A stretch of 64,000 bases of DNA from Nicotiana tabacum (Eukaryota > Streptophyta > Magnoliopsida > Solanales > Solanaceae). Shown here one piece after another: positions 1 through 64,000 of the stretch. A model generated the notes under the pieces. It was not told the DNA's origin, searched no databases, and saw only the letters and a program-made list of their open reading frames with translations. Positions within the stretch are counted from its first letter, which is position 1. Every line of letters begins with the position of its first letter. Where the stretch lies: contig NC_134096.1 of NCBI RefSeq assembly GCF_000715075.1, positions 122,084,643-122,148,642 on the forward strand, written 5' to 3'. The translations under genes and the position numbers were made by a program.

Positions 1-699
1 AATTGATTAAAGTGTGATTTTTAAGTAGACGACCTTGGAATCGGGATTTGAAGGTTCCAATAGGTTCGCATGATGATTATAGACTTGGGCGTATTTTCGG
101 ATCGTATTTTGGATGACCCGAGAGCGTTTTGACGCCTATTGTGGAAGTTAGCCTTTTGGAAGAATTTCATCAATTTGGGTTGAAGTGCATTTCAATGTTA
201 TCGATGTCCGTTTGGGATTTCGAGTCTGGGAATAGCTCCATATGGTGATTCTGGTATTGGGAGCGCGTCCGGAAGTAGATGTGGAGGTCCGTAGGTCATT
301 TTGGGGTCTTTTGGCGAAAGTTAAAAATTTGAAGGTTTTCGAGAAGTTTGACCGAAGGTGGACTTTTTGATATCGGGGTCGTATTCTGATTCTGGAAGTT
401 GGAGTAGGTCCGTAATGTCAAATATGACGTGTGTGCAAAATTTGAGGTCAATCGGACGTGATTTGATATGTTTCGGCATCGAATGTTGAAGTTTGAAGTT
501 CTAAAGTTCATTAAGCTTGAATTGGGTTGCGATTCGTGATTTCGTTATTGTTTGATGTGATTTAAAGGCTCGACTATGTTCGTAATGTATTTCGAAACTG
601 GTTTGTATAATTGGATGGGGTCCCGGGGGCCTCTAGTGGATTCCGAATGGTTAACGAATTAAATTTGGCCTTATGGAGGTGCTGAGGTTGTTGTCTTCT

Positions 700-955
700 G
701 GTGTAACCACACCTGCGAGGTGGGGGCCGCAGAAGTGACCACGAGGGTCGCAGAAGCGGCTTAGGCTAGAGATGGCTGGGACCGCAGATGCGGCCGAGTT
801 CCGCAGAAGCGGGACCGCACCTGTGCACGTGGAGCCGTATAAGCGGATGGGGGCCGCAGATGCAGAGATGAAGGGTCTGGAAGAGGACCGCAGAAGCGGT
901 AGAGTGGCCGCACCTGCGGAGCCGCAGAAGCGACTATTGCACCGCATGTGCGAGG
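700..955. repeat. GC-rich near-palindromic word array in LTR family A
   Basis: About 250 bp built from 12-15 bp words of the form CCGCAGAAGCGG, CCGCAGATGCGG and CCGCACCTGCGG, each nearly self-complementary and rich in CG and CNG sites. It lies immediately upstream of a TATA box. Open frames through it (such as 772-1068) are composition artefacts. Confidence 0.85.
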
Positions 956-972
956 ATCATTGGGCAGTGAGG

Positions 973-983
973 TTTTATAAAAC
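973..983 (+). promoter_or_regulatory. TATA box of LTR family A
   Basis: The sequence ttttataaaac follows the GC-rich array and matches the equivalent place in the sister LTR (minus strand, 18357-18368). It fits a U3/R promoter that drives transcription rightward. Confidence 0.6.
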
Positions 984-1798
984 GGGGTTTTTGTCTCATT
1001 TTCACTTCATTTCGTCCATGGGAGCCGATTTTGGAGCACTTTTGGAGTGCCATCTTCATCAACTATAATGGGGTAAGTGATTTCTTCACATTGTGAGTTA
1101 AATACATGATTTTTATATGAATGCAAGCATGAAAATTTGTAGAAAATATTTTGACAGTTCCGATAGGTTCGTATCGTGAATTGGGACTTGGGCGTATGCC
1201 CGAAATCAAATTCCGAAGTCCCTAGCCCGAGATATGGAATTTTGATAAAAAATTAAAAGTTTAAGTTCAAATAGTGACCGGATGTAGAATTATGTGCAAA
1301 CGACCTCGGAATATAATTTTGATGATTCCAACAGCTCCGTATGGTAATTTTGAACTTAGGAGCGTGATCGAAATTTTATTTGGAAGTCCGTAGTGAAATT
1401 AGGCTTGAAACGGCTAAAATAGGAATTTAAAGTTTGGAAGTTTGACCAGGGAGTTGACTTTTTTGATATCGGAGTCGGAATCCAGTTCTGAAAATTTTCA
1501 CAACTCCGTTATATCATTTATGACTTGTGTGCAAAATTTGAGGTCAATCGGACTTGATTTAATAGGTTTCGACATCGAATGTAGAAGTTAAAAATTTTAA
1601 GTTTCATTAAGCTTGAATTGGAGCATAATTCGTGGTTTTAGCGTCGTTTTATGTGATTTGAGATTTCAAATAAGTTCGTATGATATTTTAGGACTTGTTG
1701 GTATATTTGGTTGAGGTCCCGAGGGCCTCGGGTGAGTTTCGGATGGTTAACGGATCAAAAATGGGACTAAAACAGCTGCTGCAAATTTTCTTCTGCTG

Positions 1799-2065
1799 TG
1801 CTATCGAGCCCTAAAATCGAAGGCCAGAAATTGAGCCCAGAAATCGAGCCGAGGATCGAAGGCAAGATCGAAGGCCATAAAGATTGAAGCCATGATCGAT
1901 AGCCAGGATCGATGGCTGTGATCGAGCCCCAGGGTCGAGGGCCATGATCGAAGCTATGATCGAAGGCAATGACCGAGGTCCATGATCGAGGACCATGATC
2001 GGACTCCCCATGATCGGACTCCTATGATCGAGGTCCAGGATCGGACCCCATGATCGAGGTCACCC
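1799..2065. repeat. gatcgagg/gatcgaagg word array in LTR family B
   Basis: About 20 irregular repeats of a 12-16 bp word with core CATGATCGAGG or GATCGAAGGCC. It occupies the same position, upstream of the TATA box, as the CCGCAGAAGCGG array in family A, but its word is entirely different. Confidence 0.85.
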
Positions 2066-2091
2066 TGGACAACTTTGTAAGTTATAAAAAC

Positions 2092-2100
2092 AGGGGGGCT
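2092..2100 (+). promoter_or_regulatory. TATA box of LTR family B
   Basis: ttataaaaa lies about 25 bp after the gatcgagg array and about 70 bp before a gtaagtg splice-donor-like word. The arrangement is parallel to family A. Confidence 0.55.
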
Positions 2101-2997
2101 TCGTCCTATTCGCCATTTTTAACAACTTGGAGCTTGAGCAGAGGCCATTTTTGATATAATTTCAAGGAAAAATATTAGGGTAAGTGTTCTTAACTCAATC
2201 TTGGTTAGATTACCCGAATCCACTACTGTTTTTAACATTTAATTGGTGATTTAAGTTGGAAAATTTTGAAAACCCTCTTGGATAGATTTGAGGATTTGAG
2301 GGTCGAATCGTTATTGGAATTTAGTCATTTTGGTATGGTTAGACTCGTGGTTGAATGTGCGTTCATATTTCGTAACTTTTGCCGGATTTCGAGACGTGGG
2401 CCCCACGGGTCATTTTTGAGTTAATTTCGGATATTTTATTGAAAAATATAGTATTGTTTTTATAGAATTAATTCTATAATTTTTGTTGACTGTATCGAAT
2501 TAATTATGACTAGATACGAATCGACCGGAATCGAAAAATCGAGGAAAAAGCATACTACTTGGTTAAATTGGAGCAAGTCGAGGTAAGTGACTTGTCTAAC
2601 CTTGTGTGGGGAAAATTTTTCCTAGGATTGGTATTAATTCTAATGTGATGAAAGTCGTATACACGAGGTACACAGACTAAATGTGAAGGATTATGATCAC
2701 TGTTGCATATTAATTATATTATTAAATCTTGTTATATTATCCATCATTGATTTGATTTGTATACTTTAAATTTGCTTGACCTTTTCCTGCTAATTGTTTT
2801 ACCTGTTTGGTTGAAACTTGGTTTCTTTTATTCTGTGCATTATTTGAAATTGATTTTCTTTAAATTAAATATTTTTAATATGAAGTATTTGACATTTTAA
2901 ATTTGGTATTGAAGCAACGTATTAAAGATTTTGAAATATTATTTTGCTAAATTATTTATTCCTGAATATTTTTGTAAGATTTTTGTACTCATTGTGA

Positions 2998-3107
2998 TGG
3001 AGCCGTGGGCTCTTTATTGTGAAAAAATATTATTGATGATTTATGTTGGCATGAGCCGTGAGCTCTTTATTGTGAAAAAATATCGTTGATTTATTTTGGC
3101 AAATTAA
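2998..3107. repeat. Two-copy tandem repeat inside the LTR
   Basis: Two adjacent copies of a roughly 55-bp unit beginning gagccgtgggctctttat, with a few differences. Further short gcggt-gataagg words follow to about 3350. Confidence 0.7.
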
Positions 3108-4009
3108 AATATTTGGGCACTTGAGGTGCAAATTATGATATATTGTGATATTGATACACATGCGGTAGTATAAGAGCTGGGTATTGAAACGCATGCGGTG
3201 AGATAAGGGTGGCTTGCTACGCGTGGCTAGTAGGGGGAACTACTAGAAGTCATGCGGTGTGATAAGGATGGCTAAAACACGGGATGCTATTTCGGAAAAA
3301 ATATTTTCTTTAAAATAAATTGTGAAGGCTCCCGCGGTGAGATAAGGAAATGAGATATTGTGAATTTATTTATGATTTGGGACTACGAGGCGGTACCTCG
3401 GTAGTGCCCTTGTTGATATTGATTTATGGCCATAGTTGCCTTCGATTAATTGTTGTGATTTTCATAAAGTTGAAAGAAATTCTGTTTTGATTCAACGAGA
3501 TATTATTTGCAATTATTTGGTGTCATTAAATGTGACATACTATTTGATTCATTTCCATAGTTATTTTATCTTATTCAATTGTTTAAATATTTTTCCATGT
3601 CATTATCTATTCTCCAGTAGGGCCTGACCTGACCTCGTCACTACTCTTCCGAGGTTAGGCTTGACACTTACTGGGTACCGCTGTGGTGTACTCATACTAT
3701 GCTTCTGCATATCTTTTTGTGCAGATCCAGGTACATCTTACCAGTCTAGACGTCAATGAGTTACCTGCGCACGGAGACTTCGAGGTATATCTGCCAGCGT
3801 CCGCAGATTCCGGAGTCCCCTTCTATCATTTTTATGTTGCTTCCTTATTTTTCTTTAGACCTTGATACATAGAGACATTAAGAATAAATTTTTAGAAGCT
3901 TTTCTACCGGGTTTTGGGAGTTGTAATTATTTGAATTGTAGTTTATTTATTTTAGATATTTATGATTATTCCGCATTGATAGGCTTACCTAGTCTTAGAG
4001 ACTAGGTGC

Positions 4010-4048
4010 TATCACGACCTCCTACAGAGGAAATTTGGGGTCGTGACA
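4010..4048. repeat. Terminal stem-loop of the LTR
   Basis: ATCACGACC and GGTCGTGA form an inverted repeat around a short loop at the extreme LTR end. The same arrangement is at 16656-16695, 23925-23960 and, weaker, 45547-45580. Confidence 0.7.
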
Positions 4049-5366
4049 ATACCTTCTCTCCAGTTGCCAAGATTTCATATGTTCGACTGCTTATCTCCTT
4101 AGCAGCAATGCATCAATGGTCACTTCATCAACTGAATATTAAAAATGTTTTTTTGCATGACGAGCTCGCTGAGGAGGTTTATATGGAGAAACCTCCTGGG
4201 TTTGTTGCTCAGGGGGAGTCAGACTTCGTATGTCGTCTAAATCGTTCGCTATATGTCCTCAAGCAATCTCCGAGAGCATGGTTAGGTAGATTTAGCTCTG
4301 TTGTCCAACAGTTTGGGATGTCACGGAGTGAAGCAGATCACTCTATTTTCTATCGACATAATGGTCTAGAAAAGAATATTTATTTGGTCGTTTATGTTGA
4401 TGACATTGTCATAACTGGAAATGATCAAGAAGGAATATCTCAGCTAAAACAATATCTATTCAAATATTTTCAGACCAAAGACTTTGGGGAAGTTAAAGTA
4501 TTTTTTTGGGAATCGAGGTAGCACAATCTAAGACAGGCATTGCTATCTCATAGAGAAAATACGCTTTGGATATACTTGAATAGACATGCATGTTAAACTC
4601 TAAACATGTTGACATTCCTATGGATCCAAATGTCAAACTCGTTCCTGGACACGGGGAGCCATTGGAAGACCCTAGCAGATACCGAAGACTACCGAAGACT
4701 GGTCGGTAAACTAAATTATCTCACTATCATACGACCGGATATTTTATTTGCAGTAAGTGTGGTTAGTCAGTTTCTCCAAGCTCTGTGCAAAGATCATTGG
4801 GATGCAGTATTCATATTCTGAGATACATAAAAAGAGCTCCGGGACAAGGACTGATATATGAAGACAAAGGTCACAAAAACATTATTGGATATTCTGATGC
4901 AGATTGGGTAGGTTCTCCATCAAATAGACATTCTACTTCTGGGTATTGTGTCATGATTGGAGGGAATCTAATCTCTTGGAAAAGTAAAAAGCAAGACGTT
5001 GTTGCTAGATCTAGTGCAGAAGCAGAATATCGAGCTATGACCCTTGCCACATGCGAGCTTATTTGGTTGAAACAACTCCTCCTAGAGTTAAAATGTGTCG
5101 AATTCAAATAGATGAAGCTTATATGTGACAATCAGGTTGCCCTTCATATTGCTTCTAATCCCGTTTTTCATGAAAGAACAAAACATATAGAGGTGGATTG
5201 TCATTTTATTCGGCAGAAGATCGAGTCCGGATGCATTGCTACCAGCTTCGTCGGTTCAAATGACCAATTGACAGATGTGCTTACTAAGTCCCTTAGAGGA
5301 GCTCGGATTGAACACATTTGTAGCAAGCTTGGAGCATATAACATGTACGCTCCAACTTGGGGGGGG
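4049..5366 (+). pseudogene. Ty1/copia polyprotein, 3' half: reverse transcriptase and RNase H
   Basis: Encodes the copia reverse transcriptase from its conserved beginning (TFSPVAK), through VYVDDIVITG with the catalytic YVDD motif (about 4393-4424), to a copia RNase H (SDADWVGSPSNRHSTSGY, about 4890-4945) and the usual C-terminal part with the [10 protein letters not shown] motif. It is broken by frameshifts near 4500 and 4800 and a stop near 5109. It has no gag, protease or integrase. The 5' edge abuts an LTR end and starts with ATACC, the same five bases that end the opposite-strand copia half at 27125-27129. The LTR matches too, so the two are inferred to be halves of one element. Confidence 0.93.
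5357..5366 (+). other. Polypurine tract of the copia element
   Basis: cttgggggggg directly precedes the TG start of the 3' LTR and fits a plus-strand priming site. Confidence 0.75.
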
Positions 5367-5551
5367 TGCTAGATATTGTCAGAGACTATTTCAAATATTA
5401 GATTGTATGTCGGATAGATAGTCAAATATTGTAGGTAGAAGGCGTGATCTCAGGGATGCATTGTTGACTTATGTGTCTAGCTTTTGTGTATATATTCTCG
5501 ATGTAATCTATCATTTTAAGTATGAAGTAAAATACACTTATATTATTCACA
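5367..5551 (+). repeat. Copia 3' LTR (185 bp)
   Basis: Starts TGCTAGATATTG and ends ATTATTCACA. Apart from a few substitutions near its end it is identical to the LTR at 30022-31240 once the MULE insertion there is removed. A short LTR of this size is usual for small copia lineages. The flanking bases caagc do not match the other LTR's flank. Confidence 0.9.
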
Positions 5552-6361
5552 CAAGCAAAAGACAGTAGCTATCCGATATGAGATCTTATCACTACACTAG
5601 TACCTCTGTTTTTCTGATTTCTTTAGATTCAACTCCTATTCTGCCTAAGATATTTTCTTGTTGACTCTTCATTTATCAGTGGCTATTAATTGTTATGTTG
5701 CTTTACTCGAGTTATCCCTCCTCTTGAAGGCCATAACCATCTAAAAACTTGACTTTCAATGGTTAGTTTAGTTACAAAAAGGAACTCTCAAGTCAAAATA
5801 ACTATTGAAAACAGCATAGTTTCAAGGTATATACATACTTATATTGCAGCTCTTCTTTTCTTTGGCTGAAAAATGTTGTAACGTGGGAGATATATTGGAT
5901 TCATTTGTATATTTAATAGGAAGGATACTTAGAAAAACCAGATAATGGAAAGGCTCTCTTAGTTGCTACACAAGAGAGACAAGTATAAAATGTGATGGAG
6001 TAGTATATAAGATTGGTAAAGAATGAGGAAAAAGGAAAAATGCTTTAGTAATGATTATGCACGAAAGTGGAGGATAAAACTTAAATTCTTAAAGCTAATA
6101 TTAATCATTAAGAAAAAGAAAAAGGTACACAAGCTAGCTATCTTCGGCTTTTAGTAACAGTAGTCTCCAAAATTATACTAGTAACTTCTCGAAGTATGAA
6201 GTAAATGAGCTTCCATGCCTTTAACTTCCTAAAGCAGCACAATCTTTTGCAATAGCATTCGAGAAACAATTAGTGATGGTTAATGCCGGTGAACTTCATA
6301 ACTTGTTTTTCTCTTTGCACATAGGATTTGGAGAGTACCTGTTGTCAATTGATTAGGTCGT
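5552..6361. other. Spacer, no gene seen
   Basis: AT-rich sequence between the copia LTR and the 3' end of the receptor kinase. It should hold the kinase 3' UTR on the minus strand. I see no further coding segment. Confidence 0.5.
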
Positions 6362-9300
6362 TCAATAATGGGAAGAAAGCCGATCTTTGATCTTTTTCAA
6401 TGCTGCTACAACTTCAGTCATGTTCATCCTTTCACAAGGAGATTTAGCTGTGCAATTCATGGCTAACTCCATAACTGATGCCACACATTGCAACTTTTCA
6501 CTTATGTTTTCTTCATCTAGTGTTAGTAAGTCGGCATCTATGATTTGATCCAGCTTATCAGGAAGTGAACTATGCACGCAGCTTCGCAAATCCAACTCTC
6601 CCATGAACATTTCATCATTAGGTTTCTTCTTCGTAAAAGTTTCCAGCAACATGATACCATAACTATAAACATCAGACCTCTTCGATATAAGACCTTCCAG
6701 TCCATACTCTGAAAATGAAAATTAAATGTCAGTAATTAATTTATAATATGTTAATCAAAAACCTTGTTACACCTTAAATAAAAAACTCACCTGGGGCAAT
6801 GTAACCAATTGTGGCAAAGGTTGTAGTATGAGCAATAGATTCTTCTTTTGTTAAGAGTTTTGCAATGCCAAAGTCAGTCAGGTGTCCCACCATGTCTTTA
6901 TCAAGTAAGACGTTACTAGGCTTCAGATCACAGTGAATAACAGGTACCGGGTAACCATGATGGAGATATTCCAGAGCAGATGCAACATCAACCATGATAT
7001 TCAGTCTTTGCTTTATGTTTAAAAAATACTCTCGAGAATATAGCAACTTGTCTAAGCTCTCATTTGGCATGTACTCAAGTACCAATGCTTTAAAATCCAA
7101 CTTACAACAGCTGCTAATGATCTTGGTGAGATTTCTGTGACGAAGATTCCGCAAAATTTCACATTCTCTATCAAAGGTTTGAAATGTACCTTCCATCTGC
7201 ACATTGAAAACTTTAACAGCTACTATCATCCCATCTGCCAATGTCCCTTTGTAAACAGAACCAAAACTTCCACTACCTAGCAAGTTATTTCCATTAAAGT
7301 CCTGAGTTGCTCTTTGAAGATCATAATAGGAAAATCTTTGTGGTGCTACATCTGGCAACCACTCATCATCAGCTTTGATTGTTTTACCTTGACGTCTCAT
7401 CAACACGAAAACTATTACTGAAGCAAGGCCTACTAAAGCAATAACAGAAGAGACAACGACGATAAATATCACGATTCTTTTCTTTGATTTTGCATGACAG
7501 GCCTGGACATGCATTTGAGGGTTACCACATAATCCTTCGTTTGACACGAAAGACTGGTAAGGGAGATCAGCAAAAGGTCCTCCATTCGGAATTTCCCCGT
7601 GTAACCTATTGAATGAGACATTAAAGAAGTTTAGTTGCTTAAGTGCTTCTAATGACTTTGGAATAACACCAGACATATTATTATATGAAAGATCCAATGC
7701 TTCCAAATTTATCAGTTCTCCAAGTGTATCAGGAATAGATCCTTCAATCCTGTTATGAGCAAAAGACAGTTGAGTCAATTTCTGTAGACTTCCTAATGTA
7801 TTAGGAATGTTGCCTGAGATTTGGTTCCAGGAAAGATCCAGAATTATTGCAGCCTTGAGGTTTCCAACTTCAAGTGGTAAAGAGCCATTGAAGATATTAG
7901 AAGACAAGTTCAGCTTCAAGATGTCTTTGAGGTTCCACAGACTTGAAGGTATGCCAGCGGTGAAGTTGTTGGAATCAAGATAAACCTCCCTTAGAGAAGT
8001 CACATCCCCCAAGCATCTAGGAATACTTCCCTGCATTTGATTTTGTGAAAGGTTTAACAAACCCAAGTTGGATAGCTCACACAAACCATTTGGGAAAGGA
8101 CCACTTATTCTGTTTGCTCCAAGTGAAAACTGTTGAAGTTTTTTCAAAGAACTTATTGTCCTGGGGACAATGCCAGTCAAGTCATTGTCTTCCAGCTTCA
8201 AATAAGATAAATTTCTCAAATTTCCGATTTCAATGGGAACATGACCCCTGATGTTACATCCATCTGCCTCAAATATTTGAAGAGAAGAAAGATTGCCGAT
8301 GGACTTTGGAAGCATTGCATTTAGGGGATTGAGAGACAATATCAATTCTCTTAAGTGTTTACAATTGGCCAAAGGAGTAATAAAGCTCAGTGGTGAAGAT
8401 TCACTAGTAAAGGAGTTGCCTTGCAAGTTGAGAATTTCAATAAGTCTTAAGTTTCCTAGAGAGTCAGGAACTGAACCTGTGAGTTCATTTGCACTGAGTT
8501 CAAGAATGGTAAGCTTAGACAAATTTGAGATAGAACTAGGTAAAAAGCCATTAATGTTGTTTGCACCTAGAAAAATTCGTTCAAGATTGGGTAATCCATG
8601 CCCTATAGTGGAGGGAAGATTACCTGAAATGTGGTTCTGTGTGAGTGAAATGGATACAAGACTTGACATATTGAAGATACTAGCAGGGATCGACCCACTA
8701 AAGGTATTGAAATCCAACTTAAGCTGCAGCAACTGTTGAAGGTTACCGATCTCATCTGGAAGTACACCTGCAAAATTCAGTAAGATTATTATCAGTAGAG
8801 GTATTTGAAGAACTGGAATTCTAATATCTTGTCTGATTAAATATTATTCAATACCTGTCAGGTTATTGACTCCCAGATCAAGTACGTTAAGCATATTCAA
8901 ATTTCCGACCTCTCTTGGTAGAGGTCCTTCAAGCTTGTTGTCCCACATTGATAAAACTTGAAGTGATGAAATGTTGAATATGGTAAAAGGAATTGAGCCC
9001 GTTAATTTATTTTTTTCCATGCCCAATTGCTTCAAGTTATAAAGATGACCAATCTCATCAGGAATTGTGCCTGTCAAATTGTTAAGCAGAAAGATTTAAA
9101 AAAAAAATTCATGAACTGATTTAAGTAACGTTGCTGGATTAGAAGTAATTTAGCTCAAAATAAAACTAGAGCTGCCTCTGTACTCAATGCTACAAGTTGA
9201 GTTCTTTCCAGGGATAATTGGTAAAAAAAAAAAAAAAAGATACCTTGTAACTTGTTAAACCCAAGAGCTAAGATTTGCAACAGCTGTAATTTCCCAAGTT

Positions 9301-10156
9301 CTCTTGGAATTGCTCCAATCAAGTTATTTTGCAACAACAATAGGACTTGAAGTTCCGAGCACTCTGATATACTTCTTGGTATCTCTCCACTTAACATGTT
9401 GAAGTTAAGCCCAAGCCTTTGCAATCTTGGAAGGCGGCGACACAAATCAGATGGAAGATCGCCAGTTAAACCAGCATTTCTGAGATCCAAATATTCCAGT
9501 GTCGAGATGTTGAATATGGAGAGCACATTAGAGCCATTGAGCTTATTGAATCCAACGCTCAACCATTTCAAACTCTGAAGAGTGGCTATTCCTATAGGAA
9601 TATTTCCTTCCAGATCGTTGTACCTCAGATTCAAGAATCCAAGATTCTTCATGTTTGAGATAGAAGAAGGAATGAACCCACTGAAACTATTGTTTTCAAC
9701 GGCGAACATTTCAAGGTCTTGTAAGTCACCTAGAAATTTAGGAATTTCTCCAGTTAAGTTGTTGAAACTAAGATTAATGGCTCTCAATTTTTGCAAACGA
9801 GACAGCTCTGGTGGAAGTTCACCTTGGAAATTGTTGTAGCTTAGATCAAGTGAAACAAGAAAAGAAAGGTTGCCAAGTTGTGGCGGGATGGTACCCGAAA
9901 AGCCCATATCTGAAACATTGAGTACAGTAACTCGTTGATGACGAGAGCCACAAGCGATCCCATTCCAGTTACAAACAGAGGTTGAAGAAGACCAGTTTGT
10001 TGAAAGAATGCGATAAGGGTCTGAAGTGATGTGGGCTTTCAACGCTAGAAGAGAAGTTTGATCAGTGCTGATATTCATGGCTAAGCATGTTGCTATAACG
10101 TGAAAAAATAATGAAAATGCCGGAAGCTGAGTTTTCTCGAGTAATGATATCCTCAT
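6362..10156 (-). CDS. LRR receptor-like serine/threonine kinase, subfamily XII (EFR/Xa21-like, non-RD)
   Basis: Four exons: 10156-9244, 9070-8855, 8767-6791 and 6708-6362, with GT-AG borders. They total 3,453 nt in frame, giving about 1,150 residues. In order: signal peptide (about 1-27), LRRNT_2 domain (TDQTSLLALKAH), more than twenty 24-residue LRRs, a membrane segment (about 805-832, VIFIVVVSSVIALVGLASV), and a kinase (about 865-1145) with GSGSFGSVYKG, VAVKVF, HCDLKPSNVLL and DFG. The HCD in place of HRD marks a non-RD kinase, usual in plant pattern-recognition receptors such as EFR, FLS2 and Xa21. A plasma-membrane immune receptor is likely but the ligand is unknown. The upstream ATG at 10216 would add 20 residues before the signal peptide, so I chose 10156. 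Exon 2 is exactly three LRRs (216 nt). Intron 1 carries a 16-base A/T run near 9223. No lesion is visible. Confidence 0.93.
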
Positions 10157-10324
10157 TTTGTTTGAGCGAATGGGAGAAAATTGTTTACGATTATTGCAAA
10201 AAATGTAGTGGTACATTTAAATATTTAAAGTAAGGAGTCACATCCCAATTAGATAAGAGATGAGCAATTTCACATCACTTTGTTAGTATGGTCTCAATTG
10301 TAAATGTGAAAAGTGTGATGTCGC

Positions 10325-10336
10325 CATTTATATATC
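10325..10336 (-). promoter_or_regulatory. Probable TATA box of the receptor kinase
   Basis: On the minus strand this reads tatataaatggc, about 170 bp upstream of the chosen ATG. The distance suits a short 5' UTR. A weaker TTTAAATA-type site lies near 10220. Confidence 0.45.
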
Positions 10337-11900
10337 CATCGACGCCGGACATATTATATTCCCCTTGTTATGAGAAAAAGAATACTACTATTAAAATTTG
10401 TTGAAATAAAGAAGTCAAAACTCAATCCAAGTAGGGACAGCCACAAAATATATAAAGCTAGGCAAGTGGTATTAGCCCATAGTGGACTTTCCTTTACGTA
10501 GCCTGTGTGCTCTAACTGTGTACGTTGATTGTTGAATTCACGCTAGTCCGAACCAAAATATGGTTCTTTTGGACTCAAAGAACCAAAATATGTGGAATAA
10601 AAACTTAGTGATATTTTTATATATAACGCCCTTTTAAAGGGGTTATATATTAACGGTCGTTTGCCTAGTTAAGTATGTCGCTCTTTTAAAAGGCGCCATA
10701 TTTGAACGCAAAAAAGTGGGAATGTATAGCGCCCTTTATTAAGACGTTATAGGACGTTATACATATATAAAGGTCGTCCCTTTCCCCTTTCCCACATAAC
10801 AGAATCGCCCCTCCCCTCTCCCCCACCCCCAAATTAAAAATCCAACAGCGGTCCCCTCCCCCATTTTCAATCAAAAAAAGTCCGAGTGGAGCCCACCGAT
10901 TCCACAAAAAGTATAGATTCTCGATCCCACGTCCTAGCTAAGGCGTTATCTCGGAGTGAGTAACTTGTTTCGGCTCCAAATCACCAAATCTTGAATTTTC
11001 CAAAAACTTAAATCGAGGTATTCCGACTTAGTTTTTGTTAAAACTCGTATAAAGAATGCATATTAGTTGTTTTTAATGTGCTCTATGTTATTTTGTGATT
11101 GTTTTACGATTTGACTAATTTGTTATTTTTTATCTGAACTATAGTATTAGTGTGCTAAAAAAATTAGTAAAATAGAGAAATTATTATTAGTTGTTAAAAA
11201 AAATATTAATTAGTTACTTTTTACTGTGGTATATGTATTTTCGTGATTGTTTTGTGATTAAATTTATTTATTATTTTTATCCGATTTAGATTAATTATTT
11301 GCTTAAAGACTAGTAAAATAGATAAATTGTTACTTTAGTTCCTAGTAGTGGTATCTTGTGGTGTAATGTAGTGCTCCTATTTGTAATGTAGTGCCCTTTT
11401 AGCGTAGTAAAATATAGTGCCCTTTTAGCGTAGTAAAATGTAGTGCCCTTTAGCGTAGTATCCTTATAGTTATTGAAATTAATCATTTAAGTATCTCTTA
11501 TACCCAAAAATACGTCAAAAAAGTTGATAGTTCAAACACAAACTCTCTCCAATTCTAGTCAACAAACATAAGAAAATAATATGAGAAAACAACAATATTT
11601 GTCAAACTTAGTATTGTTATATAAATATTTAATAATTAAATCATGTATAGTTATGAAAATTAATTATTTAATTTTATTACAGTAAAAAATAAGTGAGTCA
11701 TAAATAAAAATATAAAATAATAAAACTAATATATTAAAGTAACATATAAAATAGAAAATTATAATATTGACAATGTATCAACCTAATTAACAATATAGTA
11801 ACAATAACATATAAAATTATAATATTGAAGGTATTGCAATATATTTAAGCAATGAAAAAAAAATAATGTAATTAATATTGTTCAATTTACGGTAATCGAC
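10337..11900. other. Intergenic and MULE-type leader sequence
   Basis: No coding segment supported. 10620-10790 has repeated 'cgcccttt..aa..cgttat' words resembling the sequences around the MULE pieces further right. A candidate plus-strand TATA (catatataaagg) is at about 10757-10768. C-rich sequence follows to 10860. From 11040 it is very AT-rich. The 73-aa frame at 10686-10907 (minus) lies in the C-rich stretch and is not credible. Confidence 0.5.
11366..11462. repeat. Short tandem repeat, about 33-bp unit
   Basis: Three to four copies of a unit like gtagtgcccttttagcgtag, decaying at both ends. Confidence 0.75.
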
Positions 11901-14560
11901 ATGGATGTTCCGCCTTTACATGCCGGACCTTCCTCGCTAAAGCTACTGTTGCTACATGCCGAGCATAGGTTTTTCCACATATGGGAGGGACAGTAACTGG
12001 CCCAGACGTTCCGCGCCAAGAGAGTAGACGATATATGGGACTTTCTTAGGGCCCACCATCTCCATTCCCGTATAGTCAGACGCCTCCGGTATATGTGTTT
12101 TTATAGGATTATGGAGATCAGCCGGCTGCAGCTGGATTGGTCGTTGATCACGGTTCTGATAGAGCAGTGGCGACTGGAGACGCACACATTCTATTTTTCC
12201 ATTGGCGAGGCCACTATCACGCTTCAGGACGTGGAGGTCCTGTATGGGCTGCCCGTTGATTGACACCATGTTGCTTTGCCAAATACATCAGAGAGTATAC
12301 GGGTTTGCAGTACCTGTAGATGCTGCAGCGGCTCACCGATTTCCAGCCATCGGATGAGACTGCATTGATTCGAGCTAGTCGTCTGCAGTTGGCGCCTGTC
12401 CGGCAGCATTTGGAGGCGATGCACGCTGACATCACAGATGATACACCGGAGCTTCATATTCATTGGTACACGAGGTTGCTACTGCTGCTTATGTTTGGAG
12501 GGGTTTTGTTCCCTAACACTTCGGGAAACCTAGTCAGCTTGAAATTTCTTCATCATCTTGAGCGGCTATATGATTTACATCATTACAGCTGGGGTGTTGC
12601 TGTTCTCGATTACTTGTACAGGCAAATATGCCGAGCGAGCATAGGCACCCAACGAGACGTTGCAGGATTTTTGCCGCTGCTGCAGGTGAAAACATAGTCG
12701 AATACTCTCTTCATTATAACATACCTAGTAAAAATATACCTTAAATTTTACGTCCACATTGTATATTAGGTTTGGGCCTGGGAGCGGTTCCTGGAGTTGC
12801 AGCCACATCTACCACATTTAGCTCCGGATGCACCACCTCCGTTTCTCTCTTTAGCTAGGAGGTGGGTTGATAAGTGAGGATATGGACGGGAGTACGAGGC
12901 TCGACATAATCTCCCTTATTACAGGGATTTGTTGGATTTGCTGGAGGGCGCATAGGTAAATGTATACCTAAGTTTACTTGGCCTAGCTTTATATGTGTTG
13001 CGTATACTCACGTTTCCTGTTTTTACTTAATAGTTCATTTGGAGTCCATACGGCGACGAGCTAATAGCTGGTTTGCCCGATTATTGCTCTACAGGCCGAA
13101 TTATGTGGAGCTCTTCCGTCCCGTTGATGCGTCTCGATATTGTCGAGCATCATGCTACCGAGCGAGTACTTCACCAGTTTGGTCGCCCGTAGCTTGTACC
13201 GCCACCGCCCGCTTGGCATGACACATTACCATCGGGATGATCGTTCGAGGGTAGACCAGACATATGTGGCATGGCTAGAGGCGCAGATTGATATTTGGGA
13301 CCAGCGATATGACCTGATCCCCCCCTCCACCTGACCGGTCGGATGGTCATCATGAGTATATGGGTTGGTACCGCAGCGTTACCCGACTTTTTGTCGGGAA
13401 TCCCATTTATCGCGTTAGCGCTCGGTACGTTCCATACACCGAGAGGCACGAGACACTGGTATGTTATTTGGTATACTTACTTATAAGGTTAACCTAGCGT
13501 TCCGTAATTTATATTTTACATGTTGTGAAGGCTATTGGCCTACATATGTTCCACCAGTTGGTACTACAGATGCAGTAGAATATCGGTGAGGGATCACCCG
13601 CTTTGCACGAGTATGGCTGACTGGTTACCGATCTGGCTTCCCATACATTGAGGCGTTCCCGAGATGATGAGCCCTTAGAATACGAGGCTGAGTATGTGGC
13701 GCCAGAGCAGCACCATCGTGGGCCACCAGTGGAGCCGGAACGTGGTCGATGTGGCAGGCGTGCCCAGATAGGTAGGGGTGTTCCATGAGGTCATGGGGGT
13801 CGACGAGGAGGTGGTCCCCAGCAAGGGGCCGTTGAGGCACCTATTGAGGATGTTGGAGTTGATCAGCCGAGTGAACTCCATAAGCCAGACCATGCTCATA
13901 GTGATATGCCACCATTCAGCCTTCAGCTTACTCCGGGGACTTAACAAGTGACCCTGTCAGGTCCATTGTTGATCGCGGGCACGACCATTACGCGAGAGGA
14001 TTGGGACCAGTATTTTCCTGACCCATCGGCCGTTGCTGATGATCGTCCGACACGAGATGTGGATAGTGGGCGTCGGCTGAGTTATGGCTCATTATCGAGG
14101 GATGCATAGGATCTTTCACAGACGCAGGTTTGTTTGTATTACTATTATTTATATTTTTTTATCTCATTGATTAGTCATAAATATCTAAATATTTTTTTAA
14201 GGCTTTATCCTCGTCCGTCACGGAGGCCACCTTGTGCGATAATGACATGGCTGCGACGAATGATTATATTCAAGAGTCTGACGAGACAATGGTAAGAAAA
14301 TTTAAATTTATGTGACTTAACACGTACATTACTAATACATATTTCATATACTAAAATATCTTATTATACTGTAGGTTATTGCTGTATCTACTGCCCCTTC
14401 TCTCGAGCCTGCCAGCCCTACTGACGATCATACTGCAACGCATTCTCCGATAAAGAGGCGACGTGATGAGGATGATCCTGATAGTGTAGCCGGGCGGGAT
14501 GGGATGCGCCTCATGCCAATGACTGCTTTAAATCATACAGGATGTGGGACACATTGATTT
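11901..14560 (+). pseudogene. Plant mobile domain (PMD, transposon-type) gene, decayed
   Basis: From ATG 11901 the frame encodes the N-terminal part of a PMD protein (PF10536, often annotated 'protein phosphatase 7 long form homolog'): DIWDFLRAHHLHSRI, then QLDWSLITVLIEQW, then DVEVLYGLPVD. The 12320-12697 frame continues with ILHWYTRLLLLLMFGG-like sequence and SWGVAVLDYLYRQIC. Pieces at 12772-12880 (WAWERFLELQPHLPHL) and 13030-13460 (YVAWLEAQIDIWDQRY) follow, apparently as separate exons. A low-complexity Arg/Gly/Pro tail runs to about 14560. In-frame stops (near 11994 and 12259) and frameshifts (near 12330 and 13070) make it a pseudogene. PMD genes travel with MULE elements, which fits the neighbours. 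Confidence 0.75.
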
Positions 14561-14799
14561 TTTATTTTATTTTATGTACATATGATATTCAGTAAATAAT
14601 AGCAAATATTTTTATTGTTTATATTATATGAGCATTATATTTTTATTTCTCCAGTTCTTCGTTATTTTAATAATACAACACAAACACAAACATAGCAACT
14701 TAATATAATTTAAATTCAGTACAACTAATGAAAATACATGACACGGAAAACATAAAGATAAAATACTACACTCAACACATACATGTGTTTGTTTAGTCA

Positions 14800-15153
14800 C
14801 TACCGCCTATTATTCTCTGCTCCAACCACTTAAAATTTCTCTTCCAACCTATTTTTTCCTTCTTCCGCCTCTTTTAATTTCTCCTGCACTGCCGCAATTT
14901 CTCGTTGCATTTCATAGATCTGGCATTGGTATTCACCGTTCATATTCCAAACATACTACAAACATGATTTGTAGTATTCCTGGTTAATGGGTTCATCATA
15001 CCATTCCTCAAACATACATTGATTTTCGTCATTGCGTCCAAACAATTGTTGACATATCCAGTATCTGCACCCAACATTACCATCTGACCAACATGCCTTC
15101 AAAATCGCACGTTTGCCACAATAGCACCTTGGTTGGTCATTGCATCCAGACAT
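14800..15153 (-). pseudogene. zf-GRF zinc-finger protein with short coiled coil
   Basis: The minus-strand frame from ATG 15153 gives 65 residues with a GRF-type zinc finger: RCYCGKRAILKACWS followed by GCRYWICQ (PF06839). A stop after KSCL (14956) interrupts it, and beyond it the same strand encodes a charged coiled coil (EMQREIAAVQEKLKEAEEG) to about 14810, ending after a one-base shift. Such small GRF plus coiled-coil genes are common hitchhikers in plant MULE and PMD elements. The stop could instead be an intron border. A second, more decayed copy lies at 26281-26660. Confidence 0.65.
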
Positions 15154-15252
15154 TTGTTAATGCAAGAAAAATGAAAAATTTATGGAAAATTTTGCTATTT
15201 GTTTTGGTTAAGCGCAGATAATAACTAAAATGCACTAGTTATTTATAGGCAA

Positions 15253-15616
15253 GACAACATACATAATGTAGTATTTTACCGCGCTATGCTTCGCGTGTTA
15301 AAGATTCTTTCTGATACAAAACATCTTTTCCAGAAGATAGCTTTTGCAGGCGAGCAACTTTTTAGGTCGACAAGATAACACACATAACGTAGTGTTTCAT
15401 TGCGCTATGCTTCGCGTGTTAAATATTCTTTTAGGTACAATACAGCTTTTCCAGAAGTTAGCTTTTGTAGGCGAGCAACTTTTCAGGTCTACAAGACAAC
15501 ACACATAACGTAGTATTTTACCGCGCTATACTTTGCGTGTTAAAGATTCTTTCGGGTACAATACAGCTTTTTCATAAGATAGCTTTTGCAGGCGAGCAGC
15601 TTTTCAGGTCGACAAA
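15253..15616. repeat. 121-bp tandem repeat, three copies
   Basis: Successive copies are offset by exactly 121 bp: the word aggcgagca begins near 15348, 15469 and 15590. Each copy contains cgcgctatgcttcgcgtgtta and cttttgcaggcgagcaactt, with a few differences. A degenerate relative is at about 26740-26930, again beside a zf-GRF remnant. Confidence 0.9.
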
Positions 15617-15773
15617 ATAATTATTTTTTTTAAATGGGTTTACGTTAGATTGTTGTACTGAAGTATTGATGTTAAATATCAATAAGATTTAATAGCAATG
15701 AAAATATAATTTTATTTCATACATTCTGTAAGATAAACAAGTACATACACTTATTACAACCACATTACGGAAA

Positions 15774-16655
15774 CAAAACACTACGTGTATCCTTGATAGT
15801 TGGGCACATTAGATGAACTTTCACCAGGAGTTGGATTACCACCGCCACCCAAATCAGCTGAAGGACATTTACGACGGTCGTGTCCTGTTTGCGAGCATAT
15901 GCCACATTTGCGCGCATAAATGGTATCACCAACATCCATTTGGTTCCGTATATGCATTCTTTTTTCCACTTATCATTGACGTACATAGTCCTTGTTACAC
16001 ACCATTTTAAATGGTTCCGGCGGCCAATAATGCTCAGCACCCACTGGCTGTAACTTCCCACTATATGTGTTTAAGTATGCAGCAAAACCATATTCTTTAT
16101 CAACGTAGTTGGTTGCACCTAAACCTGTATGTTGAAAGCACTTGATGGCATGTGAGCACGGCATATGGTAGATGATTCATTTCCCACAAGAGCATAACCT
16201 TCTGGATTCATTTACGGTATGTGTATTATTCCCCCGATTTTGATGGATAGCGGTGCGAACTTCAAAATATTTCGCTCATTGCAATACTATAAATATGAAT
16301 GCCAATATGTTCGCCGCCTGTATTTCTTAAATCTTTTCATTGGTATTGGCGTAAATTCAACACCCCTTTCCATCAATGACGATGCACCTCTAGCCCTTTC
16401 AACAAACCTCTACGCCATCTGCTTGAATGACATCCGCACCATGGCAGTGAAAGGTAAACCACGTGCAGACTTCAATAACCCGTTGAAAGACTCTAACAGT
16501 TTGGTAGTCAGAATTCCCCATCTTGTGCCACCATTCGCATGCAAAGTTCACTTGTCAATCTCATATCGCATCAACCAACGATAGGCTCCCTCGTCTTCCT
16601 GTCTGATAGATTCCTTGCGCCTCCTGAATTTATACTCTTGGTGATCTGTTGCAGC
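15774..16655 (-). pseudogene. MULE transposase, C-terminal part
   Basis: Read leftward from 16655: the conserved MuDR-type segment after the catalytic core (a TKLLESFNGLLKSAR-like stretch, about 16500-16440, then RFVERARGASSLMERGVEF), a SWIM zinc finger (LCSCGK..MPCSHAIKCFQ, about 16200-16130), then a CCHC knuckle (CGICSQTGHDRRKCP, about 15905-15860) and the C-terminus near 15781. There are stops near 16560, 16300 and 16175 and a frameshift near 16000. The N-terminal half and the DDE catalytic residues are missing because an LTR element inserted at 16656. That half is predicted to lie left of this window (see findings). Confidence 0.85.
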
Positions 16656-18356
16656 TGTCATGACCCAAAACCCATTAAAGGTCGTGATGGCACCGGACAC
16701 CGCTGTAAGGCAAGTCAAAAATAAATACTTAATTTGGTTCTTATTTTAATATTATTGAAATCATATTTCCTTCAATTAAATGGTAAAAGATGAAATTTAC
16801 AAAATAAATAATAATATTTTTAGCAATTCCAATATCGTGCAACCCATAGTCGCCCCAAAACCCGGTGTCACAAGTGTATGAGCCTCAACTAAGAATGTAA
16901 AATAAAATACAATATATGTCCGAAATACAAATGGAACAGGAAAATATAAATACTCTAAAGGAGACTTTGCTGGCTGCGGACTCGTAACGTGGAATGCAGC
17001 TCACCTAAGTCCCTGCAATAACCGCGCCTCTGCGCCCACAAGGCCGCTAGGCATGTATGCACCTGCACAAAAATGTGCAGCAAGTGTAGTATGAGTACGT
17101 AAATCAACGCGTACCCAATAAGTATCCCGCCTAACCTCGAAGAAGTAGTGACGAGGGGTCGGCTCCGACACTTACTATGGGGCTATAAATAAAATGTCAA
17201 TGATAAAAATAAGGATGGATTACGTAGAACGACTGTAAGCTCAATGTCGTGAAATCAGTAAACAATTTTTTTGTTCATAATAAATTTCCAAATTTATTTT
17301 CTATTATTTACCAATTTATCTCAGGCCGAGGAGGAAATATCATTTATCGTAAATTGCAAAGCAATCAAGTTCAATCATGCGCAAATCATGTCGAGGTCGT
17401 ACGACCCAATCCAACATAATATTGAAATTGTGCACTGCCGGAGGGTCGAATGTTGCGAACCATAGATGCATCTATTTATTCTGCTGAGGCGTTTGACCCG
17501 TTCCACAAAAGTAAACACAATCAAACAATCAATTAAGAATTCATTAAGGAGCAATTACCCAAGGAAAATGTCACTTTTCTTTTAACGGTCAAGAAAACAA
17601 GGTTAATCTTTTTTTTTCTTTTTTTTTGAAATTTATTTACCAAGTTCGATATAATTTAAGCAATTTAAATTGACAATAAGGTTACAATTATCACAAGTAT
17701 GGCATGATTTTGGGGTCCTAAACTATCCGGACTTAAGCATAATAGTTGCTACGCACGGACTCTCGTCACCCCGTATATACGTAGCCCACAAAAATAGAAG
17801 CACATATTGATTCAGTTCACCTATAGGGTAAATTTCCTCTTACAAGGTTAGGAAGGAGACTTACCTTGCTCCGAAGTTCCTTCATTGGCTCCCAAGCCTT
17901 TCCAATAACTCGAACCGATGCTCAACGCTCCTAAACTAGTCAATAAATGTGCAAATCCATAAATATATACTCTAATACTCGTTATAATCCAATTTATAAC
18001 AAATTCCAATTCCGTTAAAAGTCGATAAAAAATCACCCTCGATCCCACGTGCCCGGATTCCGAATATTTTCGAAGATAATCATTACCCATAGCACTACGA
18101 ACTCCAATATATATAATTTATTCTCAATTTCATGGCCAATTCGTGATCAAAATCCAAGAATACCAATATCTAGGTTTTTATTCAAAATCCCAAATTTCTA
18201 CAAATTTTCATGCTTGAATCCATGTAAAAATCATGTATTTAACTCAAAATGTGAAGAAATCACTTACCCCCTTATAGTTGTTGAATATGGCACTCCAAAA
18301 ATGCTCCAAAATCGGCTCCCATAGACGAAATGAAATGAAAATGAGCCAAAAACCTT

Positions 18357-18368
18357 GTTTTATAAAAC
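18357..18368 (-). promoter_or_regulatory. LTR TATA box
   Basis: gttttataaaac, palindromic in its centre, directly downstream of the GC-rich word array when read on the minus strand. Same position as 973-983. Confidence 0.55.
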
Positions 18369-18380
18369 CTCATTGCCCAG

Positions 18381-18665
18381 CGATCCTCGCACCTGCGGTG
18401 CAATAGTCGCTTCTGCGGCTCCGCAGGTGCGGCCACTCTATCGCTTCTGCGGTCCTCCTCCAGACCCCTCAGCTCCACATCTGCGGCCCCCATCCGCTTT
18501 TGCGCCTTCGCTTCTGCGGTTCCACGTGCGCAAGTGCAGTCCCACTTCTGCGGAACTCGGCCGCATCTGCGGTCCCAGCCATCTCCAGCCTAAGCCGCTT
18601 CTGCGACCCTCGTGGCCGCTTCTGTGGCTCCGCACCTGCAGACCTTACCTCGCAGGTGCGGTTAC
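18381..18665. repeat. GC-rich near-palindromic word array
   Basis: Words such as CCGCTTCTGCGG, CCGCATCTGCGG and CCGCACCTGCGG with varied spacers. Homologous to the array at 700-955 but differing in the order and number of words. Frames through it are spurious. Confidence 0.85.
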
Positions 18666-19534
18666 ACCAGAAGACAACAGCCTCAGCACCTCCATAAAGC
18701 CAAATTCAATTTGTTAACCATCCGGAATCTACCCGAAGCCCCCGGGACCCCGTCCAATTATACAAACCAGTTCCAAAACACATTACGAACTTAGTCGAGC
18801 CTTTAAATCACATCAAATAACATCGAAATCACGAATCACAACCCAACTCAAGCTTAATGAACTTTAGAACTTTAACATTCGATGCCGAAACCTATCAAAT
18901 CACGTCTGATTGACCTCAAATTTTGCACATAAGTCATATTTGACATTACGGACCTACTCCAACTTCCAGAATCGGAATCCGACCCTGATATCAAAAAGTC
19001 CACCTCCGATCAAACTTCTCGAAAACCTTCAAATTTCTAAATTTTTCCAAAAGACCCCAAAATGACCTACGGACTTCCAAATCCACTTCCGGACGTGCTC
19101 CCAATACCATAATCACCATACGGAGTTATTTACAGACTCAGAATCCCAAATAGACACCGATAATATTGAAATGCACTTCAACCCAAATTGATGGAATTAT
19201 TCCAAAAGGCTAACTTCCACAATATGCGTCGAAACGCTCCCGGGTCATCCAAAACCCGTTCCGGACATACGCCCAAGTCCATAATCATCATGCGAAACTG
19301 TTGGAACCTTCAAATCCCGATTCCAAGGTCGTCTACTAAAAATTTACACTTTAGTCAATTCTTCCAACTTAAAGCTTCCGAAATGAGAATTTTCTTTCTA
19401 AACCAACTCCGGATTTTCCCGAAATTCAATTCCGACCACACGTACAAGTCATAATACCTGAAGTGAAGCTTCTTAGGGCCTCAAACCCGCTGAACGACGC
19501 GCTAAATCTCAAAAAGGCCGGTCGGGTCGTTATA

Positions 19535-19550
19535 TTCTCTCCCACTTAAA
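19535..19550 (-). other. Polypurine tract of the LARD-like element
   Basis: Minus strand reads tttaagtgggagagaa directly before the 3' LTR start, the expected place and composition for a PPT. Confidence 0.75.
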
Positions 19551-22500
19551 CATATGTTCGTCCTCGAACGTGCTAAGAATTGTTCTGGAGTTGTCTGAAA
19601 TCACCGTTTGACACTTCGTGCACCTACTCGTGCTACCACAACCCAGTTGAGCACATTCACTCGAGCAAACCTGAAAACCCTCCCTTTTATCTAGTCAAAT
19701 AAGCCTTTGGGCTAAATTCCAACATTTGAAATTCTCTACCAGGTTTGTTTCCAACATACAAACACCATATCCATCACTACACGATGTACCAATACACGAT
19801 TGTATACTCTCACTGAATTCACACCTTGCACCGCATTATTCACATGACCGTAATAACATCCTCTGACAGCAATAGCTGAAATCCCACGAATCTGATGCTC
19901 ACAACACACCTCATGACACATATAAGCCTTGTTCCAACTCTGGAAATGTTGTCACGACGGAAGAGATGTGTAGAAATTTATACCAACTGCCGAGTCACAA
20001 TTTATGGAGTCCCTCCTCCCGACAAGAACCATTACCTCATTCTGGACTGATTAACAATATTTACTCTTTAATATGCTTCATATAAATTTGATCGCACTGA
20101 TCCCAGGTCCAATAATCTCGTCTCACGCAGTACAAGCTGCTCAGGTAGTAAGCCACCTCAAACCCTGCCAAAAGTCTCATATGATGCTACAATGTGCCAA
20201 AACGCTACCAACTCGAATGTGATACATAAGGAAATGAACTCTGAAAAGAACTACTCAACCCATGTAACTAATTTAAACAACCGAAAAGATGTTATGAACC
20301 TTCCTCAGGAAACGAGAAGCAAAACACATAATAATAGCTATGGGAAACTATACTCAATATCATACTGTTGCGGCGCACAACCCGATCCAAACAACATACC
20401 TGTGGCACCGTGCCACCCGATCCACACATAAAATCTATATAAGGAGATACTTACCAAGCTAGAATTCTCATTATTACAAAATACCATAATATCGGCCACA
20501 ATCACGCTAAGTGCATAATACCATCCCTGGGGAGACAGATAGTGCCACACGCTACAAAAGTCAATCACAACTAAGGTGCGATATATGATCTGAATCTCGA
20601 GAGCCATCCTGCTCACATAACATCATCGCTACGCGAAACCTCAGCACATGTGAAATTTATCAAGATGTTTCACAACTCACACGACACAATATAGTATTAC
20701 ATGAAATAGCCGATGACGAAACGACATCCAACGTCCGAATACTCCTCCATAAGGAGCGCTATGCTGAAATGAACATATTCGGCCTGATACAGAGCCCATA
20801 TTCATATTTAAATCCTTTCATGGACCTCAAGCCGATTCTGATCGCATCGTACTAGGCTAATAACCTTTCAAGGGTCCATAATAACCCCTTTTCCCATAAC
20901 ACACAAGAACAACCATCATAACCGGAACAAACTTTCATAGTCCACCACCAAATGAACCGAGTGTCCTCCAGGCACAAATTCCCAAATTAGTGATATTACC
21001 ACAATCTTCATACTTGGTTTCAATTCTTCAATCAATAAAGTGACTACACGTCACATTTATACAATCTTCCCATGGGATACACTCCCATGAACTTTCACAC
21101 CAGGTAACAAGTCTGTACATTCATACCACCGGCCGCACTAATGCTGTAAAGCGAATCAAGGATCCACAAATCAATACAAAAAGCCTCTTACACAAGATAC
21201 CGATCTTAGGTGACGCTGAAGAAAATACCAGCCTACGCTAAATATCTAAATTCTTTTCCTGCTCATCCGAGCTCGTGACATCCTTGTCAACACCGAAACA
21301 CAACCTTGATCCTCAACTTCTAATTCCCATGCTGCTCACTGCACCTAATCATGCCAATACGCAAGAGTACAAGAATTTTATCATAACTCCCGACCCCCTA
21401 ATAGATTAAACACTTTATCATATGGGAACCTTTCACTTAACTCATTTCAGGAGAACCATAGCAGCACACGACTAAATCCTCATAACCGCAGAAAATATGA
21501 TCCTCATGCAGTGGTCTAAACCACCATGATCCTTCCGAGATCCATCCACACATAACATGCCATAACACTTGAATACCTCCAGATAAAGTCAATTACGACG
21601 GTCGTTAAGCCTCGCACGTACTGCCACAAATCACATCCATAACTCAACGCGCTGAAGGAACTAATCATTGCCACCATCATACCAATTCGACCATTGCTAG
21701 CCAGCCCGTCTTCTCCCAATCTATTCTTAACTTGCCTTAGAAATAATAACAACTCCTTTCAGTACATCACGAATCTAAATCCGTACTCATTCCGTGTGAC
21801 CTTATCTCACTAGACCACGCTGTCCCAAATCCCATGAACCATCCCACACCCTCTTTGTGCGCATATTCACATCTTCAACTAATACACCCTCTTCTGATAA
21901 TTCCTCCATGAATCCAAAGTCATTTTCTCCCATCCTCCAATACTGCACCATATACCCAATGATAACATAAGATATTCCAAGTCCTTAGGCACTGTACTCA
22001 AATTCTTGAACCTACCAGGACCACTGTTGAGAGTCATCCACTCTGACTTGGCCCGAATATAAGCCAAACTCTAGTGCTTTGCTAGCACGTGAACACCCTA
22101 TTTGAGAAGCACCCGACTGAATTCTTTTCTCTGGTACATTACTCCCACCATAAGCAGAAACCCTGAATCTTCCCAAAACTGAACATGAATCGATAAGGCT
22201 CAAATATAACACACATTCCTCAAGTCCCTTGCTCATATTACCACTGATATTCTCTTCCCTTAGTTATAATAACCCACAAATATGCCGATAACCAGAAATC
22301 TCACCAATGGACGACCATGCAATCCAACTATAGGCGGTGGGACTTTCCCACTTAGCTTGGAGCCACATATTACATAACTCTGGAACCCACCAAGATTCTT
22401 TTCTTCATCGTTGACCTGGTCTTGCACAATCAACCCGCCAAATTCCTTGGAATCCTTCTGTCAACCTTTCATGAACACTCTGAATTACCAGCCACATTTA

Positions 22501-23909
22501 CATATCTGACCTCTCACTGGATAGCTAGCAGAATTCTTCGTAGAAGCTTCGTCAACACCATGTGACCGCTAACCTACTTGTAAGAGATAACCCACCGGTG
22601 GAAATTCCATGCCGACATCTTCCAACATCACTGCACCGGGTACAATTACTACCAAATTAGCAACCCCTCCTGAGTCCGTGCTAATTCGCCATCTGTACAA
22701 GTTCGTTCACTCCTCATGGACATCATCTAAAAGGTGCGACAGTACAATTCCAATCCGAAGTCATGTTGTACCCTTCTTTACATCAATCAACTCTTTCCTG
22801 TCGTATCCAATCTCCCCCGTACAATAGCCAATATTCCAAATAAATTCCATAGACCTAGCCACTGCCCACCATGAATCCCAAATCACTCTAAACTTTCCTC
22901 AAGCGTGTAGTCATCCTACCAGAGAACCCATATGTTACTCTACCACTCTCCTACTTTGGTCAAACCCTCTTCTTTAAGAAACTACTCGACTTCTAAATAT
23001 TTAACCACAGCAAGACACCTCCCACATGTCCTTCCTCATACTTCGCCGCCTACTTGTTGCCTTAAATCATTATCTACCTTTGTAGCATTTGAACCATTAG
23101 ATCGCTAACAACTTTAAACCTCTTTAAAGATCATCTTTCCCGAGCCATCCACACCAAGAACATTGATTCAAATCCTAAACCACCGCACACCGCGATCTCT
23201 GATAGCCGTTTCTATGGCACTATTTCACGCTACTCTGCCCCATAGGCGAATTGAAGAAAATCATAACACCAACGAACTTAACGTATTCAACCAGGACAAT
23301 GACACCACATCACAGATGAAAATTCCACCACGCTCGAAAATACCAAATCTCATTACTCCATCAACCTAAACTTGAAAATTCGCAGTCCGATTTCCTTTCC
23401 TTTGCCGGAAATAAGATATTGAATCTCTGAATCATGCACTGAGTAAACCTCCTTCCATGTCATTCACTGCTTCGATGCCTAGATAAGCATCCTACCATTT
23501 CACCAACATTGGGCGATAGCAATGCGCGAATCGTCATGACAATCAATGCTAACTCTCCAAAACCTTAGGAGGTACTGATACTGAGCTGAAACGACAGAAC
23601 GACTTTCCACAAGGTGACGGCAATAGCCCAATATATTACGCAGGGAGAAACATCTTGCACCACATCTGTAGTTCCATTATAATTCCTCGGTTCCAAATTG
23701 ATAGCAAGTGTTTCACGTCGCATAAGATTGAATAAGAAAGAAATAAAGGCATAAGACTTAGAGGGATCGAATCGCACGATGAGGATTCAAGAAGGGAAGT
23801 TCTCGTAACAGCCTTGTAGCCTCTCGAAGATAAGTACAGACGTCTCCGTATCGATCCGAAAGACTCTACTAGACTCGCTCATGACTCGTGAGACCTAAGT
23901 GAATCTAGT
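19551..23909 (-). mobile_element. Internal region of a non-coding LTR retrotransposon (LARD-like)
   Basis: About 4.36 kb between a PPT (19535-19550) and a PBS (23910-23921), flanked by 2.9-kb LTRs. No frame exceeds about 92 residues on either strand, and none resembles gag, protease, RT, RNase H or integrase. Long LTRs, valid priming sites and a non-coding interior define a LARD (large retrotransposon derivative), which would depend on a coding relative. It is possible that a coding ancestor has decayed beyond recognition, but the absence of any RT motif in 4.4 kb argues for a non-coding interior. Confidence 0.75.
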
Positions 23910-23921
23910 GCTCTGATACCA
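23910..23921 (-). other. Primer binding site, initiator Met-tRNA type
   Basis: Minus strand reads TGGTATCAGAGC three bases after the LTR end. This is the standard plant tRNA-iMet PBS. It fixes the element's orientation and shows that the flanking repeats are LTRs and not TIRs. Confidence 0.9.
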
Positions 23922-23924
23922 TGT

Positions 23925-25466
23925 TGTCACGACCCAAAACCCATTAAAGGTTGTGATGGCATCGGACACCGCTGTCAGGCAAGCCAAAAATAAATACTTA
24001 ATTTGGTTCTCATTTTAATAATTTTGAAATCATATTTCCTTTAATTAAATGGTAAAAGATGAAATTTACAAAATAAATAATAGTATTTTTAGCAATTCCA
24101 ATACCGTGCAACCCATAATCGTCCCAAAACCCGGTGTCACAAGTGCATGGGCCTCAACTAAGAATGTAAAATAAAATATAACATCTGTCTGAAATACAAA
24201 TTGGACAGAAAAATATAAATACTTTGAAGGAGACTTTGTTGGCTGCGGACTCGTAATGTAGAATGCAGCTCGTCTAAGTCCCTGCAATAACTGCGCCTCT
24301 GCGCCCACAAGGCCATTAGGCATGTATGCACCTGCACAAAAATATGCAGCAAGTGTGTATGAGTACGTAAATCAACGCGTACTCAGTGAGTATCCCACCT
24401 AACCTCGAAGAAGTAGTGACGAGGGATCGGCTACGACACTTACTATGGGCTATAAATAAAATATCAATGATAAAAATAAGCATGGATTACGTTGAACCAC
24501 TGTAAGCTCAATGTCGTGAAATAAGTAAACAATTCTTTTGTTCATAAGAAATTTTCAAATTTATTTTCCATTATTTAACAATATATCTCAGACCGAGGAG
24601 GCAATATCATTTATCGTAAATTCCAAAGTAATCAAGTTCAATCATGCACAAATCATGTCGAGGTCGTACAACCCGATCCAGCATAATATTTAAACTGTGC
24701 ACTGCTGGAGGGTCGAACAATGCGAACCATTTATGCATCTATTTAATCTACCTAGGTGTTCGACCCGTTCCACAAAAGTAAACACAATCAAACAATCAAT
24801 TAAGAATTCATTAAGGAGAAATTACCCAAGGAAAATGTCACTCTTCTTTTAACGGTCAAGAAAAAAGGTTAATCTTTTTTTTTCTTTTTTTTTTTAGAAA
24901 TTTATTTACCAAGTTCGATATAATTTAAGCAATTTAAATTAACAATGAGGTTACAATTATCACAAGTATGGCATGCTTTTAGGGTCCTAAACTACCCAGA
25001 CTTAAGTATAATAGTTGCTACGCACAGACTCTCGTCACCTCGTGTGTACGTAGCCCCCACAAATAGAAGCACATATTGATTCAGTTCACCTATGGGGTAA
25101 ATTTTCTCTTACAAGGTTAGGAAGAAAACTTACCTTGCTCTGAAGTTCCTTCGCCGGCTCCCAAGCCTTTCCAATAACTCGAACCTATGCTCAACGCTCC
25201 AAAACTAGTCAGTAAATGTGCAAATCCATGAATATATACTCTAATACTCCTTATAATCCAATCTATAACAAATTCCAATCCCGTTAAAAGTCGATAAAAA
25301 ATTACCCTCGGGCCCACATGTCCGGATTCCAAAAATTTTCGAAGATAATCATTACCCATAGAACTACGAACTCCAGTATATATATATAATTTATTCTCAA
25401 TTTTGATGCCCAATTCGTGATCAAAATCCAAGAATTCCAATTTCTAGATTTTTATTCAAAATCCCA
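23925..25466 (-). repeat. 5' LTR of the LARD-like element, inner part
   Basis: Starts TGTCACGACCC on plus and follows the LTR at 16656 base by base (with scattered differences) until the word aaaatccca at 25466. There the homology stops and LINE sequence begins. The rest of this LTR is inferred to be 1-1145, which ends two bases short of this break. Confidence 0.85.
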
Positions 25467-26250
25467 GAAAGCAGACAATATGTGGGTAAAGTGGGTTAAC
25501 TATATTTATATAAAAAGACAATCATGGTGGCAATATAAGCCACCAAATGACTGTAGTTGGTACTGGAGGAAGATATCTAATATAAGGGACAAATTCAAGG
25601 CAGGATACATAGAGAATGACTGGCTAACACAAACTGGGAAGTACTCAATTAGTAGTGGCTATGAATGGAAGAGAGGAGTACAAAGGAGATGGCCAAGTAG
25701 CAGATGAGTATGGAGTAAGCATAATGTACCTAAAAACAGTTTTATTTGCTGGTTGGCAATGCAGAACATACTTTTAACAAAGGAGAGAATTTTCACAATG
25801 GGAGTCAGCCAGATGATAAATGTGTAATATGTGATCAAGATACTGAAACAGTGCAACATTTATTGTTTGAGTGGCATCTGTCACAATCATGCCTCAACAA
25901 CATGCTAGACTGGATGGGAATAGAAGTCAGGAACAAAAAATATATTGGGTTGTGGAAGAGAATGGCCAGGAAGATAAAAGGAAGAATGTGCCGTGCATTT
26001 GTTGCAGTTGTATTGGTAGCACTGATATACAATATATGGAAAGAAAGAAATGAAGCGCTATGGAAGCAGCGAGTCCCATGTCCCCACACAATATGTGCAC
26101 AGATAAAGCAAGAAAGCAGATTAAGATTTCAGGCAAGCTGGAAAGGAAGACAAAATAGCATAGAAAGGACATGGATAGAAGGACTATACAGATGAACAAA
26201 TCAAAGACAGACATCCAACAAGGAGAGCTAGAGTGAGGAATACTTGTAAA
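25467..26250 (+). pseudogene. LINE fragment, C-terminal zf-RVT domain
   Basis: Encodes the C-terminal end of a plant L1-type LINE ORF2: WYWRKISNIRDKF, then GKYSISSGYEWKR, WSKHNVPKNSFICWLAMQN, a CVICDQDTETVQHLLFEW zinc-binding segment (zf-RVT, PF13966), and a LIYNIWKERNEALW tail. There is a stop at about 25706 and a frameshift near 25790. The endonuclease and reverse transcriptase are absent, so the copy is 5'-truncated or excised from a larger LINE. No clear poly(A) tail or target duplication was found. Confidence 0.88.
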
Positions 26251-26274
26251 TAAAAGTAGAGATAAGGAATAGTC

Positions 26275-26931
26275 TTATATCATATCTTCTTCTGCCTATT
26301 TTAGTTTCCCCTGCAATACCGCAAATTGTTCTTGTAGTTTCACGATCTGGAGTTCATATTCACTGGTCAGATTCCAAATATGTAGCAAACATGATTTGTA
26401 GTATTCCTGATTAATGGGTTCATTATACTATTAATCAAAATCACATTTCTTTTCATCCTACCAATGAGAGAATAACACAAGACTATTAATTAACATATTA
26501 TATAAAAAGTATTAACAAATATTTCTTCCAAGAATAATAACTTATAACTTGTTTACACATCCAATGCTTGCGCCCCAGATTGTAATTTAACCAACATGGC
26601 TTCAAAATCGCATGTTTGCAACAGTAACATCTTGGTACGTAATTGCGTCCAAACATGTCGTAATGCTTGAAAATGTAAAATTAATGAAAAGTTTTTCTAT
26701 TCATTTCGTTACGACGCAAATAATAACTAAAATGTGCGAGGTTTTTATAGGCAGCTAAGAGTGATTTTAGGTTATATAACGCATATTGGTGAGGCGCTAT
26801 GTTTCGCGTGATAATAATTCTTTCGGGTACAAGTGGGTCCAGCTTTTTCAGTACGACAACTTTTTCAGGTCATCAACTTTTTCAGGCCGACAACTTTTTC
26901 ATGTCGACATGACAATACACATAGTGCATAT
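26275..26931 (-). pseudogene. Second zf-GRF remnant with 121-bp-repeat-like tail
   Basis: 26281-26430 matches the coiled-coil part of the zf-GRF gene at about 14862-15000. 26549-26656 encodes RCYCCKHAILKPCW, a finger in which the CG of the usual CYCG is now CC. 26740-26930 resembles the 121-bp array at 15253-15616. Same orientation as the first copy. The segment ends where a family B LTR start begins. Confidence 0.7.
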
Positions 26932-27124
26932 AAAATATTGACCAAAGTCAACTCAATTGAGTTTAAAGCTCTAATTCATATTTTAATCTATTTTTCATAT
27001 AAAAACTTTCCAAAAAATTTTACGGACTGCGCACGCAAGTCGGGAAATAATAAATAGTACTTTTCGAGGTATTAGAATACATAATTAATTATTAAATTTA
27101 AAGATGACATTTTGGGTCATCACA
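26932..27124 (-). repeat. First 193 bp of LTR family B
   Basis: Minus strand starts TGTGATGACCC beside the copia coding sequence and runs to the word ggtcaatatttt. There it changes to zf-GRF/MULE sequence. 1146 continues it with atattttgacagttcc, so the two pieces share an AATATTTT word at the break. Confidence 0.75.
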
Positions 27125-29480
27125 GGTATCATCGTAGTCAAAGCCATAGATTTGAGGGGTGTCTAGAAGACTAACATGTGGCACGGGAAATATAGGCACT
27201 GGCAAAACTTGAGGAACCAAATTCTTGTTTGTAGTGTCTAGTGGAAAATAGGGAGATGTTTCAAAAAAGGTTACATCCGCAGCTATAAAATATTTATGTG
27301 CTTTCAGATAATAGAACTTGTAACCTTTCTAGTAACGAGAGTATCCAAGAAAGATACACTTAATAGATTTTGGTTGGAGTTTGTCATTACCAAGACTGTG
27401 ATCATGAACAAAACATGTACATCCAAACACTCTCAAAGGTAAATGATAGAGATTTTGACCAGGAAAGAGAATTGAGTGAGGACTTTGATATTGCAATACG
27501 GTAGAGGGCATTCTATTGATCAGATAACAAGCAGTGAGAACAACATCTACCAAAAAGCGAAGAGGAACATGATGGTGTATAAAAAAGGTACGAGTAGTTT
27601 CAATAAGATGCCAATTTTTACGTTCGGCGATGCCATTCTGTTTAGGAGTATATACACAAGAATTCTAATGAGTAATCCCTTGAGATGACATGAATTTGGA
27701 AAATGAAGATGATAAATACTCCTTGGCATTGTCACTACGTAATACCTTTATTGAAACACCAAATTGATTATTTATCTCAATGCAAAATTTTTGAAAGATA
27801 GAGAATAATTCAGAACAAATTTTCATTAAAAATACCCATGTACAGCAAGAAAAGTCATCAATAAAGGTAATAAAATATTGAAATCCTAAACTTGAAACAA
27901 CACGACTAGGACATCTGAGTGAACAATGTTAAACATAGACGAAGCCCTATTATTGACTCTTTTGGGAAATGAAGTGCGAGTGTTTTCCAAGTTGACAAGA
28001 CTCACATTCAAAAGGAGACAACGTGGAAAGACTAGAAATTATTTTCTGAAGCTTTGCAAGACTCGAGTGGCCTAAACGGCTGTGGAGAAGATCAACTGAG
28101 GCAGCGGAAGTGAAGGAAACTGGCGGTTGTGATTTGGACATGTGATATAGTCTCTGTGACTCATATCCTACTCTAATCGTCTTTCTCGTACTCTGGTCCT
28201 CTACAACAAGAGAGTTAGCCATAAATTTGATAAAGCAACTGAGGTTTTTGGTTAATTTGCTAAAGGAAATTAAATTGAATGGGCATTCGGGAGCAAATAA
28301 GACTGAGTTTAAAGAAATAGAGGGAAGAAGTTGCACTTCTCCTATTCCTTTTACTACAGTTCGTGAACCATTAGCAAGGGTAACTGCAGGGAGGTTTGAG
28401 GAATAAACAAGGTTTGAGAAAAGATTTTGATTACTAGAAATATGATCAGATGCACCAGATTCCAATATCCATGAGCAACTGGGTGAAGACCTGGTCAGAC
28501 AAGCAAAGAAATTACCAATTTGTGAGGTGCCGGATGAAAGTGATTGTTGTTTGGCCGTTTGATACTGCAAGTAATCACTATAATCCACTCCAGACAAAGT
28601 AATAGAATCAGCTTGTTGGCTATCTATATCTCCACGAGCCTGAACCATGTGGGTTGTACTGCGATTGTCAGTGCGTGATGGTTGATCATGCAGTTTCCAA
28701 CATGTTTGTCGAGTATGACCTGGCTTGTTGCAATAGTTGCAGTAGGGTCTAGAGCTTTTACCTTTCCCATTTTATGAGATATTTTGTTCCTGTGAGTTTT
28801 CATTTTGCACAGCTAACACAGATGTCTCAGGTTTAGTAGTATCATGTGTTTCTGAACTAACACGCAATAATTGGGCAGACATTTCAACTAAGGAAGGAAC
28901 TGTAGAACTTGCCACGATCCCTTACAGGACTAAGATCAGATCGAAGTCCTTTCAGTGCCAAAACCATAAAGAACTTATCCCTTTGTTGCTCTTGCATGGT
29001 AACACTTGCATATAGTGGCATGATAGAGTCAAATTGATCTTTTAAGTTATCTATTTGTCCTATATAACTTGCCATATCTTGATTATTCTGTTGTACTTGG
29101 ACTAAATCTGATGCAACTTTGTATATACGTTATATATCATTCGTATACAAAGTCTTAGCTTTAGTCCAAACTTTATAACAAGTTTTACAAGATTGAAATA
29201 GGTTGAGTAATTTAGGATCCAAAGAATTCCATAAAAGATTATACAATTGTGCATCAATTCTATTCCACTTAGTCCTCTAAGTAGCAGTAATATCACTAGC
29301 ATTTTTTATTAAATGTTCTTCATATCCTTGACCCATAAACCACATTTCAACTGAGGAAGACCATGATATGTAATTATTATTGTCTTGTAATCTAATAGTT
29401 GTAATAGTGGGAGAATTCGAAATTGAAAAAAAGAATGGTTTGATGTCACCTGTCTGTGAAGAACTATCTTGCTCCGACAT
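27125..29480 (-). pseudogene. Ty1/copia polyprotein, 5' half: gag, protease, integrase
   Basis: Read leftward from ATG 29480: copia gag N-terminus (NNYISWSSSVEMWF), a CCHC knuckle (CNKPGHTRQTC, about 28735-28690), protease segment with ILESGASDH (about 28465), GAG_pre-integrase (LLHSRLGHSSLAKLQ), and an integrase core (SDVWGPS, IDDFSCCTWVFLM, GIAERKNWHLIE). Frameshifts or stops occur near 29278, 29075, 28880, 28770, 27665 and 27330. The copia protease normally has Asp in DSGAS. Here it is Glu, which should abolish activity. The sequence stops at 27125, between integrase and RT, with GGTAT, the complement of ATACC at 4049-4053. Confidence 0.93.
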
Positions 29481-30009
29481 TTTGAGATTCTAATTCCGGA
29501 AAGGTCAAATATGTTAAAAAAAAAAAAAAAAATTGTGTCAAATAACTTCCACTAGAGTCCAGCATAAGCCAAAATAATGGCTTGATGTCGAGGAAAAACA
29601 GAGATCAATAGTGAACTCTTTGAAAAAGCAATAAAGAGGTGGGACAAAATAACTCACTAGGTGTAAAAGAAAGGCAATAAAAGTGGGACTTGAAATAGAT
29701 TTAAGGAAAAGCTTATCAGAAACCCAATTACTCTGTTCCTCTCTAAAAATACAAGACTCAACAACTCTTCTTCCTATTTCATTACAACTTCAACAAGAAG
29801 AAGAAGAAGCAAAAGTAGAGAAATTTCTTACGTATTCCAAAAATGGCAGGATTGGTGCCTATTCTTTCTGAACTCAAGTGTTTTCTTGTGAAAACAAGAT
29901 CTGGCTGGGAAAAAATACTACTAATGAAGTCGGGGGTTAGAGGATAACAAGATCTGACCCGGAGTAGTGACTGCCAGAAAAAGTATGAGTCTCTACCGAG
30001 ATCGTAGAG
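29481..30009 (-). other. Copia 5' leader
   Basis: Non-coding leader between PBS and gag on the minus strand, with an A17 run at 29517-29533. The frame 29683-29871 (plus) has no recognisable features. Confidence 0.5.
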
Positions 30010-30021
30010 GCTCTGATACCA
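30010..30021 (-). other. Copia primer binding site (tRNA-iMet type)
   Basis: Minus strand reads TGGTATCAGAGC immediately after the LTR end CA (30022). Confidence 0.9.
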
Positions 30022-31240
30022 TGTGAATGATGTAAGTATATTTCACTTCATACTTAAAAGGCCAAATACATAGACAGCCCATTAAACTTGGCCCAATTTT
30101 TTATTTTGGCACTCTAACTCAATCTTGTTCCATTTTGACCCTCCAACCCCATTTCTTATGTTTCATTTTAACACAAAAACTTTTATCCGGCGTAAAAATG
30201 CAGCGCGTATACATACTTGCTTGGCCAAATATATAGACAACCCATTGAACTTGGCTCTATTTTTTATTTTGGCACTCTATCTCAACCTTGTTCCATTTTG
30301 GCCCATCCAACTCTATTTCTTATTTTGCATTTTGGCACTCTATCTCAACCTTGTTCCATTACGGGTTCGAAAGTTCGCAGTTTCAAAAATTTAGCGGTTC
30401 GGAAGTTTATGAAATTTGTGAGTATTTCAGGATATGCATGCACACACGCTTCACAAAATATAAAATTTATTTCAAAATATTTTATTTTTAATTTTTTTTT
30501 ACGAAACCGACTAACTTCGGTCGTTTTGTTTTGCGCAAAAATGCAGGAAACTCTTTTAGTGTCCCGCAAAATTTATTTTTTAAGAAACCAACTAAATTGG
30601 TCGGTTTTCATATAAACAGTAAATGGAGAAGGAAATAATGAAGATGAAATATAGAGGAAGGAAGTTGGAAGATTAAAAAAGGGGCCAACAGTTATTTTAT
30701 TACTGTTGGAGAAGGAATTTTGCCATAAACAATCTGCCTCACGCGCCTACCATGTGAGACAATTCACACTATGTGACTAGTCAGTTTTTGTGTTAAAATA
30801 AAACATAAGAAATAGAGTTGGAGGGCCAAATGGAACAAGGTTGAGATACAGTGCCAAAATGAAAAATGGAGCCAAGTTCAATGGGTTGGAGAAGGAAATT
30901 TGCCCAAAAAAATCTCTCTCACGCGCCTACAAGGTGAGGCAACTCACACTCTGAATATAGTCAGCTTTTATGTTAAAGTGAAATATAAGAAATGAGGTTG
31001 GAGGGCCAAAATGGAACAAGATTGAGTTAGAGTGCCAAAATGAAAAATTGGGCCAAGTTTAATGGGTTGTCTATGTATTTGGCCTACTTAAAATGATAGA
31101 TTAGATCGAGAATATATACACAAAAGCTAGACACATAAGTCAACAATGCATCCCTGAGATCACGCCTTCTACCTACAATATTTGACTATCTATCCGACAT
31201 ACAATCTAATATTTGAAATAGTCTCTGACAATATCTAGCA
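30022..31240 (-). repeat. Copia 5' LTR, interrupted by a MULE
   Basis: Outer parts 30022-30059 and 31094-31240 together equal the 185-bp LTR at 5367-5551 apart from a few substitutions. The interruption is 30060-31084 plus one copy of a 9-bp duplication. Beyond the LTR, at 31241-31251, lies ccccccccaag, the complement of the element's own PPT word, which is unexpected outside a 5' LTR. Confidence 0.9.
30060..31084. mobile_element. Non-autonomous Mutator-like element (1,025 bp) with 9-bp target duplication
   Basis: Ends are inverted repeats of about 100 bp: left GGCCAAATACATAGACAGCCC-type, right its complement ending atttggcc. The flanking duplication TACTTAAAA is at 30051-30059 and 31085-31093, and the uninterrupted copia LTR at 5367-5551 has this word once. 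9 bp is the Mutator size. The TIR sequence recurs inside (30222-30300, 30328-30360, 30808-30890), so the ends are nested. It contains no transposase. Small frames in the TIRs are not genes. Confidence 0.9.
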
Positions 31241-33490
31241 CCCCCCCCAAGTACACTCTTAGTTTTTCTGAGCCTTCTTCTACCCCACTGTTCTGTTGTT
31301 GTGGTGAGTCTTATGTACAATGCATTCCTACATTAAGGAATCAACAGAATTCACTGCTTCTTTTAAGCAACATAGTATTCCCCGTTACTTTAGACTTGTC
31401 TCCACAAGCGACATTGTTGAATTTCAGTCATTTACCCATTGCTTTAGTCGTCTCCCCAATGAAAATTTGTGTTTCGATCAGCACGACAATCATAGCAGTA
31501 GACTCTGTTCAGGAAATAGAGGTACTTATCATCTTCTAAACTAATAAAAAAACATAATTTCATATAAAAATGGTAAAACATGGCTTCAGAAACACTTTGG
31601 ATAAAAGTTGAGATCATAATTACCTGGTGCCATTTATCCAATGTTGTACAGTATCCTTCCCTGAGTAATAGATTGATTCTCAACAGTTTTGGAAACATAA
31701 AGAAGTGTCAGTCCACTGACTCAGTGAATGATAAAATAATCCCTAACTTTAACGAGACAAGTAAGTTTGGAAATTATAAAATTGCAAATCCTAGATTCGC
31801 CGCCTATGCCTATGTGTGTTACCGAGACTTAGAATTCTTATGCTTGCTTTATGTTACACCTCCTTTCTAAAAGTTTTCAATTCCTATTTAGTCGCTCTCA
31901 CATGTCACAAATGGCCTTCAATTCCTTTTGGAATTTCAGCAAAAAGATTGTTCTTCTATTCCTTATCGATCAAGCTAACCAAATGATCTCGGGATTCGAC
32001 CTTTTAGTCTGTTATCAGCTAACCAAAATGTAATGAAAGCTGGTTTCTTGAAAGATTTAATTAATTTTTCGATGACCCTCTAACTTCCCAATTCTAATTT
32101 ACCAGCAACAACACTTGGATTATAAATATAAAAGAAGGTTTCAAATGATCTCATAACTTGATGGAAATATTGATGTCAATTTGACAACAAACTTCCCACA
32201 GTTATAGGCATTACATTTTGTGGAGATTAGAGGCTCAGAGTTGAAGCAGGAAGAAAGCCATTTAAGCTGATAAATGTAGTCCCCAATATCTTCAAGTCTT
32301 TGAAATCTTCCCAAGAGGAAGTAAAGATAGCTTCTTGATCAAGAGTCACTTTATATATTATATTAGTATCTCATTAGCAGAAGTTACTTCTCTATAAGTA
32401 GCACACTTCTCTCTCTCTCTATATATATATAAAGGCATTTGTATTTATCTATTTTCTCCTATTTTTGACAATTTTCAGTTCTCTTCTTTTTTGTCTTCTA
32501 TTTTTCACATTTACGTGCTTTGAATAAAAAAAACTCAACAGTCGCTCCTCCTATTTTTTCTCACCTAACAGTCGCTTATTTACTTCTCTTAGTAGTAACC
32601 GAAACACTCTCTCCCTTATCATGGTTGTCGTATTGCTGGGATAAAACGCCTCCATCTCTTCTCCTTTTTTCCTCCTTCTAAAGTGAATGCCCAATTGCTG
32701 ATATCTTTTCCTTTATAAATTGATGATTATTGCTGAGATATTGAGTTAATCAACCCATATTATTTTTATTACTATTTTTCAATGTATTAATTCAAGCACT
32801 CTGTTTCCAAGCTACTATCATTAGGAACTACAGGTAAAATATTCTTGCATGTGATTATGTAGTTTAATTATTTTTTTTGTGGCTTCTGTATATAAATTTT
32901 GTCCTTCCGTTTCTCTTTGAAAGGAGATCCAAAAGGGATTCCTTTGACTCAACATGTCTCTCATACTGACCTGAAGTTCTTTTGAGCAAACCGTGAAATA
33001 TTGGCAAATTAGGAGACGTACATATGGTATTACTTTCCTTACTGACTGCTCATTATATCTATTAGTTCTTAATGTGTTCCTTAATTTGTTATTCAACTTT
33101 GTTGCTGGACTTTTGAGGTTTTTGTTCTCCTTCACGTGTTTCTACAATTTTGTTTTTCATGTTGACATTAATTACTGCTTTTGATAGGGAATTTTAGATG
33201 CTCCAATTTTTCATCAGTTTCCAACTTGATCAAACGGCCATTAGAGTCTACTGAGGTTTAGTGGTAACACATTTTTATTTTCCTTATTTGTTGGTATATG
33301 TATATGGTGCTGCCTGCGTTTCTTTGTCAGTATATATATATAGAGAGAAAAGTGAGGTGGCACCTCTCTTAAGCCAAGAAACCCATTTATCTTTTTTCTT
33401 CTTTTTTTGGGTTTTTCATCATTTTTTCCATTTATTTTATATTAAAAATTCTATCTTCATAACTCACACATTTTTATTTTCATAACCTAT
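31241..33490. other. Unassigned AT-rich spacer
   Basis: No gene supported. On the minus strand, 31698-31625 (FPKLLRINLLLREGYCTTL) ends at a CAG/GTAATT donor-like site, and 31540-31448 (FLNRVYCYDCRADRNTNF) follows an acceptor-like TTTAG. They could be two spliced exons of an unknown gene fragment, but I recognise no family. A CT/AT microsatellite lies at 32405-32432. Confidence 0.4.
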
Positions 33491-34164
33491 ATTTTTAATA
33501 ATCTCAATAACTCATAAGCCTTCATATTCATAAGTTGCGGGGATGGTTGGTTCGGAATTTGGAAGTGTGTGGGTTGAAATTGGAACACTTGGTTCCTTAA
33601 GTTAGCCTTAAAAGGCCAAGTTTGACTTCGGTCAACATTTTGAGAAAATGACCCCGGAATCGGAATTTGACGGTTCCAATAGGTTCGTATGATGATTTCG
33701 GACTTGGACATATGTTCGAATCGGATTTTGGATAACCCAGGAGCGTTTTGGCGCTTAATAGTGAAAATCAACTATTTGAAGGTTTAAAGTTCTTTAAATT
33801 TGGTTTAGAGTAGGTTTTTGAGAAATTGAAATCCGTTTGGAATTTCAAGTTTGGGAATAGTTCCGTATAATGATTTAAGACTTGCACGCAAAAAATTTCG
33901 TGTCATTCCGGGTAATTTAAGTACGTTTCGGCGTATTGGAAGTAAATTGAAGAACTTGAAGTTCTTAAGTTTGATTCAATTTGGTTTGGGGTGTGATTCT
34001 TAGATTTGATATTGTTTTACACGTTCCGAGAGTTCGAGCAAGTTCGTTTTATGATTTCAAACCTGTTGGTCTGTTTGGGCGAGGTCCCGGGGACCTCGAG
34101 TGTCAATCGGACGAGGCTCGGACCAAATTGGAAGTTGGGAGCCAAAACTGAAGCTCCCAGCTAC

Positions 34165-34435
34165 TGTCAGAATCGCACCTGCGCTTGGCCAGTCGCAGGT
34201 GCGACATTCGCAGATGCGACAGAAGCTCGCAGGCGCGGCACTCGCATATGCGAGATTTTGAGCGCAGAAGCGGAAATGGGAAGGGCCAATCCACCGCAGA
34301 CGCGGTGCGAACGCGCAGGTGCGAAGTTTTATGCGCAAATGCGAGAATTGACCGGGCAAGTGAAACTCCGAGGATTTTTCCGCAGGTGCGGAGCCGCAGG
34401 TGCATTCCAATTTCCGCAGGTGCGAAAGACCTGTT
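34165..34435. repeat. GC-rich near-palindromic word array, third variant
   Basis: Words like TCGCAGATGCGA, TCGCAGGTGCGA and CTCGCATATGCGAG. They follow the same plan as the CCGCAGAAGCGG array but have TCGC/GCGA ends. The following TATA position reads cttttatg and looks degenerate. Confidence 0.8.
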
Positions 34436-35398
34436 TGGCAGAAAGAACGGGAATTCACCATTTTTGCCCATTTTTCTTTTATGTTTGGGCGATTTCAGAG
34501 CTTTTTGAGAGGAGATTTCAACTAGCAATTTGGATGTAAGTTAATTCTACACCTGTTGAGTTAAATACATAGATTATAAGTAGATTATACCTAGTAAATC
34601 TTAGAAATCAAAGGTTTAGGTGAAAAACCTAGATTTTTTATAAAAATGAGATTTTAACCATGAAAATAGTTATGAAATTGGGTAGAAATTATATATTTGA
34701 GTTCTTGAGATTATGGGTAACGTTTCCATCCGAAAATTTTCAGAATTCGGGCACGTGGGCCCGGAGTGAATTTAGGAATTTTACCATTTTGGATAGGGTA
34801 ATTTATTTAATAGATGAATTTCGAATTATTGAACATATATTAATCATTTTATATAACTTTTGGATAGTTTCGGATTTTTCGGCATTGAATCGAGAATTTT
34901 ACATGATGCGATAATCGAAAAGTGGATTTTGAGGCGAGGTAAGTCTCTTGTCTAATCTTGTGAGGGGGAAATTACCCCATAGGTAATTAAAGTAATAATT
35001 GTTGCTAATTCCGGGGGCTACGTATACACGAGGTGATGAGAGTCCGTGCGTAGCTACTATTAATGCTAAAGTCCAGGTAGTTTAGGACTCAAAGTATGAA
35101 TTACTTGTGTAAATTATATTCTTTGTTTAATTAATAATATTGTGAATTGTTAGAAATTTATATGTTTGATTTTCTGTTTAAATTAATTAATTATTAAAAG
35201 AAATTATTCTTCCTCCCGAATTTATCTCATAATAAATATACTCTCCTTCCGGAGGTACATAAGAAAATGTCCTCCTTTCTTGTGGAGCGGGCCGAACGCC
35301 TCGGCAGGATAGATGCATCTATGGATCGCGCCGCATGTCCCTCGGCAGTGTACACGACACTCTGGATCGGGCCGTACGTCCTCGGCAGAAATCGTGCT

Positions 35399-35423
35399 TA
35401 ATAATAATAATAATAATAATAAT
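35399..35423. repeat. (TAA)n microsatellite
   Basis: Eight uninterrupted taa units inside the LTR relative. Confidence 0.9.
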
Positions 35424-36050
35424 TACACGATACTTTAATAGCTTATTTCAGCTTGCGAAGCTAATTGATAAATTGGAAAATCCTTGAAATTTAATGAATT
35501 ATTATTCTTGCTTGTTAAAGAATTAATTGTTATTCCTGTAAATGATATTTAATTGATAAATTAGAAATTATTTGAATTGAAGGAATTTAATTAATATATT
35601 GAGAATTGTTGCATTTGAAAGAATTTGATTATTTCCGCTGATTAAATAAATTATTTTAAATTCTGTAAATCATGTTGATTTATATATCCTAGTTATATTT
35701 CAATTATTATTATTGCCCCATAGTGAATATCAAAGTCGGCCATCTCGTCTCTACCACTTCGAGATTAGGTTTGATACTTACTGGGTACACGTTGTTTACG
35801 TACTCATACTACACTTGCTGCACTTTTGTGCAGGAACTGAGGCAAGTACTAGTGGGGGCCCTATCGTCTTACACCCACGTTATCCAGAGACATAGTGGTG
35901 AGCTGTTTCTCTGATCCGTTCTGCAGCTACTAGTGTCTCTCTTTATATTTTAATTCTGTCTATTTTTATTTCGGACAGCATTTGAGGTTTTGTATAATCT
36001 ACTAGATGCCCATACACTTAAATGCTGGTGTCACAAGTGTACACTGATAC

Positions 36051-36616
36051 GTTATCTCTAATTTAATATTGCAGTTATTCAATTAAATGTATCCCATAAA
36101 AGCATGCTTTAACTACCAGAATAATACAATAAATTAACGGAATAAAAGTTTTAACATTTATGTTGCAAAGTAAGAGGAGGAGGTCTTCCTAATGATCTTT
36201 TGTCAAAAGGTATATATTTTTTCTCATAAAAATGTAGCTTCTCAATATACAATTAATAATAATTTAATTTATTTTAATTGTGTAGTTTTAAGAATCTATG
36301 CAACTTTTATTTTAATTTTAGGTTTTATTTTTCTTAGTCTTGGACTTTCTTAATTAGATAAAACTTAAGTAATATTCATTGATAATATACAGTTAACTGT
36401 ATGTCACATAGATTATTTACTACAAATAAACTAAATTTATGAATTAAACCAAATATATTTTATTTATTGGCGATTTGCTTTCTCATAAAAAGAGGGATAA
36501 TATCTACATTTGTTATTAACTCGATAAATTCTTTTTCTGAAGACCTCGGAGGCTCCTTTTAGTTTTCTATGTACAGCTCTCAGGTAGGACCAACCTTACA
36601 CGCACCCTTCAAAGCT
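36051..36616. other. AT-rich spacer, nothing recognised
   Basis: No coding segment or repeat structure seen between the LTR relative and the CACTA terminus. Confidence 0.5.
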
Positions 36617-36629
36617 CACTACAAGAAAA
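36617..36629. repeat. CACTA terminal inverted repeat (left copy)
   Basis: CACTACAAGAAAA preceded by gct. The partner copy was not found on the right side. Confidence 0.85.
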
Positions 36630-36689
36630 AAACTTACTCCATTAGGGATATTTAGCGACAAGTTTTAAATATGGTCTCTAAAAGACCCC

Positions 36690-37075
36690 CTCAAAAAGAA
36701 TTGTGGCGGTTTCTAGAAGTGCCACATTTATCTTTGCCACGAGCATTTTGTGGCGAGTTTTTAAAACCTCCACGACAACCGCCACAAAATAAATTTTGAA
36801 TTTGTGGGAGTTCTTGAAGACAATTGGTGGTAGTTTAGAACCCCCCGCAATATGATTTCAACGTGTCAAAAAAAAAATACTGCGGTGGTTTATAAACCCC
36901 CTCAATATGATTATAATGGTTCAAAAAAAAATTGTGGCCGTTTTTAAACCCCCACGATATGATTTAAATATTTTTTTAAAAAACAATTATGTGGGGTTTA
37001 TAACCGCTGCAATATGATATTAATATTAAAAAAAAATAGTGGCAGTTTATTTCCGCCACAACAAATCAAATTTCA
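36690..37075. repeat. CACTA subterminal repeats
   Basis: Five or so units of about 60-70 bp, each with a gtggcggtttataaaccccc-like core and a caatatgatt word. The gtggcgg and ccgccac forms occur in both orientations. Such subterminal motifs are where En/Spm TNPA-type proteins bind. Confidence 0.75.
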
Positions 37076-37216
37076 TAAAAAATAACTATAGTGACAAATA
37101 TTACAAATTCAAATTCTTACGGAATTAAACAAAAAATTTATCATGAACAATGATATCTGATATGGTCATCAACCAACTAAGATAGTAAAACTGTATGTAT
37201 CATTACAAGATTGAGC

Positions 37217-37222
37217 TTTATT
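37217..37222 (-). terminator. Candidate poly(A) signal
   Basis: TTTATT on plus (AATAAA on minus), about 145 bp beyond the splice donor of the captured decarboxylase exon. It could end a chimeric transcript. Weak evidence by itself. Confidence 0.3.
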
Positions 37223-37365
37223 AATTTCATTCTGAATAGAATGGAGTACTATTTGCTCGCTAAGTCTCCATAAATTCTGCCAAAATAACACTATCATGCT
37301 AGGGCTAAACCTTTTACTAGGAAATAATCTTTTACTAGGAAATAATTAATAAATGTTGTGAAAAC

Positions 37366-37474
37366 CTGAACTTGATTGTTCTCATTGTTCTTGTAATAAT
37401 CAACAATGAAATTCACCATTTTGTGACCATACTTTCTCAGTTGCTCTGCATCCATGGGTTTCAATTCATCCTCC
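37366..37474 (-). pseudogene. Captured exon of a tyrosine/aromatic amino-acid decarboxylase
   Basis: One 109-nt exon with an AG acceptor (before 37474) and a CAG/GT donor (after 37366). It reads KPMDAEQLRKYGHKMVNF followed by IVDYYKN, the N-terminal signature of plant PLP-dependent group II decarboxylases (tyrosine decarboxylase or phenylacetaldehyde synthase type). The PLP lysine and all other domains are absent, so no enzyme is made. It lies inside the CACTA element on the transposase strand and is inferred to be captured from a host gene. A further exon-like piece at 37761-37700 (AEEHDMEVKLEEF, then a stop) lies upstream on this strand and is unassigned. Confidence 0.8.
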
Positions 37475-37920
37475 CTAAACGTTTATACTTGTTTTTGACA
37501 TGTTTTGTCCTCTTCCCCTAGGATAGAATATCAAGTCTTCTTCGTTCTTCAACCTGCCATATTACAGCTTCAAAACTTTAGTTGGATCAAGATATTAATT
37601 TCTAAAAGAAAAAGGAACTGTACTCATATGAAGGAGTCAAGCGTTAATATAATCAAATATTTCTTAAACACAATATCCTATGACCTTTGAAATACAACAT
37701 TAGCATTGTCTACCTCAGCTTAGAATTCCTCCAGTTTCACCTCCATATCATGTTCTTCGGCCTACAGTAAATTGGAATGTAGAAGCATGTAAATCATTTC
37801 CATAAGATATACATAAACCCCACATTTAGTCAACTGAAGAAATGAATTCAATAGAACACACATTTATCCTGGATGACTATTGTTTATCTCAAAACCAGAA
37901 CCACACAATGGAACCGAACA

Positions 37921-40668
37921 TTACATGTTGAGGTTTGGGTTTGGTAGGCTAGGACCAAGAGTAGCAGCCAGAGAAGGATTGTAATCACTCGGTCTTCTGA
38001 CCTTACAGGGTGCGTCCTGGACAAAAAATGCGTGCACAGAGGCGCACAGAGCAGTCAGTTGAACGTAACAACATATACTTGATGTTGGATAAAGAATTAT
38101 CCAGTAACATCTGATAAGCTCCAATAATGATAAATAAATGACTAACAAACGAACAAAAGAGAAAGAAACAGGTTTGAAGATATCAGCTCTTATGCGGGAA
38201 GGGGATGAAAGATGTTGCTTCCAAAATTTTATTAGACTAAACAAGACTCAAGGGATAGCCCTAAAACTATAATTTTCTACACCTTGCTTCCTCCCAAATG
38301 GATAAACCACCTACACAAGAGGTAAAAAATTTATCTTCTTTAAATCATAACTAGCTGATCAGCAATTACACATTTTAGGTACCTCAAATATGATGCCATC
38401 CAATGCCATGGCATTACTAGCTTCCTTTAATGTTCTCATTTCAACAAAAACAAACTTCTTTTCATAGTTTATAGACATTGACAACAACATCCCCTGAAAA
38501 TTTTCAACAATACTCTAAGCATCTGAAAGGTAAATTTAGTTGTACTTATATGACAAAGGAGGACAAATTTTAAACTAACCTGGACCAGCTATGTTTCCTC
38601 CAATTGCAGACATAACATGACTAAAGAAGGTCGCAACAGACTGTATGAGAATCAGTGTGTCAAGAGAAACAAGAGGTATGTATGAGAGCAATGTCAGAGA
38701 TAGGTCATAGAAAATCAGCTTTAATCATGAGGTAAAAAAGAAAAAACTACATGCAGATTTTCTCTCTCAACAGATAGTGACTTCAAGGGATATCTTCAAA
38801 AAGAAATATCAAATAATGGTACATGGAATGAGGTTGGTTCTGTGACACTTTACTATAAATTATTAAATTTCAAAATATTTATTCTTTAAACATAGACGTG
38901 AATAGTACTTTGAGCACCATTCAGAAAATCACCACATACCATATTTATATAGAGAGTAATAGTAAATAAGTGAATGACTAAGAAAGATTTTCACGATGGT
39001 GACAGTAAGAAAGGTACTACTACTGATTTCATACTATGTCGACAGTAAATCAGATGAAACTAAGTTATATTGACCGAAATGACGGCGTAACAAATTTTAC
39101 ATCCAAAAAATATAAGAAGTACTAAACCACATTAAAAATATTGAAGTGAATCTGAAAGATATCAAAATATGAAAAGGAACTAAGCAACTTCCAAAATTTG
39201 AGTAGCAAACTTTTAAACAACCCAAGTCAAGTCACAAGAAATTCCAAATTTGAACCAAAGTGATTCCAACCGCATAATATCTCTCATATTTGAAGGCGAA
39301 AAAAGATGAATCACTCAGACACGGTTAAACTCAAAGGGCAACCTGGTGCACAAAGTATCCCGTATTTATGCAGGGTCCAGGGAAGGGTCGCGCCCTAAGG
39401 AGGTGTGATGTAGGCAGCCAACCTGATGCAAGCATCAATGGATGATTCCACGACTCGAACTTATAGGCCACACGGAGACAACTTGACTGTTGCTCCAAGG
39501 TTTGCCTTCGCACAGTTAAAACTACTATGCAATGAATACAGGAGAAAGTGTTCATCTAGTTTGTTTCAACAAATAAACATTATATGAAAATGTCAAAAAG
39601 ATCAACTACTTCTTGAGATTGGTAGAGGGTGATCTAATACATGTTCATTTGCATTAGCCGGAAGTCCACCAACATAAACTCGCCGAGCATGCCTAGTAGC
39701 CTGATAACAGAACAAGTTAGGAAACACTTTAGGTTAAAAAAGAGGAGCTCATACGCACCGTGAGCTTGAAAAGGAAATTACTAACACATTACCAACCTTA
39801 TGTGTCATTGCCTGGATCGGCATAACAGGAAGAACTCCAAACTACCACAACCAACAAGGAACAAATAAATGAGAATCTTGATAAAAGCATTGAATCCACA
39901 CAACTGAAAAGGGAGTGCTGACAGTACCTGGCCCGATGCTAAAGGAAGCATGTTAGGAAACATTCCAGGAATTGGTAGGTTGGTCCCAGGAACTTGACCT
40001 GCAGAGGCAACCAAGATACAGTTGAAAATGGCATCATGACGTATACTTTAAACGATACGAGAGTGAGTATTTACATTTCCCTATTAAAATGATTTTGAAA
40101 GAATAAATGAATTCCGTATTAAGAAATATAAGTAAAAAAATATAAGGAGTAGAAATTTTACAGTGTATTCAGAAAATATTTGTAACTACCAAACAGGCAA
40201 TTCCTGGATGAAGATGAACACGACCTGTTTTGGTTCTTCCTTGTACATAAAAGCTACAAAAGTCTGCTCACACCCATTGTCAGTACAGTGGGGCAAGTAG
40301 CCCAATATTGCCTTCTTAGAACATAAGACAAGACATACAAAACAAACAAACAAACACAAAACACAACAAGAAACCAAAAACCCTCAGTTTCGGAATTACT
40401 TCACCAAGTAAACAATAAATAAAAACAAAAAAACCAATCTACTCCATGACTCAATACCATTATAGGTGGAAGTTAAAGAACCAAAAAGCTTACCAAAACG
40501 TAACCATGCATTTTGATATGGACTTCCATACTATGTCAAAGAAAAATGTGGCAGTTATCAACATAATATCAGCTGTAACCTTAATGATGAAACAAGTACC
40601 TGCAGCAGCCGTAGTGCCAGGTAACATTGCAGTGGCAGGAGGTTCCATATCATAATCACCACAGATTA
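37921..40668 (-). pseudogene. U2AF65: Captured multi-exon fragment of U2AF65 (splicing factor U2AF large subunit)
   Basis: Seven exons in native order with GT-AG introns: about 40668-40600 (DMEPPATAMLPGT), 39998-39928 (GQVPGTNLPIPGMFPNM), 39841-39797 (LPVMPIQAMT), 39700-39641 (ATRHARRVYVGGLP), 38640-38580 (SVATFFSHVMSAIGGN), 38493-38383 (VEMRT..EASNAMALDGIIFE), and 38016-37921 (VRRPSDYNPSLAATLGPS). They cover the Pro/Ala/Met-rich linker and RRM1 of plant U2AF65, which binds the intron polypyrimidine tract. A 2-nt deletion near 38468 shifts the frame in exon six, and a stop follows at 37923. The RS domain, RRM2 and UHM are absent. Retained introns indicate capture of genomic DNA, not retrocopying. 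Confidence 0.9.
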
Positions 40669-40848
40669 AAAAGAGGTGAATCAAATAAAAAAGGGTGAAG
40701 CAAATATGAATATCATTTCTAAATATGCCTTCAAACCAAATATGGATACCATTTCTAAACATACCTATACACCAAATAAATGAAATAAATATTACTTAGT
40801 TATGCAGTACTATTACCTTCATATAAATCAACATATAAAATAAATTTT

Positions 40849-43800
40849 CTATTCAAACATGCATGTATCTGATGCTAAGTTAGTAGCAACATTTTTCTCT
40901 ACTACATCATCTATTATATGGTCCGTAGCTAGTTGTACATACTCATCACCATCACTAAAGAACTGTTCGAGTTCTTGCTCTTGGTATGGTTCATTCTCAT
41001 ATACTTCATCTTCCACTACTTCTTCTCCCATATCATACAGATCTCTTGGCTTTAGATGCACAGCAACACTCCACCCTTTATTGACAACATCATCTACATA
41101 GTACACTAGTTGTGCTTGAGATGCTTCGATATAAGGCTCATGTTCTTCACGTTCACCTGTATGAATCAATCTATCAAAATTAACACAATTTAAGTTCCAA
41201 CGATCCTTTTTATACCCTCTATCTCGAGCAGTATCAGCCCATCTACATTTGAAAAGAACCACCTTGAACCGACCATTATAATTAATCTCAATAATATCTT
41301 CTAACTTCCCATAATATGGTAACTCTGCTTGCCTTAAATTTCCATCTACACTACTTGCAATACATGATGTTTTAGAGGTTAAGAAAACTCCACTATTCTG
41401 TGTTTGTAGACCTTCTTCTCGAGCCAAAGTTCAAAATTTGGACCCATTGATGTTATATGCAGTAAAACTTCTTGCATGTGCCGATGGACCTCGTGCAAGA
41501 AACTTTAGATCAATAGACATTGTATCTATTATGTCTGGATTCAAAATCTAAATCAAAATAAAATTGTCTTAGTGTCATTCAAATAAAATGAAAATAATAA
41601 CTAATGATTACTTACTCACCCGCTTTTGGAACCAATCAACAAACTCTTTATTAACTCTCCTCTCTATCTCAGTAGGCGATGGTCTTCTTCTTGAACTCCT
41701 CCTTATGTACTGTCTAAATTCGCTATATGTAATAATTACATTAACATTAAAGAACATGACTAGCCTACTTCAAACATTACAATGATAAATAATATAAAGT
41801 CCGTATGAGTTACTCACTCCACAAATGGCGTGACAATTGCATAGTTCAGAAGCACATATCGATGAGCTTGTAGTTTCTGTATATGAGTTAAAGGGAATGT
41901 AACCGAAGCTGATACAGGTTTACCTAATTGAGGGACCTTCCAGAAGGCTCAGTGATATTTGGGTCATTACGAACACGCCTAGGCCTATTGAATCTTGTCT
42001 CAATATCCTCAATATACCGAGAACAAAAGGTAAGAGACTCTTTAGCTAAGTAACCCTCAGCTATAGAACCCTCTGGTTGTGCTTTATTTCGTACAAATGA
42101 CTTAAAATGGCCTAATTCCCTACAAAAATAATAGGAAATAAGTGTACAAACTATTTAAAATGACCAGAATACAAGTATATTCAAATTAGAAGTGTTAATG
42201 TTTTACCTCTCAATAGGATACATGTTTCGGTGATGCACTGGACCTCCCAGTTTTGCCTCTTTTGCTAGATGGACAGACAAATAAACCATTACTGTAAAGA
42301 ATGATGGAGGAAATAGTATCTCTATGTGGCAAAGTATGCTTTCAATGCGCTCTTGGAGCTTATCAAGCTCCAAAAGATTCAAGGTTTTGCTAGAAAGGGC
42401 ACGAAAAAATGAGCAAAAGTCCACCAAAACTGCAACTACATGGTCTGGCAACACATTGCGGATCGCCAATGGTAGCAATTGCTCTAAAATAATATGGCAA
42501 TCATGACTTTTCAATCCAAAAATCTTTTTTTGTACCAAATCAACACATCTGGAAATGTTACTTGAGTAGGCATCTGGTACTTTAATATTCTTCAAAGTTG
42601 TAAGGAACAACTTTTTGGTGTCCAGCTTCTTTTTGTTATCAGTCACAAGTGAAAAAATAGCAAGATGATATTTTCCACTATCATCCGGCCAAAGATCACG
42701 CCTTATGCCTATTTCTCTTAGATTCTTTCGGGCATTAATATAATCTTTTGATTTTGATTTATCATGCAGCAGTGTATATATGATATTGTCACATATATTC
42801 TTTTCGATATGCATAAAGTCTAAATTATGATGTAACAAGTTAGATTTCCAATAAGGAAGTTCAAAAAATATACTTCTCTTGTTCCATTGTTTAGTTGCTC
42901 TTCTAGATCTTTTCCCGCTAACATTCAACTCTGCTACTCTCCTTTCTTCAATTTGTCTCAAAATGTCCAACCCTAATAATTTTAATGGTGGATTCCGCTC
43001 CTCTGTACTTCCATTAAAGCGTACTCGATTCAATCTAAACCTATGATTTCTTCTCAGAAAACGTCGATGACCCATAAAACACCACTTTTTACTATGACGA
43101 AAACGACAAGGTTCTGTGTCAAAGTTACAAGTTGGGCAGGCAAAACCAGTATGTGTGTTCCAGCTAGATAGGATACCTAATCCAGGAAAGTCACTGATTG
43201 TCCACATAAGAGCTGCATGCATTCTAAAATTTTCTTTCAATGATGAGTCAAACGTTTCAATACCATCATTCCATAACTCACATAATTCCTTCACGAGGGG
43301 CTGTAAGTACACATCTATATTATTTCCAGGCATTTGCTTGCCTGGAATAATCATTGATAAGATGAAGGAGGTGTGTTTCATACACATCCAAGGATGAAGA
43401 TTGTATGGAATCAAGAAGACTGGCCAAATACTATAGGTAGTACTCATTGTTCCAAAAGGACTGAAACCATCAGTAGCAAGGCCTAAGCGAATATTTTGAG
43501 GATCCGAAGCAAATCCAAAATGAGTCCGATTAAATGTCTTCCATGCCTCACCATCCCTTGGATGTCTCATCAACCCATCTTCGTTACTGCTTGAAGCATG
43601 CCATCTCATATGCTCAGCAGTCTTACAACACATAAATAATCTTTGTAACCTTGATTTTAATGGAAAATAATGTAAAACCTTTGCAGATTGCTTTTTTTTT
43701 TTCTTGTTAGGATTCCATTTAGATGTACCACAATGCTTACATGCTTCCAATTCTGAGTCACCTTCCCAGTATAACATACAATTATTTGGACATGCAGGTA

Positions 43801-44446
43801 TCTTGATGTAGTCAAGGCCAAGTTTGCTAATGGTTTTTTTGGCCTCATAAAAGGAAGGAGGTAAATTTGCATCTTCAAATGTATCTCTCAACAAATCTAG
43901 TATCATGGTCATTGCCTTATCACTTAATCCACAATAGACCTTTATATGATACAATTTTATTAAAAACTCTAACTTTGTGTACTTGCTCCCTTCATAAAGT
44001 GTTTTACTTCCATCTTTGAGAAAATCATGAAAGTCACCAGAATCCTCCCTATGCCCCTCATTTGATATTTCATTTGAACACAATGGTTGAGATATCCCTA
44101 CATCAGCCGCTTGGTGCCTATATTGCCCAAATGCATCATTAATCATTGTTTCTATTGAATTTTCTGGATGAAACATCTTTTGCATAACATCTCTATCTCC
44201 AGAAGGCTCTACTACCTGTTTCTCACCATGAAGATTCCAAATAACATAATTTTGCGGGAATGGCTTGCAAATCAAATGATCCTGCACTATTTCTCTAGTT
44301 TGCCACTTGCCAAAACCACATTTAGGACATGGACATCTGATTGTATCTTCCACAACCGCATTCTTAAACTCAGAATCAAGAAATTTATCCAAACCAAGCA
44401 AGTATTCGTTTGTGTTCCGTGGCTTTTCAATCCATGATTTATCCAT
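40849..44446 (-). pseudogene. CACTA transposase (TNPD/TNP2-like), four exons, disabled
   Basis: Exons 44446-42207, 42119-41818, 41722-41620 and 41547-40849 with GT-AG borders. Exon 1 is open for 747 residues: transposase-associated zinc-binding domain at 1-80 (PCPKCGFGKW), Transposase_21/TNP2 core (about 230-470, FGTMSTTYSIWPV), the HNLDFMHIEKNICDNI motif, and start of DUF4218 (PLAIRNVLPDHV). Exons 2-3 complete DUF4218 (TPFVDEFRQYIRRSSRRRPS across the junction). Exon 4 carries DUF4216 (NSGVFLTSKTSCIAS). Two lesions are visible: a one-base deletion near 41930 and a TGA at 41433-41431 where relatives appear to have Arg. CACTA transposases cut at the termini and need intact ends, and here one end is not found, so the copy is not autonomous. 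Confidence 0.93.
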
Positions 44447-44643
44447 TGGAAAGTAATAAATAAATTAACAGGAATCGATTAGAATATACCTCCAAAAGCA
44501 ATCATCCAAGTCTACGAGTATCTTCAGATTTGGCTATACTTCCAATCTACTCCAAGAATTTCAAATGCTCTTTCAAACAAAGTTAATTCCAGAAACTGGC
44601 AGAGGACAGAAAGAACCAATGAAGAATTCCTACAAAGGACCCC

Positions 44644-44657
44644 TTATATATATATGT
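44644..44657 (-). promoter_or_regulatory. TATA box of the CACTA transposase gene
   Basis: Minus strand reads tatatatataaggg, about 200 bp upstream of the transposase ATG. Confidence 0.5.
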
Positions 44658-44760
44658 TCGTTCATTTATTGAAGGATAACAAGCAGTAGAAAAAAGAGGG
44701 CCAGAACTACAAACGAAGAAAAACCTAATCAGAAGAAATTTCAATATTTCCCACGGTTAT

Positions 44761-45541
44761 TGCTTATGGAGGATGGACTTGCCGCTTTCCTTGCTTAAAA
44801 TAAACCGTCAGTGCTTCCAATTATTTAAAACTAGCAATTTATGAGAATTAATAGTATTTATATTAATATAGAGAACTTTCCACTCTTATGAGTTATGGTA
44901 AATAAGTGCTTTAAAGAAGGTAGAAAGTTTTTAAGATTTGTGAAACCAAAAAGGGCAAGGATTCTGAATGGAAAAATAACGTTTAGGGTTAAGAAAGAAT
45001 GACTTTGGGGCACTAAATAGTTTTTCCTCTTTTCATTTATTTTAATTCTTACTAATTTTAAGATATGCTTTTACGGATGTATCTACATAAATAAGTATAC
45101 AATTAAAAAATCAAATAAGAAGTATTTTAAGTTATAAAATACAAGTTAAAGAAAAGGTATAAGCTCTTGAAAATAAATAATATTGATATTATTTAGCTAG
45201 ATCAACATAGGATAAATCTTGTCATATAGAAATCCTATTACATATAATGAAACCATTGATAAAATAATATTCTAAAATAAAATATTGATGAAACAAACGT
45301 AAATCCAAACAACATACACAGAGACTCCAATTTGATCAACCCATTACTTCGTCCTTCACGTCTCACAAGAATGTCATAATCAATTTGAGTATCAACAGAT
45401 ATATTTCGTCACTAATTTACAAAAAATTTAAGTAGATATAACTGTATCTGAATTTAAAGTTCACTATAAGCTTAAATCTAAATGTTTATAACAACTATAA
45501 GATAATTGTAATTATTACATCCACTAATAATTTTATTGAGC
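44761..45541. other. AT-rich spacer
   Basis: No gene or recognisable repeat. The expected CACTA right terminus is not here. Confidence 0.5.
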
Positions 45542-45546
45542 TTTTC

Positions 45547-48373
45547 TATCACGACCCAAAAATTCAATAAAAGTCGTCATGGCGCCGGACACCACTGTCA
45601 GGCAAGCCAACACTAAATAATTAAATAAATCCTCATTTTAGTGTTTCTGAAAACATAAATTTGCTTCGATTTAACTAGTAACAAACGAACTTTAGGAATA
45701 ATAATACTAATAATGTTTTCCATTTTCAATACTAAATATCCCTTAATCATCCCAGAACTCGGTGTCACAAGTGCATGAGTATCAGCTAGGAAGATAAAGT
45801 AAAATACAACATATGTCTAGAATACAAATTAGACAGGAAAATACATAAGTAACTCTGAAGGGGACTCTGTCGGCTGCGGATCGTAGATGAAAATGCAGCT
45901 CACCTAAGTCTCCGCATTTACCACACCTCGGCACCCGAAAGGCTGCTAGACATATATGCACATGCACAAAAATGTGCAGTAAGTGTAGTATGAGTACGTA
46001 ATTCAACGTGTACCCAGTAAGTATTTACCTAACCTCGAAGAAGTAGTGACGAGGGGTCGACTCAGACACTTACTATAGCCAACAATAATATACCGATGAT
46101 ATGATAAATTATGAATTTTATAAGGCAATTGTAAACTCAGTAACATGAAGCAGGTAAATAATTCTTTTGTTAATAGGGGATTTCCAAATTCCTATTTCAT
46201 CATTTATCAATTTATCTTAGACCAGGGAGGCAATATCATTATTTATAAATTTCAAGGCAAATAATACAAGCATGCGCAAATCATGCCGAGGTCGTACGAC
46301 CAGATCCAACATAATATTTAAACTGTGCACTGCCAGAGGTTCGAATGGCGCGAACCATAGATGCATCTATTTAATCTACCGAGGCGTTCGACCCATTCCA
46401 CAAAAGATAACACATTCAAACTATCAATCAAGAATTTATCAAGGGGAAATTATCCAAGAAAAAAGGCAATTTCTCTTTTAAAAGTCAAGAAAACGATGTC
46501 TAGCATTTTAGAAATTTATTTACAAAGTTCGATATGATTTAAGCATTTTAAATTGACAACAAGATTGCAAATATTACAAGTAAAGCATGCTTTTGGGTCC
46601 TAGATTACCCGAACTTAAGCATAATAATAGTTACGCACGGACTCTCACAACCTCGTGCGTACGTAGCTCCCACAAAGAGGATCACACATTGATTTATTTT
46701 ACCTATGGGGTAAATTCCCTCTTACAAGGTTAGAAAGGAGACTTACCTCACTCCGAAATTCCATAAACGGCTTCCGAACCCTTCAAACAACTCGAATCGA
46801 TGCTCAACGCCCCAAAACTAACCAACAATTATGCAAACCCATTAATATATACTCAAATACTCAATATAATCCAATTTATAACAATTTCTAACCCCGACCG
46901 AAAAGTCGATAAAAATACCCTCAGGCCCACGTGCCCGGATTCCGAAAATTTTCGAAGATAAACTTTACCCATAACCTCGCGAACTCAAATATATAGATTA
47001 TTCTCAATTCCATGCCCAATTTTGTGATCAAAAATCCAAAATATCAAATTCTAGGTCTTATACCAAAACCCCCATAATTTATACTAATTTCATGTTTAAA
47101 TCCTTATACAAACCATGTATTTTACTTATAATAAATGGGAATCACTTACCTTGGCATTGATGACGAAGAATGAGCTCCAAAATTGCTCTAAGACCGGCTC
47201 TCATGGAGAAAATGGGGTGAAAATGAGCCAAGCTCTCGTTTTTAAAGAACACACTGCCCAACCCCGACGTTCACACCTTCGGTCAAGTAGCCACACCTGC
47301 GGCTTCGCAGGTGCGAGACACCTTCCGCTTATACGCCTTCTTCTGGTCCTGCAAGGCATTTTTTGCTTCTGCGCTTGCGCAGATGCGGCCCAAAGCTCAG
47401 CACCTGTGGTCCTTCACCTGGACGGCCTGCTCCGCATCTGCAACTCCAAATGTCTCTTTTGCGCCCTCCTCACCTGGCCAAAACCTCGCAGGTGCGGGTA
47501 CACCAGATATCAGTTGCCTCAACTCTTCTTCAAATTTCAAATTCGATCTGTTAACCACTTGGAATCCACCCGGGGTCCCCGGGACCCCTTACAATCACAC
47601 CAACCAGTTCCAAAACACATTACGAACTTAGTCGAGCCTTCAAATCACATCAAACAATATCAAAATCATGAATCGCAACTCAATTCAAGCTTTATGAACT
47701 CTAGAACTTCAAACTTTTACATTCGAAGCCGAAACCTATCAAATCACGTCCGATTGACCTCAAATTTTGCACACAAGTCATATTTGATATTACGGGCCTA
47801 CTCAAACTTCCGGAATCAGAATCCGACCCCGATATCAAAAAGTCCACTCCCGGTCAAACTTCTCAAAACCTTCAAATTTCTAGCTTTAGCCAAATGACTC
47901 CAAAATGACCTACGGACCTCTGAATCCACTTCCGGACGCGTTCCCAATACCAGAATTACTATACGGAGCTATTCCCAAACTCGAAATCCCAAACGGATAT
48001 CGATAATAAAATTCACCTCCATCTCAAATTCATGAAATTCTTCCAAAGTGCTAACTTCCACAATAGGCGCTGAAACGCTCTCGGGTCATCCAAAACCCGA
48101 TCCGAACATACGCCCAAGTCCGAAATCATCATACGAATCTACTGAAACCTTCAAATCCCGATTCTGAGGTCGTTTACTCAAAATTAATCCTTAGTGAGAT
48201 TCTTTCAACTTTAAGCTTCCAAAATGAGAATTCTCTTTCCAAATCAACTTTAAACTCCCTGAATCTCAATTCCGACTACGCATACAAGTCATAATACCTG
48301 AAGTAAAGTTGTTTATGGCCTCAAACTGCTGAGCGACGTGCTAGAACTCAAAACGACTGGTCGGATCGTTACA
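45547..48373 (-). repeat. Solo LTR of family A (2,827 bp)
   Basis: Runs from TATCACGACCC to GGATCGTTACA on plus, with all family A landmarks in minus orientation, and is flanked by the 5-bp duplication TTTTC at 45542-45546 and 48374-48378. There is no PBS or internal sequence, so it is a solo LTR left by LTR-LTR recombination. The 260-aa frame at 47115-47897 crosses the word array and is spurious. Confidence 0.92.
47265..47500. repeat. Word array in the solo LTR, degenerate
   Basis: Words such as cacctgcggcttcgcaggtgcg and cttctgcgcttgcgcagatgcgg. Fewer perfect palindromes than at 18381-18665. The TATA site reads ttctttaaaaacg on the minus strand. Confidence 0.75.
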
Positions 48374-48378
48374 TTTTC

Positions 48379-49320
48379 AAAGATACCTTTTTATTAATTG
48401 TGATTAATGAACTATTATCATCGTTCACAAGAGTACTTTAATTTTAGTTTTGATCTTGTCAACTATCTCTCAACCAAACTATAATATTCATATTCAAGTT
48501 TAAGGCCTTTGGCCAAACTTATTTTCCTATAACACCTTTTTCTCTTGCTAGTATTAAAATTCCCCTCAAGTTTTCCTTCATATATCAATGTTCCAAAAAA
48601 GTGTATTTTTTCCTCTTTCAAAAATATGCAGATCCTCTTTTGTATTTTTGTTGGGGTATTAAGTAATATCACATAAATTTGAAATGTTAGTGTTAATGAT
48701 AGTAATATTTAAAAGGAGATTTAAATATCGTATATATTTACAAAGCAAAAAAGCATAGAGTCTAAGAAACTAAATATCCTTGAATATCGAAGAAGTGCAG
48801 ATTAATATTAACGACTTTAGTAACAGCTAGTTCTTACTTATTCTTTATGGACTTTGCTGCTTTGATTTTCTTGTTTTGTGAAAATTATATGTTACATAAT
48901 TCAAATAAAAGAATATTTATAACATATATTATTTAATAGTAATTTTTTAAAATATTTCAAATAAGAAAGGATTTAATCCACTAATTGACTTAAACTCTTA
49001 AATATTAGGCGAAAACTTAAATATTACGCGCGTAAACTCCTATTAGAATGTTATTATTTCTTAAATTAATAAAAATTACTAAGTAATTTATCATAATTAT
49101 AAACTAAAAATCAAAGGAAGAATTAAGTCTAGTGTAATGATGGAGGTTAATATGATATTTGAAGCAAAGGAAGAAAATGTACCTCACAAAGTCCTAAAAA
49201 TTCAAATACCTTATTGAATTAACCACATATTATTGAGTTTTACTCAAACGATATAAATGCCAAACTTTTGAATTAATTGACTTGCATCTTTTTTTCTTTG
49301 TTTATTCCCATCTCCTAAGG
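48379..49320. other. AT-rich spacer
   Basis: No gene seen and no LTR for the gypsy element that follows. Confidence 0.5.
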
Positions 49321-49334
49321 TTGGTTCGTGCATA

Positions 49335-51154
49335 CTGGCATCATCAGCATATCACACCAGATCTAGAGGCCCTCCACCTCCTCATCCTCCAAGTGATCCC
49401 AAGAACAAAGGAAAAGCTAAGATGGACGATATGAGTGGTATCAGGAAAGACAACGCTGTGCACGCCGAGAATGTCGAAACTTCACATGGTCGAAGTACTC
49501 TGACACAGAATGACTTGGTTTTACGGTTAGAGAAAAATATACTGGAGTTACAAGGGGAAGTTGAGCAGGTCCATAACTTGGCAAACCTTTCCCTTACCAT
49601 GAATGTTCCCGACATCAACCAACAAAATGCCCAAAACCCAACACCTCCTCAAAACACACAAAACTAGCACACACAAAATCCTCCCGCACCTCATCAATAC
49701 GCCACGCCTCCCCAAAATACTAATCCTCCACCAGTACCAACTCCTCCACATCATCATCATCATCCGACTCAGTATCCACAAATTACCACCTACCACACTC
49801 CTCAAAATGCACCACAACCTACTCTTGATCCCCAAAACTCAGCCAATGATCACCACCACACCCAGATCCCTAGAGTCCACCAAAGTAACCCCATATACAT
49901 GGAAACCTTACCCCACACTTCATAACAAAACCCGTATACACCAGAATCCGTCGAGTCGAGTCCAAGGTGTTGAAGGTGGTAAAGGTATCAAAGGTTTAAA
50001 TTATGAGGATTTATGTATTCAACCGGACGTAGAACTGCCAGAGGGTTACAAACCTCCTAAGTTTGAAATGTTCGATGGAACATGTGATCCAAAGGTACAT
50101 CTAAGGATGTATTGCGACAAGCTCGTAGGGGTTGGTAAAGATGAAAGAATCCGCATGAATCTGTTCATGAGAAGCCTCATTGGCGATGCCCTATCCTGGT
50201 ACATCAATCAAAATCAAAAGAAGTGGATTAATTGGGTAAGCATGGCGTCAAATTTTATGGATCGGTTCAGATTCAACATAGAGAATACACCAGATGTCTT
50301 CTATATCCAGAATCTTAAGAAGAAGCCGACAAAAACTTTCCGCGAGTATGCTACTCGGTGGAGATCAGAGGCTGCAAAAGTAAGGCCAGCATTGGAAGAA
50401 GAAGAAATGAAAAAATTCTTTGTCCGGGCCTAGGATCCGCAATATTATGAGAGGTTGATGGTTATTGAAAATCATAAATTCTACGACATCATCAAATTGG
50501 GAGAAAGAATAGAAGAGGGAATCAAAAGCGGGATGGTAACAAATTTTGAGGCACTCGAGGCTACGAAGAAAGCCTTGCAGTCGGGGTATATCTAACAAGA
50601 AGGAAGTAGGGACTGTGATGGTAGCCCAAGGTCCGATGTCTCCTCTCACATACCAAACACCTCCACCCACATATCAGCCTTCACCTCCTATATATCAACA
50701 ACCCGCTATCGCCTACCACACTTACCACACTCAGTCAGCATATTACCACTCACCACCAGCCCGCCAAAACTACCAAACACCCAAGCCAAATTTCGTCCGT
50801 AGGCCGCCCAGACAATACACTCATATTGACGAACCTATTGACCAGTCGTATAAGAGGTTGAAAGCTAACGGTTATGTCACTCCCATTCTCGCTGTCGCCA
50901 TGGAAAATTCCTCTCAATGGGTCAATCCGAATAAGACATGTGCCTACTATTTGGGCATGAAGGGTCACATTATTGATGAATGCCGCACTCTGAAGGATAA
51001 GATCCAGACGCTGCTTGATACCAAAGTTATACAGGCAAAGAAGGCTGCACCTAACATCCGCAATAATCTCCTCCCAGATCATAGGGGCGAGGGGGTAAAT
51101 GTGATAGAAACTGATGAAGAATGGGACCCGGAGGGGTCAATTGGGCTCATTTGA
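49335..51154 (+). pseudogene. Tat-lineage Ty3/gypsy gag
   Basis: Opens with a short charged and coiled-coil stretch (DLVLRLEKNILELQGEVEQV), then a long Pro/Asn/His-rich region including an HHHHH run, and a Retrotrans_gag domain at about 49980-50430 (PPKFEMFDGTCDPKVHL, WRSEAAKVRPAL). It continues in another frame to a degenerate knuckle (CAYYLGMKGHIIDEC, about 50938-50985). Stops at 49665 and 50431 and frameshifts near 49925 and 50580. No 5' LTR or PBS is present upstream, so the element is 5'-truncated. Confidence 0.88.
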
Positions 51155-52718
51155 GAAAAGGATGATCCCAAAATGCCTCCAGTCACTCTCACGCCTATTG
51201 TGGTACAGATACAGTCACCGATTGAAGTTGAGGTAGCCGCACTGACTCCATTCGAGGTTGAAGTAACAATGCCCTCAGGCACGCCAGCTTCATTCAAAGT
51301 AGAAGTGACCACACCATTCACCGTGACGGTAGCACCTACGTCGTCCTTCAAATCCAATGCTATACCCTGGGACTACGCTGCAGAAGCGAGAAGGAAAGGA
51401 AATGGGAAAATAGAAAAAACTGGTGCAACACAAGGTATGACCAGAACTGGTAGGGTTTACACGCCCGAGCATTTGGGGGGAACAAGTAAGGAATCCGCTT
51501 CCAAACAGTCTTTCATTGAAACTGGCCCAGATGATCTTTGGAGAAAGGTGCAAGCAAGAGAGTATTCTGTGGTTGATCATCTGAACAAAACCCATGTTCA
51601 GATATCCATTCTATCACTACTACAGAATTTTGAGGTGCATAGGAATGCGTTGATGAAAGTGTTGAACGAAGCTTATGTAGCCAACAACATTACCAGTGGG
51701 GAGATGGCCAATATGGTAGGACAAGTATTGGAAAGCCATAAGATCACTTTCCATGAAGATGAATTGCCGCCAAAAGGGTAGAGTCACAACAGGGTGCTGC
51801 ATATCACAGTGTAGTGTGAAGACAAATTCATTGCCAGGGTCTTGATAGATGGGGGTTCAAGTTTCAACATCTGTCCATTGACTACTTTGAAGAGATTGGG
51901 TAAAGGTTTGCATGAAATACGAACAGGAACTATGAACGTGAAAGCATTCGATGGATCTCAAAGGGCCACGATCGGAGAAACCAACCTCTGTTTGCAAATG
52001 GGCCCAACTTGGTTTGATGTTGAATTCCAAGTGCTCGACATATCCACCTCATACAATCTGCTATTAGGAACCTTGGATACACGTTGCTGGGGCCGTAGCC
52101 TCTAATCTGCATCAAGCTGCGAATTTTGAATGGAACCATCAAGAAGTGATCATTCATAGAGACGGGAGTAACCCTATTTACACCAATCAGACTGTTCCGG
52201 TTGTGGAGAATATAAGGAAGTTGGGTCATGGAGAGACTTATCATCGTATTGAGCGTGTTAACGCGATCGAGAAGGATAAATGGTGGAGTAGCAAAATAGA
52301 GAGCATATTGGCATGGGTAGGATATGAACCTGGTAAAGGGCTCGGTAAGAATCTCCAGGGTATCGCCAAACCAATACAGCTAAAATGTCACGGCACGACC
52401 TTTGGACTGGGATATCAATACACTTGGCATGAGTATCAGAATTGGTCGCCACTATGGCGTGGTCCTTATTACCCTCTGGAGAAACCGATACCACATTTGA
52501 GCCAATCCTTCCATCAGGCTTATATGATGTGGGGATCCAAAGAAGATGAAGTGCTAGCTGGTTTAAGGAATCTATTCTTGGAAGATGAAGACATGGACTG
52601 CAGTGTAATAGTTGAGGAGGAGGAGGAAGAAAGCCTTGTCATCCATATAGTGGTGAATGGAGCTGTTCTCAGGAACTGGATTGCCACACCATCAAGGGCC
52701 TGCCGAGTTCCGAGGTAG
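51155..52718 (+). pseudogene. Tat gypsy protease region with a G-patch domain
   Basis: 51173-51781 is a Pro/Thr/Val-rich linker followed by a conserved segment ending HEDELPPKG. The protease is at about 51835-52100: LIDGGSSFNICPL with IDGGSS in place of the usual D(S/T)G(A/S), then YNLLLG. From about 52260 a G-patch motif follows (WVGYEPGKGLGKNLQGI), then a conserved GTTFGLGYQYTWHEY stretch and an acidic tail. G-patches are Gly-rich RNA-binding modules, known downstream of protease in some retroviruses and in plant Tat-type elements. Frameshift near 52070, stop at 51779. Confidence 0.85.
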
Positions 52719-52989
52719 CCTTGCTGCTAGTGTCATTTATTTTGAAAACAATTCTTATGAGCATTTTTAAAACATTTTTTAGTATTTTGTTTTGAAACAT
52801 TTGTTTGAATCATTAAAAATCGCTTTTGTTTGACATCTTGATAATTATTAATGGTTTGCTATTTTATTATTATTACTCTTCTCTACATTTTTCTCTCTAC
52901 AGCATTACTATTTCTTATCGTGATGAAGCAACAACTGTGACATGTAATGAGACAACACAACATAAGGATAGTGACTCGAAATAAAAAGA

Positions 52990-54450
52990 AGAAGAGGATA
53001 TAATACCTGAGGAAATTGCTAGAGAAGTTGAGGATTTTGAGAACAAGCCTAAGTCCAACCTGGACGAAACTGAGATAGTCAACTTGGAAGATTTCGAAAC
53101 AGTCAAAGACACTCGCATAAGCATTCACCTGTCACCATCAGAGAAAGAAGAATACACCCATTTCCTGAAAGAATATGAAGACATTTTTGCAAGGTCTTAT
53201 GATGATATAACTGGTATGAGCACGTCCATAGTGGCTCATAAACTACCCACCAAACCAATGTGTCCGCCAGTAAAGTAGAAGCTCAGAAAGTTCAAGCCAG
53301 ATATGAGTCTAAAAATCAAAGAAGAAGTCACCAAGCAGATCAAAGCTAAGGTTCTCAGAGTGGTTGAATATCCAACTTGGTTGGCTAACATTGTGCCAGT
53401 TCCGAAGAAAGATGGGAAAGTCAGAGTATGCGTCGATTATCAGGACCTAAACAGAGCAAGTCCCAAAGGTGATTTCCTGTTACCCAACATACACATACTG
53501 ATCGACAATTGCGCCAAGCATGAACTCCAATCCTTTGTGGATTGCTTCGCGGGATATCATCAGATCTGGATGGATAAAGAGGATGCCGAAAAGACAACTT
53601 TTATTACACTGTGGGGGTGTACTGCTATAAAATGATACCGTTTGGTCTGAAGAATGCTAGGGCCACTTATATGAGGGCCATGACAACTATTTTCCACGAC
53701 ATGATACACAAGGAGATAGAGGTATATGTGGATGACATCATCATCAAATCCAAGAAGAGTACAGATCACATAGCAGACTTGAGGAAATTCTTTGATCGGC
53801 TTCGGAGGTATAATTTGAAATTGAATCCCGCAAAATGTTCCTTCGGGGTCCCCATGGGAAAGTTGTTAGGACTCATCGTTAGCCGCCGAAGAATTGAGCT
53901 AGACCCATCAAAGGTTAAGGCTATCTAGGATTTGCCACCTCCAAAGAACAAGAAAGAGGTGATGAGCTTCTTGGTACGTCTTAATTATATCAGCCGCTTC
54001 ATAGCACAATCAACCGTGATCTGTGAGCCGATTTTCAAAATGTTAAAGAAGGATGCCGCAACTAGTTGGACTGAAAACTGCCAGAAAGCTTCTGACAAAA
54101 TCAAAGAATATTTGTCCACACCGCCAGTCCTCGTCCCGCCAGAACCTGGTAGACCACTACTACTCTATCTCTTTGTATTAGATGGGGCTTTCAGTTGTGT
54201 CTTGGGACAACATGATGAGACGGGAAGGAAAGAACATGCCATATACTATATGAGTAAAAATGTTCACACCCTACGAAGCACGGTATTCTTTGCTGGAACG
54301 CACCTACTGTGCTTTGACCGGGATAGCCTAGAAACTGAGGCACTACTTCTGTGCCTATACCACATATCTCATATCAAGGATGGATCCTCTGAAGTACATC
54401 TTCCAGAAACCCATGCCTAAAGGGAAGCTAGCAAAATGGAAGACATTGTT
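52990..54450 (+). pseudogene. Tat gypsy reverse transcriptase and RNase H
   Basis: An acidic lead (53084-53278) ends in a stop at 53276. The RT starts near 53300 (VPVPKKDGKVRVCVDYQDLN), has the YVDD catalytic box (EVYVDDIIIKS, about 53720-53752), and connects to an RNase H (LFVLDGAFSCVLGQHDE, about 54160-54215). Stops or shifts near 53276, 53625, 53926 and 54310-54420. Several stops sit where relatives have Trp or Gln. Confidence 0.92.
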
Positions 54451-55225
54451 GAGTGAATTCGACATCGTCTATGTGACTCAGAAGGTGGTTAAGGGACAAG
54501 CATTAATGGATCATCTTGCGGAAAATCCTGTAGGAGGAGAATACGAATCACTAAAAACATATTTTCCTGATGAAGAAGTATCATTCGTAGGAGAAGATAT
54601 CGCCGAATCCTACGACAGATGGAGAATGTTTTTCGATGGAGCCGCAAACTTCAAAGGAGTGGGTATTGGAGCCGTTTTGGTGTCATAAATAGGTCAACAT
54701 TATCCGGTATCCACGAAACTCAGATTTCCGTGCACCAATAATATGATAGAATATGAGGCTTGCATATTGGGGCTCAATTTGGCCGTTGACATGAATATCC
54801 AGGAATTATTGGTAATTGGTGATTCAGATCTTCTGGTACATCAGGTGCAGGGAGATCAGGCTACAAAGAATACCAAGATATTACCATATCTATATCATGT
54901 GCAACAGATGATGAAGAGGTTTACGAAGATAGAGTTTAGATATGTCCCGAGAATCCATAATGAGTTTGCAGACGCATTGGCCACTTTGTCCTCCAAGATA
55001 CAGCATCCAGACAAGAATTTCATCGACCCCATTCTGGTAAGGATTCATAATCAGCCAGCTTACTATGCTCATGTTGAAGAAGAAGCAGACGGGAATCCAT
55101 GGTTCCATGATATCAAGGAGTACTTGGCAAAAAGAGAGTACTCGGAGCATGCAAATCATACTAAAAAACGAACGCTCCGAAGATTGTCCAACCATTTCTT
55201 CCAAAGTGGAGGAATTTTGTACTGA
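54451..55225 (+). pseudogene. Second (archaeal-type) RNase H of the Tat gypsy element
   Basis: WRMFFDGAANFKGVGIGAVL (about 54620-54685) then, after a stop at 54686, YEACILGLNLAVDMNIQEL and VIGDSDLLVHQVQGD, with HNEFADALATL further on. This is a second RNase H after the regular one. A dual RNase H is characteristic of the Tat/Ogre branch of Ty3/gypsy. Confidence 0.88.
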
Positions 55226-55922
55226 AGGACTCCAGACCTAGTGTTATTACGGTGTGTTGACGCCAAAGAAGCTTCCAAACTGCTCGAAGAGATACACTCT
55301 GGAACTTGCGGACCATACATGAATGGTTTCGTTTTAGCCAAGAAGATACTGAGGGCGGGTTATTTTTGGATGACTATGGAAACAGACTGCATCAGGTATG
55401 TCCAGAAATGTCAATAGTGCCAAATACACGCAGATATGATACGGGTGCCACCAAATGAACTCAATGCAATGAGTGCACCTTGGCCTTTTGCCGCTTGGGG
55501 AATGGACATCATTGGACCAATCGAGCCCGCCGCTTCAAACGGGCACATGTTCATTTTAGTGACCATAGAATACTTCATAAAATAGGTCGAAGCTGCATCC
55601 TACAATGTTGTAACCAAGAAAGTCGTTGCAGATTTTGTTAGAGATCGTATTGTTTTCCGATTCGGGGTTCTAGAGTCCATCATCACCGACAACGCCACCA
55701 ATCTCAATAGTGACCTAATGAAAGCTATGTGTGAGACCTTCAAAATCAAGCACAAGAATTCTACAGCATACAAGCCTCAAATAAATGGAGCCGTGGAGGC
55801 CGCAAACAAGAATATCAAGAAAACACTAAGGAAGATGGTAGACAACCATAAGCAATGACACGAGAAGTTACCATTTACCTTATTGGGGTACCGTACCACA
55901 GTCTGCACATCAACCGAGGCAA
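55226..55922 (+). pseudogene. Tat gypsy integrase, cut by an Athila insertion
   Basis: Zinc-binding part (KCQ-stop-CQIHADM), core segment WGMDIIGPIEP, then IITDNATNLNSDLM and GAVEAANKNIKKTLRKM (the conserved D, D, E region). In-frame stops near 55225, 55417, 55585 and 55857. The frame ends at 55922, where TG of an Athila LTR begins. The probable target duplication is ggcaa (55918-55922), and the second copy should lie beyond the window. Confidence 0.9.
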
Positions 55923-56114
55923 TGATAAGTAGGGATTTTAGCCTATTAATTGCTCTCTTTTACTTGTGTTTTGGGCCAAAAATGCGTGAAGGTATTCCCG
56001 GAAACTAACTTAATATGCTTGCTTGTAGGGATTGTTCAAAATGATCCAAAGGAGCCATAATCAACTCATAAAGGAGTCAAAACTTGAACAAAAAACAAGA
56101 CTGGGCCAAGAGGT

Positions 56115-56535
56115 GTGGACCGCAGACCGCGACAAAAAAGTGCAGCCACGAAAGTATCAACGTGAACGCGGCCATTATTTCGCGGTCCGCGATATGAAGA
56201 ATCGGAGAGATGGTTTTTTGGGCACAAACATGAACGCGAACCGTGACAAGAAGATGCGGCCGCAAAACTACCAGCACGACCGCGATGGGAATTCCACGGA
56301 CCGCATTTTCTAAGGTTCAGAGAGTGCATAATTTAAGAAAAAATGAGAAAGGCGGCCCGCGTCAAAGTTACGCGGCCACAAAAGTCTCTCACACGGTGGA
56401 AATTATGCGGTACGCGAAACAAGGTTCAACACAGGTCCAGATGTGAAGAAACGCGGACCACGATCAGAATTACGCGGTCGCGAAAGCAAGTGTGCGGCCC
56501 CGGTCAGGATTACGTGACCGCGAAACTTCCGCAGG
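56115..56535. repeat. GC-rich word array in the Athila LTR
   Basis: Irregular array of CGCGGTCCGCG, GACCGCGA and GCGGCC-type words separated by AT-rich spacers. Same plan and position as the arrays in the unrelated family A/B LTRs, but with a different word. Confidence 0.8.
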
Positions 56536-56562
56536 GGTATTTTTGTCCGGAATTTCAGCTTA

Positions 56563-56569
56563 GTATAAA
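56563..56569 (+). promoter_or_regulatory. Athila LTR TATA-like box
   Basis: gtataaa, about 30 bp after the end of the word array. Confidence 0.5.
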
Positions 56570-57486
56570 CAGATCTTGTTGTCTATTTTAGGTTATGTTA
56601 TGTTTTTGCTGAGTACGTGAGATGGCTAGATTTTCCTTTTTGGGCAATTTTGTATAAGATTTAGCTTATAACATTAGATTTTCATCTTTTAATTTAGTAT
56701 TATGGATTATATCTTCTCTTTATCTTTGATTTTTGCTATTATTATGAGTAGCTAGACCCATAGCTAGGGTTGTGACTCAACCCTAGTGTGTGTATTTAAT
56801 TGGTCTTGAATTTTAGGGCTTGAATGTTTATGAGTTAGTGATATTTAGCCTAGTTCTTGCAAGAATTATTGGTTGCAAACACTGATTCATGCCTTTATAA
56901 TTTGGTCTCTTCTTGAGAAAGAGAGATTAAGTCTGGGAAAACTAGGCTAACAAGGAATTGGGGTGAACTCAAGAAATTGATAGCCTTAATTAAAGGGTTA
57001 AACCTAGAGATAGTAATACCCGACTTGAGCTAATATCACATGACTTGCATGAATACCCATTTGGACTTGAGAAAGCCAACTTGGGCAAAATCACTCAAAC
57101 TATCGAGATGTATAGAGTGAGTACTTGGGTGTGATAGCTATATTACGATCCCATATTAATCAAGTTTGCCCTAGATTCTTACTACCCGTTAGATGTCCAC
57201 CTAGGCAAAATTCACTACCCTAGTCCTTTTAAACACTTGAAAACCAACATTAAAAATATTGTACTTAACTTTAATCTTAGCATACAATAGAAATAAAAAA
57301 AGAAGTAGAATCAACACCTTCATGTTTGGAAGTGCAATTAGGAACAAAACACGCCTCTAGACTTAGATATAAATCTAATTCCAAATGAATTAACTCCCTG
57401 TGGATTCGATCCTGACCTTGTTGGGTAAAACTGCATTGACCATCCTCGCTATTCAATAGTATGTAGGCTTGGACCCGATCAATTTT

Positions 57487-57504
57487 TGGCACCGTTGCCG
57501 GGAA
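57487..57504 (+). other. Primer binding site, Athila type
   Basis: TGGCACCGTTGCCGGGAA, five bases after the LTR end. It differs by a base or two from the tRNA-Asp-type PBS usual for Athila elements. Confidence 0.85.
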
Positions 57505-57597
57505 GTTAGATGGTCTTAGCTATATATCTAACTATTTGTGTGTTTTGTTTTTCTTTCCTTCCGTTTTTCTAATTTTTGTGTGTCAATTGCTTTTGGG

Positions 57598-59005
57598 TAC
57601 CAAATGGCTCTTAACGAGGTCCTCAGACATATTCCCTCAGGGGGAGGAGGTAGATGAAAATGAAGTGGATGAGGTTCATCTTGAACCTCAAGTACAAAGA
57701 AGAGGCCGCCCGCCTCATGACAACGTTCCAAACCCTCCCCCACCTCCTCCAAGGGTAGCACACCGGGTGTTGCCCAATGAAGGCTATGCAAGTGCAATTG
57801 TCCCGCCCCGAATTCGGGCGGACAATTTTCAAATAACCAATGTCATACTTACTCTATTGGAACAAAAGGGTTTTTTCACCGGAGCTCCACATCAGAACGC
57901 ATATAAGTATCTCAAAGGTTTTGTAGACATAGGTTTGCAGATGAATGTATCTGAAAACACTTTGAGGTTAAGGCTTTTCCCTTTCTCACTTACAGGGAAG
58001 GCTTTAGATTAGCTTGAGAGGCTACCCAACCATTTCATCTCCACTTGGGATGAGTTTGCCGAGAAGTTCATAGCGAAGTTCTTTTCTCCGGGAGATATGG
58101 AAACATTGAGAGATAAAATCCTTTCTTTTAAATAAGAGCCAATTGAACTATTACATGAGATTTGGGAACGGTACCGGACAATGGTCAAAGAGTACCCCAA
58201 CAATGATATGACTGAAGCAGTGATCCAGCAAACCTTTTATAGGGGTATCAACACAACCAACCAGTGTGTGGTGAATCAGCTCGCAGGGGATAACTTCATG
58301 AACACGCCATATTTAGAAGTGTGTGAAATATTAGATGAGATGGCGGACACCTCTTCAGCTTGGCAAAGTCAGTCCAACGTTCCTCAGGGTGACCCTAATG
58401 TTATCCACCTTCACAAGGAACTCCATGATCACGGACAAGCCATAACAGAGCTGGCAACTACCATGAATCAGTTAGCCAAGGCACAACTTCAGCAGGTTCC
58501 GGGGAAAAAGCAAGTAAATGCCATGGAAGGAGTGAATGTAATGGCTAACAAGATGAGACAAAGAGGTCAACAAGTTCAACACAATCAGGATCAATTTGAG
58601 CAAAGTGGTAGTGGGTACAACCAAGATAACTCTTATGACGATCAAAGTAAAGAGGTTCAATATGTGAACAATAACCAAAGTCAACGGAGCAATGTTCCAA
58701 ATCAACAACGGTGGAGATCACAGGGAACCAATCAAAATTGGGGCAACCAAGGCCAAAGGAATTGGAATAATGGCAACAATAACAATCCGAACAATTGGGG
58801 GAACAACAATCAAAATTGGGGGAATCAAAGAAATAAACAAGGCAATTGGGGTGGCAACAATAATAGTAATTGGGGAGGCAATAGAAACCAAGGGGGTTGG
58901 AACAACCATAATCAAGGGAACCGGGGGTCGGGCCCTCAAAGTCCCTCGATGTATCAACAACCCGCCTCCATATCCGTCACAAGGGCAAAGTTCTTCCAAC
59001 AGTGA
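57598..59005 (+). pseudogene. Athila-type gag
   Basis: An ATG at 57604 is followed by a frameshift. The frame then gives PPRIRADNFQITNVILTLL, a Retrotrans_gag domain (about 57800-58350; ISTWDEFAEKFIAKFFSPG), a coiled region (HDHGQAITELATTMNQLAK), and a Gly/Asn/Trp-rich tail (repeats like NWGGNNNSNWGGN, 58720-58930). Stops at 58012 (a Trp position) and 58135 (probably Gln), frameshift near 58985. The Asn/Gly tail is a low-complexity nucleic-acid-binding type sequence. The 58692-59399 frame is its shadow at first, then continues the real frame after 59000. Confidence 0.88.
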
Positions 59006-60027
59006 GATGAGACAGATAGAAAGTATGTTCAAGCAAATAATGGAAAGAAACTTCGACTCTAACACCCAAATAGCCTCCCACAATACTTCTATCCGCAACT
59101 TGGAAATACAAATGGGTCAAATTTCTCAAGCATTGAATACTCACCCTAAGGGGGAACTACCAAGTGATACAGTAGTAAACCCGAAGGATGGGAACAATAC
59201 AGGCTATGTTATGGTGGTGACCACAAGAAGCGGTAGAGGTGGAGATGCATGTACCTCCAATCCAAAAAAGATTGTGAATGATGATTTGGTTGTGCAAGAA
59301 GATGATGAAATCCAAGCCAATGATGAGAATGTGAATGATGAAGTAAGTATAGACATTGATGACACCGTGGAGGAGACACAAAATGATGTGAACCCGTGAT
59401 AGACATACCGGAAATGGTAGTGTACAAATCCAAGGCACCTTTGCCAAGGCCTCCTCCACCATATCCTCAAAGACTCGCAAAGCAAAACAACGAGAACCAA
59501 TTCAAGAAATTCATTGATATGATGAAAAGTTTGTCCATAAATGTACCTTTGGTTGAAGCTCTAGAACAAATGCCGGGATATGCCAAGTTCATGAAGGACT
59601 TGGTAACAAAGAAGAGGTCAATGAACTGTGAGAAGATCATTTTGGTTGTGCAAGAAGATCATTTTGTGAATGATGATTTGGTTGTGCAAGAAGATGATGA
59701 AATCCAAGCCAATGATGAGAATGTGAATGATGAAGTAAGGATAGACATTGATGACACCGTGGAGGAGACACAAAATGATGTGAACCCGTGATAGACATAC
59801 CGGAAATGGTAGTGTACAAATCCAAGGCACCTTTGCCAAGGCCTCCTCCACCATATCCTCAAAGACTCGCAAAGCAAAACAACGAGAACCAATTCAAGAA
59901 ATTCATTGATATGATGAAAAGTTTGTCCATAAATGTACCTTTGGTTGAAGCTCTAGAACAAATGTCGGGATATGCCAAGTTCATGAAGGACTTGGTAACA
60001 AAGAAGAGGTTATAATTCCATGCACTA
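59006..60027 (+). pseudogene. Gag-protease linker with internal segment duplication
   Basis: Encodes an IESMFKQIMERNFDSNTQIA segment, an acidic stretch (EDDEIQANDENVNDEV), a Pro-rich word (PLPRPPPPYPQRLAKQN) and KSLSINVPLVEALEQMPGY. The block 59272-59618 recurs at 59664-60010, offset 392 bp, nearly identical. The TGA at 59397-59399 and its twin at 59789-59791 show the stop was present before duplication. Confidence 0.9.
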
Positions 60028-60741
60028 TTGGTAGTGAACTGTGAGAAGATCAAAATGATACACCAAGTGAGTGCCATTGTGCATTCCATGGATCCAAAGC
60101 TAGAAGATCTCGGTGCCTTTATAATTCCATGCACTATCGGTAGTGCCAAGTTTGCCAAAGCCTTGTGCGATTTGGGAGCGAGCGTTAATTTGATGCCATA
60201 TTCTGTGTTCAAGATATTGGGGATTGGGCAACCAAAACCTACTTCCATGAGGTTGCAAATGACGAACCGGACAATGAAGTGGCCGCTGGGGATTATTCAT
60301 GATGTTGTAGTTCGGGTCGACAAGTTCATTCTTCCCGCAGATTTTGTGATTCTCGACTGCGAAGTTGACTATGAGGTGCCAATAATATTGGGGAGACCTT
60401 TCCTAGCAACAAGGAAGGCATTGGTTGATATGGAAGCTGGGGAGCTCACCTTCCGGGTGGGTGATGAAAAAGTTGTGTTCTACGTGTGCAAGTCAATGAG
60501 GCAACCTAATAGCAACGGAGTATGCTCTTTTGTGGATATTGTGATAGAGGTGATTGTTGATGACACGAGTGTTATGATCAATGTGGAAGACCCTCTGGAA
60601 GCTGTGTTGTTAAATCATGAGGATGATGAGAAGGCTGACTTGATAGAATATGCAAATGCTTTGCAAGGAATGGGATCCTTCACATATGGACCCCGTAAAC
60701 TTTCCTTGGACCTTGAGAACCGGAAGACTCCGCCAACATAG
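60028..60741 (+). pseudogene. Athila-type protease region
   Basis: IPCTIGSAKFAKALCDLGAS (about 60120-60180), with the aspartic protease DLGAS motif, then VNLMPYSVFKILGIGQPK, LPADFVILDCEVDYEVPIIL and GRPFLATRKALVDMEAGEL. This stretch is open for 237 codons, unusually good preservation for this element. It ends at a TAG (60739) that should be sense in an intact element. Confidence 0.9.
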
Positions 60742-62455
60742 CCCTCAATCGAGGAGCCACCAATATTGGAGTTGAAGCCCTTGCCTTCACACCTCAGGTA
60801 TGATTTCTTAGGCCCCTGTTCCACATTACCTGTTATTCTTTTTTCGTGCTTAACTAACATGCAGGTAGATTCTACCCTTGCGGTGCTTCAAACAATAAAG
60901 AAGGCAATAGAATGGACATTGGCGGATATTCGGGGTATAAGCCCCGCCTTCTGTATGTACAAAATCATATTGGAGGAAGATGCCAAACCCTCCTTGGAAC
61001 ATCAAAGGAGGTTGAACGAGACCATGCAAGAGGTAGTCAAGAAAGAACTCATCAAGTGGCTAGATGCAGGGTTGTGTACCCCATATCTGATAGTTCATGG
61101 ACTTTGCCGGTACAATGTGTCCCAAAGAAGGGGGGCATGACTATGATCACAAATGATAGAAATTAATTGATCCCCACAAAAACTGTCACCAGTTGGAAGG
61201 TATGCATGGATTATAGAAAGCTGAACAAAGTGACCCGCAAAGACCATTTTCTATTGCCATTTCTTGGCCAAATGTTGGATAGACTTGTCGGGCGTGCTTA
61301 TTATTGCTTTTTAGGTGGGTACTCCAGGTACAACTAGATTCTCATTGCACACGAAGACCAAGAGAAAACCACCTTCACTTGTCCGTGTGGCACATTTGCA
61401 TTCTCACGGATGCCGTTTGATTTGTGTAATGCACCGGTTACCTTTCAGCGGTGTATGATGGAAATATTTACGGATATGGGGGAGGACTCCCTTGAGGTAT
61501 TCATGGATGATTTCAGTGTTGTGGGGGATTTCTTTGAAGAATGTTTGGATAATCTTGATAAAGTGTTGGCCCGATGTGAGGAGACCAACTTAGTGCTTAA
61601 TTGGGAGAAGTGCCACTTTATGGTCGATGAGGGTATTGTCCTCTGCCATAAGATCTCCAAGAACGGTATTGAAGTGGACAAAGCAAAAATTGAAGTGATA
61701 TCAAAACTCCCTCCTCTGACTTCCGTCAAGGGAGTGAGGAGCTTTCTTGGTCACGCAGGGTTTTACCGAAGGTTCATCAAGGATTTCTCAAAAGTGGTGA
61801 ACCCCTTGTGCAAGTTGTTAGAAAAAGATGCCAAGTTTGTGTTCAATGATAATTATATGAAAGCTTTTGAGTTACTCAAGTATAGGTTGACTACACTCCC
61901 ATCATTACCGCACCCAATTGGAGCTTACCATTTGAGCTCATGTGCGATGCTAGCGGCATTGCGGTAGGAGTGGTATTGGGGAAAAAAATTAATTATCCGG
62001 TCTATTATGCAAGAAAAACAATGAACGATGCCCAAGTCAACTATATGGTGACCGAGAAAGAGCTATTAGCCATTGTCTTCACCATGGAAAATTTCGCCCG
62101 TACCTCAATGGGTACCAAAGTGATTGTGCACATTGATCACATGGCACTTCGTTATTTGATGAGTAAAAAAGACTCTAAGTCTAGGTTGACGAGATGGGTT
62201 CTTCTTCTACAAGAGTTTGGCCTTGAAATCATAGACCGAAAAGGGAGTGAAAATCAAGTGGCGGACCATTTGTCCCAATTGGAAGAGGAGGGACGGCCAC
62301 ATGATGGCCTCGATATTAATGATTCATTTTCGGATGAACAACTCCTCTCTGTGTCTGTGACTGGGATACCTTGGTTCGCTAATGTGGCTAACTTACTAGT
62401 GACCGGCATTGTCCCGAATGAGCTCTCTTCAAACCAAAGGAAGAAGCTCAAATAG
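60742..62455 (+). pseudogene. Athila-type reverse transcriptase and RNase H
   Basis: LKPLPSHLRYDFLGPCSTLP leads into the RT. Frameshift near 61080, stop at 61165, then VCMDYRKLNKVTRKDHF, FMDDFSVVG with the catalytic MDD motif (about 61500-61526), and FLGHAGFYRRFIKDFSK. After a shift near 61930 the RNase H follows ([38 protein letters not shown]) to 62455, where a stop interrupts. The GYNQ-type position near 61335 has a stop. Confidence 0.9.
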
Positions 62456-63645
62456 GACTGCTTGGATTATTATTGGGACGAGCCATATCTTTTCAAAATT
62501 TGCAATGATGGTGTTATCCGGAGATGTGTTCCGGAAGAAGAGCAATTGAGTATTCTTGAAGCTTGCCATTCCTCGCCCTATGGTGGTCACCATGGTGGGG
62601 CGAGAACTACTACAAAGGTCCAAACTGTGGATTCTATTGGCCTACCTTGTACAAAGACGCTAGCGAGCTTGTTAGGCATTGTGATGAGTGCCAAAGAGCT
62701 GGTGGAATTTCCAAGAAGAATGAAATGCCCCTCACCACTATTCTTGAGATTGATATTTTTGATGTGTGGGGCATCGACTTTATGGAGCCATTTGTGAGTT
62801 CATGTGGAAACACTTATATTCTGGTTGATGTTGAATATGTTTCCATATGGTTTGAAGTTGTGTCTTTGCCCAACAATGAGGCACAGAGTGTGGTGGCTTT
62901 CTTAAAGAAAAATATCTTCACAAGGTTCAGCACCCCAAGGGCTATCATTAGTGATGGGGGTTCTCATTTTTGCAACAAAGCCTTCGACACTTTACTTTCT
63001 ATGTATGGTGTCAATCATAAGGTGTCAACTCCTTATCACCCATAGGCTAGTGGACAAGTTGAGGTTTCCAACAGGGAGATCAAGAGCATATTATCCAAGA
63101 CTGTCAATGTAAACCAGACTGATTGGTCAAGGAAACTTGACGATGCTTTATGGGCCTATCGTACATCTTACAAGACTCCAATTGGTATGTCTCCGGACTG
63201 GTTGGTATTTGGGAAAGCATTCCATCTTCCGGTTGAATTAGAGCACAAGGCCATGTGGGCGCTGAAGAAGTTGAACCTTGAATGGGATGTAGCTGCCAAT
63301 CTCCGGGTAGAGCAACTAAATGAACTCGATGAGTTCTAGTTCCATGCTTATTCCAGCTCGTCCTTGTATAAGGACAAGATGAAGTACTTACATGACAAAT
63401 ATATCTTGAACAAAGAATTCAAGAAGGATGACTTGGTTCTTCTATTCAACTCTCGGTTACGGATGTTTCCGGGAAATCTCAAGTCAAAGTGGAGTGGCCA
63501 TTTTGAAGTGGTGCATGTAACTCCGTTTGGTGCTTTCGATTTGAAAAACAAAAATGGTGAAATCTTTAGAGTCAATGGGCACCGAGTGAAGCATTACCTT
63601 GGCAAGATTGATGATAGCCACATAGTGGCCTTGATCCATTTCAAA
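62456..63645 (+). pseudogene. Athila-type integrase
   Basis: Zinc domain HHGG...CDECQRAGG (about 62587-62703, with a frame change), core [22 protein letters not shown] and [16 protein letters not shown] (the D, D, E residues), then a C-terminal chromatin-free tail: LLFNSRLRMFPGNLKSKWSG and NGHRVKHYLGKI. Stops at 62453, 63043 (a probable Gln position) and 63337. Ends at 63645. Confidence 0.92.
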
Positions 63646-64000
63646 TGATGATGGTAACATGCGTCGTGCCGCGACGTTAAATCAGGCGCTTCTTGGAAGG
63701 CAACCCATGTGTTTTTCTTTCTTTCGATTTTCTTCTTAGATTAGGCATTGTTTTAGATTAACTGGTTGTGAAGTGTATCTAGGAACTGGTTGTGCAGTGC
63801 AGGATTTTGACAGGGAAAAATTTAACTAAGTGTTGGAAGTTCGCTGACCGTGCCCAAAATTTCGCGCAGCTACATCAAAGCTGTTTGTCTTATCCAGTGC
63901 ATTAGCAACACAGTCAGCCCCAACACAGCTTCAGGTACCTCCATCAGTGGAGGATTCATTGAGGAGCTTCTGGACAACCAGAAGAAGCTCCTGGACAACC
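63646..64000 (+). other. Athila post-integrase leader
   Basis: The word ggcgcttcttggaaggcaac at 63688-63707 is a strongly conserved non-coding element I know from this place in many plant Athila elements, before a possible env-like region. No coding segment is clear before the window ends. The element continues beyond. Confidence 0.65.

Follow-up and report, generated by a model that had tools for sequence, protein, structure and literature searches.

How did two old transposon copies in the tobacco genome come to be cut into pieces that lie far apart and read in opposite directions? The stretch analysed here, hereafter the window, comprises 64,000 nucleotides of Nicotiana tabacum (assembly GCF_000715075.1, contig NC_134096.1, positions 122,084,643 to 122,148,642) and contains two such split pairs, which belong to unrelated elements: a copia element cut by a solo LTR, and one LTR of a further element. 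Most likely, two breaks within old transposon copies led to the turning over of about 24 kb that carry a receptor-kinase gene.

The solo LTR (LTR2) that cuts the copia element is itself in two parts, and the copia halves stand in opposite orientation with ATACC beside both:

1146..4048, plus strand: LTR2, 3′ part, ending GGGTCGTGACA; 1330-1759 are 72-73% identical to LTRs A, B and C of the window (BLAST)
4049..4053, plus strand: target duplication ATACC of LTR2, copy 1
4051..5551, plus strand: copia RT half with the 3′ LTR (5367-5551), frames broken; RVT_2 profile and LTR comparison
26932..27124, minus strand: LTR2, 5′ part, starting TGTGATGACCC
27125..27129, minus strand: target duplication ATACC of LTR2, copy 2
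27125..31240, minus strand: copia gag-integrase half with the 5′ LTR; Pol_BBD (2.5e-15) and gag_pre-integrs (9.1e-11) on 27953-28771, and LTR comparison

As the preliminary description had it, ATACC adjoins the end of LTR2 at 4049-4053 (plus) and its start at 27125-27129 (minus), and the copia halves are in phase, the minus half reading ...YGFDYDDT and the plus half TFSPVAK..., with the T common to both. The RT half matches RVT_2 (PF07727, 3.5e-43) on 4051-4518, from position 54 of the profile. Both copia LTRs are indeed 185 bp long; their supposed near-identity is corrected here to 97.3% (5 of 185 positions differ, 4 of them within the last 23 bp), and the 5′ LTR is interrupted by a MITE-like insert at 30060-31084. 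At its outer ends the copia element has no matching 5-bp duplication (CAAGC after the 3′ LTR, ACTTGGGGGGGG before the 5′ LTR), and an inversion therefore gains no independent support from them. Pattern scans of genome-contig and viral-contig collections for relatives of the window's LTRs, including a two-part pattern for the LTR2 break, gave no matches. A shorter LTR pattern gave one viral-contig match and three genome-contig matches, the latter all in prokaryote MAGs, which we judged to be chance, and the 3′ part of LTR2 had no blastn match among phages and plasmids.

The second split pair is LTR_A, which ends at 1145 on the plus strand and resumes at 25466 on the minus strand, and which can be compared with an intact partner:

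1..1145, plus strand: LTR_A, 5′ part, the left flank of the inversion; 88.3% identical to 19360-18195, minus strand (BLAST)
16651..16655, minus strand: GCTGC, 3′ flank of the LTR_A/LTR_B element and its expected target duplication, whose partner would lie left of the window
16656..19534, minus strand: LTR_B, intact 3′ LTR of the element of LTR_A, preceded by a purine stretch
23925..25466, minus strand: LTR_A, 3′ part (of the 5′ LTR); 91.8% identical to 18192-16656, minus strand (BLAST)

A tRNA-type primer-binding site follows LTR_A (23910-23921), a purine stretch precedes LTR_B and GCTGC follows it; the two therefore read as the 5′ and 3′ LTRs of one element. The piece at 1-1145 completes this element, and about 174 bp more of LTR_A are expected left of the window. 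Comparison with LTR_B bears out the earlier statement that TGTAGAAA is where the LTR at 1-1145 breaks off, to continue on the minus strand from 25466. The two parts abut on LTR_B at 18195/18192, without overlap. Their divergences from LTR_B, 9.0% for the 5′ part (102 differences in 1138 sites) and 7.5% for the 3′ part (115 in 1528), are not significantly different (z 1.34, our own arithmetic), as expected for one LTR.

Reversing a single interval restores every element that is split at the joints, both the copia/LTR2 pair and the LTR_A pair. There is thus good support for one inversion that has a joint at 1145/1146 and reconnects both broken elements. Since this type of LTR is repeated in the window (A, B, C and D), pieces of different insertions might resemble split pairs by coincidence. 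Against this stand the copia halves, in phase and with a 5-bp duplication, the compatible divergences of the LTR_A parts and their abutment to within 3 bp; by our own estimate, two independent breaks would fall so close together in an LTR of 2,879 bp with a chance of about 0.002. We regard coincidence as scarcely credible. An assembly chimera, in which the joints would be errors between copies of repeated LTRs, deserves somewhat more weight, as both breaks do lie inside repeated LTRs, but it too is very improbable. The window contains no N, and one flip repairs two unrelated elements. Moreover, the LTR sites brought together at the joints are not homologous, and no exact word of more than 12 bp is shared among the breakpoint flanks, which makes overlap-based misjoining hard.

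The two joints of the inversion differ in structure:

1145..1146, no strand: proximal joint, LTR_A directly onto LTR2; LTR_B continues differently from here
25467..26931, no strand: filler at the distal joint, 1,465 bp
25467 to about 26285, plus strand: LINE-like part of the filler; zf-RVT on one 39-aa piece, below cut-off
about 26286 to 26931, minus strand: part of the filler resembling a MULE GRF gene; BLAST identity to 14859-15373

No match was listed between the two 200-bp flanks joined at 1145/1146. The word AATATTTT occurs at both joints in opposite orientation, adjoining both parts of LTR2, and had been taken to suggest microhomology-mediated joining. When 20,000 pairs of 35-base pieces were drawn at random from the window, 1.7% had an inverted word of eight bases in common, so AATATTTT is beyond usual chance but not strong. 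As evidence of microhomology the word is weak, because on the LTR_A side the intact copy LTR_B reads TAGAAATTTGGG at the break site, without AATATTTT, and because 22-23 bp separate the two corresponding ATTT words in all four LTR2 relatives of the window (A, B, C and D). These relatives belong to related but different subfamilies, and the probable loss of about 22 bp from LTR2 is estimated from them. Alternatively, LTR2 may have been cut with a stagger, the 8-base overhang then being filled in so that AATATTTT was copied to both sides without any loss. The word does adjoin both LTR2 parts in the orientation that such a cut predicts, but LTR2 must then never have had the 22-23 bp found in A, B, C and D. 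We think a staggered cut unlikely, although it is compatible with the explanation that we prefer.

The interval originally proposed for the inversion was 1146-26931. The flip and the joint at 1145/1146 are well supported, whereas the far limit is not, since 25467-26931 looks like filler; limits of 1146-25466 suit the flipped segment better. A stretch of 1.46 kb separating the LTR_A parts is present as described, but it does not behave like an earlier transposon insertion: LTR_A shows no target duplication for it, and the inversion breakpoint falls on its outer edge. Furthermore, no transposon end was recognised in it by comparison with the MULE-like relative in the window, and it contains no A/T run of 7 or more. 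A plain transposon insertion was rejected as its origin. In the LINE-like part, the zf-RVT match scores 25.2 bits (2.7e-5) against a cut-off of 27.5; a 79-aa piece of the filler has no profile match, and a 153-aa frame matches only two unrelated models, both below cut-off. The remainder is similar to 14859-15373 in two blocks, 26286-26457 (78.6% identity) and 26549-26893 (72.1%; BLAST). At 72-79% identity, the GRF-like copy in the window is too diverged to have been the donor.

In a two-step history, LTR_A would already have contained the 1.46 kb, and the inversion, of 1146-26931, would have followed and been sealed at the 8-bp word by microhomology-mediated end joining. The presence of AATATTTT, inverted, at both joints speaks for this order of events, given how few random pairs match likewise. 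It would however require the inversion break to hit the edge of an older insertion exactly, and that supposed insertion left no target duplication in LTR_A. The intact LTR lacking the word and the spacing in the four LTR2 relatives also count against it, and we hold this history to be improbable, less so than a chimera.

We infer instead that the flip and the patch were one event, and consider two double-strand breaks, reverse rejoining and end joining with a captured patch the probable explanation. Two breaks on the same chromosome, one some 1.32 kb from the start of LTR_A and the other some 0.2 kb from that of LTR2, would have released the intervening 24.3 kb (1146-25466), which was put back reversed. 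The joint at 1145/1146 would have closed nearly directly, its two sides sharing about 2 bp as judged by eye, and the other joint would have taken up the 1,465-bp patch with its LINE-like and MULE-gene-like parts. The pathway suggested is end joining with filler DNA, rather than repeat recombination or transposition. More doubtful is whether the same repair event inserted a 1.46-kb mosaic whose LINE and MULE-gene parts came from two places unrelated to each other. Near 26286, where the two parts of the filler meet, only about 9 codons of the relative's frame remain; with the frame end so close, this inner boundary does not clearly cut through a gene. A single piece fits equally well, so the two-donor mosaic is held less likely, and the filler may be one captured piece rather than two.

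A transposon-driven inversion, by alternative transposition of the MULE or hAT type, or recombination between inverted LTRs might also be considered. The filler includes MULE-like DNA, LTR_A and LTR2 are related LTRs (BLAST), and a vandal-type transposon has been proposed as the cause of the Arabidopsis hk4S inversion (PMC7474074). Alternative transposition requires termini at both joints and a target duplication, but 1145 lies in mid-LTR and is not a transposon end, and in the MAFFT alignment the filler ends, at 26931, opposite a stretch that separates two genes of the MULE-like element in the window, the BLAST matches ending at 26893. Inverted-repeat recombination requires homologous breakpoints, and the positions, about 1.32 and 0.2 kb from the respective LTR starts, are not homologous. 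Both were rejected, and we give them next to no probability.

The flipped segment also carries a gene and a MULE-like element:

6360..10216, minus strand: LRR receptor-like kinase gene; PF00069 (1.7e-35) and LRR models
12000..16650, no strand: MULE-like element with a plant-mobile-domain gene (plus), a GRF-like gene (minus) and a transposase C-terminal part (minus)
about 14830-15156, minus strand: GRF-like gene of this element; GRF model at E 0.15 only
about 15770-16650, minus strand: putative transposase C-terminal part of this element; motifs

As stated earlier, the flipped segment includes the kinase gene, whose limits and introns were set by eye; either joint is more than 2 kb away from it, and its best-scoring solved chains are GSO1 and FLS2. 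Since the gene was turned over in one block, its protein should not be affected by the joints themselves. In the MULE-like element, the plant-mobile-domain gene matches PMD (PF10536, 1.5e-15). Two of three transposase pieces have no Pfam match, and the third has two zinc-finger matches below cut-off (E 0.095 and 0.2). Because Pfam support is weak or absent, the names of the GRF-like gene and the transposase part in 12000..16650 are putative and based on motifs.

Thanks to nested transposons and their target duplications, an old inversion can be reconstructed from a single genome, with no need of an outgroup, and its joints can be judged base by base. If confirmed, the locus would be a clear natural case in which captured DNA patched the second joint of an inversion; were the two-donor mosaic true, it would record in nature, at base resolution, how DNA from several loci was captured while an inversion formed. 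The event is ordinary break repair in kind, but well preserved and unusually legible.

Filler DNA at plant double-strand-break repair was reportedly described by Salomon and Puchta in 1998. In later reports, plant fillers can be as short as a few bp or as long as several kb (PMC5023962), and one 50-bp filler was copied from two sites (PMC2686159). Templates are described as more often found in cis than in trans (PMC7156093), which we count against the patch model here. Of the joints in induced two-break plant inversions, 10 of 14 were loss-free (PMC7474074). The Arabidopsis hk4S inversion, for which the vandal model was proposed, lies in transposon-rich plant DNA, as does the tobacco inversion, where MULE-like DNA lies beside one breakpoint; a difference is that no transposon terminus was recognised at either tobacco breakpoint. 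The CRISPR-induced reversion of hk4S (PMC7474074) resembles the tobacco event in that a single flip made two new joints, of which one is nearly precise, with small losses, whereas the tobacco case is natural, lies in nested transposons and has a 1.46-kb patch at one joint. In plant filler repair (PMC2686159, PMC5023962 and PMC7156093), as at the tobacco locus, a mended break contains unrelated DNA and lacks a target duplication; the tobacco locus differs in that its filler sits at the joint of an inversion.

A single flip mends two split pairs at once: a copia element with the solo LTR inside it (LTR2, 1146-4048 on the plus strand and 26932-27124 on the minus strand), and a split LTR (A). The preliminary description had proposed such an inversion with its far limit at 26931, for which we prefer 25466, reading 25467-26931 as filler. 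In this transposon-crowded plant DNA, whose repeats look Solanaceae-like in style and where the window contains no N, the copia minus half ends with ATACC at 27125-27129, adjoining the LTR2 start TGTGATGACCC (27124), and the plus half opens with ATACC at 4049-4053, adjoining the LTR2 end GGGTCGTGACA (4048). Translated separately, the minus half reads YGFDYDDT at its C-terminal end and the plus half opens with the same T, followed by FSPVAKISYVRLL. On the plus half the RVT_2 match begins at profile position 54; the minus half seems, from a translation read by eye, to lack the earlier part of the domain, and this loss of the RT start seems to be an internal deletion, away from the joint. The copia LTRs are indeed 185 bp each, and what had been called near-identity amounts to 5 differences in 185. 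The outer ends carry no matching 5-bp duplication and thus add no support to the inversion.

The copia element has its own history. ACTTGGGGGGGG precedes the 5′ LTR at 31241-31252 and recurs before the 3′ LTR at 5355-5366; the former is perhaps retained primer sequence, from an insertion without normal integration. The coding frames are broken (4051-5340 and 27130-29480) and, with the apparent RT deletion and LTRs still alike at 180/185 positions, the element may already have been defective when it inserted. Inside the 5′ LTR lies a 1,025-bp MITE-like element (30060-31084) with ends GGCCAAATACATAGACA in inverted orientation, an internal 180-bp tandem repeat and a flanking 9-bp direct repeat, TACTTAAAA. 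MULEs make 9-bp direct repeats.

The second split pair is best seen against the related LTR copies.

Related LTR copies relevant to the locus (n = 4)
1-1145 and 25466-23925, plus and minus: LTR A, split copy
16656-19534, minus: LTR B, intact copy
about 45546-48378, minus: LTR C, related copy
from about 33.6 kb, plus: LTR D, fragment

The first piece of A matches B at 19360-18195 and the second at 18192-16656, so that on B the two pieces meet without overlapping, with about 2 bp missing between them. A tRNA-type primer-binding site (23910-23921) follows the second piece, and B has a purine stretch before it and GCTGC after it, for which reason we take A and B to be the 5′ and 3′ LTRs of a single element. 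Divergence from B is 102/1138 sites in the first piece and 115/1528 in the second, a non-significant difference (z about 1.34); C is 21-24% distant from both. A is expected to continue for about 174 bp beyond the left edge of the window. Over 1330-1759, LTR2 is 72-73% identical to each of A, B and C; it is a more distant LTR of their general type.

The break lies about 1.32 kb into A and about 0.2 kb into LTR2, positions that are not homologous. When the 200-bp flanks of the breakpoints are compared, exact matches do not exceed 12 bp, the longest inexact match spans 13 columns at 92%, and the pair that meets at 1145/1146 has no match listed. With such non-homologous positions and short flank matches, neither recombination between repeats nor misassembly driven by overlaps is likely. 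The inversion is most likely real.

At the second joint, a stretch of 1,465 bp (25467-26931) lies between the A and LTR2 pieces. Its first part may, on thin evidence, be LINE-like: zf-RVT scores E 2.7e-5 on one 39-aa piece (25.2 bits, below the cut-off of 27.5), and profile searches gave no match for a 79-aa piece and only two unrelated models, both below cut-off, for a 153-aa frame. From about 26286 the stretch resembles 14859-15373 in two BLAST blocks (78.6% and 72.1% identity), which in the window's MULE-like element comprises the GRF-like gene and the repeats upstream of it. The GRF model reaches only E 0.15 on that gene, and the GRF profile has no match on the filler piece. The inner boundary, near 26286, falls at roughly the last 9 codons of the in-window relative's frame; at the outer edge BLAST matches end at 26893 and MAFFT extends the alignment into a repeat unit. 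The preliminary description took the stretch for a 1.46-kb insertion inside the LTR. If it were an older insertion, present before the inversion, the inversion break would have had to hit its exact edge; moreover, A shows no target duplication around it (the edges have only three 4-bp words in common), and the A pieces do not overlap on B. Runs of 7 or more A or T are absent from the stretch. Filler added at closure of the second joint is the simpler account, and the flipped segment is therefore 1146-25466. We infer that one event produced both flip and filler.

The word AATATTTT is present at both joints, as had been noted, although its reading as microhomology fares less well. An inverted 8-base word is common to 1.7% of random pairs of 35-base stretches from the window (20,000 trials), and A probably lacked AATATTTT originally, since intact B reads TAGAAATTTGGG at the position of the A break. 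Furthermore, the two ATTT words matching the LTR2 piece ends lie 22-23 bp apart in 4/4 relatives (A, B, C and D), so about 22 bp were likely lost from LTR2; as these relatives come from other subfamilies, a staggered break with fill-in, instead of loss, is a possible alternative.

We infer that the A/B element would have entered the MULE-like element first, followed by copia, then LTR2 into copia, with the inversion last. The receptor-kinase gene (PF00069, 1.7e-35) does lie inside the flipped segment, as first described, with even the closer joint over 2 kb away; its best-scoring solved chains are GSO1 and FLS2. The MULE-like element (12000-16650) carries a plant-mobile-domain gene (PF10536) and the GRF-like gene next to its transposase. 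Elsewhere, 59272-60010 is a near-perfect tandem duplication (period 392 bp, 99.4% identity over 347 bp) that looks to sit within a gypsy-type element, and 42206-44464 is a long open frame for a CACTA-type transposase (Transposase_21, E 2.5e-101).

A literature search returned no report recognised as describing this locus, which carries little weight. Passages in related papers describe rice transposon excision sites with fillers ranging from a few bp up to several kb (PMC5023962), a filler of 50 bp in maize that was copied from two sites (PMC2686159) and filler templates that are commoner in cis (PMC7156093). For engineered inversions, 10/14 joints are given as loss-free in a paper that also cites a vandal-transposon model for hk4S (PMC7474074), and in Brassica napus copia and gypsy are named as the families with the highest abundance in inversion sequences and at breakpoints (PMC12599057). 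The present inversion is ordinary in kind and unusually legible.
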